This document shows positions 1 to 41,168 of a stretch of 41,168 bases of DNA, one piece after another; within the stretch, counting starts at the first letter, position 1; each line of letters starts with the position of its first letter. The DNA is from a virus: IMG/VR virus record IMGVR_UViG_3300047564_002855, positions 1 to 41,168 of that record, one strand, 5' to 3'. Position numbers and translations under genes: made by a program. The notes under the pieces are model-generated. The model searched no databases. It was not told the origin of the DNA and saw only the letters and a program-made list of their open reading frames with translations.

Positions 1-1
1 C

Positions 2-2296
2 TACCGCTGCCGCACCAACGGCGGCGACGAGGTCGTGGGTTCGCGGTACACCTACTACGAACTCATCGAGGAGGACGGCGAGCCCAAGGCGGTCCTGCAC
101 TCGTTTGTCCTCCCCGCGGACAGCGGAGACAACTACCCCTACCTCCTCGAGCATGAATATCCTCGGCCTGTCTCGTACAAGGCCACCGAGGAGATCCTCC
201 TCGCAAAATACAATCCGCTGCACCGCAGCCGCAAGAAGGTGCGTCTGTCCGAACTCTGCGGATACTTCTTCAGCGAGGAGGACGAACGCAGGTCGACCCT
301 GGTCGGCCTGATGGCTGCCAGGCTCGACCTCCTGATGCGGGAGACGATCCCCGCCATCGTGATCGACGAGATCACCGGCTGCAGGGACACCGTCAATGCC
401 TACGATTCGTTTGAGGATTGGTGCAATTCGTGCATGACTGGCTCCGATTCGGAGTACACCGAGATCTGGGGTACCAACCCCAAGCAGTGTCGTCTGCTCG
501 TCCTCCGCGAGGAGGAGAACAACGAGACGCTGGCACGTGTGCTGGTGTTCCGTCCTGCGACGACCACGCTGACCCTCGACGACAGCAAGCAACTCGAGGA
601 TCTTCCCCTCGGGCCAGGCTGGTACTACGGTCGCATCTACGGGGACAAGCGTCTGCGCTCTCCCAACCGCACCGAACAGCGGTGCATGGGCATCGCCGCT
701 GCCCATCTCGAATCCATCGGGATCAAGTCGCTGAACGCACAGCCCACCGGCATCGTGCCGCTGCGACTCACCGAGTACAGCCCGTACATCGACTGGGGCC
801 GCATCTACTGGTGCTCCTCGACCGAGGAGGTCGTCTGGGCCCAGTCCATCGACAACCCCACCCTTCAGCGGTGGAAGGCGACGGTTACCCGTCCCCGTGA
901 GATCGAGTCGTTCACCGATGGCTCTGGCTTCGGCAACAACAGGGAGACCCACACCTGCACGTGCTGCGAGAACGGCTACGACGGCGAGGAGGAGGGTGCG
1001 TACGTCCAGCACTACGGCAACGTCTGCCAAGGCTGCCTCGACGATAACTCGAACTTCGTCGTCGACGACCAAGGCGAGTGGCAGACAACGGACAACTGCC
1101 ACCGCTTCATGTCTCTTACATGCAGCGCGGCGAACCTCGGCTGGCGCTCCAATGACAGGGGCACCGACCTCGACGACGGTGTCTACATCCACAACAGCGC
1201 TCACTCGACGCGTGTCAGTCGCCGCAACAACGGCACGTGGACGACGGTGCGCATCGAGATCGTTGCTGTCGTGTTCGACGACGAGACCGTCTTCGTGCCC
1301 AGCGATGAGGCGCTCGAGTTGCCTTCTGGCGAGTGGGCATGGGTGCACGACGAGTCGCTCGTCACCGTCACCAAGGAGCTGGTGCTCAACGACAAGGGCA
1401 ACCTTGTCCTCAAGGATCTCGACGAGGAGACCCGCACGGTCGACAACGACTGCATCAAGGTCGACGACGTCTGGGTGCTCGACTCGACGGACATCTTCTG
1501 GTTGAGCCGCAGTGGGCACACGCTGCGTGACGTCGGTCGCTGCGTCACCGTTCAGGAGAACGCGAACAGCAGGGTCGGCGTCAAGCTCCTCAAGTACGGC
1601 GCACGGCACGTTCTGCTCGATGCCGAGGACATCGTCGTGTTCAACGACATGCCCAACTTCGACGCGTCCGAGCTCCCGCACGGGGCTCCCCGGGTGGGGC
1701 AGTACTGGAACGGCAGGGGCTTCCCTGTCCGCATCGGTGCTCGCAGCATGCCGATGCCGCTCTGCGGCTCCCGCACCGTTGTGAACCAGTGCATCTGGTC
1801 CAACCAGTTCGGAAAGGGCGTCACCGTCGGCTGGTGCTACGGCAACACCAACGGCTACGCCATCGCTGACGACAGCAACTGGCTGTCCGCGTTCACCCGC
1901 ATGCTGATCAAGAACGACACGTTCTCGCAGTCCGAGGTCGATGTTCAGGTCGCATTCGTCAACACGTCTGGCAGCGTGGTGCGCAGGGCGTACACCGCTG
2001 GGTACATCTCCTGCGGCAACCTGACGCTGTTCATCGGCAGTCGTGGCTCCATCGAGGGTGCAACGTACTACCTCGGCGGCGAGATGGTCGCAATCGACGT
2101 GTCGTGCCTCGGCGGTGAGTTGCGCACCCTCTGCCAGGCCTACAACTGGGGCCGCAGCGAGGAGACCCAGCGTGCTCTGGTCAACTTCATGGCCTCGTAC
2201 GTGGTTGACAACACGATCTACTACAACAACCCCCACGTCGGTGTTCTCGGCTCTTCCCTCCTCATCACCGACTTCAACACTGGAGTTACTGCCTAA
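2..2296 (+). CDS. Large early protein with a zinc-ribbon-like cysteine cluster, 5'-truncated
   Basis: The frame is open from base 2 with no stop upstream, so the gene is probably cut by the window edge. The first internal start codon is GTG at 35, which would give 753 residues, but it is not a convincing start. Counting from that GTG, around residues 307-341 there are CxCC and CxxC pairs about 30 residues apart, which looks like a zinc ribbon. The stretch around residues 126-170 (SCMTGSDSEY, then NPKQCRLLVLRE, then ARVLVFRP) resembles a conserved but uncharacterised part of large phage proteins as I remember them; I cannot confirm this. No signal peptide or membrane segment is seen. It overlaps the downstream peptidase start by one base (TAATG), so the two are translationally coupled. 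It lies upstream of the first phage-type promoter, which suggests early expression. Function unknown. Confidence 0.85.
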   Translation, partial: YRCRTNGGDEVVGSRYTYYELIEEDGEPKAVLHSFVLPADSGDNYPYLLEHEYPRPVSYKATEEILLAKYNPLHRSRKKVRLSELCGYFFSEEDERRSTLVGLMAARLDLLMRETIPAIVIDEITGCRDTVNAYDSFEDWCNSCMTGSDSEYTEIWGTNPKQCRLLVLREEENNETLARVLVFRPATTTLTLDDSKQLEDLPLGPGWYYGRIYGDKRLRSPNRTEQRCMGIAAAHLESIGIKSLNAQPTGIVPLRLTEYSPYIDWGRIYWCSSTEEVVWAQSIDNPTLQRWKATVTRPREIESFTDGSGFGNNRETHTCTCCENGYDGEEEGAYVQHYGNVCQGCLDDNSNFVVDDQGEWQTTDNCHRFMSLTCSAANLGWRSNDRGTDLDDGVYIHNSAHSTRVSRRNNGTWTTVRIEIVAVVFDDETVFVPSDEALELPSGEWAWVHDESLVTVTKELVLNDKGNLVLKDLDEETRTVDNDCIKVDDVWVLDSTDIFWLSRSGHTLRDVGRCVTVQENANSRVGVKLLKYGARHVLLDAEDIVVFNDMPNFDASELPHGAPRVGQYWNGRGFPVRIGARSMPMPLCGSRTVVNQCIWSNQFGKGVTVGWCYGNTNGYAIADDSNWLSAFTRMLIKNDTFSQSEVDVQVAFVNTSGSVVRRAYTAGYISCGNLTLFIGSRGSIEGATYYLGGEMVAIDVSCLGGELRTLCQAYNWGRSEETQRALVNFMASYVVDNTIYYNNPHVGVLGSSLLITDFNTGVTA

Positions 2297-3231
2297 TGTG
2301 GACCCCATCCTACCGCAAGTTCAAGGACACCCTGATGTCCATGTGTCGCATGACGACACCGCACGGCACCGAAGCCTACGTGTGGCCGATGCTGCCGGCC
2401 CCTCCGTACGGTGCCGCTCCCAACAGCAGTCGCCGCTACTCGCAGGGCTCGACGTTGGTCGACGCCCACGGCAACTACATCGTCAAGGTGCCCGGCGACG
2501 GTGACCGCATCATGTGGACGGCTCACTGCGACACCGCCGACTCGCACCCCACTCAGGTCAACCTCAAGTTCCGCAACGGCATGCTTGCGACCGACCGCAA
2601 GTCCATCCTGGGTGCGGACGACAAGGTCGGCTGCGCCATCATGGCGATGATGATCCGCAGCGGGTGTCCAGGCACCTATTGCTTCTTCGCTGGCGAGGAG
2701 GTCGGGTGCGTCGGATCCGAGAAGATGGCTGACGACACCGAGATGCTCGAGTACGACTGCTGCATCTCGCTTGACCGCCGTGGCTACGGCGACATCATCA
2801 CCCATCAATGCGGCAAGCGCACCGCATCCGACGGCTGGGCACAGCAGTTGGCCGAGACCATCGGCAACTACAGCAGCGGCACCATCTCCATGAAGCCCGA
2901 TCCCACTGGGGTCTTTACCGACTCCCGTGAGTTCCGCGACCTCATCCCCGAGTGCACCAACCTGTCGGTCGGCTACTTCCACCAGCACACCCACGACGAG
3001 AAGACCAACGTCGACTTCTCGTACCTGCTGTGCCTGGCTCTCATCCGCATGGCGCACGATTGCGCCGTTCCGACTCCTGTTCGTGACATCATCTCCGAGT
3101 CAGACAGTCATCCTGACCTGTACGGTGGATGGCGTAGTCTTGACTTCAAGTCCAAGTACCCAGCCGCATCCGATCCTGACTGGTGGTCCGAGGACGAGTG
3201 GCGCAACCGTGACTGGAAGGCAGGTCTCTGA
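2296..3231 (+). CDS. M20/M28-type zinc metallopeptidase-like protein
   Basis: This 311-residue protein carries the ordered metal-ligand motifs of co-catalytic zinc exopeptidases: AHCDT (H77, D79), GADDKVG (D108/D109), FFAGEEVG (E134/E135), SLDRRG (D160) and a late histidine cluster YFHQHTHDE (H229-H233). In the M20 and M28 families these bind two zinc ions and supply the general base, cleaving peptides or amide bonds. No signal peptide is visible, so it should act in the cytoplasm. It starts on the last base of the upstream stop (TAATG) and its own stop overlaps the sigma-like gene (TGATG), making a tight three-gene early unit. The substrate cannot be read from the sequence; a host peptide, an amide-linked conjugate or a cell-wall fragment are all possible. 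Confidence 0.8.
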   Translation: MWTPSYRKFKDTLMSMCRMTTPHGTEAYVWPMLPAPPYGAAPNSSRRYSQGSTLVDAHGNYIVKVPGDGDRIMWTAHCDTADSHPTQVNLKFRNGMLATDRKSILGADDKVGCAIMAMMIRSGCPGTYCFFAGEEVGCVGSEKMADDTEMLEYDCCISLDRRGYGDIITHQCGKRTASDGWAQQLAETIGNYSSGTISMKPDPTGVFTDSREFRDLIPECTNLSVGYFHQHTHDEKTNVDFSYLLCLALIRMAHDCAVPTPVRDIISESDSHPDLYGGWRSLDFKSKYPAASDPDWWSEDEWRNRDWKAGL

Positions 3232-3698
3232 TGAATATCAAGCAATACTACATCTTCATCGACAACTTCATGATCTCGTACGGCTACCGCATCAACACCC
3301 ACGATGCGGACGACGTGTTCCAGCGCGCATGCGTCCAAGCCCTCGAGAAGGGCGACGAGGTGGGTGGAAACAACTTCTTCGGCTACCTGAAGTACTCCTG
3401 CCTCCGCTTCTTCAAGTCAGATCTACCCAAGATGCGGCACGAACGGTTCGACAAACTGCCCGATAGACCCGCTAAAAAGCGGGAGATGACCCCACTCGAG
3501 CTGTCCGAGCTGATGGACGAGATCGAGCGGGAAATCGGGAATCTTCCCCCCAAGGATAGGGCTGCTCTGAATCTGGAGATTCTCGGAATCTCGGCTCCAG
3601 AGGCTGCCACCATGCTGGGTACGAGCCCCACGGCCCAGTGGGTCAGCCGGTCCCGTGGGGTGAAGACCCTGCGGGATCGACTGAATCGACAGGGGTAG
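3231..3698 (+). CDS. ECF sigma-factor-like protein
   Basis: The protein has 155 residues. Residues 24-66 (DADDVFQRACVQAL, then FFGYLKYSCLRFFKSD) look like sigma region 2, which binds core RNA polymerase and the -10 element. Residues 93-152 (DEIEREIGNLPPKDRAAL, then ISAPEAATMLGTSP, then SRSRGVKTLRDRL) match the layout of region 4, including a helix-turn-helix like the one that reads -35 elements. The size and the two-domain arrangement fit ECF-type sigma factors. It is coupled to the peptidase by a TGATG overlap and its TAG stop lies two bases before promoter A. The likely role is redirecting or modulating host RNA polymerase early in infection; that is inference, since it could also act as an anti-sigma-like decoy. 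Confidence 0.65.
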   Translation: MNIKQYYIFIDNFMISYGYRINTHDADDVFQRACVQALEKGDEVGGNNFFGYLKYSCLRFFKSDLPKMRHERFDKLPDRPAKKREMTPLELSELMDEIEREIGNLPPKDRAALNLEILGISAPEAATMLGTSPTAQWVSRSRGVKTLRDRLNRQG

Positions 3699-3699
3699 T

Positions 3700-3720
3700 A
3701 TTTACCCGACGGGAATGAGG
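3700..3720 (+). promoter_or_regulatory. Putative phage RNA polymerase promoter A
   Basis: TTTACCCGACGGGAATGAGG (3701-3720, with A at 3700) recurs exactly at 40964-40984 and in diverged form at 8002 and 17927. It aligns ungapped with the SP6 promoter: ATTTA at -17 to -13, GAC at -9 to -7, A at -3, and the initiating G at 3717. It starts two bases after the stop of the sigma-like gene. Transcripts would begin GAGGAAACCUC, a 4-bp hairpin at the extreme 5' end. Confidence 0.75.
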
Positions 3721-3735
3721 AAACCTCTAGTAGTA

Positions 3736-3795
3736 CTATAGGTAGCCATACAGTAGAGATCTACATAGATGTCATCTAGGTATGGCTACCTATAG
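3736..3795 (+). promoter_or_regulatory. Structured leader: 16-bp inverted repeat enclosing two small hairpins
   Basis: CTATAGGTAGCCATAC (3736-3751) is perfectly complementary to GTATGGCTACCTATAG (3780-3795). The 28 bases between hold two more inverted repeats, GTAGA-GA-TCTAC (3753-3764) and TAGATG-T-CATCTA (3766-3778). Transcribed from promoter A, this would fold as a three-way junction ending 20 bases before the next start codon. RNase III processing signals in T7 early mRNA are a known parallel, but which enzyme, if any, acts here is inference. It could also form a DNA cruciform. Confidence 0.7.
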
Positions 3796-3815
3796 GCTAG
3801 CATAAGGACTCCCCT

Positions 3816-3983
3816 ATGGATCGCTACAACAACCCCTACGCTGACCTCATCTCAAAAATCGACATGATTCATGACAGGACTGAGTGTGTCGATGACAGGC
3901 AGGTCCTGGTACAGGCCATCAACGCATTGGAGCGTCTGGCCAAGCGTGTTCAGCAACTCGAACTGGAGAACAAAGTTGGTTGA
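3816..3983 (+). CDS. Small hypothetical protein (55 aa)
   Basis: This is the first gene behind promoter A and its structured leader. The ATG at 3816 is preceded by AAGGA at 3803-3807. The protein starts MDRYNNPYADLISKID and ends in a leucine-rich amphipathic helix (VQAINALERLAKRVQQLELE) that could form a short coiled coil. The stop overlaps the start of the next gene by eight bases. I do not recognise the family. Its position resembles the small host-takeover genes of other T7-like phages, but nothing in the residues identifies a target. Confidence 0.65.
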   Translation: MDRYNNPYADLISKIDMIHDRTECVDDRQVLVQAINALERLAKRVQQLELENKVG

Positions 3984-4470
3984 CATCATTCTGCTGCAAG
4001 TCTCGCCCTGCAACGATCGCACCGTCATGGTGGACGTCGTCGTGCGTTCCGACGATCCCATCCGCCTTCAGGCAGTCGACATGGCGTTCGGATGGAATCC
4101 CAAGGATCTCCGTCTGGTGGGTGTCACCACCGACAACGCCACCGTTCCCAACCTGATCGTCGACATTCCCCAGATCCCGTGGGACTTCTACGGGATCAAC
4201 GAGCAGGATCCTCCCGCCGATGGCGACGGCTACTTCATGTGGCTGTCCCCGCTGTGCGGTTGCGCAACCATGATCGACACCGATGTCCTCGGCACCCTTG
4301 TGTTCGAGCGCATCTCCGACCGCATCTCTGATGTCTACGTCATCCCCACGGCTGGTCCCCTCTACCCGCTCGACACCACCGTCTACGCCTCGGAGATCCC
4401 CGGTCTGAACATGACCGGAAACTTCTTCGGCTGCACCGTCGGCAACTGCCTCGACTTCATCACCAAGTAA
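3976..4470 (+). CDS. Cohesin-like beta-sandwich protein, TTG start
   Basis: I place the start at TTG 3976 because GGAGA lies at 3964-3968 with good spacing and the start overlaps the upstream stop; the next in-frame ATG (4027) has no Shine-Dalgarno sequence. This gives 164 residues. The pattern MVDVVVRSDDPIRLQAVDMAFGWNPKDLRLVGV followed later by a small-to-GTLVFERISD strand resembles cohesin or related Ig-like domains (strand, 'internal' strand with a D at the turn, then PxxL). The rest is rich in aromatic residues, prolines and cysteines (CGCATM, CTVGNC). No signal peptide is seen. In cellulosomes cohesins bind dockerins; here a protein-protein docking role is only inference. It could equally be an unrelated beta-sandwich. 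Confidence 0.6.
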   Translation: MVDIILLQVSPCNDRTVMVDVVVRSDDPIRLQAVDMAFGWNPKDLRLVGVTTDNATVPNLIVDIPQIPWDFYGINEQDPPADGDGYFMWLSPLCGCATMIDTDVLGTLVFERISDRISDVYVIPTAGPLYPLDTTVYASEIPGLNMTGNFFGCTVGNCLDFITK

Positions 4471-4479
4471 GGAGAAACC

Positions 4480-4845
4480 ATGGACTTCATGCTCATCACC
4501 GGATTCGGTCTCTTCGCCGCTGGCATCGTCTGGAACGTCTACTCGCTGTACATGCTCGAGAAGCGGGTCGACAGGATCATGCAGAACATCGAGGACCTCG
4601 ATCAGGACATCACCGACAACGTCTGCGCCTTGGACTACCACATCGGCAACAACCGACAGGCGATCGAAGACCTGACTCGGGTCAGCGGTCGCCACACGAT
4701 CGAGTTGAACAAGCTGAACGACGTGGCAGAGGCTGCCCGTCTGAAGAAGCAGAACGACTACCTGCAGGAGTTCGTCGATTCCGGTAAGGTGTACAAGCAG
4801 CAGATCGCTGACAACAAGAAGGCCATCAAGGATCTCATGCCATGA
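4480..4845 (+). CDS. Membrane protein with one N-terminal helix and a long coiled coil
   Basis: The start has a strong ribosome site (AAGGAGAAACC before ATG). Residues 4-26 (MLITGFGLFAAGIVWNVYSLYML) form one hydrophobic helix, followed by about 90 residues of charged, heptad-like helix (EKRVDRIMQNIEDLDQDIT and further repeats). The N-terminus is not positively charged, so topology is uncertain. The build resembles i-spanins and other phage membrane-anchored coiled-coil proteins, but its place in the early/middle region before the RNA polymerase argues against a lysis role. Superinfection exclusion or membrane association of a host factor are possible. The stop overlaps the next start (ATGA at 4842). 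Confidence 0.75.
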   Translation: MDFMLITGFGLFAAGIVWNVYSLYMLEKRVDRIMQNIEDLDQDITDNVCALDYHIGNNRQAIEDLTRVSGRHTIELNKLNDVAEAARLKKQNDYLQEFVDSGKVYKQQIADNKKAIKDLMP

Positions 4846-5012
4846 GTAATGACATCGTGTCGCGGCTGCGCAAGGAAATATCCAAGCGTGATCGACCGTA
4901 CCCAGTCGAGTTGCTTCCTGAACTAAAGGAAGCCGCCGACGAGATCGAACGGCTGCGTAAACGCGTAGCCATCTTGGAAGAACTGCATCTCAGGAGCAGC
5001 ACCAATGAGTGA
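4842..5012 (+). CDS. Small hypothetical protein (56 aa), coiled-coil
   Basis: The ATG at 4842 overlaps the previous stop (ATGA) and the stop at 5010-5012 overlaps the next start, so it is fully embedded in the operon. The protein begins MSNDIVSRLRKEISKR and its second half (LKEAADEIERLRKRVAILEEL) is a leucine-zipper-like helix. Short proteins of this build, a basic start followed by ADEIERLR, are common in phages and have no assigned function. Homo-oligomerisation through the helix is likely. Confidence 0.65.
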   Translation: MSNDIVSRLRKEISKRDRPYPVELLPELKEAADEIERLRKRVAILEELHLRSSTNE

Positions 5013-5256
5013 CACCACACGCGATATCGTCTTCCGCCACCACTTCAAGCGACTCGAGCCCCTGCTGGACGGCAAGGTCGTCAGTATCGTCATCGACGAT
5101 TCCGCTGACAGCACGGCCCCCTTCGTTGGTCTCCACATCAAGTGTCCCAACGGGGACACCTACGAGATCGTCGCCATGCGCGACGAGGAGGGCAACGGGG
5201 CTGGCGACCTGATGATTGGAAAGATCCTCACCAATGGCAAGACCCCCGTGGGATGA
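5005..5256 (+). CDS. Hypothetical protein (83 aa)
   Basis: The ATG at 5005 is preceded by CAGGAGCAGC, a good ribosome site. The protein reads as a small single domain of alternating strands (KVVSIVIDDSADST, then FVGLHIKCPNGDTYEIVAMRDEEG). It has no membrane segment or recognisable catalytic motif. It overlaps the previous gene by eight bases and the endonuclease gene by 23. I do not recognise the family. Confidence 0.7.
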   Translation: MSDTTRDIVFRHHFKRLEPLLDGKVVSIVIDDSADSTAPFVGLHIKCPNGDTYEIVAMRDEEGNGAGDLMIGKILTNGKTPVG

Positions 5257-5632
5257 ACGTCGTCTAGCCGTCTGGCGCAACCAAGGGATCCGGGGCATGA
5301 CCCGTGGCCTGTTCTTCCGCATGTGGGACGAACAGGATGGAAAGTGCAGTATCTGCCAAGAGATACTGTACACCGGCTCCAGTGGTCGTTCGGGCTACAC
5401 GCTCGACCACGACCACGACACTGGCAAGCCCCGGTCCCTGCTGTGTCAGGGCTGCAACAAGCACGGTGCCCTCAAGGAGGGTGCCGACATCGAGAGGTTC
5501 AAGGGTACTCCGTACTACGACTATGTGCATCGGCACAGAAAGAAGGTCGAGGATGTGGGACAACCTGACGGAACAGGAACAGATCAGATGGGTGGTGGAG
5601 AACGACGAGAGGGAGGTCAAGGCTGTTGCTGA
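5234..5632 (+). CDS. Recombination endonuclease VII-like HNH nuclease
   Basis: The protein has 132 residues from ATG 5234. It has the endonuclease VII signature: a zinc pair CSIC (C38, C41), the catalytic DHDHDTG block (58-64), R67, and the second zinc pair CQGC followed by N75. T4 endonuclease VII resolves branched DNA and trims replication intermediates before packaging. In T7 this place before packaging is filled by endonuclease I (gp3), an unrelated fold, so this is a functional replacement. The last 80 bases overlap the RNA polymerase start in another frame, and the C-terminal 26 or so residues (Gly-rich, ending GQGCC) are probably a by-product of that overlap. Confidence 0.85.
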   Translation: MARPPWDERRLAVWRNQGIRGMTRGLFFRMWDEQDGKCSICQEILYTGSSGRSGYTLDHDHDTGKPRSLLCQGCNKHGALKEGADIERFKGTPYYDYVHRHRKKVEDVGQPDGTGTDQMGGGERREGGQGCC

Positions 5633-8003
5633 TGGCGTTGCGCGAATGCAACGATCCATGGAACACGCCGACCTCTCCAAACCAGAGCGCATGGTCATCG
5701 TGCAGCGCTACGAGACCCTGGCCAAGGCCATCAAGGCCGATCAGGAAGCGTTGCTGGGTGGCATGGCGATGCGAGGTCGACCGCAGACATGGGGTCCTGC
5801 CTACCTGACGATCGACGCCGAGAAACTAGCCGTAATCACCCTTGGTGTCGCGGCTTCCTCCATCGGCATCGGTGCAGCGGAGTCGATGAAGCTGGTGAAT
5901 ACGGCTGCTCGCATTGCAGAGGACGTGAAGAGACAGCACGAACTCGAGGAGGTGCTGCGCATCAACAGGGAGCGCAGCAAGGACGACAAGGGCTTCAGCC
6001 GCAACTTCGCCAAGCGTCTCAGCGGGGACACCGAGAAGGTGAAGAAGCTGTACAAGAAGATGAACGACGGCTCCCTGAAGTGGTCCATCACGGAGCGCAT
6101 CGGTCTTGGTAGTAGACTGCTGAAGATTCTTGCCGACTGCAACATCGGCTGGGACATCACCCTCACCCGTGATGGCAAGAAGCAGGTCTACTACATCCAG
6201 CCCAACGAGGACCTGTACAACGAGGTGCTGAGGAACACGGACAACTGCCTTGAGATGGCCAACCCATACTTCAAGCCGATGACGTGTCCTCCTGTTCCTT
6301 GGAGCCACGATAAAGACACCATCATCGGCGGCTACAGGATCATCAAGGCGAATGGCGTCAAGTACAGGGGCAACGCTGCCAGTCACCGTCTCGACCTTAG
6401 ATCGCATCCCATGGCCGAGGCTCTGGCCGGCATCAACGCCATCCAGAGCGTCGAGTGGGAGATCGACACGGACACGCTGTCGATGGTCAAGCGGATCTTC
6501 AATGCCAACAACCCCGAGTGGAGCCACCTGATTCCGGTGGCGCAGACAGACCGTCCCAAACTCGATCCCATCGAGAAGGGGGCAAGCAAGGCAGAGATCA
6601 AGATCTGGAGACAGAAGAAGGAAGCGGCCATGGCTGCACTGAAGGAGGCGGCATCCCGTCGTCTCTCCGTTGCGTTTGCCGTCGCAACCGCCGAATCGTT
6701 GGTCGGCAAGCCTGTCTTCTTCGTCCACGAATTCGACTGGCGTGGTCGCATCTACCCCGTGTCAGCAGGACTGTCTCCCCAAGGCACGGACGTCGAGAAG
6801 GCAATGCTGAGGTATGCGGAGCGATTCCCTCTTGGGAAGAACGGCCTGAATCGTCTGAAGATCTGGGCCGCTGGGTGTGCAGGTGTCGACAAGGTGTCGT
6901 TTGAGGATCGCATAAAGTGGTGGGACACGACATGGGGCGACAGCCCTGATCCCGACAACGACATGAGGTGGACCGAGTATGACGATCCGTTCCTGTTCGC
7001 ACAGGCGGCGCGTGAGATCAGGAGGGCGATCGCGTCGGGCTCTCCTGCCACGTACATGAGCAATGTCTCATGCTGCGTCGACGGATCTCAGAACGGTCTG
7101 CAACACCTGTCAGCCATGGGACGCGATGAGATAGGCGGCGAGGCCGTCAACCTCATCGACGGGGTGGTGCCGCGTGACCTGTACGCGGCGGTCGGCAATC
7201 TCGTTCACGTCGCGGTGGAGGGCGACGCACAGGAGATGCTGAACAGCGGTAACGTGACCGACGAACTCGGTCAGCCGCTGCCGCCCCTTGTCTGGAGCGA
7301 GCAGCTGGAGAACGCCAAGGCGCGGCGAAAGACGGTCAAGCGATCCGTCCTAGCCTACCCTTACGGCGTCACCAAGTCAGGCATGTGCAATGGCCTGATG
7401 GAGGATGGGTTCACGGATGGTCTGCCGGGCTCCAAGCACAGGAACGCTTGGTACCTTGCGGAGAAGATCGACCTTGCCGTCCGAGACGTGGTGGTCTCGG
7501 CTGCAAGGCTGATGGATTGGTTCAGGTCTGTTGCCGAGGCGTTGGGCAACCGAGGCATCCCGCTGTACTGGGAGACCCCCGTTGGTTTCCCGTGCTGCAT
7601 GCGGTACGCAGTCAAGTACGAGAAGCGCATCGAGGTCAACGGATTCAAGTTCAGCGTCCTAGAGGACACGGACGAGATCCACACCGCTGCCCAGATCAGG
7701 GGAGTGGTCGCCAACATCGTCCACTCCTTTGATGCCTCGCATGCAGTCAGGACGTGCCTACGTCTGGTGGCTCAGAACTACAAGTCGTTCCACTTCGTGC
7801 ATGATTCCTTCGGGTGCCATGCAGGACGTGTCGACTATCTGAACGCCGCCCTCAGGCAGGAGTTCGTCAGGATCCACTCCGATGACCTCATCGGATGGTT
7901 CAAGGCATACGCTGAGAGCCATCAAGTCGAAGTGGCTCCTGTCCCATCCCTTGGCAAGCTGGATCTCGAGCAGGTCAAGACCTCGAGCTTCTTCTTTGCC
8001 TAA
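5553..8003 (+). CDS. Single-subunit DNA-directed RNA polymerase (T7 gp1 family)
   Basis: I start it at ATG 5553, with AAGG-rich sequence just before; this gives 816 residues against 883 in T7. The T7 polymerase motifs are all present: FDWRGRIYPVSAG (about 394), CCVDGSQNGLQHLSAMGRDE with the first catalytic Asp (about 510), the KRSVLAYPYG O-helix lysine motif (about 600), HDSFG with the second catalytic Asp (about 750), and a C-terminus ending SSFFFA, like the FAFA foot of T7. The promoter-specificity loop lies roughly at residues 677-725 and is several residues shorter than in T7, consistent with a different promoter. Four copies of a candidate cognate promoter occur in the window. Together these make it the transcription engine for middle and late genes. 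Confidence 0.97.
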   Translation: MWDNLTEQEQIRWVVENDEREVKAVADGVARMQRSMEHADLSKPERMVIVQRYETLAKAIKADQEALLGGMAMRGRPQTWGPAYLTIDAEKLAVITLGVAASSIGIGAAESMKLVNTAARIAEDVKRQHELEEVLRINRERSKDDKGFSRNFAKRLSGDTEKVKKLYKKMNDGSLKWSITERIGLGSRLLKILADCNIGWDITLTRDGKKQVYYIQPNEDLYNEVLRNTDNCLEMANPYFKPMTCPPVPWSHDKDTIIGGYRIIKANGVKYRGNAASHRLDLRSHPMAEALAGINAIQSVEWEIDTDTLSMVKRIFNANNPEWSHLIPVAQTDRPKLDPIEKGASKAEIKIWRQKKEAAMAALKEAASRRLSVAFAVATAESLVGKPVFFVHEFDWRGRIYPVSAGLSPQGTDVEKAMLRYAERFPLGKNGLNRLKIWAAGCAGVDKVSFEDRIKWWDTTWGDSPDPDNDMRWTEYDDPFLFAQAAREIRRAIASGSPATYMSNVSCCVDGSQNGLQHLSAMGRDEIGGEAVNLIDGVVPRDLYAAVGNLVHVAVEGDAQEMLNSGNVTDELGQPLPPLVWSEQLENAKARRKTVKRSVLAYPYGVTKSGMCNGLMEDGFTDGLPGSKHRNAWYLAEKIDLAVRDVVVSAARLMDWFRSVAEALGNRGIPLYWETPVGFPCCMRYAVKYEKRIEVNGFKFSVLEDTDEIHTAAQIRGVVANIVHSFDASHAVRTCLRLVAQNYKSFHFVHDSFGCHAGRVDYLNAALRQEFVRIHSDDLIGWFKAYAESHQVEVAPVPSLGKLDLEQVKTSSFFFA

Positions 8004-8022
8004 TTACCCGCCGTAAATGAGG
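8002..8022 (+). promoter_or_regulatory. Putative phage RNA polymerase promoter B
   Basis: AATTACCCGCCG followed by TAAATGAGG matches promoter A at 16 of 21 positions, with the conserved ACCC, CG and TGAGG blocks kept. It begins inside the TAA stop of the RNA polymerase gene. The predicted initiating G is 8019, so the GAGGAA of the first transcribed bases would also be the ribosome-binding site of the exonuclease gene, nine bases from its ATG. It lacks the hairpin seen at the other three sites. Confidence 0.65.
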
Positions 8023-8027
8023 AACAC

Positions 8028-8813
8028 ATGAACATCGCACTGATAGACTCGGACATCATTGCATACCGATCGGCTGTCCTATGCGAAGAGGCGGACGAAG
8101 CCGACGCGATCGACCTGTGCGACAGGATGCATGAGGTGTGGCTCGATGCCGCACACTGCGACCTGCCCGTCAGGTGCCTCACGGTCGGCAAGTCGTTCAG
8201 GTCCGTCGCTTGGCCTGACTACAAGGCCAACAGGGCGTCGAAGCCCAAGCCCCGCCATCTACAGGCGGTGCGTCAGCACATCATCGACTGCGGCAGCATG
8301 ATGCATCCCGGCTGGGAAGCCGACGACATCATGGGATTCATCCACACAGGCAAGCCGCTGGCCTGTGATTTCAACACGGTCATTGTCACGGTGGACAAGG
8401 ACCTTGATCAGGTGCCAGGATGGCATTGCAACCCCGACAAGGAGACCATGTACGAGGTCTCCGTCGAGGACTCCGAACTGTACCGATGGATGCAGGTGTT
8501 GTCGGGCGATACCACCGACAACTACGCCGGCATTCCAGGTGTCGGAGAGAAGAAGGCCATGAAGCTTCTCGCGGACGTTCCTATCTGCGATCTCGAGAAG
8601 ACCGTCAGGGCCGTGTATGCCGAGAAGGAATTGGACGACAACTATCTGTCGGCCATGATGACCTGTTCATTCATTGTTCAGTACACCGAGGAGGTTGAAT
8701 GCGCGCTGTTGTCTCAGGATTCGAGCGAGGAGTCCACTCTGGTATCTTTCCTGCGGTCACTCAGGCCGCCGCATTTCTCACGCGGAGCGGCTGGGATGTC
8801 ATCAACCCAGTGA
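8028..8813 (+). CDS. 5'-3' exonuclease (T7 gp6 / flap-nuclease family)
   Basis: The protein has 261 residues (T7 gp6 has 300). It opens MNIALIDSDIIAYRS with the first metal-binding aspartates (D7, D9), has WPDYKANRASKPKP (the substrate-binding arch), GWEADDIMG (further acidic ligands), TVDKDLDQVPG and GDTTDNYAGIPGVGEKKA, the helix-hairpin-helix of the family. In T7 this enzyme degrades host DNA and removes RNA primers. It sits directly behind the RNA polymerase and promoter B, whereas in T7 it follows the DNA polymerase. The final 115 bases overlap the next gene in another frame, and the last 36 or so residues (Ser/Arg-rich) are likely unconserved. Confidence 0.9.
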   Translation: MNIALIDSDIIAYRSAVLCEEADEADAIDLCDRMHEVWLDAAHCDLPVRCLTVGKSFRSVAWPDYKANRASKPKPRHLQAVRQHIIDCGSMMHPGWEADDIMGFIHTGKPLACDFNTVIVTVDKDLDQVPGWHCNPDKETMYEVSVEDSELYRWMQVLSGDTTDNYAGIPGVGEKKAMKLLADVPICDLEKTVRAVYAEKELDDNYLSAMMTCSFIVQYTEEVECALLSQDSSEESTLVSFLRSLRPPHFSRGAAGMSSTQ

Positions 8814-9061
8814 CGCAGGACAACAGGACGCTGTGGCCCACTGGAATCTCGCCGCCATCCAAGGCATTCCGCAACCTTGCGATTGCCGAGGACGTCAAGG
8901 CGTTGAGCGAACCTGGGGTCAGTCTGGTGCTGCTTCCGGGGTGGACGCAGTATCCTGAAGCACATGCTATGGTGGCCGTGGCCGAGGCCATGGGCCGAAA
9001 CGTGATGGAACTTTCCGAACAGTTCCTAGCCAAGGAGCCTGAATGTCAAGAGTCCTCGTAA
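8699..9061 (+). CDS. DUF4406-like nucleoside deoxyribosyltransferase-fold protein
   Basis: The start at ATG 8699 is backed by GAGGAGG immediately upstream. The protein has 120 residues: MRAVVSGFERG at the first strand, SGWDVINPVTQD, then RNLAIAEDVKAL and VSLVLLPGWTQYPEAHAMVAVAEAMG. This is the layout of DUF4406 and nucleoside 2-deoxyribosyltransferase-like Rossmannoid proteins, where the GWxxSxGA-type motif contains the putative active site; here the Ser/Gly positions read TQYPEA. A role in nucleotide metabolism fits the ThyX and dNMP kinase genes downstream, but the reaction is not proven for this family. It overlaps the exonuclease by 115 bases and the phosphoesterase by 19. Confidence 0.75.
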   Translation: MRAVVSGFERGVHSGIFPAVTQAAAFLTRSGWDVINPVTQDNRTLWPTGISPPSKAFRNLAIAEDVKALSEPGVSLVLLPGWTQYPEAHAMVAVAEAMGRNVMELSEQFLAKEPECQESS

Positions 9062-9702
9062 TCGGAGACACGCACTGTCCCGCAATGCACAAGGGATACG
9101 TGCCCTTCCTCAAGAAGGTGCAGAAGAAGTGGAAGACAAACAAGACGATCCACATCGGTGACGTCGTCGACCACCACTGCATCTCGTTCCACGACAAGCA
9201 CCCCGACAATGAGGGTGCCGCCGCGGAATACAAGCAGAGTTACCTGCAGATCGCCGCCCTGTACTCCAACTGGCCCGATCTGGTGGTGACCATCGGCAAC
9301 CACGACGCCCGTGTGCGTCGGCTGAACTCCAAGATCGGCATCCCTGCGATGTACCTCAAGGGGTTCAACGAACTGTACGGGACCACCACGTGGAAATGGA
9401 CCGAGGCGACCGAGATCGACGGTGTCCACTACTACCACGGCGAGGGTGCAGGAGGTCAGCATCCCGCCTTCTCAGCGGCCAAGATGCGCATGCAGCCTAC
9501 CGTGATGGGTCACTATCACTCGGCATGCGGCGTCTGGTTCCAGGCAGGACCCACCCAGAAGGTGTGGGGAATGAACGTCGGCTGTGGCGTCGACCGCAGC
9601 CACTGGTCAATGCAGTACGGTGCTGCATTCCTGAAGAAGCCCATCATCGCCTGTGGCGTCGTCATCGACGGGACGCCGTTCGTGGAGACCATGGACCTAT
9701 GA
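9043..9702 (+). CDS. Calcineurin-like metallophosphoesterase
   Basis: The protein has 219 residues, with AAGGAG seven bases before the ATG. The five metallophosphoesterase motifs appear in order: GDTH (8-11), GDVVDHH, GNHDARVRR, HGEG and GHYHS. These bind two metal ions and hydrolyse phosphomonoesters or phosphodiesters. The usual lid is short, as in small phage members of the family. No signal peptide is seen. Its location among replication genes points to a nucleotide or nucleic-acid substrate, such as 2',3'-cyclic ends or a nuclease-like activity. The substrate cannot be read from the sequence. Confidence 0.9.
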   Translation: MSRVLVIGDTHCPAMHKGYVPFLKKVQKKWKTNKTIHIGDVVDHHCISFHDKHPDNEGAAAEYKQSYLQIAALYSNWPDLVVTIGNHDARVRRLNSKIGIPAMYLKGFNELYGTTTWKWTEATEIDGVHYYHGEGAGGQHPAFSAAKMRMQPTVMGHYHSACGVWFQAGPTQKVWGMNVGCGVDRSHWSMQYGAAFLKKPIIACGVVIDGTPFVETMDL

Positions 9703-9857
9703 AGACCCCTAAGGACTGGGAGATCATGATCACGGCCATCACCAAGTCGGTCATCGAGAGTGGTGCGCCGAAGGAAGAGTGGGAGGACCGCATCCGACAC
9801 GGTCTTCGCATCGTGATGACGCTGACCAACGCAGCCATGGCAAAGGAGTCCAAGTGA
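9699..9857 (+). CDS. Small hypothetical protein (52 aa)
   Basis: The ATG at 9699 overlaps the phosphoesterase stop (ATGA) and the stop overlaps the next GTG start, so it is part of the operon. The sequence MKTPKDWEIMITAITKSVIESGAPKEEWEDRIRHGLRIV and onward looks like two amphipathic helices. No motif or family is recognised. Confidence 0.6.
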   Translation: MKTPKDWEIMITAITKSVIESGAPKEEWEDRIRHGLRIVMTLTNAAMAKESK

Positions 9858-10039
9858 ACAAGCGACAACTCGACAGACTCGTCAGGATCACAGGCGACCT
9901 CGAAGACGTGGTCCTCAACAACGAATCCATGTCCCGATCGGAGATTGACATGAAGATCTCGTCCATCTACATCAGGATGACCGAGACCATCGGGGCCCTC
10001 ATGCTCGACATGGATGAGCCAAACGGGGTTCTCGAATGA
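9854..10039 (+). CDS. Small hypothetical protein (61 aa), GTG start
   Basis: The GTG at 9854 overlaps the previous stop (GTGA) and has AAAGGAG eight bases upstream, a near-perfect ribosome site. The protein (MNKRQLDRLVRITGDLEDVV and onward) is mostly helical with regular charged residues. The stop overlaps the next ATG (ATGA). No family is recognised. Confidence 0.6.
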   Translation: MNKRQLDRLVRITGDLEDVVLNNESMSRSEIDMKISSIYIRMTETIGALMLDMDEPNGVLE

Positions 10040-10371
10040 CAATCAAGGAAGTACGCCAGCTTCTATCCGCTTGGCAGAACAGGCTTGGTCTGGGTGTGTG
10101 GAAGATCACGGTTCAGTGGGGCTGCGTCGAAGGAGCCCACGGACACGTCGACTTCGATGTCCTGCACCGTCAGGCCGCGATTTTCATCAACAAGCCAGCC
10201 AAGCTTCCGGATACCATCAAGGTGGAGTACGTGCTTGTGCACGAACTGCTCCACTTAGTTCTCATCGAACTAGAACTGGTTGAGAAGTCCAAGAACGACA
10301 TCAAGGAAATGGTTCTCGAGCGAGTCGTGAACCAACTCACAAACGCACTACTGGAGCGCAACAAGCAATGA
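10036..10371 (+). CDS. HExxH zinc-metalloprotease-like protein
   Basis: The protein has 111 residues. VEYVLVHELLHLVLIELE contains HELLH (69-73), the zinc-binding and catalytic motif of gluzincins and SprT-like proteases. The N-terminal half (LGVWKITVQWG, then AIFINKPAKLP) would supply the beta-sheet. It is at the small end of the family; compact phage 'minigluzincins' are known. The third zinc ligand is probably a downstream acidic residue such as E77, E79 or E91; which one is unclear. It sits directly before the SSB gene and could process a DNA-bound or host protein. The substrate is unknown. Confidence 0.7.
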   Translation: MTIKEVRQLLSAWQNRLGLGVWKITVQWGCVEGAHGHVDFDVLHRQAAIFINKPAKLPDTIKVEYVLVHELLHLVLIELELVEKSKNDIKEMVLERVVNQLTNALLERNKQ

Positions 10372-10922
10372 GCAAGACCACCAACGGCAAGCCCAGCATC
10401 TTCTTCTCCCCGACCCTCAAGAGCCCCCTCGGCTCGGCCCTCTTCGCCAAGCTCGAGGAGCCCGACGTGTTCAAGGGAGGCGAGCCGACGTGGAAGATCA
10501 CCGTCGTGTTCGATCCCAAGGACAACGAGTACAACGCGTTCATGACGACCCTCGCCCAGTTCGCCGCCGACTTCTCGAAGGACTGTGGCAAGACGGTCGA
10601 TCCCAACTCGGTGATCCGCACCGACAAGAACACCGGCATGCCGTGCATCACCTTCAAGTCGAAGGCCAAGCAGGGCGATGACGGCAAGTTCCTCAAGCTT
10701 CAGGTCGTCGACACCGACAAGCAGCCGACCACCGAGCCGTGGAACGGCGACAAGGTCCGTGTCGCGTTCAAGTTCGGTGGCTGGACGTCTCCCTTCGGTG
10801 CCGGCATCAAGCCGTACCTGAGCGCCGTTCAGGTCATCGAGCGTCGTCCCAAGTCGTCCGGTGGGTTCAACGCCGTCAACGTGTTCGACGACGCCCCCGC
10901 CGAGGTGGAGACGCCGTTCTAA
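10368..10922 (+). CDS. Single-stranded DNA-binding protein (T7 gp2.5-like)
   Basis: The protein has 184 residues (T7 gp2.5 has 232). Its OB-fold layout is visible in KSPLGSALFAKLEEPD, KGGEPTWKITVVFDPKD and TPFG-type KFGGWTSPFGAGIKPYLSAVQVIE. The C-terminus is acidic and ends in phenylalanine (FDDAPAEVETPF), the hallmark tail by which T7 gp2.5 contacts DNA polymerase and helicase. It is coupled to the HExxH gene (ATGA) and to the RusA gene (TAATG). It should coat ssDNA during replication and recombination. Confidence 0.9.
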   Translation: MSKTTNGKPSIFFSPTLKSPLGSALFAKLEEPDVFKGGEPTWKITVVFDPKDNEYNAFMTTLAQFAADFSKDCGKTVDPNSVIRTDKNTGMPCITFKSKAKQGDDGKFLKLQVVDTDKQPTTEPWNGDKVRVAFKFGGWTSPFGAGIKPYLSAVQVIERRPKSSGGFNAVNVFDDAPAEVETPF

Positions 10923-11377
10923 TGGTTCACGTCTTTCAGATCGACCCGGTCCCTGCTTCGAGGCCTCGCGTCTCGAAGTACGGGACCTACTACCTTCCCA
11001 CCTACCGAGCATTCAAGAAGCAGATGCAGGAACTGGTGGCCAAGGATCACAAGCAGTTCAAGAAGGCGCAGGGGCCTCTCAGCGTAGCCGTATGGTGCTG
11101 CGTTGAGAGGCCCAAGACGACCAAGCGTGACTTTCCAACGGGCGACGTAGACAACTACGCCAAGGCCGTGCTGGACTCCCTCAATGGAGTCCTGTGGGAA
11201 GACGACGACCAGATTGTCGAACTGGTCGTTCGGAAGTCGTACTGTGATGACGACAAGCCCTACATCTTCGTGGAGGTCAATGCAGACGAAGCAATCCAGA
11301 GTCATCTCCCGAAGGAGATGTCCAAGATGCGCAAGCAACGGAAGGGATCAAAGCGGCGACAATCTCGCCGTGTATGA
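10922..11377 (+). CDS. RusA-family Holliday junction resolvase
   Basis: The protein has 151 residues. The RusA signature is clear: SRPRVSKYG near the N-terminus, then GDVDNYAKAVLDSLNGVLWEDDDQIVEL with D75, D77, N78, K81, D85, N88 and D94-D96, which form the metal-binding face. RusA dimers cut four-way junctions symmetrically. The C-terminus is a basic tail (KMRKQRKGSKRRQSRRV) that may add DNA binding, although the last 98 bases overlap the primase-helicase start in another frame. This is the second branched-DNA nuclease in the window after the endonuclease VII-like gene. Confidence 0.9.
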   Translation: MVHVFQIDPVPASRPRVSKYGTYYLPTYRAFKKQMQELVAKDHKQFKKAQGPLSVAVWCCVERPKTTKRDFPTGDVDNYAKAVLDSLNGVLWEDDDQIVELVVRKSYCDDDKPYIFVEVNADEAIQSHLPKEMSKMRKQRKGSKRRQSRRV

Positions 11378-13022
11378 CGACGGCCACTGCTATTGCCATG
11401 CATGCAGTCACTACGAGAGCGGCGACAAGCCGCAGGAGATCCAACCAAGAATGAGTGCGCACACCATGAGCGGGGAGTACAGCGACCTCCCGCACCGCAG
11501 GTTGTCCTCCGACACCTGCCGCATGTACGGGTATTCGGTCGGATCAGGTGGCGAGGAGATCGCCAACTACTACAGGGACGGCAAGGTCGTGGGACAGAAG
11601 ATCCGTCGACCGGGCAAGAAGTTCTCATGCCTCGGTGACATGTCTTCCCCGCCTCTGTTCGGCCAACACCTGTGGAAGCTCGGTGGCAAGCGCGTCGTCG
11701 TCACCGAGGGTGAGATCGACTGCCTGACGATCGCACAGGCGCAGGACTGCAAGTGGCCTGTCGTGTCCCTCCCGACGGGAGCAGCGGGAGCGGCACAGGC
11801 AGCCAAGACCAACTACGAGTTCCTCGCTTCGTACGACGAGGTGGTCTTGTGCTTCGACAACGACGATCCCGGCAAGATGGCGGCACTGGCTGTAGCCGAA
11901 CTACTGCCACCCGGCAAGGCCAAGATCGCCACCCTGCCTCGCAAGGACGCCAACGAGATGTGGCTTGCTGGTGAGGCCCGTCAGTTGATCACGTGTCTGT
12001 GGGAGGCGCAGACGTACCGCCCCGACGGCATTCTGCATGTCAAGGACGTTCCAAACAGCAACAGTTCATCCACCGAGGTTTGGGAGTTCCCGTGGCCAGT
12101 GCTCACGGACTACCTCATCGGACAACGAGCAGGAGAGATCACGCTATGGACATCCGGAACAGGAAGCGGAAAGTCGACGATCATTCGCGAACTTGCCATG
12201 CATCATCTCGATCAAGGTCGACCAGTCGGTCTGATCATGCTCGAGGAGTCGCCAAGCGAGACCGTCGACGACATCGTCTCGCTGATGCTGAACAAACCCG
12301 TGCGACGAACATTTGCACTACGTGCCCTCAACTCCCTTCGAGTTGCTACCGGCAAGCAACCGGCCGAGGCTGACTTCGACGACAGTCTCGAGGACACCGA
12401 GTACAATCAGGCACGGTCCACCCTCAACGGGTTGCCTCTCTACATCTACGACCACCTCGGGTCGTCGTCGTTCGAGAACCTGATCAACCGCATCGAGTAC
12501 ATGGCGGTTGGTCTCGGTTGCAAGGTCGTCATCCTCGACCACATCACCGCCGCCGTTGCCGGCATGCTTGCCAACAGCGACGACGGTGGGTCGGAACGAC
12601 TCATGATCGACGAGATGATGAAGCAGCTCAGGTCCATCGTCGAGCGCACAGGTGTGCACCTCGACGTCATCAGCCAACTCAGGAAGCCGTCCACAGGCAA
12701 GGGGTACGAGGAGGGTGCACGAATCACCGTGCAGGATCTCCGCGGCTCCGGCAGCCTGTCGTCGGTCCCCAACACGGTCATCGCACTAGAGCGAGATCGT
12801 CAGCACACCGACAAGGACATGGCCAACACCACCGTTGTCCGCGTCCTCAAGAATCGTTTCACAGGTCAGTCGGGAATCGCATCCGCACTGCGGTACGACT
12901 ACCGGTCTGGCCGTCTTCAGGAGGTCGGAGTCGCAGTCAACGCCGAAGGTGAGATCATCTTCGGTGACAACAACTCGACCATCGACCCATTGTCAGTCCT
13001 CAGCAACGAAAGCCTCTCATGA
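11280..13022 (+). CDS. DNA primase-helicase (T7 gp4 family)
   Basis: I start it at ATG 11280 because GGAGG lies five bases upstream and the zinc finger follows at once; this gives 580 residues (T7 gp4A has 566). Order of domains: zinc-binding primase finger (C14, C17, C39, C42), a TOPRIM primase core (VVVTEGEIDCL and VVLCFDNDDPGK), and a RecA-type hexameric helicase with Walker A TSGTGSGKST (about 291-300), Walker B VVILDH (about 416-421) and the conserved DLRGSGSL and KNRFTGQSG motifs. It unwinds DNA and primes the lagging strand. The start overlaps RusA by 98 bases, and the stop overlaps the next small gene (ATGA). Confidence 0.95.
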   Translation: MQTKQSRVISRRRCPRCASNGRDQSGDNLAVYDDGHCYCHACSHYESGDKPQEIQPRMSAHTMSGEYSDLPHRRLSSDTCRMYGYSVGSGGEEIANYYRDGKVVGQKIRRPGKKFSCLGDMSSPPLFGQHLWKLGGKRVVVTEGEIDCLTIAQAQDCKWPVVSLPTGAAGAAQAAKTNYEFLASYDEVVLCFDNDDPGKMAALAVAELLPPGKAKIATLPRKDANEMWLAGEARQLITCLWEAQTYRPDGILHVKDVPNSNSSSTEVWEFPWPVLTDYLIGQRAGEITLWTSGTGSGKSTIIRELAMHHLDQGRPVGLIMLEESPSETVDDIVSLMLNKPVRRTFALRALNSLRVATGKQPAEADFDDSLEDTEYNQARSTLNGLPLYIYDHLGSSSFENLINRIEYMAVGLGCKVVILDHITAAVAGMLANSDDGGSERLMIDEMMKQLRSIVERTGVHLDVISQLRKPSTGKGYEEGARITVQDLRGSGSLSSVPNTVIALERDRQHTDKDMANTTVVRVLKNRFTGQSGIASALRYDYRSGRLQEVGVAVNAEGEIIFGDNNSTIDPLSVLSNESLS

Positions 13023-13192
13023 TCCAGATTCCCGACAACTTCCCGTCCTACACGTCCTACTCGCCCAAGACCCTGATCATGCAGGTCGATACCCTGAAGG
13101 CGGCCCTCCGCGAACTCCAGCAGGAGATCGTCGCGCTGAAGGCTGCCCAGACCCCGACCAAGATCAAGGCCGACAAGACCGAGAAGGCCTGA
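13019..13192 (+). CDS. Small hypothetical protein (57 aa), coiled-coil
   Basis: ATG 13019 overlaps the helicase stop (ATGA). The protein begins MIQIPDNFPSYTSYSPKT and continues as a helix (DTLKAALRELQQEIVALKAAQ) with a basic tail (KIKADKTEKA). Gene coupling, length and codon use match its neighbours, so I consider it real. The family is not recognised; a replisome accessory or linker role would fit the location. Confidence 0.6.
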   Translation: MIQIPDNFPSYTSYSPKTLIMQVDTLKAALRELQQEIVALKAAQTPTKIKADKTEKA

Positions 13193-13201
13193 ACAACCAG
13201 A

Positions 13202-13223
13202 CAAGGAGTAAGCGCTACCCATG
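13202..13223 (+). repeat. 22-base repeat copy 1, ribosome site and start of the methyltransferase gene
   Basis: CAAGGAGTAAGCGCTACCC followed by ATG. It matches 13808-13829 at 21 of 22 bases (G13214 against A13820). It carries the Shine-Dalgarno sequence and the start codon of the methyltransferase-like gene. Confidence 0.85.
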
Positions 13224-13817
13224 AACGTACTAGTAGCATGCGAATACAGCGGCGTTGTCCGCGACGCCTTCCGAAACCTCGGCCACAATGCGTGGTCGTG
13301 CGACATCCTCGAGTGCGAGGCCGATCCCAGATTCCACATTCAACGCGATGTCCTACAGATCTTGGATCAGGACTGGGATCTAATGATTGCACACCCGCCA
13401 TGCACTTACCTGTGTCGAGCGGGTACATCGTGGAATAAGCGTAGGCCTGAGAGGCACGCCCTTCAGGACGAAGCAGCCGAGTTCTTCATGGCGTTGTACA
13501 ACTGCAACATCCCAAAGATTGCGGTTGAGAATCCCGCCGGTGTAATGTCCACTCGGTTTCGACCGCCTGATCAGTACGTCGAGCCCTACTACTTTGGTGA
13601 TCCGTATCCAAAGAAGACGGGCCTGTGGCTCAAGAACCTACCCAAGCTTGTTCCGACCAACGTCGTGGAGCCTTCCGTTGTCCACTACAACGGCAAGAGG
13701 TACAGCGTCATTCACGATGGTCCCCCAGGAACCAACCGCAAGGATCGGGCAAAGGCACGTAGCAAGACATTCCAAGGACTAGCCGACGCAATGGCCTCCC
13801 AGTGGGGCAAGGAGTAA
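13221..13817 (+). CDS. C5-cytosine DNA methyltransferase-like protein
   Basis: The protein has 198 residues, short for a complete C5-methyltransferase. MNVLVACEYSGVVRDAF resembles the SAM-binding motif I, HPPCTYLCRAG holds the PPC catalytic-loop cysteine (C61), and KIAVENPAG holds the ENP motif (103-105). The target-recognition region is small (YFGDPYPKKTGLWLKNLP). The family transfers a methyl or related group to cytosine C5, or may make another pyrimidine modification. The gene lies exactly between two copies of a 22-base repeat that includes the ribosome site, and its TAA stop is inside the second copy. It interrupts what would otherwise be helicase, small gene, polymerase, which suggests a cargo insertion. 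Anti-restriction is plausible but unproven. Confidence 0.8.
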   Translation: MNVLVACEYSGVVRDAFRNLGHNAWSCDILECEADPRFHIQRDVLQILDQDWDLMIAHPPCTYLCRAGTSWNKRRPERHALQDEAAEFFMALYNCNIPKIAVENPAGVMSTRFRPPDQYVEPYYFGDPYPKKTGLWLKNLPKLVPTNVVEPSVVHYNGKRYSVIHDGPPGTNRKDRAKARSKTFQGLADAMASQWGKE

Positions 13818-13829
13818 GCACTACCCATG
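13808..13829 (+). repeat. 22-base repeat copy 2, ribosome site and start of the polymerase gene
   Basis: CAAGGAGTAAGCACTACCC followed by ATG. Here the AAG-GAG-TAA also encodes the last two residues and the stop of the methyltransferase-like gene, and the ATG starts the DNA polymerase. Confidence 0.85.
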
Positions 13830-15488
13830 GCTAAGATCGCATTCTTCGACATCGAAGCGGACAACCTCATTCCAGACGTCACCAAGATGCACGTCGCCGT
13901 CGTCAAGGAGAAGGGTTGTGACCCTGTCATCGTCTACACCGTCAGGGATCTCATCGAGGAGTTGAACAAGTACGACATCGTCGTCGGTCACAACTGCCTT
14001 GCGTACGACATCCCCGCCATGTACATGATCTCAGGCATCCACCCGTCGTGGATCAAGCCAGTCATCCACGACACTTGCGTGATGTCCCGTCTGTTGTGGC
14101 CCGACCGCAACATGCACCCCGCCGGTGGCTCGAGTCTGGAGGCGTGGGGCAAGCACCTCGGCCTACACAAGGGCGACCACACGGACTTCACCCAGTTGTC
14201 GCCCGAGATGATCGCGTACTGCATTCAGGACGTGTGCATCACCGAGCAGATCTACATCAAGCTCCTTCCCCTGCTGGATGCCTGTCCCCACGCGTTCGAA
14301 CTCGAGTTGGCCACCGCTGCCATCATCGGTCGGCAGATCGCCAATGGCTTCGGATTCAGTACGCTGGACGCCAACTGCCTTATGGCAGATCTGAACTGCC
14401 AATTGGCAGATGTCACCGACTCCCTCCGTCAGGCGTTCCCGCCCAAGGAGGTGCCGCTCAAGACCAAGATCAAGTACGTCGACTTCAACCCAGGTTCCCG
14501 CGACATGATCGCCGCGGCCCTGATGAAGAAGTACAAGTGGAAGCCGACCGAGTTCACCGAGACGGGCAAGCCAAAGATCGACGAGTCCGTCCTTGACGAA
14601 CTCGACTATCCTGAGGCCGCGCTGTTGTCCAAGTACTTCATGCTTGACAAGCGCAAGTCCCAGTTGGCGTCTTGGCTCGAGGCCGTCCACGACGGCAAGA
14701 TCCACGGTTCGGTCAACACCAACGGTGCCGTCTCGGGTCGCATGACCCACAGCGGTCCCAACATGGCTCAGGTGCCTCGCTGTGGCTCTCCCCTCGGTTA
14801 CGAGTGTCGCTCGCTGTTCAGGCCTACCAACCCCGACTGGGTTCAGGTCGGTGCCGATGCCAGCGGACTCGAGTTGCGCATGTTCGCCCACTACCTCGCG
14901 GCCTTTGACGACGGAGCGTACGCCAAGGTCATCTGCGAGGGCGACGTCCATACTCACAACCAGATCATGGCTGGTCTCAAGACCCGCGATCAGGCCAAGA
15001 CGTTCATCTACGGTCTTCTGTACGGCGCAGGTGATGCCAAGGTCGGCAAGATCGTCGACGGCACCGTGGCTGACGGAGCCCGTCTCAAGAATCAGTTCAA
15101 ACGTCAGGTTCCGGCGTACGCCAAGTTGCTCAATCAACTCGAGTACGTCACCGCACAGCGCGGCTTCCTCCGCGGCCTCGACGGCCGTCCTTTGCCAGTC
15201 CGCTCGGCCCACAGCGCCCTCAACCTGCTGTTGCAGTCGGCTGGCGCGGTGGTGATGAAGCAAGCCCTGTACGTTCTGGACAATGAACTCCGAGCCCTGT
15301 ATCCCGGGCGCTTCGCGTTCATGGCCAACATCCACGACGAGTGGCAGATCGAATGCGATCGCGCCATCGCTGACGACGTCGGTCGCATGGCTTGTGAAGC
15401 CATCGTGAAGGCCGGCGTCATGCTCAACCTCAAGTGCCCACTCAAGGGCGAATTCAAGATCGGCAACACCTGGGCGGAGACACACTGA
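13827..15488 (+). CDS. Family A DNA polymerase with 3'-5' exonuclease (T7 gp5-like)
   Basis: The protein has 553 residues. The N-terminal exonuclease motifs are complete: FFDIEADNL (D8, E10), HNCLAYDIPA, DTCVMSRLLWPD and CIQDVCITEQIY. The polymerase motifs follow: GAVSGRMTHSGPNMAQVPR (thumb/fingers), GADASGLELRM (motif A), QAKTFIYGLLYGAG (motif B, O-helix) and IHDEWQIE (motif C, about 503-509). T7 gp5 has 704 residues, including a thioredoxin-binding insertion of about 76 in the thumb; the short spacing here suggests that insertion is missing, so processivity may not depend on host thioredoxin. It is coupled to ThyX by a TGATG overlap. Confidence 0.97.
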   Translation: MAKIAFFDIEADNLIPDVTKMHVAVVKEKGCDPVIVYTVRDLIEELNKYDIVVGHNCLAYDIPAMYMISGIHPSWIKPVIHDTCVMSRLLWPDRNMHPAGGSSLEAWGKHLGLHKGDHTDFTQLSPEMIAYCIQDVCITEQIYIKLLPLLDACPHAFELELATAAIIGRQIANGFGFSTLDANCLMADLNCQLADVTDSLRQAFPPKEVPLKTKIKYVDFNPGSRDMIAAALMKKYKWKPTEFTETGKPKIDESVLDELDYPEAALLSKYFMLDKRKSQLASWLEAVHDGKIHGSVNTNGAVSGRMTHSGPNMAQVPRCGSPLGYECRSLFRPTNPDWVQVGADASGLELRMFAHYLAAFDDGAYAKVICEGDVHTHNQIMAGLKTRDQAKTFIYGLLYGAGDAKVGKIVDGTVADGARLKNQFKRQVPAYAKLLNQLEYVTAQRGFLRGLDGRPLPVRSAHSALNLLLQSAGAVVMKQALYVLDNELRALYPGRFAFMANIHDEWQIECDRAIADDVGRMACEAIVKAGVMLNLKCPLKGEFKIGNTWAETH

Positions 15489-16126
15489 TGGTAGACTACA
15501 TCATGCACATGGGAGACGACGAGACCGTATGCAACGCGGCTCGCGTCTCGATGGACAAGACGGCCGACATGTTCTCCGTCTCCCAGAACGCCAAGTTGAT
15601 CTCGTACTTGGCAAAGCACAACCACTGGTCCCCGTTCGCCCACTGCACGATCCAGATGCGCTTCACGGCTCCCATCTTCATCGCCCGTCAGTTGGCCAAG
15701 CATCAGGTCGGGTTCGCGTGGAACGAGGTGTCTCGACGCTACGTGTCGTCCAAGCCGTCATTCTGGCTTCCCGACTCGCTGGAGTTCCGCATGAAGGCGG
15801 ACAACGTCAAGCAGGGATCATCCGATGCGGTCCATCCCGAGTCCAAGCGCTTTGTCAAGAAGTGGGAGGATCTTCACATGTATGCGGAAATGGTCTACAA
15901 CGACATGATCTTCAAGGGTGTCTGCCCTGAACAGGCCCGTGCCATCCTTCCCCAGACGATGACTACCCAGTGGATCTGGACAGGCTCCCTGTACGCATGG
16001 AGCCGCATGTACAAGCTCAGGGCCGACCCCCATGCCCAGCGCGAGGTTCAGTCCTACGCCGAGCAGGTCGGTGACATCGCATCCAAGCACTTCCCTCTTT
16101 CGTGGAACGCCCTCACGGAGGTCTGA
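15488..16126 (+). CDS. thyX: Flavin-dependent thymidylate synthase (ThyX)
   Basis: I use ATG 15488, which overlaps the polymerase stop, giving 212 residues. The core reads MRFTAPIFIARQLAKHQVGFAWNEVSRRYV when taken in pieces: RQ, KH, then NEVSRRY, equivalent to the ThyX motif RHRxxSxNExSxRY. The usual RHR is replaced by KHQ and the spacing to NE is one residue longer. HNHWSPFAH (substrate side), and QARAILPQTMTTQWIWTGSLYAWSRMYKLR (C-terminal dUMP-binding helix, in pieces) also match. ThyX makes dTMP from dUMP with FAD and methylene-folate. The gene is followed at once by a dNMP kinase, so dTMP could be passed on to dTTP synthesis. Confidence 0.92.
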   Translation: MVDYIMHMGDDETVCNAARVSMDKTADMFSVSQNAKLISYLAKHNHWSPFAHCTIQMRFTAPIFIARQLAKHQVGFAWNEVSRRYVSSKPSFWLPDSLEFRMKADNVKQGSSDAVHPESKRFVKKWEDLHMYAEMVYNDMIFKGVCPEQARAILPQTMTTQWIWTGSLYAWSRMYKLRADPHAQREVQSYAEQVGDIASKHFPLSWNALTEV

Positions 16127-16758
16127 TGATCGTAATCGGATTTGCAGGACTTGCCCGTGGCGGCAAGACGACGGCAGCCAAGTTCATGTACGACTGGTGC
16201 CTTGCCCACGACATGAACCCCCTTCTCTACTCGTTCGCACAGCCCATGAAGAGGGCCGCACGACGAATCGGTCTGGACAAGAACAAGGAACCTGAGAAGT
16301 ACAGGAAGACCCTGCAGCGGTGGGGAGAGACCCGTCGTGATCCGGAGTTCAGGCCAGGCATCAGCGGTCCTGACTACTGGATCAACCGCGTACTGCTTGA
16401 GTTGGCTCAGATCCAGATCACGGAACAAGACAAGTACGGCAGAATGGACAAGTTCGGCATGAACTCGGAGTTCAGGGAGACCGTTGTCATCTTCGACGAC
16501 CTCCGTTACATGAACGAACTCGAGATGGTGAACGTCCTGAACGGCACCACGATATTCGTCGACGGTGCCAGCCGCATCAAGGATCTCGACGCCAAGTGGC
16601 GTCAGCATGAATCCGAGAAGTTGGCCATGCTGTACACTTTCGGAGCAATCCCAGACATCTTCGACTTCTACGTCAAGAACGAGCGCACAGAGGAAGAATT
16701 CAAGGAACTAGTCGAACTCCTCGCCCCGGCTTGGATCGACGTGGAGACACTCACATGA
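16126..16758 (+). CDS. Deoxynucleoside monophosphate kinase-like P-loop protein
   Basis: The protein has 210 residues from ATG 16126 (TGATG overlap with thyX). MIVIGFAGLARGGKTTAAKFM carries the P-loop GLARGGKTT (8-16). YSFAQPMKRAARRIGLDKNK resembles the lid and NMP-binding segment of phage dNMP kinases of the T4 gp1 type, and VVIFDDLRYMNELE holds a Walker B-like strand and the conserved DxRY-type motif. It should phosphorylate one or more dNMPs, acting downstream of ThyX. Exact base specificity cannot be read. The next gene starts within its stop (ATGA). Confidence 0.85.
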   Translation: MIVIGFAGLARGGKTTAAKFMYDWCLAHDMNPLLYSFAQPMKRAARRIGLDKNKEPEKYRKTLQRWGETRRDPEFRPGISGPDYWINRVLLELAQIQITEQDKYGRMDKFGMNSEFRETVVIFDDLRYMNELEMVNVLNGTTIFVDGASRIKDLDAKWRQHESEKLAMLYTFGAIPDIFDFYVKNERTEEEFKELVELLAPAWIDVETLT

Positions 16759-17927
16759 GTCGATTTGACCGCATCGAACAGATCGAGATCGAGAAGATCG
16801 CCAAGAAGGTGGCCGGAGGAGGAGGTGGCGGTTCAGGTACCGTCACCCAAGTGAACTCCGGCACGGGACTAACAGGTGGTCCTATCACCACCACGGGAAC
16901 ACTTAGTGTTAGTTTCGGTACATCCGGTACGACGGCTTGCGTGGGCAACGATTCACGGCTCACCAATGATAGGAACCCAACGGCTCACGCCGCTTCCCAT
17001 GCGGTTGCTGGTTCCGATCCTATCACCTTGGCTCAGTCTCAGGTAACTAACCTTACCACTGACCTTGCTAACAAGAGCAATGTGGGACATACCCATCCAC
17101 AGTCCGATGTAACTAACCTAACAACGGACTTGGCGGCCAAGGCTCCTAACACTCCGTCGTACCTAACACTTGCCACGGATGCAGGACTGACCAACGAACG
17201 GGTGGCCACAGCTGGTAACCACATCTCGCTGGTGGATGCGGGAGCTGGTTCGACGCTTACGATGGACTGGGACTACAATCCCGGTCGTCTGGCTATCATC
17301 GAATCCGAGTTCAATGCAACCGGAAACATGCTGGCTCAGGGATCAGGCACGGGTGCCTCGGTGGCCTACACCACGACTGGAATTGAAACCGCCGACCACA
17401 TCGGTATCGGTCGAATCACGACTGGTACCACGGCAACCGGGCGATACGCACTCGGTAGTGCCAACGCCACCTGCGTGGTGCTCGGAACCTATCGGGTCCT
17501 GTTCACGTCGTGGGTCCGCATTCAGGCCGTCTCGGATGGAACCAACACCTTCATCCTCCAGTCGGGTCTGTTCGACAGCCTGACGGGAGCCCCTACAGAC
17601 AGTCTGGTCTTCCAGTACACCCACAGCGTGTTCGGTGGCAACTGGGAATGCTCGGTCTACAACGCGGGTGGAAGCATCACCAGCGTCGATTCCGGAGTGG
17701 CCTGTGCCGTCAACACGTGGTACCGTCTGGACATCGACGTCAACGCAGCTGCCAACTCGACCCTGTTCAAGATCAACGGAACAACCGTCTACACCCACAC
17801 AGGAACGACCCCCACGGGTACCGCCCGTGCCATGGGCTTCTACACCAACATCAGAAAGACCCTCGGAACAACCGCCCGTACTGCCGAAGTGGACTACATG
17901 GGGTACAGGACTTGGTTGACCCGGTGA
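16755..17927 (+). CDS. Fibre-like / receptor-binding-like protein with Gly-rich linker and lectin-like C-terminus
   Basis: I start it at ATG 16755 (ATGA overlap), giving 390 residues. A short charged helix is followed by a Gly stretch (AGGGGGGSGTVTQVNSGTGL), a fibre-type GLTGGPITTTGTLSVS motif, and a repeat VTNLTTDLANKSNVGHTH / VTNLTTDLAAKAP seen in phage tail fibres. From about residue 185 the sequence is beta-rich with alternating hydrophobics, like a concanavalin-type sandwich (FTSWVRIQAVSD, then FVFQYTH-like and WYRLDIDVNAA strands). The bases of the repeat segment are visibly less GC-rich than the flanks. It lies at the end of the nucleotide-metabolism operon and not in the tail block, directly before promoter C. 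A second adhesin or a virion decoration protein is likely. Confidence 0.75.
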   Translation: MSRFDRIEQIEIEKIAKKVAGGGGGGSGTVTQVNSGTGLTGGPITTTGTLSVSFGTSGTTACVGNDSRLTNDRNPTAHAASHAVAGSDPITLAQSQVTNLTTDLANKSNVGHTHPQSDVTNLTTDLAAKAPNTPSYLTLATDAGLTNERVATAGNHISLVDAGAGSTLTMDWDYNPGRLAIIESEFNATGNMLAQGSGTGASVAYTTTGIETADHIGIGRITTGTTATGRYALGSANATCVVLGTYRVLFTSWVRIQAVSDGTNTFILQSGLFDSLTGAPTDSLVFQYTHSVFGGNWECSVYNAGGSITSVDSGVACAVNTWYRLDIDVNAAANSTLFKINGTTVYTHTGTTPTGTARAMGFYTNIRKTLGTTARTAEVDYMGYRTWLTR

Positions 17928-17947
17928 TTTACCCACCGAAATTGAGG
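17927..17947 (+). promoter_or_regulatory. Putative phage RNA polymerase promoter C
   Basis: ATTTACCCACCGAAATTGAGG is the motif with its last base at 17947; it keeps ATTTACCC, CG and TGAGG of promoter A. It begins on the last base of the preceding TGA stop. The predicted initiating G is 17944 and the transcript would start GAGGAACUC, again with a tiny terminal hairpin. It heads the virion gene block. Confidence 0.7.
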
Positions 17948-17956
17948 AACTCTTTA

Positions 17957-17984
17957 CTGTAGAGATATACTAGATGACATCTAG
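17957..17984 (+). promoter_or_regulatory. Leader element shared with promoter A, palindrome over a start codon
   Basis: This 28-base stretch matches 3751-3779 downstream of promoter A apart from three substitutions and a one-base gap (shared core GTAGAGAT, then TAGATG, then CATCTAG). It ends in the perfect hairpin CTAGATG-A-CATCTAG (17970-17984), and the ATG at 17974 sits inside the stem. The outer 16-bp stem of the promoter A leader is absent. Confidence 0.6.
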
Positions 17985-18447
17985 AATAGACTTTATGGAC
18001 CTAAAGGACCCCCTTAGTACCATATCGGACGTCCTTACGGGCTTTCGTGCAGTGCATCTAGGTCTCAAGTACGGCGACAACTACCTGACCCTCCCTGAGG
18101 GAGAGATCTCTTCTTGGCGGCCCTACGAGGCAGCCCATAGGGTGATCACCCCATACATCCACTCTTCTTGGCATGTCGACCTGTCAGTGGGATCGCCCCT
18201 GATGGTCGCCATGCTGGGAGAGGGACGTTTGGTCGACAGCAAGTTGAGACTGTTCCTGACGGAATGGGCCCATCAGGGAGCCGACCTTGGTCTCTGGAAG
18301 TACCGTCCATTCCGGACATCCTGCGTAGGCACCGTGGCCACCATCCTCCGGTCCTGTCACATCCCCGTCACGGCCACCACCTCACTAGGTCTTCACTCCC
18401 AGTTGTCCGCCCTTCAGGGGCAATACGGGATCGAGAGAGTCCGATGA
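17974..18447 (+). CDS. Hypothetical protein, possible permuted NlpC/P60 (papain-like) fold
   Basis: The protein has 157 residues from ATG 17974; the alternative ATG 17995 would remove seven. Neither has a good Shine-Dalgarno sequence. It contains YIHSSWHVDLSVGSPLMVAM and then WKYRPFRTSCVGTVATILRS, that is a His in a predicted strand before a Cys at a helix start, followed by LGLHSQLSALQ. That order is typical of circularly permuted NlpC/P60 or LRAT-like proteins and is reversed in the classical family. If correct it could cleave peptidoglycan stem peptides or act as an acyltransferase or amidase. The window holds no recognisable classical endolysin, so it is a candidate lysis or entry enzyme. 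The call rests on a sparse motif and may be wrong. Confidence 0.7.
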   Translation: MTSRIDFMDLKDPLSTISDVLTGFRAVHLGLKYGDNYLTLPEGEISSWRPYEAAHRVITPYIHSSWHVDLSVGSPLMVAMLGEGRLVDSKLRLFLTEWAHQGADLGLWKYRPFRTSCVGTVATILRSCHIPVTATTSLGLHSQLSALQGQYGIERVR

Positions 18448-18629
18448 AAGACATCCCCCACATCACCCCCGAGCTGATCCTCTGGCTCGAGCGTACCTTC
18501 GTTCCCGTCACCGACACCCGTGGCATCGACCTCCGCGAGATCGACTTCAAGTCAGGTCAGTTCTCCGTGGTCGAGCACCTCAAGGCAATCGCAGAAAGGC
18601 AGAAGAGACATGGGACCATCAGTTCCTAA
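18444..18629 (+). CDS. Small conserved-looking protein upstream of the portal gene (61 aa)
   Basis: ATG 18444 overlaps the previous stop (ATGA). The protein starts MKDIPHITPELILWLERTFVPV and ends with a basic helix (AIAERQKRHG). A short protein of this look ahead of the head-tail connector is familiar from marine T7-like phages, but it has no known role. The stop lies 20 bases inside the next gene. Confidence 0.7.
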   Translation: MKDIPHITPELILWLERTFVPVTDTRGIDLREIDFKSGQFSVVEHLKAIAERQKRHGTISS

Positions 18630-19035
18630 GGGCCCCTCTGCCCAACAGATCAAGACAGAATCCCAGCTGGAGGAGGAGCGCGTCAAGTTCGAGAACGAGA
18701 AGCGTCTCTTCATCGAGCGCGTCGGCTCCTACGAATCCATCGCACGTGACCGCCTCTCAGGCGAGCGCACCTCCTTCGAATCCGCCGACTTCGTCCCCAT
18801 GGACGCCTCCGGCATCTACATCCCCCAGAAGTTCGATCCCTCCTTCGATCCCTCGAAGTTCGCGGGTCAGGACTTCAGTTGGTTCAACGCCCCCAACCTG
18901 GGCATCGCCAACCAATGGGCCCCGACCATCCCCGTGATCAACCCTCAGGCTGGTCTACCCAATCAACTTAACCAGACGAACCGCACCCGTCAGAACCGAC
19001 GGGAGTGGATCGACCAGTGGCGAGGTGCTCAGTGA
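18610..19035 (+). CDS. Virion protein candidate in the T7 gp7.3 position
   Basis: The protein has 141 residues from ATG 18610. The first half is a charged helix (TESQLEEERVKFENEKRLFIERV), the second half is rich in Phe, Pro and Asn (FDPSFDPSKFAGQDFSWFNAPNLGI and a Gln/Asn tail). It sits between small genes and the portal, the place of T7 gp7.3, a tail-assembly protein. The assignment is by position; I see no clear residue match. It overlaps the portal GTG start. Confidence 0.7.
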   Translation: MGPSVPKGPSAQQIKTESQLEEERVKFENEKRLFIERVGSYESIARDRLSGERTSFESADFVPMDASGIYIPQKFDPSFDPSKFAGQDFSWFNAPNLGIANQWAPTIPVINPQAGLPNQLNQTNRTRQNRREWIDQWRGAQ

Positions 19036-20585
19036 AAGGTGAAATCCAATCAGAGTTCGACCGTCTTGACAGTCGTCGCAGCAACAAGCTGCAGCGCGCT
19101 CAGGACTGTGCACGTCTCACCGTCCCCGGCCTGTACCCCGAGGAGGGGTTCACCGAGACGATGGAGATGCCTGACGTCTACAGCAGTCTTCCCGCCCGTG
19201 GCGTGATGGCCCTGTCGTCCCGGATGGTCAGCGCCATCTATCCGCTGAACCAGGCCCCCTTCTTCAACTTCGAGTTGGATCAGGCCTTCGTTCCCCAAGG
19301 CGCCGACCCGACCGAGACGATGGCGCAACTGTCCCGTCTCGACCGCAAGATCATGGACAAGCTGAGTTCGACAAACCTCCGTCAGGAGTTGTTCGTCCTC
19401 TTCCAGCACCTGATCGTCTGCGGCGACGCCCTCTTCGAGATCGTCGACGAGTACCAGTTCCGCGTCCACCGCATCGACCAGTACGTCGTCCAGCGCTATC
19501 CCGACGGTCGCGTCAAGCGCATCATCCTCCGCGAATGGGTCGATCCCGACGCCGTTCCCGAGAGTTGGCCGAAGAACGTCGACATGGACGAGGAGTACGA
19601 GGGCGTGGGTCCCACCGCGGACCACAAGCCGTTCTTCACCGAGATCGAGTGGGACGAGGAGACAGAGAAGTGGGAAGTCGAGAAGGAATACTGCGGCGTC
19701 ATGGTCGACAGTGGTTCCTACGATGTCTGTCCCTACGTCCCTCAGGTGTGGTCCCGCATCGCGGGTGAGGACTACGGTCGCTCGCTCGTCGAGGAGCACA
19801 TCGGTGACATCCGCACCCTCGAGGCCATCACCAAGGCACTCGTCGAGGCTGCCGTCGCCAACTCCGAGTTCCGCATCGGCGTCGACCCAACGGGCATCAC
19901 CGAGGTGTCGGACCTTCAGGACACCGAGAACGGAGACTTCGTCCCTGCCCGTCAGGCCGACGTCTTCCCGATCCAGTTGCTCAAGCAGATCGACCTCGGC
20001 CCCATGGCCGCGGTTCGCAGCGACCTGACCCAGCAGTTGGGCAGGACCTTCCTTCTCCAGTCGTCGGTGCAGCGCACGGGCGACCGTGTGACCGCCACCG
20101 AGATCCGCGAGGTGGCCCAGGAACTCGACCAGACCCTCGGCGGTATCTTCAGCGGCCTCGCCCGTGACATCCAGATCCCGATCGTCAAGCGTGTCCTCGT
20201 CCTGATGGGACGCGACAAGCTTGTCCCCAAGGAGATCATCAAGCTGATCGAAGGCAAGGGTCCCCTGAACCTCAAGGTCCGCACGGGCCTCGAGGCACTC
20301 AACCGCGAGGTGACCAACAGTCAACTCTCCCAGTGGGCCGCGATGGTCGGTCAGATGGAAGCCGTTCAGCCGTACATCGACTGGTACGGATGGGCCATCA
20401 AGTGGACGTCGTCGTTCGGCCTCGAGCCGGTCGGCCTCGTCAAGACCCCGCAGCAGCTGCAGGAAGAGCAGCAGCAACAGGCACAGCAGTCGATTCAGGC
20501 CATGGCATCCGAGCAGATGATCGGTAGTCTTGGCAACATGGCAGAGATGGGCGCACAGGCGGCCCTTCAAGGACAACCTCAATGA
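19032..20585 (+). CDS. Portal (head-to-tail connector) protein, T7 gp8-like
   Basis: GTG 19032 overlaps the upstream stop (GTGA), giving 517 residues (T7 gp8 has 536). Typical features are the N-terminal LQRAQDCARLTVPGLYP, LPARGVMALSSRMVSAIYPLN, the long helical wing, and VTATEIREVAQELDQTLGGIFS, which belongs to the connector core. The C-terminus is Gln-rich (QQLQEEQQQQAQQS). It forms the dodecameric ring through which DNA is packaged and to which the tail attaches. It is coupled to the scaffold gene (ATGA). Confidence 0.93.
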   Translation: MKGEIQSEFDRLDSRRSNKLQRAQDCARLTVPGLYPEEGFTETMEMPDVYSSLPARGVMALSSRMVSAIYPLNQAPFFNFELDQAFVPQGADPTETMAQLSRLDRKIMDKLSSTNLRQELFVLFQHLIVCGDALFEIVDEYQFRVHRIDQYVVQRYPDGRVKRIILREWVDPDAVPESWPKNVDMDEEYEGVGPTADHKPFFTEIEWDEETEKWEVEKEYCGVMVDSGSYDVCPYVPQVWSRIAGEDYGRSLVEEHIGDIRTLEAITKALVEAAVANSEFRIGVDPTGITEVSDLQDTENGDFVPARQADVFPIQLLKQIDLGPMAAVRSDLTQQLGRTFLLQSSVQRTGDRVTATEIREVAQELDQTLGGIFSGLARDIQIPIVKRVLVLMGRDKLVPKEIIKLIEGKGPLNLKVRTGLEALNREVTNSQLSQWAAMVGQMEAVQPYIDWYGWAIKWTSSFGLEPVGLVKTPQQLQEEQQQQAQQSIQAMASEQMIGSLGNMAEMGAQAALQGQPQ

Positions 20586-21355
20586 GCGAAAACGAAACCC
20601 CCGAAGTGGACGTTGAACTGCAGCAGGTCGAGAACTTCGCTCGCAGCAACCCCAACAACCTCCCGCCCCAGTACGGCGGCGACCCAGACAAGTTCATCAA
20701 GTCGTGGAAGGACATGCGAGCGGAAATCACCCGTCTCCAGCAAGCCGGCAAAAAGCAGGAGGCCCCTCCCACGACTCCGGCAGCCGAGGCACCGCCCCCG
20801 GTCAAGACTCCGGACAACCTGACCATCCCCGAGAAGAAGGTCGAGACCAAGCCGACCGAGGACGAATGGAACCAGTGGGGTCAGGAGATCTCAGCCACAG
20901 GCGCGATCTCCGACGCCACCAAGGAAGCCATCCGTTCCCGCTTCGGCATCCCCGATCAGGTGGTCGACGCATATGTCGACGGCATCCGTGCCCGTCAGCG
21001 GCAGTTGGCCGAGGAGGCCAGCAAGGTCGTCGGCGGAACCGAGGAACTTCAGGCCACCATCCAGTGGGCCGCTGAAAACCTCGACGAAGCCGAGCGTCAG
21101 GCAGTGAACGCAGCACTCAAGCAACCCGGATGGCAGAACGTCATCCTCGGACTCAAGGCCCGTCGGGCCGCATCCAACACCGAACCAAAGTCCCGTGTGG
21201 CCGCGGTCTCCGGAGTTCCGGCCGGCATCAAGCCGTTCGCCAACTCCAAGGAGATGGTCGCGGCAATGCGTGACCCGCGCTACAAGTTCGACACCGAGTA
21301 CCAGTCGATGGTTCAGGAACGAGTCCGCGCATCAGGAGTAATGAAGAATGGTTGA
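20582..21355 (+). CDS. Capsid assembly scaffold protein, T7 gp9-like
   Basis: The protein has 257 residues (T7 gp9 has 307). It is strongly charged with an acidic N-terminus, a Pro/Ala linker (PTTPAAEAPPPVKTP) and a helical C-terminal half (RQRQLAEEASKVVGG, EELQATIQWAAENLDEAERQ). Its place between portal and capsid, composition and size identify it as the scaffold, which directs capsid assembly and then leaves. The last eight bases overlap the lipoprotein-like gene. Confidence 0.88.
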   Translation: MSENETPEVDVELQQVENFARSNPNNLPPQYGGDPDKFIKSWKDMRAEITRLQQAGKKQEAPPTTPAAEAPPPVKTPDNLTIPEKKVETKPTEDEWNQWGQEISATGAISDATKEAIRSRFGIPDQVVDAYVDGIRARQRQLAEEASKVVGGTEELQATIQWAAENLDEAERQAVNAALKQPGWQNVILGLKARRAASNTEPKSRVAAVSGVPAGIKPFANSKEMVAAMRDPRYKFDTEYQSMVQERVRASGVMKNG

Positions 21356-21836
21356 CAGCATCAAGAACTTCATCAAGGACCGTCCCCACTTCATCTTCGT
21401 CGTGGTCCTGATCGCAACCCTCGGCACGGTCCTCGCCGCCCTGCAGGGATGCAACCTCGCCTCGTTCGTCAAGGTCGACGTGCCTCCTCAGGTGGCCGTC
21501 GCCGTGGGAGCCAGCGAGGAGACGACCCTCGACGAGGTCGACATGGTGTGGGCCGACTGGAAGATCTACGTCGAGACCAACACCAACCGCTTCGAGCGCT
21601 CCATCGAGGACGCTCAGGAGCGCTATGCGGTGATCTCGCAGATCACCGACATCGGCATCAAGGCGGCGGAAGGCGAGATCAGCGGTCTACCGGGAGGTAC
21701 CATCCTCCTGTCGGGACTGTCGCTTCTCGCCGGTCTCTTCCTGAAGCGCCCGGGCGAGGACGCCCGTGTCGCCAAGGAGAAGCGCGACAGCTACAACAAG
21801 GGCATCGAGATCGGTGCCTCCGTCAAGCAGACCTGA
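21348..21836 (+). CDS. Probable membrane lipoprotein between scaffold and capsid genes
   Basis: The protein has 162 residues. Basic residues at the N-terminus are followed by a hydrophobic core (FIFVVVLIATLGTVLAAL) and the lipobox-like LQGC, with C35 as the possible lipidated residue. The middle (about 50-110) is polar and helical. A second hydrophobic stretch follows (GGTILLSGLSLLAGLFL, about 118-134) with a charged tail. This fits a lipoprotein or a two-helix membrane protein. T7 has no gene at this place. A lysis role (holin, spanin partner), or exclusion of other phages, is possible; none is shown by the residues. Confidence 0.75.
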   Translation: MVDSIKNFIKDRPHFIFVVVLIATLGTVLAALQGCNLASFVKVDVPPQVAVAVGASEETTLDEVDMVWADWKIYVETNTNRFERSIEDAQERYAVISQITDIGIKAAEGEISGLPGGTILLSGLSLLAGLFLKRPGEDARVAKEKRDSYNKGIEIGASVKQT

Positions 21837-21837
21837 C

Positions 21838-21853
21838 GCACGGTTCGCCGTGC
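21838..21853 (+). promoter_or_regulatory. UUCG-capped hairpin
   Basis: GCACGG-TTCG-CCGTGC is a perfect 6-bp stem with a UUCG tetraloop, starting two bases after the stop of the preceding gene. No T-run follows, so it is more likely an mRNA 3'-end stabiliser or processing mark than a terminator. Confidence 0.6.
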
Positions 21854-21854
21854 T

Positions 21855-21915
21855 GGCCCATCATCTAAGCAGGATCCCGTTGATCGGGTGTGCGGGTATC
21901 GAATCCCGCTGGGCC
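21855..21915 (+). ncRNA. tRNA-like cloverleaf, degenerate
   Basis: GGCCCA (21855-21860) pairs with TGGGCC (21910-21915). Inside lie a weak ATC/GAT stem (21863-21875), a CCCG/CGGG hairpin (21876-21888) and GCGGG-TATCGAAT-CCCGC (21892-21909), which joins the closing stem directly, as the T-arm of a tRNA does. The T-loop has one base too many, the closing stem is six base pairs rather than seven, the anticodon-type stem is short and no CCA follows. I read it as a tRNA remnant or a tRNA mimic, not a working tRNA. Confidence 0.35.
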
Positions 21916-22022
21916 TTTCCGAAGCAGAGACCGTCCGGACTCCACATGGTGTGGAACAATCCTCGAGACGACAATCAAAGCGGAGGTAATGTTTCAAATG
22001 AACTAGATAGAGAACAAGAACA
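21916..22022 (+). promoter_or_regulatory. Structured leader of the major capsid gene
   Basis: GTCCGGAC (21933-21940) is a palindrome and TCCACA-TGG-TGTGGA (21941-21955) is a 6-bp hairpin next to it. CGGAGG at 21981-21986 is the best Shine-Dalgarno in the region, but it serves a five-codon reading frame at 21989 and not the capsid start, which has only AG-rich sequence upstream. I find no copy of the 21-base promoter motif here, unlike T7, where a strong promoter lies at this place. Confidence 0.45.
21989..22006 (+). CDS. Possible five-codon leader peptide (MFQMN)
   Basis: ATG TTT CAA ATG AAC TAG follows CGGAGG with only two bases between, and ends 16 bases before the capsid ATG. It may be chance, but the ribosome site is better than that of most genes here, so a leader minicistron that delivers ribosomes to the capsid gene is possible. 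Confidence 0.25.
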   Translation: MFQMN

Positions 22023-23087
22023 ATGGCAACGACCAACCTGATCCGCTTTGGATCCAACCTCGCCAACTCGTCCCCCGCCCCGTCCGACATGTGGCTTCCC
22101 GTCTACGGCGGCGAAGTCATCACCGCCTTCCAGGAGTACAACCAGTTCCTGGACAAGGTCAACTACAAGACCATCACCAGCGGGACGACCATGAAGTTCC
22201 CCGCGACGTGGAAGATCGGCTCCGAGTACCATGAGGCCGGTACCGAGCTCCTCGGCCTCGATGTCGAGACGAAGGAGTACTCGATCAGCCTCGACGACCG
22301 TCCGCTGGTCGCCCACTTCGAGGTCGATGACATCGACACCGCGATGGCGCACTTCGACGTCCGCAACGAGATCGCCACCGAGACCGGTCGCGAACTCGCC
22401 CGTCAGATGGACCGCAAGATCGCGGCCCTCCTGCTCAACGCCGCGCGTACCAGCACCGACCTCGGCACCAACTCGTTCCCCGTCGGTGGCAACACGCTGC
22501 TCTACGGCGGCGCCACCACCGGTACGACCGACTTCAACCACGCCGACTGGGGCACCGAGGCCAACGCCGCGGCCCTCATCGAGTGGATCGGCAAGATCTG
22601 TCAGGAGATGGACGAGAACGACGTGCCTGTCTCCGAACGCTGCGCCGTGGTCAACGTCCCGCTGTACTACGCTCTCCGCAAGATGGGCCTTCCGTTCAGC
22701 AACGGCGGTACCCCCTCGTACGGCACCGCCAGCGCCAACGTCGGTACCCTCTGGGGCCGCAACGACACCGGCACCGCTGGTCCGAAGCTTCAGGACACGC
22801 AGGGCTACCAGCTCCCGATCGACGTCATGGGCGTCCCCGTGTACTGCTCGAACCACCTCCCGAACGCAACCATCTCGACCGGCCCCGCGAAGTATCAGGG
22901 CACGTTCGCCAAGAGCGGTGGCGTCGTGTTCCAGAAGTCGGCCATCGCCGTGCTTCAGATGATGGGCGTCCAGAGCGAGAAGTTCCGCGACGTCCGTCGT
23001 CAGTCGGACTTCATGGTCTCGAAGATGCTGATGGGCGGAGGCGCTCTCCGTCCGTACTGCGCGTACGAGATCCTCTCGGCCAACTGA
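22023..23087 (+). CDS. Major capsid protein, T7 gp10A-like
   Basis: The protein has 354 residues (T7 gp10A has 345). The HK97-fold T7 pattern is present: GGEVITAFQEYNQFLDKVNYKTITSG in pieces at the N-arm, KFPATWKIGSEYHEAG, VDDIDTAMAHFDVRNEIATETGRELARQMDRKI and a C-terminal QSEKFRDVRRQSDFMVSKM. Its place after the scaffold and before a terminator is that of the T7 capsid gene. The gene has strong codon bias (mostly C or G in third positions), as expected for a highly expressed protein. The only possible start is ATG 22023, since TAG at 22008 closes the frame. Confidence 0.96.
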   Translation: MATTNLIRFGSNLANSSPAPSDMWLPVYGGEVITAFQEYNQFLDKVNYKTITSGTTMKFPATWKIGSEYHEAGTELLGLDVETKEYSISLDDRPLVAHFEVDDIDTAMAHFDVRNEIATETGRELARQMDRKIAALLLNAARTSTDLGTNSFPVGGNTLLYGGATTGTTDFNHADWGTEANAAALIEWIGKICQEMDENDVPVSERCAVVNVPLYYALRKMGLPFSNGGTPSYGTASANVGTLWGRNDTGTAGPKLQDTQGYQLPIDVMGVPVYCSNHLPNATISTGPAKYQGTFAKSGGVVFQKSAIAVLQMMGVQSEKFRDVRRQSDFMVSKMLMGGGALRPYCAYEILSAN

Positions 23088-23113
23088 TCCTGGCATCCTG
23101 ATTGATTGAACCC

Positions 23114-23139
23114 GGGGGCCCCGCAAGGGGCCCTCTCTC
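23114..23139 (+). terminator. Terminator-like hairpin after the capsid gene
   Basis: GGGGGCCCC-GCAA-GGGGCCCTC forms a GC-rich stem of nine base pairs (one G-T) with a GCAA tetraloop, followed by TCTCTC and not a run of T. Its position matches the T7 late terminator, which lets part of the polymerase through. It could instead protect the capsid mRNA 3' end. Confidence 0.6.
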
Positions 23140-23160
23140 ACAAAGAAAGAAGAACACAAC

Positions 23161-23541
23161 ATGCCCGTCACCACCGGCACTGTCAATCCCACGTCCACCG
23201 TCACCAACAAGACCGTCGTCGGTCGCAACGACGGCGGCTACTCGAACGACCTCAAGTTCTCGGTCGCCGCCAGCGGCACCTGCTCTTGGACGATCGACGC
23301 TGACGCCTACCCGTGCACGTTCCTCGTCGTCAGCAACAACACGGCCGCCACGACCTTCGGCACCATCATCGCCTACAACTCCTCGACCATCGACGTCGTC
23401 GCTGGTTCGTCGGGTCTTGATGACGGCGCTCCCGGTGCCACCACCGACTTCGGCGCTGCCATCAGCAGCGGCACGATCACGCTGACCGCCGGTTCGGCCA
23501 TCACGAACCCGTCGATCGTCCGCGTCGTCCGCACCGCCTAA
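23161..23541 (+). CDS. Small beta-rich structural protein, probably a capsid decoration protein
   Basis: The protein has 126 residues, almost all Thr, Ser, Val, Ala, Gly and Asn with regular strands (MPVTTGTVNPTSTVTNKTVV, FLVVSNNTAATTFGTII), and no charged helix. It has no membrane segment. It lies directly behind the capsid gene with its own hairpin before it and a strong terminator after it, so it may be made at capsid-like levels. Composition and place suggest a head decoration or head-fibre protein. There is no specific family match. Confidence 0.75.
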   Translation: MPVTTGTVNPTSTVTNKTVVGRNDGGYSNDLKFSVAASGTCSWTIDADAYPCTFLVVSNNTAATTFGTIIAYNSSTIDVVAGSSGLDDGAPGATTDFGAAISSGTITLTAGSAITNPSIVRVVRTA

Positions 23542-23567
23542 CTGTCCCTTCGGGGAATTCGCTCCCG

Positions 23568-23599
23568 GCCCCTTACGCCGAAAGGCGTGAGGGGCTTTT
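23568..23599 (+). terminator. Strong intrinsic terminator
   Basis: GCCCCTTACGCC (23568-23579), GAAA loop, GGCGTGAGGGGC (23584-23595), then TTTT: a 12-bp stem with one wobble. It separates the head genes from the tail genes. A smaller TCCC-TTCG-GGGA hairpin lies just before it at 23545-23556. Confidence 0.85.
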
Positions 23600-23618
23600 C
23601 ACTTCAAGGAACAAACAC

Positions 23619-24227
23619 ATGGGCGCACTATCCAAGCTTGATGCCGTCAACCGCATCCTCCGGGCATCGGGAGAGTATCCCGTGTCCACCCTATCCGTCA
23701 CCGGTTCAAACGACGTCACCCTTGCCATCCAGACCTTGGATGAGGTGACGCTCCAGTGCCAGATGACGGGTCTCAACTGCAACACCGTCGAGAAGGAATT
23801 ACTTCCCGACATCGACGGTCGCATCCTCATTCCAGACGACACCCTCGCCATCGACACCGTCGGAACCGACTACGGTCGGAACATCGTCCAGCGTGGGCGT
23901 ACCCCGACCTACCTGTTCGATGTCGACAACAACACCGACATCTTCACGATCGGTACCCCACTGAACGTCCGCATCACCGTGTCACTGTCGTTCGAGTCCC
24001 TCCCCACCGCCGAGCAGTTCGAGGTGACGGATCAGGCGGCCCGAATGTACCAGATGGCTACGGTCGGAGAGATGGCTCAGGACAAGCTCCTGCAGGAGAT
24101 CGCATTCATGTCGCGAGCCAAGAGCCGCGCGGCCGACATGCGGTCCCGTGACGTCAGTGCATTCACCAGCAACACCAAGTCGGCGTGGCCCAACATCGGC
24201 GCACGTCGCAACCAAGGACCATTCTGA
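23619..24227 (+). CDS. Tail tubular protein A, T7 gp11-like
   Basis: The protein has 202 residues (T7 gp11 has 196). MGALSKLDAVNRILRASGEYPVSTL and TLDEVTLQCQMTGLNCN (in pieces) match the N-terminal helices of the family, and the C-terminus MATVGEMAQDKLLQEIAFMSRAKSRAADMRSRD is the helical end. It makes the ring that joins the portal to the tail nozzle. AAGGAACA before the ATG serves as ribosome site. It is coupled to the next gene (TGATG). Confidence 0.9.
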   Translation: MGALSKLDAVNRILRASGEYPVSTLSVTGSNDVTLAIQTLDEVTLQCQMTGLNCNTVEKELLPDIDGRILIPDDTLAIDTVGTDYGRNIVQRGRTPTYLFDVDNNTDIFTIGTPLNVRITVSLSFESLPTAEQFEVTDQAARMYQMATVGEMAQDKLLQEIAFMSRAKSRAADMRSRDVSAFTSNTKSAWPNIGARRNQGPF

Positions 24228-26332
24228 TGCTTCAGCGCATTGTCATTCCCGATCTAACAGGCGGTGTCAGCCGTCAGCCTGACGGTCAGCGTTTCCCGAA
24301 TCAGGTCGAGGAAGCAGACAATGCCGTCATGCATCTCAGCCGGGGTCTCGAAAAGCGACCCGGATCAACCGTCGTCAACGACTTTACCAACCTGTCGGAC
24401 GGAATTGGTGTTCACTGGATCGAGCGATCGGCGTCTGAACGCTACATCGTGATGTTCCACAACAACGCCTCGACTCCCGTCCACATCAGGACTCTGGACG
24501 GAACGTCGTGCACCGTCAACTACGATGCCGACGTGACCGACACCAAGGCGTACCTGACCACCGCGTACACCAACCTCAAGGCGATCACGATCGACGACAC
24601 TACCATCGTCGTGAACACGTCTGTAACCACTGATCTCGATCCGTCCACCACGTCCTATCAGTACGCCGCGACCGATGTCGACAACTCAGCCAACGCCCAC
24701 AACAAGGCGTCGTGGGAGGAGTTCGATCTCCCGCCACTGGCAGGTGGCGAAAACTGGTACGCACGTGACGATGCTCTAGGGCATCCCGCCGGATGGTACC
24801 AGTCCATCTCCACTTCGACCCAGCCGTGGTACCAGCGCGTCCAGACCCCGATGGCCGACTCGGCCCTCGATGCCGCCACGATGCCCATCCGCATCGTGCA
24901 GACATCGGCCACCGTGTTCGAGGTCAAGTTCTGTCCGTGGGTCCCACGCTACAGCGGCGACTCGCAGACCAACCCTGGCCCATCGTTCGTCGGTAAGAAG
25001 ATCACCGACGTCTGCGTCCACCGCAACCGCCTGTGGTTCTCTGCGGGTGAGAATGTCGTCGGATCGGCCGCGGGTGACTTCTACAACTTCTGGCTCGACT
25101 CGTATGCCGGCGTCACCGACTCCGATCCCATCGACGTCAAGCTGTCGTCCAAGCAGGTGACGTCCATCCTGTGGATGGCTCCGTTCCAGCGCAGCATTGT
25201 CGTCTTCACCGCCAGCGGTCAGCAGTACGAGATCCGCGCCCAAGAGGCGATGAGCCCGACCACCGTGTCGGTCATCCCGTCCACGACCTACACGTCCCCC
25301 AACGCCCGGCCGACCGTCATCGGATCCCAGCTCTACTGGGCAGCCGACAAGGGTCCATGGTCCCAGGTCTACGAGTACCTGACGGACGAGAGCGCTGCTC
25401 AGTCGATCGCAATCGACGCAGCCGCCCATGTCGACGGATACATCCCGTCGGGCATCACCGAACTCAAGGCATCGTCGTCCAACGACATGCTGTTCCTCCG
25501 CACGGGAAACTCCCTGTACGTGAACCACATGTTCTGGCAGGGAGACAAGAAGCTCCAGTCGGCGTGGTGTCGCTGGACTCTCGACGATTGCCGAACCATC
25601 CTCGGAATGCATGTGATCGACGACTACCTGTATCTGGTGTCGCGCATCACGTACAACGCCACCCACCGTCTGAGGATCGAGAAGATCGCATTGCGTCATT
25701 CCGACGCCTTGCCCTCCTACTATCCCAGGATGGACTCCATCGTCGTCGCCACCTCTGGGTCGTTCAACTCGACCACGAAGAGGACGACGTTCTCGGTTCC
25801 CTACCTGATGCCTGAACTGAACGAGGTCTTCCTCGGTCCAGACTGGGGCAACAAGGAAGGCGTTCGATACGCCATCCACACCCTGACTCCGGGAACCACG
25901 ACCACATTCGAGGTCTCCGGCAACCTGAGTGCGGAGGACGTCTACGTCGGTTGCTCCTACGACATGGTCGTGGAGTTGTCGAAGCAGCACGTCCGCGACA
26001 ACAGCGGCGTACAGGCCGTCGGTGCCCTTCAGTTGAAGCAGTGCACCGTCCACCACAGGAACACAGGTTACTTCACGTTCGTCGTGGATCCACGGACGTC
26101 TCCGGCAAACAACCGTGTCTACAAGTACACGGGCAAGTCTCTCGGGGCAATCGGATTCATCACCAACCAGAACACACTCAGCGACAAGGACAGCCAGAAC
26201 TTCAAGGTCATGGGCTCCAGCGGCAACGTCGACATCAGTCTCCGTTCCGACAGCCCTGCCCCCGTCAATGTCACGGGTCTTGAGTTCGTGGCCGACTTCG
26301 TCCTGAACAAGAGAAGCGCAGCGAGCACCTAA
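24227..26332 (+). CDS. Tail tubular protein B (nozzle), T7 gp12-like
   Basis: I use ATG 24227, giving 701 residues (T7 gp12 has 794). The N-terminus PDLTGGVSRQPDGQRFPNQVEEADN and GLEKRPGS (in pieces) is the conserved start of T7-like nozzle proteins. Further on, RNRLWFSAGENVVGSAAGDFYNFW and KDPI-type DSDPIDVKLSS, TSILWMAPFQRSIVVFTASGQQYEI and PYYPR-like motifs are typical. It forms the hexameric nozzle carrying the tail fibres. It is coupled to the next gene by TAATG. Confidence 0.93.
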   Translation: MLQRIVIPDLTGGVSRQPDGQRFPNQVEEADNAVMHLSRGLEKRPGSTVVNDFTNLSDGIGVHWIERSASERYIVMFHNNASTPVHIRTLDGTSCTVNYDADVTDTKAYLTTAYTNLKAITIDDTTIVVNTSVTTDLDPSTTSYQYAATDVDNSANAHNKASWEEFDLPPLAGGENWYARDDALGHPAGWYQSISTSTQPWYQRVQTPMADSALDAATMPIRIVQTSATVFEVKFCPWVPRYSGDSQTNPGPSFVGKKITDVCVHRNRLWFSAGENVVGSAAGDFYNFWLDSYAGVTDSDPIDVKLSSKQVTSILWMAPFQRSIVVFTASGQQYEIRAQEAMSPTTVSVIPSTTYTSPNARPTVIGSQLYWAADKGPWSQVYEYLTDESAAQSIAIDAAAHVDGYIPSGITELKASSSNDMLFLRTGNSLYVNHMFWQGDKKLQSAWCRWTLDDCRTILGMHVIDDYLYLVSRITYNATHRLRIEKIALRHSDALPSYYPRMDSIVVATSGSFNSTTKRTTFSVPYLMPELNEVFLGPDWGNKEGVRYAIHTLTPGTTTTFEVSGNLSAEDVYVGCSYDMVVELSKQHVRDNSGVQAVGALQLKQCTVHHRNTGYFTFVVDPRTSPANNRVYKYTGKSLGAIGFITNQNTLSDKDSQNFKVMGSSGNVDISLRSDSPAPVNVTGLEFVADFVLNKRSAAST

Positions 26333-26853
26333 TGCCAATCACACCAGCAGTCGCTGTCGCTATCGGCGCCGTAACCACCGCAGCATCGGTCGCATCATCT
26401 GCATACCAGAACAAGCAGCAGAAGAAGATGGCCGACTACCAGAACGCACAGCAGAAACTCGCATACGAGAAGACGCTGGCGGTCTCCAAGGCTCAGGGTG
26501 AGATCACGGCATCAGAGAAGCGTCGGCAGATCCAGAACAGATACGACGCCTACCGCGGGGCGTTGGCGGCATCGGCCGCGGAACGCGGAGCAGCCAGCAG
26601 CCGCAGCACCAGTGCCTTGGCCAACAGTCTCAGCATCCAAGCGGCACGTGAGTCGGCCAAGGTCTCCATGGAACAGCAGTTGAACCAGCAGAACCTTGCG
26701 ATCAGCGCCATGCCCCAGTGGCAGGTGGCCCAGTCGTCCTCTCCGTTCCTTGCTGGAATCCAGGGAGGTCTTCAGGGTCTCAGCATGGGCGTGAGCCTGA
26801 TGCAGGGACAACAGAGCCTCGATCTGGCTCGACAGCAAGCCGGAATCCAATAA
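26332..26853 (+). CDS. Internal virion protein, T7 gp14-like
   Basis: The protein has 173 residues (T7 gp14 has 196). A hydrophobic small-residue stretch at the N-terminus (AVAVAIGAVTTAASVASSA) is followed by Gln/Ala-rich helices (NKQQKKMADYQNAQQKLAY, AASAAERGAASSRSTSALANSLSIQAARES) and an amphipathic C-terminus. In T7, gp14 leaves the head first and forms a pore in the outer membrane. Order with the next two genes supports the call. Confidence 0.85.
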   Translation: MPITPAVAVAIGAVTTAASVASSAYQNKQQKKMADYQNAQQKLAYEKTLAVSKAQGEITASEKRRQIQNRYDAYRGALAASAAERGAASSRSTSALANSLSIQAARESAKVSMEQQLNQQNLAISAMPQWQVAQSSSPFLAGIQGGLQGLSMGVSLMQGQQSLDLARQQAGIQ

Positions 26854-26862
26854 GGAACAACC

Positions 26863-29517
26863 ATGCCACGCGAGTACAGGACAACCCCAGGGCCGGCTTC
26901 ACCTAATCCGGCCTCATTCGGCGCAGCCGATATCAATCTGCAGACGCCTCGGTTCGTCGCACAGACCGCCGTGGCCGCGCCCCAGAATCCATTCGAGGCC
27001 CTTCAGAAGATCCTCGGCATTGGAGCCGACATCGGTTCACAGATGCTGAGGATGCAGACGGCAGAGATCGAAGGAAAGATCAACTATGATCGGGCCGTAG
27101 AGGCCAAGCAGGAACGAGCCGAGGTGAAGGCTCGACGAGAAGCCTCCGACGAAGCTGCTCGATTTATGGCTGAACAGAAGCTGCGTCTTGCCAAGGCCAA
27201 GACACCTGAAGAAGCCAAGGCGATCGAGGAGGAACTGAAGTCTGCCAAGGGTCCAGAGTCCGTTGAGATGATGTCCGCACGTGCGGCTCTCGTCGAAGGA
27301 TCCGAGTCGGAAGCCCGTCAGATGCAAGCCGAACTGGACAGGGAGCAGACCAAGAAGAAGGAAGACCTTCTCAACACTGCCCGTGCCTTCAACACTCAAT
27401 ATCTCGGCAGAATCGAAAGCGCGGTGGAAGCTGGTAGCGTCGAGCAGTTGACGGCGCTTCGAGACAACGCCATCCTTGAGTTTGAAAAAGAGACCAATCC
27501 GGAGAAACGCTCTGTACTTCAGTCTCTCCGCGCTATTGCCAACAACGAGATTGAGAAGCTACAGAACAAAGCCGAAGCTGACAATGTAAAGCGTGAGAAC
27601 GCCGCAGTGACGGCTTCACGTACTCTGTGGATGGAAGCTTCCCTGCCGGTGGTTGACAAGCTAACTGGCAACATTCCAGCACTCGAGAAAAGTCTCGAGG
27701 ACGTGACTGACGACAGTCTTCGAAGGACTCTTATCGACACTGTTCGAGATGGGGTTCTACGTGACAGGCCGGAAATGATGAAAATCATGGCCGAGGCCTC
27801 ACAGGCTGAGAATGACGCGGCGTCTACTGCCATCAATCAGGCTGTTGATGGTGTCGTCAAGACCATTATCGGTCGACGCAACGCCCGTAATTATCAGGAA
27901 GCAATGGATGTCAAGATCGGTGACTACGCCAAACGGGCGGAAGAAAACATCGCTGTTCTTGACGAGATCACTACCGATCTTGATCTTCCTGTTCCTCAGC
28001 AGAAGATTGCTCTTAGAGACGCCACTGTTTCCTACGTAAACGCCGGTGAGTCCGATGTTGACAGCATGCGCCGTGCGTATTCTCTCCTTCGCCATTCGGA
28101 GCCAGCCGTGGCGGCTGCCGCGGATGCTGCCCTGAAGAAGCTTATCGAGGATACAAGCAGAGGTTTGCAGGAAGAGCGTCAGAACATCATCCAGACCACT
28201 CCCAGTACCGGTGATCTGGATGCCGCAGGGTGGAACACCCGGTTCAGGACCAAGGATGAACTCATCAACTGGTTCCTGGGTCGTATCGGAACTGACCGTG
28301 AAGCCTATGAGGCCAACCCTGATATTCAGCACGTGCTTAGTCCGACTGTGACTGCGATTGGAGAGCAATTCGATCAGGACACAGCAAGAACGGAAAGAAA
28401 CAACAGGAGTCTTGCAGCCAGAGCAAAGGCGGCCACCAGGGACGGTCGCACCACCACCAAGGTGGAGGACATCTGGAAGTACTCGCCCCTTCATCAGGCC
28501 TTCGAGGACGGTTCCTACGTGGAACTGGCCCCGAGCCAGATGTACGCGATGATGTATGAGTCCCTCGTCGGATACGCCGACGTCGCTGTCCCAGCGTCTC
28601 TTGCCAAGGTCGTCATCGACGGTGCAGACAACCCCCAGAACTTCGCTGCAGTCCAGCAGTTCTGGCGAATCATGAACAAGTCGGTCGACCCGACCGCTCG
28701 AAACGCGATGCTGTCCAACGACAAGTATCAGACTTCGTACGCGATCGCCACTGCTCTGGATTTCATGAACTTCAATCCCGAGAACACCAGCCCGGTGATC
28801 CAGAGTGTCGTCACCTCCTTCGCGTCCAATCTCAAGGCCTACAAGGAACCTGAGAAGGACTCTGTCGAGGGCAGGGCCAAGCGCAACGAGATCAACAGTG
28901 CAATTTCCACCCTCGCCCAAGGGGCGGGTCTGGACATGTCGAGGATCACCGACTACTCGGGCGTCGAGGTCAAGGAAGTGATGGGTCTCATGTCCCCGAC
29001 GGACAGGGAGATCATGTATCAGTTCGCCACCATGGCCGCCAACTATCCCGATACGGGCAGTCAGGGCGGCTTCATGGCGGAACTGATGGCCAAGAACGGC
29101 TACAGGATCTATCCTCACACCGTTCAGGGCGCACCGAAGTTCAGCCTTGTGCAGAACGTCCCGGGTCGCCTTGGTACCACTCCTCTTCCGGAACCAGCCG
29201 TGATGGAGACTAGGGAGTGGGCTGCGTACCTTGAATCTCTGAAGCCGGCCATCGCCAGGGATCTCAACAGCCGTCGTCAGCTAGACAACACTGGTACTCC
29301 CATTACCTTCTCCCCGGACAAGCTGGGGAATGTTGAAGTAGTGATGTACGATCAGGACACAAGGGACGGCTTTGCAACCGTCCGCGTCTGGGAAACCAAC
29401 CGTTGGATCAACATCGACAGTGTTCGACCGACCAAGGAGGGCTTCGAGTCCTTCAAGGCGTCGTACAAACGTCCGAAAATGGTGTCGCCTCAGGAATACG
29501 GGCGACCAAAGTTCTAA
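26863..29517 (+). CDS. Internal virion protein, T7 gp15-like
   Basis: The protein has 884 residues (T7 gp15 has 747). The N-terminus is Pro/Ala-rich, then a long charged helical region (RAVEAKQERAEVKARREAS and further) gives way to a globular C-terminal half (WGAYL-like motifs, GGFMAELMAKNGYRI). In T7, gp15 forms the tube through the periplasm. Bases about 27400-28400 are less GC-rich in third positions than the rest of the gene. The assignment rests on order and architecture, as internal virion proteins diverge quickly. Ribosome site AAGGAACAACC precedes the ATG. Confidence 0.83.
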   Translation: MPREYRTTPGPASPNPASFGAADINLQTPRFVAQTAVAAPQNPFEALQKILGIGADIGSQMLRMQTAEIEGKINYDRAVEAKQERAEVKARREASDEAARFMAEQKLRLAKAKTPEEAKAIEEELKSAKGPESVEMMSARAALVEGSESEARQMQAELDREQTKKKEDLLNTARAFNTQYLGRIESAVEAGSVEQLTALRDNAILEFEKETNPEKRSVLQSLRAIANNEIEKLQNKAEADNVKRENAAVTASRTLWMEASLPVVDKLTGNIPALEKSLEDVTDDSLRRTLIDTVRDGVLRDRPEMMKIMAEASQAENDAASTAINQAVDGVVKTIIGRRNARNYQEAMDVKIGDYAKRAEENIAVLDEITTDLDLPVPQQKIALRDATVSYVNAGESDVDSMRRAYSLLRHSEPAVAAAADAALKKLIEDTSRGLQEERQNIIQTTPSTGDLDAAGWNTRFRTKDELINWFLGRIGTDREAYEANPDIQHVLSPTVTAIGEQFDQDTARTERNNRSLAARAKAATRDGRTTTKVEDIWKYSPLHQAFEDGSYVELAPSQMYAMMYESLVGYADVAVPASLAKVVIDGADNPQNFAAVQQFWRIMNKSVDPTARNAMLSNDKYQTSYAIATALDFMNFNPENTSPVIQSVVTSFASNLKAYKEPEKDSVEGRAKRNEINSAISTLAQGAGLDMSRITDYSGVEVKEVMGLMSPTDREIMYQFATMAANYPDTGSQGGFMAELMAKNGYRIYPHTVQGAPKFSLVQNVPGRLGTTPLPEPAVMETREWAAYLESLKPAIARDLNSRRQLDNTGTPITFSPDKLGNVEVVMYDQDTRDGFATVRVWETNRWINIDSVRPTKEGFESFKASYKRPKMVSPQEYGRPKF

Positions 29518-29530
29518 GAAAGACAACTCC

Positions 29531-32500
29531 ATGACCACTTTCAACTATGATCGTCGTGATTTCTATCAGAGGGAAGGTGAAAGTGGAGTCTACACCGCCC
29601 CGTCCCTCCTTTCCGGAGGAACGGCGGCTTCCTATGTGCCCAGCTTCATCGCAACCCAGGTGGATCGTTCCATCTACGGTGCGACCGAAGGCGGGGCTGG
29701 ATCGTGGGCCTTTGGCTCGCTCAGGACACCTCAGCGCTTCTTCCTTGACTTGAAGATGGGCTGGGATCCTGACGTCGCTACCCGACCAGATCCCAACTGG
29801 AACGCAAAACAGGCAGGAGCGTTCTGGGAGACCCTTCCTCCAGAGCAGACGGCCGCAGTGCTGTACACCGGAGGAGAGGATCTCAAGAAGGACATCATCG
29901 AGAACTCGGTGTCCTTCGACCACTTTCAGCAGCGTCTCAGCGAGATCGAGACCATCACCCGAGCCAAGGTCGCCATCGAGAAGTACGATCAGGAGTCCAA
30001 CTTCCTGACCTACGGTCTCCACAAGGCCTTTTCAGGTGGTGTGAACTATGTGTTCTCGGATCCCCTGACCACGATCTCCATCGCGGCTTCGGCGGGTCTT
30101 GCCGCCCCCGCCGTGGCGGGTGCCGCGGCTTCCGGTGTGGCAACTGCCAACACCTTGTCGTTCGGTGCCCGTGTCGCTCAGTTCGCCGCCACCTACAACA
30201 GGACTTGGCGAACCGCAACCTACCTGTGGGACGGTCTCGACGGCGCCTCATCGGCGTATTCGTCATGGGATCAGCTCAACAGCGACGGCTACCGCATCTA
30301 CGGAAAGACGTACAAGGCCGATGACAACTGGACCGACGACGTCGCGTTTGGCGCCGTCCTCGGCTTGACTTTCGCTGGAGCCAGTGATTTCCTTGGTCGC
30401 GGCATGAAGAAGGCCGACGAGGCCGCTCCTTCTGCAGTGACGTCCATGGAGAACATGGCAGCCCGTAGCGCGGAAGGAACCCTCGGTACCGCTCTGGATC
30501 ACGTCGCACTCAGTGCATGGCGTTCGTCCAAGAGTCGTCTTGAGCGGTCGCTTGATACCATCACTGGTCCCAACACCGAACTTCGCCGCGTCCTCATGGA
30601 CGACGAGGCTCGTCGCGGAGCCCTCTGGGGCACCCGCGAGGACATGGACCAGCTGTCGGATTGGATCGAGACCAACAAGCCCAACGCCGACGAACTGTCC
30701 CAGTATGTCGCTGACCGCGCAATCGCGGCAGAGCAGAACAGGCAGCTTGTCGAGAGTTGGCAAGGAGAGGTAGAGGACTATGTCCTCGGAGGGGGTGATC
30801 AGCGTCACTTCTTCCGCAAGAAGGCTGCAGATCTCCTTCGCAAGCACATGGGCGACGACTTCGGTCAGTTCCGCTTCGTCCTCGACTACCTCGAGGAGGC
30901 AAGCGGTGACGCGCGAATCGTCGCTGAGTGGATGGCACGTGGTGACAGGGATCGTGTGATCCGTGTCGCCAATGCCGTCAACGCCAACAAGCGTGTCGGT
31001 ATCCTCGAGGACAATGCGATCAAGGCAGCCCTTGAGCGTGTCCGTCTTCAGGGCCTACAGGCGGCAGCGGACGAGACCGTTCAGGCAGCCAACCGCATCC
31101 ACGACAACATCATACAGGGACGGTTCCAGGGTGCCGTGGACATCCTCAATGAAATGCATCAGGAGGCGGCCACCCGTCAGGGTAACCTCCTTGCTCAGGT
31201 GGATGGAGCGATCAACCAGCTGAACGACGCCTTCGTTCGTCTCAACGACGAGGCGTTCGAGAAGCTCGATCACTACAAGGAAATGATGCTTGCCCTTCGC
31301 AAGGTCAGGGAAGCCATCTCGTCGACCCGTGGTCGGGGAGAAGCGACCCGAAACCGACTTGCACGGGCAATGGATCCCGAGGCTGACAACGCAGCTGTGT
31401 TGAATGCATCGCGTGAGATCGTCGATGACGATCCGCTGATGTCGACCGCCTTGATGGACGCTGTCGATGAACTCAGGGTGGCGTCAGACAACTTCAAGAA
31501 GGCAGAGGAAACCCTCAGCGGTACCCTCGACGAGGTGCGTCGCACACGTCGTGAGATCATCGCCAAAGCTGGCAAGGACGCTCTGGATCGCACCATGGAG
31601 GAGTCGGGTACCTTCCCGTTGTGGAAGGTGGACCTGACCGCCGCTGGTTTCGATGCGGTGCGCCGCAGTGCAATACGCCAGACCCAAGTAGCCAACCGGT
31701 GGAAGGTCGAGTTCGTCGACTACTTCCTAGGTGAGAACACCGCCGACAACATGCTGAATGCGGGTACGAATCCACTTCGTCCCGTGCTTCGTGAGCGCAA
31801 GCCCATCCAGCGCATGAGTGTCGCGGAGCAGGAGAAGGTCATCAACGAGGAGATCGCGGCAATCGCACCGGAGGTCGCAGCAGTGCGAGCCGGAGCGGTT
31901 GACGTCTCCCTCGATGTCAAGATCGCCAATCTTCGAGACGCATCCGCCAAGATGCGGAAGGGTCTCGAGGATGCAAAGGGAATGCTGGAGCGTCGCGTCG
32001 ACAAGACCGACGAGGGTAGCAAGCGCATCAGCGACATGATCGCCAAGCGTGAGCGCACCCTAAAGCGAACCGACAGTCTCATCAAGAGGTTGGAAGGCGA
32101 ACTCCAGGGTCAGGTCGATGTCCTGAACAGGGACATATCGCCAGCAGCTACGATCACGGCAGACACCGTCAGGACCGCCCGTAACGCCGAGAGGATCGCC
32201 GCCCACACCAAGGCGGCCGAGAAGCTCAAGGGCGTTGATCCGATGACCAAGAAGGGTCGCAACCTCAGGGACAAGGTACGTACCGCCGCTGCAGACATGC
32301 AGGGTGGAACCAAGTTCAACTCCCTGACTCGCGAGGCCGAGATGGTCGCAGACGAGCTTCGTGTGGCCAAGGACAACATGGATAGGCTTGTCAAGGGTGG
32401 AGCAGCCGAGGCCGACCCCGCGGTCAAGATCCATCGCGACGAGGTCGCGTACCTCGAGAAGCGAGCCAACGCAATCAAGGGAGAGATCGACGCCATCAAC

Positions 32501-35500
32501 GGCCGTCCGGCCATGATCCGTCGCAGTCACGAACTGCAGGGTGCCAACCCTCCCGTGACCGACATCGTCGAGATCTCCCGCCTCCGTGCCGGTATCGCTT
32601 CGGCGGTAAGGAACGGAGAGCCGGAGATTGCCGAGGAGATGAACCGTCTCCTGTACAACAAGTACGGTGACGCCACCCGTCTTCCGCGTTGGCGTGAACT
32701 CGAGGACTTCTTCACCCGTCGCGAGAACGACATCATCGACGGAAACCCCACCGAGGAACTGATGGCCGTGTCCGTAGAAGGACGCAACATCAAGTTCTCC
32801 GTCATGGAGCGTCCTGTTGGTGATGTCGTGACAAGGGAGGGACTGGATGTCGCAGCCTCCCGGCTGCCCACCAAGCCTGACATGCCGTCAGGCAAGGGCA
32901 TCACTGTCCCGACCGAGTCCACGAAGAAGGCTGCAAAGGAGATGCGCGACCAGCAGATGCTGGAGCATGCCGTGACCACCGATGCAGGTGCCATCGCGGA
33001 GCGCAGCCGTCTAGAGAATGCCCGTACCATCAGGTACGAGACGTCGAATGTGCTCGAGTCCACGCCGGACACCCCAACGGGGACTACGGCCACAGGCTCG
33101 AAGCCTCAGCCCAAGAAGGAAGGCAAGCCCACCGCCGAGGAGGAGAAGGCAGCCAAGGAACAGAAGATCCTTGACTCGCTGAGTCCTGCTCAGAACCCAG
33201 GTGAGCGTCTGGTCATCACCAACGACATCCTCATGAGGATGGGACAGGTTCCCATTCTCAGGGGTCTTGGTCGTGCGCTGTTCAAGTTGCAGACCGCAGG
33301 TACCGGTTTTGGTTCCATCCACGGCTCCAGTCGTGCCTTGGACATGCTTGTCACCGCGTTCAACATGCTTGACCGTCCCGAGGCTCTTGTCAAGTCCCTC
33401 GGATTCAACAACGGCTCCAGCCGCACTCTCCAGAATTTCAGAGATCAGGGACGCATCGCCGTCAACGAACTGGCTGTAATCGAGCAGCGCGCACGTCGTG
33501 CTGGTCAGTACACCGGTGCCGTCGACGAGGACAGGTTGCTTCAGGATGCCCTCGACAACGGGGATCCATCCGCCCTCAACCCAGGCATGCGGGAGATGTA
33601 CGATGTCATGCGTCGTCACTACGACGAATCAGGACGTCGTCTCGCCGTCACCGCAGGTGAGGGTACCCTCCGTCCTAACTACCGTCCCCGAGAAGGTAAT
33701 ACGCCACACATCATGGCTAGGATGCAGGAGGCCAAGAACTCGTTCCGTGATGCCTATGCAGATCGGATCATGAACTCCGGCCAGCCTATCCCTGATGCTT
33801 TGGCAGACCGCATCGGTGTTCCACGTGGAACAGCCTACAATGTCCTTAGCTCGGCCGATCAGGCCGCATTCAGGGACGCCGTAACCGAGTACGCCAACGA
33901 CATGGCGGGTCAGACGATCTCTCGTCTAACCCACGGTGTCACCGAGGCTGGTGTCGGCTACCGCCGCGCCACCACCGGTGCAGACTCACGGGCCGCCCGT
34001 ACCCTCGAGGACGAGGTGTACCGCGACCCACGTGTCCGTCAGTGGTACGTCCAGTCTCCGCTGCAGGAGCACAAGGTCTACATGGAGATCCGTTCTCCGC
34101 AGATCCTGTTCGATGCCCAGTTGTCCGAGGCGCTTGGAATGAGCGCCACGTTCGACGATGTCATCGGAGCCCTGCGCCTTCATGTCAGTCGTATTCCCGA
34201 TCCCAACTTCAAGGCTGAGTTCGGGACCGCCATCGACCGGCTCGAGCGCAAGTGGAACTACCACACCGGACGTGCCCAGTACGTCCACAACGAGTTCCTC
34301 GACCCCGCCTTCCGAGCCAGCACCGGAGTTGTCCGTGGCTCGTTCGGATCGTTCTGGGGTCTTTCTGGAATGGTCACAGAGATTCCCCGTGCACTGGTGG
34401 CAGCCAAGATGTACGGAGGATCCATGCAGGGAATCTTCGACATGCTCCATGCCATCCGTCGATCGGGTGACCTGAGCGCAGTCGAGGACATCGCCCATGC
34501 AACTGACCAGTACGTCACGCATGCCCACTCGTCCTTCGGATCCAGCGTCGGTACCTCGTTCACCGAGAGACTGATCGCTCCATGGGAGCGGGTGTGGCAC
34601 ACGATGCGTGGAGAGGAAGTCCTGACCAACGGTGGAGTGGGTATGTCCCGCTTCTCCAGCACCGTCGTCGCAGCCGCGGAAGCCTATGGCGAAACCGGAA
34701 TGCGTCTTGGCGGAATGCAGTACTTCTCAGGAATCGCCCGTGTCATCGCAGACCGTCAGGCCAAGAGGTTCATCAGCAGGAACATCGACAACATGGAACG
34801 TCTCGCGACCGCCCTTCAGGGCATCGGAGCCGTTGCCGAGAACACCCCGGCATCCCGTGCCGCGTTCAAGAACGCAGCCCGTGAGGCAGGTATTCCCTAT
34901 GACGTCGCCCTCCAGATGAACCATGCCGGACTCCTGACCCCTGACACCGTACGCGCCCTGCGCAACGGTCTCGCAGGACAGGACGAGGTGTGGAACCTCG
35001 GTATGCTCCGTGGTCGCGTGGACGACCGCACCATGGGTGCGGCTATGGACTTCCTCACGGCAGCCCATAACTTCCATGTGCCCACCTCCAGCCTCGCGTC
35101 ATCCGTCGAGGCCGGCAACGTGTTCGGAAAGCTGTTCTACAACCTCACCAACTACAGCCGTGCGTTCGCGCTGAACGTGGCCTTCAGGACCGCCGCCAAC
35201 GGCCGTCTTGCGACCATGCTCGGTACGTTTGCCGCGGTCATGATCGGTGAGAACCTGTACCAGACCTCGCGAGAAGTCGCCACAGGAAAGACCAGCGTGG
35301 AGAAGTTGGAGGAGGAGTGGAACGATGATCCGACCTCGTTCTTCCTCAAGCGTGCCGTCAAGTCCCCGTGGCTTGGCGCACACAATGGAATGGCCCACTC
35401 CGCTGTGGAGGCATTCACCGGTGGATCCTCGGCGGCCGCCATGCGCGGCAACAACGTCCTTGGGCCCATCATCCAGAGCGGCAACCAACTTCAGAAGCTG

Positions 35501-35608
35501 ATCTTCTCCAACGAGAAGACAGGAGAGCGTGACTTCAAGTTCCTGGAAACACACACCCCAATCTACAACGCCTGGTATTCCAGGATGATGTTGGGAATCG
35601 AGGAGTAA
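29531..35608 (+). CDS. Very large internal virion protein, T7 gp16-like
   Basis: I start at ATG 29531, giving 2025 residues (T7 gp16 has 1318). The N-terminus (MTTFNYDRRDFYQREGESG) does not show the lytic transglycosylase motif found in T7 gp16. Residues about 165-230 contain small-residue hydrophobic segments (TTISIAASAGLAAPAVAGAAASGVATANT in pieces). About 450-1200 is a long, highly charged helical region with many heptads, and the C-terminal third is globular with further hydrophobic helices (ATMLGTFAAVMIGENLY). It should be ejected into the cell with the DNA and help form the translocation channel. The extra length lies mainly in the helical centre. Confidence 0.88.
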   Translation: MTTFNYDRRDFYQREGESGVYTAPSLLSGGTAASYVPSFIATQVDRSIYGATEGGAGSWAFGSLRTPQRFFLDLKMGWDPDVATRPDPNWNAKQAGAFWETLPPEQTAAVLYTGGEDLKKDIIENSVSFDHFQQRLSEIETITRAKVAIEKYDQESNFLTYGLHKAFSGGVNYVFSDPLTTISIAASAGLAAPAVAGAAASGVATANTLSFGARVAQFAATYNRTWRTATYLWDGLDGASSAYSSWDQLNSDGYRIYGKTYKADDNWTDDVAFGAVLGLTFAGASDFLGRGMKKADEAAPSAVTSMENMAARSAEGTLGTALDHVALSAWRSSKSRLERSLDTITGPNTELRRVLMDDEARRGALWGTREDMDQLSDWIETNKPNADELSQYVADRAIAAEQNRQLVESWQGEVEDYVLGGGDQRHFFRKKAADLLRKHMGDDFGQFRFVLDYLEEASGDARIVAEWMARGDRDRVIRVANAVNANKRVGILEDNAIKAALERVRLQGLQAAADETVQAANRIHDNIIQGRFQGAVDILNEMHQEAATRQGNLLAQVDGAINQLNDAFVRLNDEAFEKLDHYKEMMLALRKVREAISSTRGRGEATRNRLARAMDPEADNAAVLNASREIVDDDPLMSTALMDAVDELRVASDNFKKAEETLSGTLDEVRRTRREIIAKAGKDALDRTMEESGTFPLWKVDLTAAGFDAVRRSAIRQTQVANRWKVEFVDYFLGENTADNMLNAGTNPLRPVLRERKPIQRMSVAEQEKVINEEIAAIAPEVAAVRAGAVDVSLDVKIANLRDASAKMRKGLEDAKGMLERRVDKTDEGSKRISDMIAKRERTLKRTDSLIKRLEGELQGQVDVLNRDISPAATITADTVRTARNAERIAAHTKAAEKLKGVDPMTKKGRNLRDKVRTAAADMQGGTKFNSLTREAEMVADELRVAKDNMDRLVKGGAAEADPAVKIHRDEVAYLEKRANAIKGEIDAINGRPAMIRRSHELQGANPPVTDIVEISRLRAGIASAVRNGEPEIAEEMNRLLYNKYGDATRLPRWRELEDFFTRRENDIIDGNPTEELMAVSVEGRNIKFSVMERPVGDVVTREGLDVAASRLPTKPDMPSGKGITVPTESTKKAAKEMRDQQMLEHAVTTDAGAIAERSRLENARTIRYETSNVLESTPDTPTGTTATGSKPQPKKEGKPTAEEEKAAKEQKILDSLSPAQNPGERLVITNDILMRMGQVPILRGLGRALFKLQTAGTGFGSIHGSSRALDMLVTAFNMLDRPEALVKSLGFNNGSSRTLQNFRDQGRIAVNELAVIEQRARRAGQYTGAVDEDRLLQDALDNGDPSALNPGMREMYDVMRRHYDESGRRLAVTAGEGTLRPNYRPREGNTPHIMARMQEAKNSFRDAYADRIMNSGQPIPDALADRIGVPRGTAYNVLSSADQAAFRDAVTEYANDMAGQTISRLTHGVTEAGVGYRRATTGADSRAARTLEDEVYRDPRVRQWYVQSPLQEHKVYMEIRSPQILFDAQLSEALGMSATFDDVIGALRLHVSRIPDPNFKAEFGTAIDRLERKWNYHTGRAQYVHNEFLDPAFRASTGVVRGSFGSFWGLSGMVTEIPRALVAAKMYGGSMQGIFDMLHAIRRSGDLSAVEDIAHATDQYVTHAHSSFGSSVGTSFTERLIAPWERVWHTMRGEEVLTNGGVGMSRFSSTVVAAAEAYGETGMRLGGMQYFSGIARVIADRQAKRFISRNIDNMERLATALQGIGAVAENTPASRAAFKNAAREAGIPYDVALQMNHAGLLTPDTVRALRNGLAGQDEVWNLGMLRGRVDDRTMGAAMDFLTAAHNFHVPTSSLASSVEAGNVFGKLFYNLTNYSRAFALNVAFRTAANGRLATMLGTFAAVMIGENLYQTSREVATGKTSVEKLEEEWNDDPTSFFLKRAVKSPWLGAHNGMAHSAVEAFTGGSSAAAMRGNNVLGPIIQSGNQLQKLIFSNEKTGERDFKFLETHTPIYNAWYSRMMLGIEE

Positions 35609-35614
35609 TAGAAC

Positions 35615-37030
35615 ATGGCATACTCTTACGTTGAGTATGTCGGTACCGTCGGCGGCACCACCGGCCCGTTCTCATACGGGTCGGTGGCGCTGCTGGACGC
35701 CGACACGGAGTCCATCTCCACCCAGCTCAAGGTCTACAAGAACGGGACCTTGCTGACAATCACGACAGACTACACGATCGACACGATCAACGAAGAGGTC
35801 GACACCGTCGCCAATGTCTACGACACCGATGTCATCCGGATTGCCCGTGAAACGAAGGGCGACGCCAGATACGTCGACTACGTCGATTCGACGAACGTCA
35901 CTTCTGAACTGCTCGATCTCGACAGCAACCAGCTGTTCTTCCTTGTTCAAGAGGCAGCCGACCTCCAGTCCGATGCCATGACCCGTGGTACGGATGGTCA
36001 GTGGAACGGTCGTGGATACCGCGTAGGCAACCTCGCCTCGGGTGTCTATGGCACCGATGCCGTCACCGTCAACCAGTTGAACGCCGCCGTCTCGGGAGCC
36101 CTTCCGGCCACCCTGAGCGGAATTGGTACGCTGGTCTACAGCGGAGACGGAGCAACCACCGACTTCCCGCTTCCCAGCGCCATCTCGGCAATCACCGATC
36201 CCGACGATGTCGAGGTCTACATCAACGGTCTCCGTCAGCGTCCGACCACCCACTACACGTTGGTGTCGGCCGCTGTGCGCATCACTCCCGCCCCCTCGGC
36301 GGCAGACCGCATCATGCTGGCGTACCCCGAGGGAGCCGTCTCGGCTGTCCTGACGACCAACTCCGTCACGACCAACAGCATCCAGTCGAATGCCGTCACC
36401 GTCGCCAAGATCAACCCCGGCACCAACGGACAGGTCCTCACGACCACCGCAGGTGCCGCCGCTTGGACGACTCCGACCGCCTCGCTGATCACGGACTTTG
36501 ATACTCAGGTCAGGACCAACCGTCTCGATCAGATGACGGCTCCTACCGCAACCGTCTCCCTGAACAGCCAGCGCATCTCGGATCTCGCCACTCCGACCAC
36601 CGGTACGGATGCCGCGACCAAGACATATGTCGACAACATCCGCGATCTCACGGCAATGACCGCGAAACCGACCGTAACTGGTTCAGTCACGACCGGCAAC
36701 TTCTCGGCTACCTGTGGCTTCACCGCCGGTCATTTCACGGTTCTGGTTCCCATCGTCCACAGCGGAGCCTCGCATTATGCGACCGTCTCCGGTGTGATCA
36801 CGTCGACTCTCACCACCAATACCGGCAACCCGATCCGTGTATTTGTCCCTGACACCGACGCTGGAGGTGGAGCTTACTTCACACTCGAGTTCACCCGCAC
36901 CATCATTGGTAGCGGATCCTCGGTTGCGTTCACCTTCACGCGTGTCGCCCAGAACTCCATCGGAGCCGGCAACATCGAGGTCGATACCAGCCGAACTGCA
37001 CATGTGTTCCTTGCACGGGGGTCTAGCTGA
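35615..37030 (+). CDS. Tail fibre protein with T7 gp17-type N-terminus
   Basis: The protein has 471 residues. Residues 1-150 match the virion-attachment domain of T7 gp17 in layout: YVEYVGTVGGTTGPFSYGSVALLDAD, LTITTDYTIDTINEEVD, VIRIARETKGDARYVDY, then LLDLDSNQLFFLVQEAADL and WNGRGYRVGNLASGVYGTDAV. The middle is beta-rich with Thr/Val repeats and a second attachment-like SDLATPTTGTDAATKTYVDN motif. The C-terminus (from about 340) is a beta-domain that probably touches the receptor. GAGGAGTAAT precedes the ATG. Confidence 0.9.
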   Translation: MAYSYVEYVGTVGGTTGPFSYGSVALLDADTESISTQLKVYKNGTLLTITTDYTIDTINEEVDTVANVYDTDVIRIARETKGDARYVDYVDSTNVTSELLDLDSNQLFFLVQEAADLQSDAMTRGTDGQWNGRGYRVGNLASGVYGTDAVTVNQLNAAVSGALPATLSGIGTLVYSGDGATTDFPLPSAISAITDPDDVEVYINGLRQRPTTHYTLVSAAVRITPAPSAADRIMLAYPEGAVSAVLTTNSVTTNSIQSNAVTVAKINPGTNGQVLTTTAGAAAWTTPTASLITDFDTQVRTNRLDQMTAPTATVSLNSQRISDLATPTTGTDAATKTYVDNIRDLTAMTAKPTVTGSVTTGNFSATCGFTAGHFTVLVPIVHSGASHYATVSGVITSTLTTNTGNPIRVFVPDTDAGGGAYFTLEFTRTIIGSGSSVAFTFTRVAQNSIGAGNIEVDTSRTAHVFLARGSS

Positions 37031-37476
37031 TGGCTACTGAACAGATTCAAACCAACCAGATCTCCGGCTACTCGGGTGGCGGACAGATGGAGACACAGAT
37101 CATCTCCTTGGCTGGAGGAGCCGCCGACAAGACGACGTCCGCCTTTGGTTTCGTCGTCGGTCCTGTCCTGATTGAAGTAACCGCAGGAAGTGACGACGCC
37201 ACCGATGTCTATGCGACTCTGTGGGTCAACATGCGGTCGTTCAGCGGAACCAAGACTGGTAACGTCACTAACCGAAAGGCCCGTGGAGTTACGGGTGGAT
37301 CGACATGCCACTGCTATGTCGACCGTACCACCTCAGGTACGGTTCTAGTTGTCTCCCAGATTGATCAGGGAGCCGACTTTGAAGCCGACGGCACCAGCAT
37401 CGCTTCGGTCAACCTCAAGAACTGGCCAGCCTCAGGCCGCCTCCGCATCACCGCGTGGGAGGATACTCAGTCATGA
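37030..37476 (+). CDS. Hypothetical structural protein after the tail fibre (148 aa)
   Basis: ATG 37030 overlaps the fibre stop (TGATG). It is beta-rich with many Thr, Gly, Ser and Ala residues (GGQMETQIISLAGGAADKTTSAFGF) and no helix or membrane segment. Its coupling to the fibre suggests a fibre chaperone or accessory fibre subunit. No family is recognised. Confidence 0.75.
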   Translation: MATEQIQTNQISGYSGGGQMETQIISLAGGAADKTTSAFGFVVGPVLIEVTAGSDDATDVYATLWVNMRSFSGTKTGNVTNRKARGVTGGSTCHCYVDRTTSGTVLVVSQIDQGADFEADGTSIASVNLKNWPASGRLRITAWEDTQS

Positions 37477-37742
37477 GCATGACGCTTGAGGATCTGATCA
37501 AGCTTGTCGCCATGATCGGAATCCCTGCCTTGGGTTCGGTTGCCTGGCTGATAACCATGTTGATGACCATCAGAGCCGACTTGAAGAAGATAGAGGTTCA
37601 ACTCGAGATGCGCAACAACCTCTACGAGGATCGCATCTCACGCCTCGAGCGACATGTCCACGACATTCGTAACTCCCTACAGGCACTGACCTTAGGTCTT
37701 GCAAGAAAGGGGCTTGACGATGAGCCAGAACAAGGACGATAA
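37473..37742 (+). CDS. Membrane-anchored coiled-coil protein, holin or i-spanin candidate
   Basis: I use ATG 37473 (ATGA overlap), giving 89 residues. Residues 6-29 (EDLIKLVAMIGIPALGSVAWLITM) form one transmembrane helix; a charged helical part follows (RADLKKIEVQLEMRNN, EDRISRLERHVHDIRNSLQAL). Its place between tail fibre and TerS is that of T7 gene 17.5, the class II holin, which also has one membrane helix. The coiled coil would also fit an i-spanin. No nested Rz1-like lipoprotein frame is seen. The last 23 bases overlap TerS. Confidence 0.7.
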   Translation: MSMTLEDLIKLVAMIGIPALGSVAWLITMLMTIRADLKKIEVQLEMRNNLYEDRISRLERHVHDIRNSLQALTLGLARKGLDDEPEQGR

Positions 37743-37932
37743 GTCAGACCAGATGTGGCATCTCACCGCCGATGCCATCATTGACGCCATGAAGGATCCA
37801 GACCGGGTGTCTCCCGGCTGGGCTCAGGCCGCTCTCCGTTTCCTCAAGGACAACGGGGTTCAGGCTCTTGACCTTCCCAACGGCAAGATCGAGAAGATGC
37901 GGGAAATCCTTCCTTTCAAGAAAGTCTCCTAA
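37720..37932 (+). CDS. Terminase small subunit, T7 gp18-like
   Basis: The protein has 70 residues from ATG 37720 (T7 gp18 has 89). The run MWHLTADAIIDAMKDPDRVSPGWAQAALRFLKDNGVQALD, taken in pieces, carries the DPDRVSPGxxQxAxRFLKDN pattern of T7-like small terminases. It should bind concatemeric DNA and bring it to the large terminase. AAAGGGGCTTGACG precedes the start. Confidence 0.85.
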   Translation: MSQNKDDKSDQMWHLTADAIIDAMKDPDRVSPGWAQAALRFLKDNGVQALDLPNGKIEKMREILPFKKVS

Positions 37933-38232
37933 ATGAAGAACCTTACACTCTACAGCGGAACCCTTAGCGCTGGTGCCAGCACAGGATCGGAAGTCAACAT
38001 CTCCGTCAGTCCCCACCCGGCCAGCGTCATGCTTCCGGTTGAGATCGACTGCTCGTCCACGGTTCCCGTTGTCACGATCCAAGGCAAGCTGACGTCCGCG
38101 GCCGGTTGGTCGGACCTGTCCTCCACCGTCTCCGGAACCCTCCAGCTCGTTCCTCGCTGCAACTACTACCGCGTCAGCATCGCTTCCGCCGCCGGTGGTG
38201 AAACCCTCAAGGTCACTCTGGGGGTCATGTGA
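37933..38232 (+). CDS. Small beta-rich protein between the terminase genes (99 aa)
   Basis: It starts on the base after the TerS stop. The protein (MKNLTLYSGTLSAGASTG, then HPASVMLPVEIDCSSTVPVVTIQGKLTSAAGW) is all beta with no charged helices and resembles small phage structural domains. Its stop overlaps the next GTG (GTGA). The family is not recognised; a virion decoration role is likely from composition. Confidence 0.7.
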   Translation: MKNLTLYSGTLSAGASTGSEVNISVSPHPASVMLPVEIDCSSTVPVVTIQGKLTSAAGWSDLSSTVSGTLQLVPRCNYYRVSIASAAGGETLKVTLGVM

Positions 38233-39104
38233 GCTGCATCGCCGCCATACAATACGCACTGTTCAAGGACCCCAATCACAATGTGTTTGGCTACACGGAT
38301 GCGGCCAAGTGTACGGCGGCGATTCGCCTTCCGGACAACGGCAAGTATTCGTGGGTCGACAAGGGCTGGTGGGCCGAATCATGGTCTAACTGGTCGCCCG
38401 GCAGTCCATCTGCTGACGTCTCCCCAGGTGGAGAGATTGCGTACAACGCAACCGGACGTGTCCAGCTGTATGGAAGCACCACCGCAGAGAACGCACGATC
38501 CGCCCTCAGGGACAACGGAAACCACCTGTTTCCGTTTTCCAACATTTCCTCGAGACAGTCGCAGAACTACGGCATCCTTGTCGAGGCGCGTGTGCGTCTT
38601 CCAGACGCGACTCCAACCGGATTTGTGTTCGTTGGAATGCTGAGAGCCCACGCAACGGATTCCACGATTTCTGGAATGGAGCGAATGCTTGGATTCGTGA
38701 ACACGGCCCAAGCGTCCAACTGGCGCGCTGTATCCATGCGCAACTTCAATCCGGCGGATGGAATCACCCCGTCAGACTTCAGGAAGGACACATCCATTGG
38801 AATCACTGGAAGTGTCTTCTGCAACATGGTCCTAGAGGTCTCCGGTGCAGGAAAGTCGGCTAGGTGGCGAGCCTCGTCCGGAGTCTGGACCAACAACAAG
38901 ATTCCGGTAATCACGACCGCGACCGATGCCGACCTTCCAAGTCGTCGTGGCGAGGGCGTCATGGACTTCGGTGTCCAGATTCGCGAGTGGGAGGATGATG
39001 CCATTCCCCCTGCCGTGCCTATGACCGCCACGTTCTCTCGTCTGAACATCTGGGCATGGCGTCCCGGCTTCGTAGCCACCCGCCCTGTCTACAGGTACAA
39101 CTAA
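38229..39104 (+). CDS. Beta-sandwich structural or receptor-binding protein, GTG start
   Basis: GTG 38229 overlaps the upstream stop; the protein has 291 residues. It is beta-rich with many Trp residues (WVDKGWWAESWSNW) and the strand pattern of a concanavalin-like sandwich (GILVEARVRLPDATPTGFVFVGML, MDFGVQIREWEDDAIPP, SRLNIWAWRPG). Such domains bind sugars in phage fibres. It sits between the terminase genes where T7 has lysis genes, so it may be an extra adhesin. Its base composition is slightly less GC-rich than TerL. Confidence 0.75.
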   Translation: MSCIAAIQYALFKDPNHNVFGYTDAAKCTAAIRLPDNGKYSWVDKGWWAESWSNWSPGSPSADVSPGGEIAYNATGRVQLYGSTTAENARSALRDNGNHLFPFSNISSRQSQNYGILVEARVRLPDATPTGFVFVGMLRAHATDSTISGMERMLGFVNTAQASNWRAVSMRNFNPADGITPSDFRKDTSIGITGSVFCNMVLEVSGAGKSARWRASSGVWTNNKIPVITTATDADLPSRRGEGVMDFGVQIREWEDDAIPPAVPMTATFSRLNIWAWRPGFVATRPVYRYN

Positions 39105-39110
39105 CCGATG

Positions 39111-39138
39111 CTGGGGGTCGAAAGGCCCCCAGATCGTT
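39111..39138 (+). terminator. GAAA-capped terminator-like hairpin
   Basis: CTGGGGGTC-GAAA-GGCCCCCAG is a 9-bp stem with one wobble, followed by ATCGTTT. It lies six bases after the stop of the preceding gene and is the first of three stem-loops ahead of TerL. Confidence 0.65.
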
Positions 39139-39154
39139 TCTAAGGCCCCTAGAA

Positions 39155-39210
39155 GCCTCGCTGAGGCATTCTGTGACTTTGGGGGTATCTCCGGAGGGGT
39201 AGACCCTCCG
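39155..39210 (+). promoter_or_regulatory. Two more stem-loops before the TerL gene
   Basis: GCCTC-GCT-GAGGC (39155-39167) and CGGAGGG-GTAGA-CCCTCCG (39192-39210) are perfect 5-bp and 7-bp stems. Neither has a T-run. The 141-base gap 39105-39245 otherwise holds no gene and no copy of the promoter motif, so TerL is probably expressed by read-through, reduced by these structures. Confidence 0.5.
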
Positions 39211-39245
39211 ACGTCTCTAATAGCCTTATAGGCGGTTTCTGAATC

Positions 39246-40964
39246 ATGACCGATAATGAATACACCCTGATGCTGAAGTCCGACTTCCGGAACTTTGCCT
39301 TCAGGGCATGGCAGGTTCTGGGTCTACCGGCCCCGTCCGAGATCCAGTACGACGTGTGCGACTACCTGCAGAACGGTCCCAACCGCAGGATGATCCAGGC
39401 CATGCGTGGCTTCGGCAAGTCCTACCTGACGGCGACCTACACGGCTTGGCGACTGTACTGCAATCCCGACACGACCATCCTGTGCGTGTCGGCTGTTCAG
39501 ACCCGAGCCCGGGAGTTCATCCTTCTGGTCAGGCGCCTGATCGACAGCATGGAGGAACTCCACCACCTGAGGCCCGGGGAGTGGGATCGGGACGGTGCAG
39601 ACAGGTTCGACGTCGGCTGCAGGACCACCCCCAGCAAGAACCCCTCGGTGGCCGCCTACGGCATCAAGAGCATGATCACGGGTACCCACGTGGACGTCAT
39701 CATCAACGACGACGTGGAGATCCCGGACAACAGCCGCACCGTGGAGGCACGGGATGGACTGATGCAGCGCCTCAGGGAGTTCGAGAACATCCTGAACCCC
39801 GGCGGGGACATCGTCTATCTGGGTACACCCCAGACAGAGGACTCGGTGTACAACCGTCTTGCCCAGCACTACAGCTGCCGACGATGGCCGGCACGGTACC
39901 CAGACCCGACCGACAGCGCCCGAATGGTGAACATTGCCCCGTGGCTTCTCGAGAACCTGACGGAGGAGAAGGCCAAGCCGGGGGATCCGACCTACCCATC
40001 CTATTATCCGGACGACCTCCTGATTGAGCGAGAGGCCATCATGGGCCCCTCGATGTTCGCCCTGCAGATGCTGTTGGACACGACACTCAGCGATGCCGAC
40101 CGGTATCCGCTCAGGTGCTCGAATCTGATCGTCTGGGACATGGCCACCAACATGGCCCCTATGAACGTCATCTGGGGTACGACCTCCCCTGCCAACATCG
40201 AGTGTGGTGGCATGGCTGGAGACAAGTGGTACAATGCCGTCCATACCGACAACAGGTGGGCAGAGTACGAGAACACGATCATGTACATCGACCCGGCAGG
40301 TCGAGGCGAGGATCAGACAGGCTACTGTGTCGCCCGTCTACTGAACGGCATGGTGCATGTTCCCGAGTGTGACGGCCTGACAGGTGGTCACAGTGACGAC
40401 ACTCTGGTCAGGTTGGCTGAGATAGCCCACAGGTATGGGGTCAAGACCGTAGTGATCGAGAGCAACTGGGGTGATGGCATGTATGGCCGTCTCCTGCAGC
40501 CGCACCTCGCACGGGTGGCCGGTACGGTCGCCGTGGAGGAGAAGAGGTCCAAGGGACAGAAGGAACTGAGGATCATCGACACCCTCGAGCCGATCATGGC
40601 CCAGCACAGGCTGTGTGTCTCCCCCCAGGTGGCAAGGAACCCCGTTCTGGTCAACCAGATGACCCGCATCACACGGGACAAGGACTCCCTGAAGCACGAC
40701 GATCAGGTCGAGGCCCTCGCTGGAGCCGTGGCATGGTTCAAGGATCAGATGGCCTTGGACTCCGGCAAGAGGGTGGATGACATGGAGAGGTTGCAGATCG
40801 AGAAGGTAGCCAAGGAGTTCCTCAAGGAATGGAACAACCCCAAGGCATCCCGGTATGTCCTGCCCCTGTCAGGAGGTCTGTTCACCCCCGAGGCAGCCAA
40901 GGAATGGAAGGGTAAGACCCCCGCTGGAAGCCGGTGGGGCGGTCGCAGAATGGGCCGGAGATGA
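39246..40964 (+). CDS. Terminase large subunit, T7 gp19-like
   Basis: The protein has 572 residues (T7 gp19 has 586). ATPase motifs: AMRGFGKSYLTA (P-loop, R54-S59) and VDVIINDDVEIPDN (Walker B). Nuclease motifs: MYIDPAGRGEDQTGYCVA, VIESNWGDGMYG and KHDDQVEALAGA, which hold the metal-binding aspartates. It pumps DNA into the head and cuts concatemers. The ribosome site before ATG 39246 is weak. The TGA stop overlaps promoter D. Confidence 0.96.
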   Translation: MTDNEYTLMLKSDFRNFAFRAWQVLGLPAPSEIQYDVCDYLQNGPNRRMIQAMRGFGKSYLTATYTAWRLYCNPDTTILCVSAVQTRAREFILLVRRLIDSMEELHHLRPGEWDRDGADRFDVGCRTTPSKNPSVAAYGIKSMITGTHVDVIINDDVEIPDNSRTVEARDGLMQRLREFENILNPGGDIVYLGTPQTEDSVYNRLAQHYSCRRWPARYPDPTDSARMVNIAPWLLENLTEEKAKPGDPTYPSYYPDDLLIEREAIMGPSMFALQMLLDTTLSDADRYPLRCSNLIVWDMATNMAPMNVIWGTTSPANIECGGMAGDKWYNAVHTDNRWAEYENTIMYIDPAGRGEDQTGYCVARLLNGMVHVPECDGLTGGHSDDTLVRLAEIAHRYGVKTVVIESNWGDGMYGRLLQPHLARVAGTVAVEEKRSKGQKELRIIDTLEPIMAQHRLCVSPQVARNPVLVNQMTRITRDKDSLKHDDQVEALAGAVAWFKDQMALDSGKRVDDMERLQIEKVAKEFLKEWNNPKASRYVLPLSGGLFTPEAAKEWKGKTPAGSRWGGRRMGRR

Positions 40965-40984
40965 TTTACCCGACGGGAATGAGG
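40964..40984 (+). promoter_or_regulatory. Putative phage RNA polymerase promoter D
   Basis: The motif is identical over 21 bases to promoter A and begins on the last base of the TerL stop. The initiating G would be 40981. Transcripts start GAGGGAAACUC, and with the preceding bases ATGAG-GGAAA-CTCAT forms a hairpin. It points to the right edge, so it transcribes the right end or, in a concatemer or permuted genome, the early block. Confidence 0.75.
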
Positions 40985-41013
40985 GAAACTCATACTTATA
41001 GTATAGGGATGTA

Positions 41014-41070
41014 CCTACAGGAGAGTCTTAAGGGGAGTCGTGTCGACTGTCCTTAGGGCTCTCCTGTGGG
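41014..41070 (+). promoter_or_regulatory. 57-base hairpin at the right end
   Basis: CCTACAGGAGAGTCTTAAGG (41014-41033) pairs along its whole length with CCTTAGGGCTCTCCTGTGGG (41051-41070), with wobbles. The loop between contains AGTCG-TGT-CGACT, a further 5-bp stem. It starts about 33 bases after the initiation point of promoter D and has no T-run. It may be a processing signal, a DNA-packaging or end-formation site, or an origin-like structure. Confidence 0.7.
41037..41053 (+). repeat. 17-base direct repeat, copy 1
   Basis: GTCGTGTCGACTGTCCT is identical to 41073-41089, 36 bases apart. This copy lies in the loop and descending arm of the right-end hairpin and contains the SalI-type palindrome GTCGAC. 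Confidence 0.85.
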
Positions 41071-41072
41071 CT

Positions 41073-41089
41073 GTCGTGTCGACTGTCCT
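41073..41089 (+). repeat. 17-base direct repeat, copy 2
   Basis: GTCGTGTCGACTGTCCT repeats directly after the hairpin. T7-like phages often carry short tandem repeats next to the terminal repeat, so these may mark proximity to the genome end; that is inference. Confidence 0.85.
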
Positions 41090-41168
41090 CCCTGTGAGAA
41101 ATCGACTGGGGGTCAGATATTCAAGTCGGGGTATGGAGCTCCTCGCGCTGCGCCGTCCCCCCGTACCC
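41090..41168 (+). other. Non-coding right edge
   Basis: No convincing gene is seen in these bases. An ATG at 41133 opens a 12-codon frame to the edge without a good ribosome site, and it would not be in frame with the gene at the left edge if the ends were joined directly. Confidence 0.5.

Follow-up and report, generated by a model that had tools for sequence, protein, structure and literature searches.

T7-type RNA polymerases and their promoters must change in concert, and it is an old question how all of a genome's promoters come to be replaced. Among the described phages, Syn5 has two promoters (PMC3950665), KP34 has three strong promoters and one weak one (PMC6834552), and the Pseudomonas phage LUZ100 has eight promoters of its own type, one of which lies before the RNA polymerase gene for self-amplification (PMC10134795). 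When T7 RNA polymerase was moved to the T3 promoter, N748D was a recurrent change (PMC4633624).

In the stretch of viral DNA analyzed here (the window; 41,168 bases), four sites are very probably promoters of the phage's own T7-type RNA polymerase and probably make up the complete set. The window is an IMG/VR virus record that may be incomplete, so a further site is possible. The promoter class is already known; as far as a limited literature search goes, the specificity and the series of variants described below are new.

Four sites at gene borders

A 21-base motif occurs four times in the window, always on the plus strand, with starts at 3700, 8002, 17927, and 40964, exactly where the sequence-only reading of this DNA had placed it. 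The copies at 3700 and 40964 are both ATTTACCCGACGGGAATGAGG, the copy at 8002 is AATTACCCGCCGTAAATGAGG, and that at 17927 is ATTTACCCACCGAAATTGAGG. With up to 3 mismatches allowed there were 4 matches in the window versus 0 in 100 dinucleotide-preserving shuffles, and no fifth motif-like place was found in the 41,168 bases, the next best being at least 8 of 25 bases off every copy. The preceding genes have their stop codons at 3696-3698, 8001-8003, 17925-17927, and 40962-40964; three of the four copies overlap the stop codon and the remaining one starts 2 bases past it, as had been described (on or within two bases of a stop).

Promoter P1 (3700..3724, corresponding to -17 to +8; predicted +1, G3717) lies 2 bases after a gene for an ECF-like sigma factor (3231..3698, plus strand), in which region 4 is recognizable and region 2 is weak (Sigma70_r4_2, 8.7e-07; Sigma70_r2, 0.028). 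P1 stands upstream of the operon containing the RNA polymerase gene. Promoter P2 (8002..8026; predicted +1, G8019) overlaps the stop codon of the polymerase gene, and its 9-base leader, GAGGAACAC, stands immediately before the exonuclease ATG at 8028; this start region appears to serve also as the Shine-Dalgarno sequence, or ribosome-binding site, of the exonuclease gene. Promoter P3 (17927..17951; predicted +1, G17944) overlaps the stop codon of the gene at 16731-17927 and sits ahead of the portal, scaffold, and capsid block, and promoter P4 (40964..40988; predicted +1, G40981) overlaps the stop codon of the terminase large subunit gene. All four promoters are on the plus strand.

The sites thus form a repeated, contiguous motif of 20 to 23 bases at gene borders and on the coding strand. 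Over 22 aligned sites from the window and its relatives, conservation is confined to a single block (-17 to about +8), in which T-16, C-7, G+1, and G+4 are the strongest positions; from +9 to +50 nothing is conserved above background level. The block comprises an AT-rich part from -17 to -13, C-7, an AT-rich part from -4 to -1, and a G start in a purine run, in a register that we infer for the 22 sites and in which -4 is G in two of the window sites. C-7, which is common to T3, K11, and SP6 promoters, and G+1 are mostly kept across lineages, and the core from -12 to -8 is lineage specific. The C-7, A-3, and G+1 that had been claimed are present in all four copies, whereas the claimed GA at -9/-8 is found in copies 1 and 4 and reads GC in copy 2 and AC in copy 3. 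The distance of the core to +1 shifts by 1 to 2 bases between lineages, which is unusual for a rigid recognizer, and the predicted start sites may therefore be off by 1 to 2 bases. A T3 register, with the T before GAGG as +1, was rejected, since it is the other register that brings C-7 and G+1 into line across the lineages.

Comparison with described promoters

The upstream part of the sites resembles T3 promoters. The first nine bases at P1, TATTTACCC, are those of T3 phiOL, TATTTACCCTCACTAAAGGGAAT, letter for letter, and the first nine at P2, TAATTACCC, are in the same way those of T3 phi2.5, TAATTACCCTCACTAAAGGGAAC. C-7, the purine-rich start, an acidic residue at T7 position 748 of the polymerase (D in T3, E in the window), a last promoter after terL like phiOR, and stem-loops behind promoters are further likenesses. 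However, the T3 promoter class, AATTAACCCTCACTAAAGGGAGA, was not found in fixed register: its upstream half matches with a shift of one base against the predicted +1, so that the CCC of the window is one base farther from +1, and its downstream half differs, most bases from -9 to -1 being unlike. In addition, the polymerase is only 27% identical to that of T3, its specificity loop is 6 residues shorter, and the sites of the window number 4, fewer than are annotated in the T3 record.

The sequence-only reading had called the motif SP6-like. ATTTA at -17 to -13 and G+1 agree with SP6, as do GAC at -9 to -7 in two of the four window sites and the position of a promoter directly downstream of the RNA polymerase gene. 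The overall likeness is weak, and T3 is no worse: identity over 26 bases was 0.46 to 0.54 to SP6 and 0.46 to 0.62 to T3, rough values obtained with partly padded reference strings, and by the same rough measure these reach the 99.9th percentile of random 26-mers or exceed it only slightly. SP6 was therefore rejected as the nearest relative. The ATTTAGGTGACACTATAGAAG core recognized by SP6 RNA polymerase is missing from the window sites, which have CCC where SP6 has GGT (-12 to -10) and are also unlike it from -6 to -1; the polymerases are 25% identical, and residue 748 is R in SP6 (and in relatives G008 and G009) versus E in the window. That the motif differs from the T7, SP6, and K11 promoters was borne out.

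With KP34 and Syn5 the window shares a small number of promoters, one of them at or near the RNA polymerase gene (PMC6834552, PMC3950665), but the promoter sequences are unrelated and the polymerases are 22 to 24% identical to that of the window. The four sites had been contrasted with the 17 of T7; however, a small number of promoters is not new, Syn5 having two (PMC3950665) and KP34 three strong ones (PMC6834552). LUZ100 is likewise a T7-like phage with few promoters of its own type, one of them before the polymerase gene (PMC10134795). It differs from the window in that its promoters were mapped experimentally and it has temperate traits, and its terminase is only 42% identical to that of the window.

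Sites at the same borders in related phages

Scans with the RNA polymerase and terminase of the window yielded about 20 related contigs. Polymerase identity to the window was 53% (G004), 48% (G008), and 45% (G009) for the long relatives and 61% (G017), 55% (G018), and 54% (G019) for others. With the window included, a site was present at the P1 border in 7 of the 7 genomes covering it. The P2 border had a site in 9 of 11 genomes, the pair G004/G021 being without one, and the P3 border in 11 of 11, including two fragments found through the motif alone. At the P4 border the site was clear in 11 of 12 genomes and degenerate in G014. These tallies count some near-identical relatives separately, the number of independent lineages being about seven, and both the +1 anchor and some of the listed sites were picked by eye. 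Exactly four sites each were found in the long genomes of the window, G008, and G009, and three in G004. The fourth site of G009, at 32840, was a scan match first and afterward proved to be located behind a sigma-like gene. Where the P2 site is present in relatives, its leader is 9 to 12 bases. Between terL and the left genes, G004 and G008 are longer than the window by about 4 kb, and a scan of this extra sequence gave no further site.

The motif was thus at the equivalent borders, as had been proposed as a check, but its sequence was specific to the lineage: TATTACCCGACCCATTATGAAGG in G004 and its kin, TAATTACCCGCCCCCTAATAGGAAAC in G017, ATACTGGACTCTAGTGTGAGG or TTAGTGGACACTAGTGTGAGG in G018, G020, and G007, TTTGAGCCGACTATATGAAGGAAC in G008, and AATGTCCACCTCATAGGAGAAG in G009. 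In the distant relative G015 the family motif was not found; the 13-mer repeats considered there as a motif comprised just a tandem repeat at the terminus, a family of palindromes, and pairs attributable to chance.

Site identity was 0.78 within a genome, 0.49 for the same border across genomes, and 0.50 where neither was shared, and none of 10,000 shuffles of the genome labels reached the within-genome value. Because the sites are alike within a genome and not by border, they point to a shared reader acting in trans rather than to local ancestry. The place at the border is inherited while the letters follow the genome. The sites change together with the polymerase lineage, each promoter class being a single group on the polymerase tree, and a joint evolution of polymerase and promoters is thus suggested. 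In two pattern-based scans of a set of 2.9 million viral contigs, 4 and 5 contigs matched, all from this phage group. Two of them were previously unknown fragments that carry the motif at the P3 border; in these, the 3' part of the gene before P3 had no detectable similarity to that of the window.

The RNA polymerase and its specificity loop

The single-subunit RNA polymerase gene (5553..8003, plus strand; 816 amino acids) was identified by Pfam RNA_pol (1.3e-76), RPOL_N, and PHROG 414, and a profile of the protein matched T7 RNA polymerase chains at 4.7e-108. The open reading frame is longer (5304-8003; 899 amino acids), its first 83 codons being another frame of the recombination endonuclease VII gene (5216..5632, plus strand; Pfam Endonuclease_7, 7.6e-13), which overlaps the polymerase start. 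ATG 5553 is the likely start, because the relatives agree on MWxxL there. The genome encodes a T7-family polymerase with its catalytic residues: the equivalents of T7 D537, K631, Y639, and D812 are present, as judged against the database record of T7 RNA polymerase. Identity was about 27% to T7, 25% to SP6, and 24% to KP34. Since the closest polymerases from isolates are less than 28% identical, the phage belongs to a branch of its own among the T7-like phages, one represented here by metagenomes only. A genome scan for hosts returned only polymerases of 23 to 30% identity, and no host was inferred.

The specificity hairpin lies near residues 688-705. The specificity loop (GF to HS) has 43 residues in the TTACCC and TGGAC lineages, the window included, 45 in G008 and G009, 46 in SP6, and 49 in T7, T3, and K11, which agrees with the earlier observation that it is shorter than in T7. 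The residue corresponding to T7 N748 is E in all TTACCC lineages, S in the TGGAC lineage, and R in G008 and G009; among the references it is D in T3, K in K11, and R in SP6. The fit of residue 748 to promoter class is suggestive, and the link between E748 and TTACCC represents one or two changes on the polymerase tree, not many independent ones. A structure model of the polymerase was of low confidence (pLDDT, 61; pTM, 0.52) and found T7 RNA polymerase in the PDB with a probability of 1.00 but an rmsd of about 20 Å; it was used solely for the hairpin shape of the loop.

This is a compact group with four fixed promoter positions, at least five promoter spellings (that of the window; the G004, G017, and G019 forms of TTACCC; TGGAC; that of G008; and that of G009), and polymerases 43 to 66% identical to one another. 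This natural series lends itself to tests of which residues in the loop determine specificity, beginning with position 748, and could supply polymerase-promoter pairs that may be orthogonal, for use in RNA synthesis.

Proposed mechanism and alternative explanations

The mechanism proposed here connects elements that are directly observed, namely the sites, their positions, their covariation with genome lineage, the RNA polymerase, and the terminator; binding, the exact +1, the direction of control, and the order of events would be as follows. Host RNA polymerase would first transcribe the genes at the left end, the sigma-like gene among them, and read through into the phage polymerase gene. 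The new phage polymerase would then fire P1, amplifying its own operon, as well as P2 for the replication genes, P3 for portal, scaffold, and capsid as far as the terminator at 23567, and P4 toward the right end, like phiOR. Recognition may proceed via the AT-rich -17 to -13, the lineage-specific core from -12 to -8, the conserved C-7, and the AT-rich melting part, and transcription may start at the purine-rich GAGGAA, which at P2 would double as a ribosome-binding site.

The sigma-like gene raises the question of whether the sites might instead be host polymerase promoters directed by the phage ECF-like sigma factor, with GGAAC as the -35 element. This gene directly precedes P1 in the window and in several relatives (homologues in G004, G008, G017, and G018; in G009 it was identified by reading), and GAGGAAC or AAGGAAC is found at most sites. 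However, an ECF promoter would have a conserved -10 about 16 bases downstream, and no conserved second element was found at +9 to +50. Furthermore, several P4 sites (GAGGGCGAA, GGAGAAG, and GAGGGGGAC) retain the upstream part but have lost GGAAC, the conserved block starts about 20 bases before GGAAC, in a region that an ECF sigma factor does not require, and C-7 and the AT-rich part at -17 are features of single-subunit polymerases. Thus, it seems very unlikely that the sites are ECF promoters. A combined use, in which the sigma factor and host polymerase use GGAAC first and the phage polymerase uses the upstream part later, is also very doubtful; if it were true, each site would carry the hand-over from early to late transcription.

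An extended Shine-Dalgarno sequence acting only in translation at operon starts would account for GAGGA or AAGGA a few bases before the ATG at P2 in most relatives, but P4 has no gene right behind it, about 150 bases separate P1 from the start of the next gene, no role in translation is known for the conserved part upstream of GAGG, and the motif is found at only four gene starts in the genome, which makes this explanation highly improbable. There is next to no probability that the motif is some other repeat (a mobile element or a packaging or replication signal) lying between genes by chance. Four near-identical copies in one genome, and the adjacency of P4 to a conserved block possibly serving packaging, would fit such a repeat; position and strand, however, are fixed while the sequence follows the genome, three of the four sites overlap stop codons, and no gene content accompanies the sites.

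Other elements of the genome map

The gene order is T7-like, with left genes followed by RNA polymerase, exonuclease, helicase-primase, DNA polymerase, portal, scaffold, capsid, tail genes, and terminase. An intrinsic terminator (23567..23596, plus strand; 13-bp stem, GAAA loop, then a T-run) lies between the capsid gene and tail gene A, the position of Tphi in T3. In 8 of 8 genomes, a 13-bp hairpin with a T-run precedes tail gene A by about 50 nucleotides; its arms have changed yet remain paired. A stem-loop with a perfect 16-bp stem (3736..3795, plus strand) lies near the start of the predicted P1 transcript and is also found behind P1 in several relatives. Together, the terminator and this promoter-proximal hairpin complete a compact T7-style map. 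A strong stem-loop downstream of P4 (41014..41070, plus strand) has 27-nucleotide arms and a z score of -6.5, and the stem-loops after P1 and P4 are placed like the RNase III sites or stem-loops behind T3 promoters. Following P4, a conserved noncoding block starting GAAATCGACTGGGGGTC (41098..41168, plus strand) is present after terL in nearly all relatives reaching this region, as well as in G015, and might, as a guess, be a candidate packaging or genome-end signal.

Genes adjoining P1 and the phage RNA polymerase

The endonuclease VII gene (window positions 5216 to 5632) overlaps the likely start of the phage RNA polymerase gene (position 5553) by 80 bases, and because of this overlap automatic ORF calls add 83 wrong residues to the polymerase. 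A gene for an ECF-like sigma factor (3231 to 3698) is located immediately upstream of P1, the predicted promoter site that precedes the polymerase operon. The phage is T7-like and appears to encode both its own RNA polymerase and a sigma factor. The sigma-like gene was found directly ahead of P1 in most members of the group (the window and the related viral contigs G004, G008, G009, G017, and G018).

Terminator, hairpins, and conserved non-coding sequences

The intrinsic terminator between the capsid gene and tail gene A (23567 to 23596) was kept in all eight genomes (8/8), with compensatory changes in its arms. No promoter site was found from this terminator to P4. A second hairpin, with a GAAA loop and a ATCGTTTCTAAG tail, lies upstream of terL (39111 to 39132); outside the window it was present only in some relatives (G003, G004, and G005).

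In G004 (from 19748), G003, G012, and G013, the P4 transcript is predicted to open, from about +1, with a near-perfect hairpin, GAAGGAGAAC GCA GTTCTCCTTC, in which paired changes were observed between genomes. P4 of the window has merely a 3-bp version.

Downstream of P4 is a conserved non-coding block beginning GAAATCGACTGGGGGTC (41098 to 41168), which contains runs of G and C and is separated from P4 by about 80 to 1300 bases in the window and its relatives. It is a possible candidate for a packaging or genome-end signal. The block was also found in G015, a distant relative. Between terL and the left genes of G015 (L118, 6557 to 8500) there are five copies of an operator-like palindrome, TGTTTCACNGTGAAACA.
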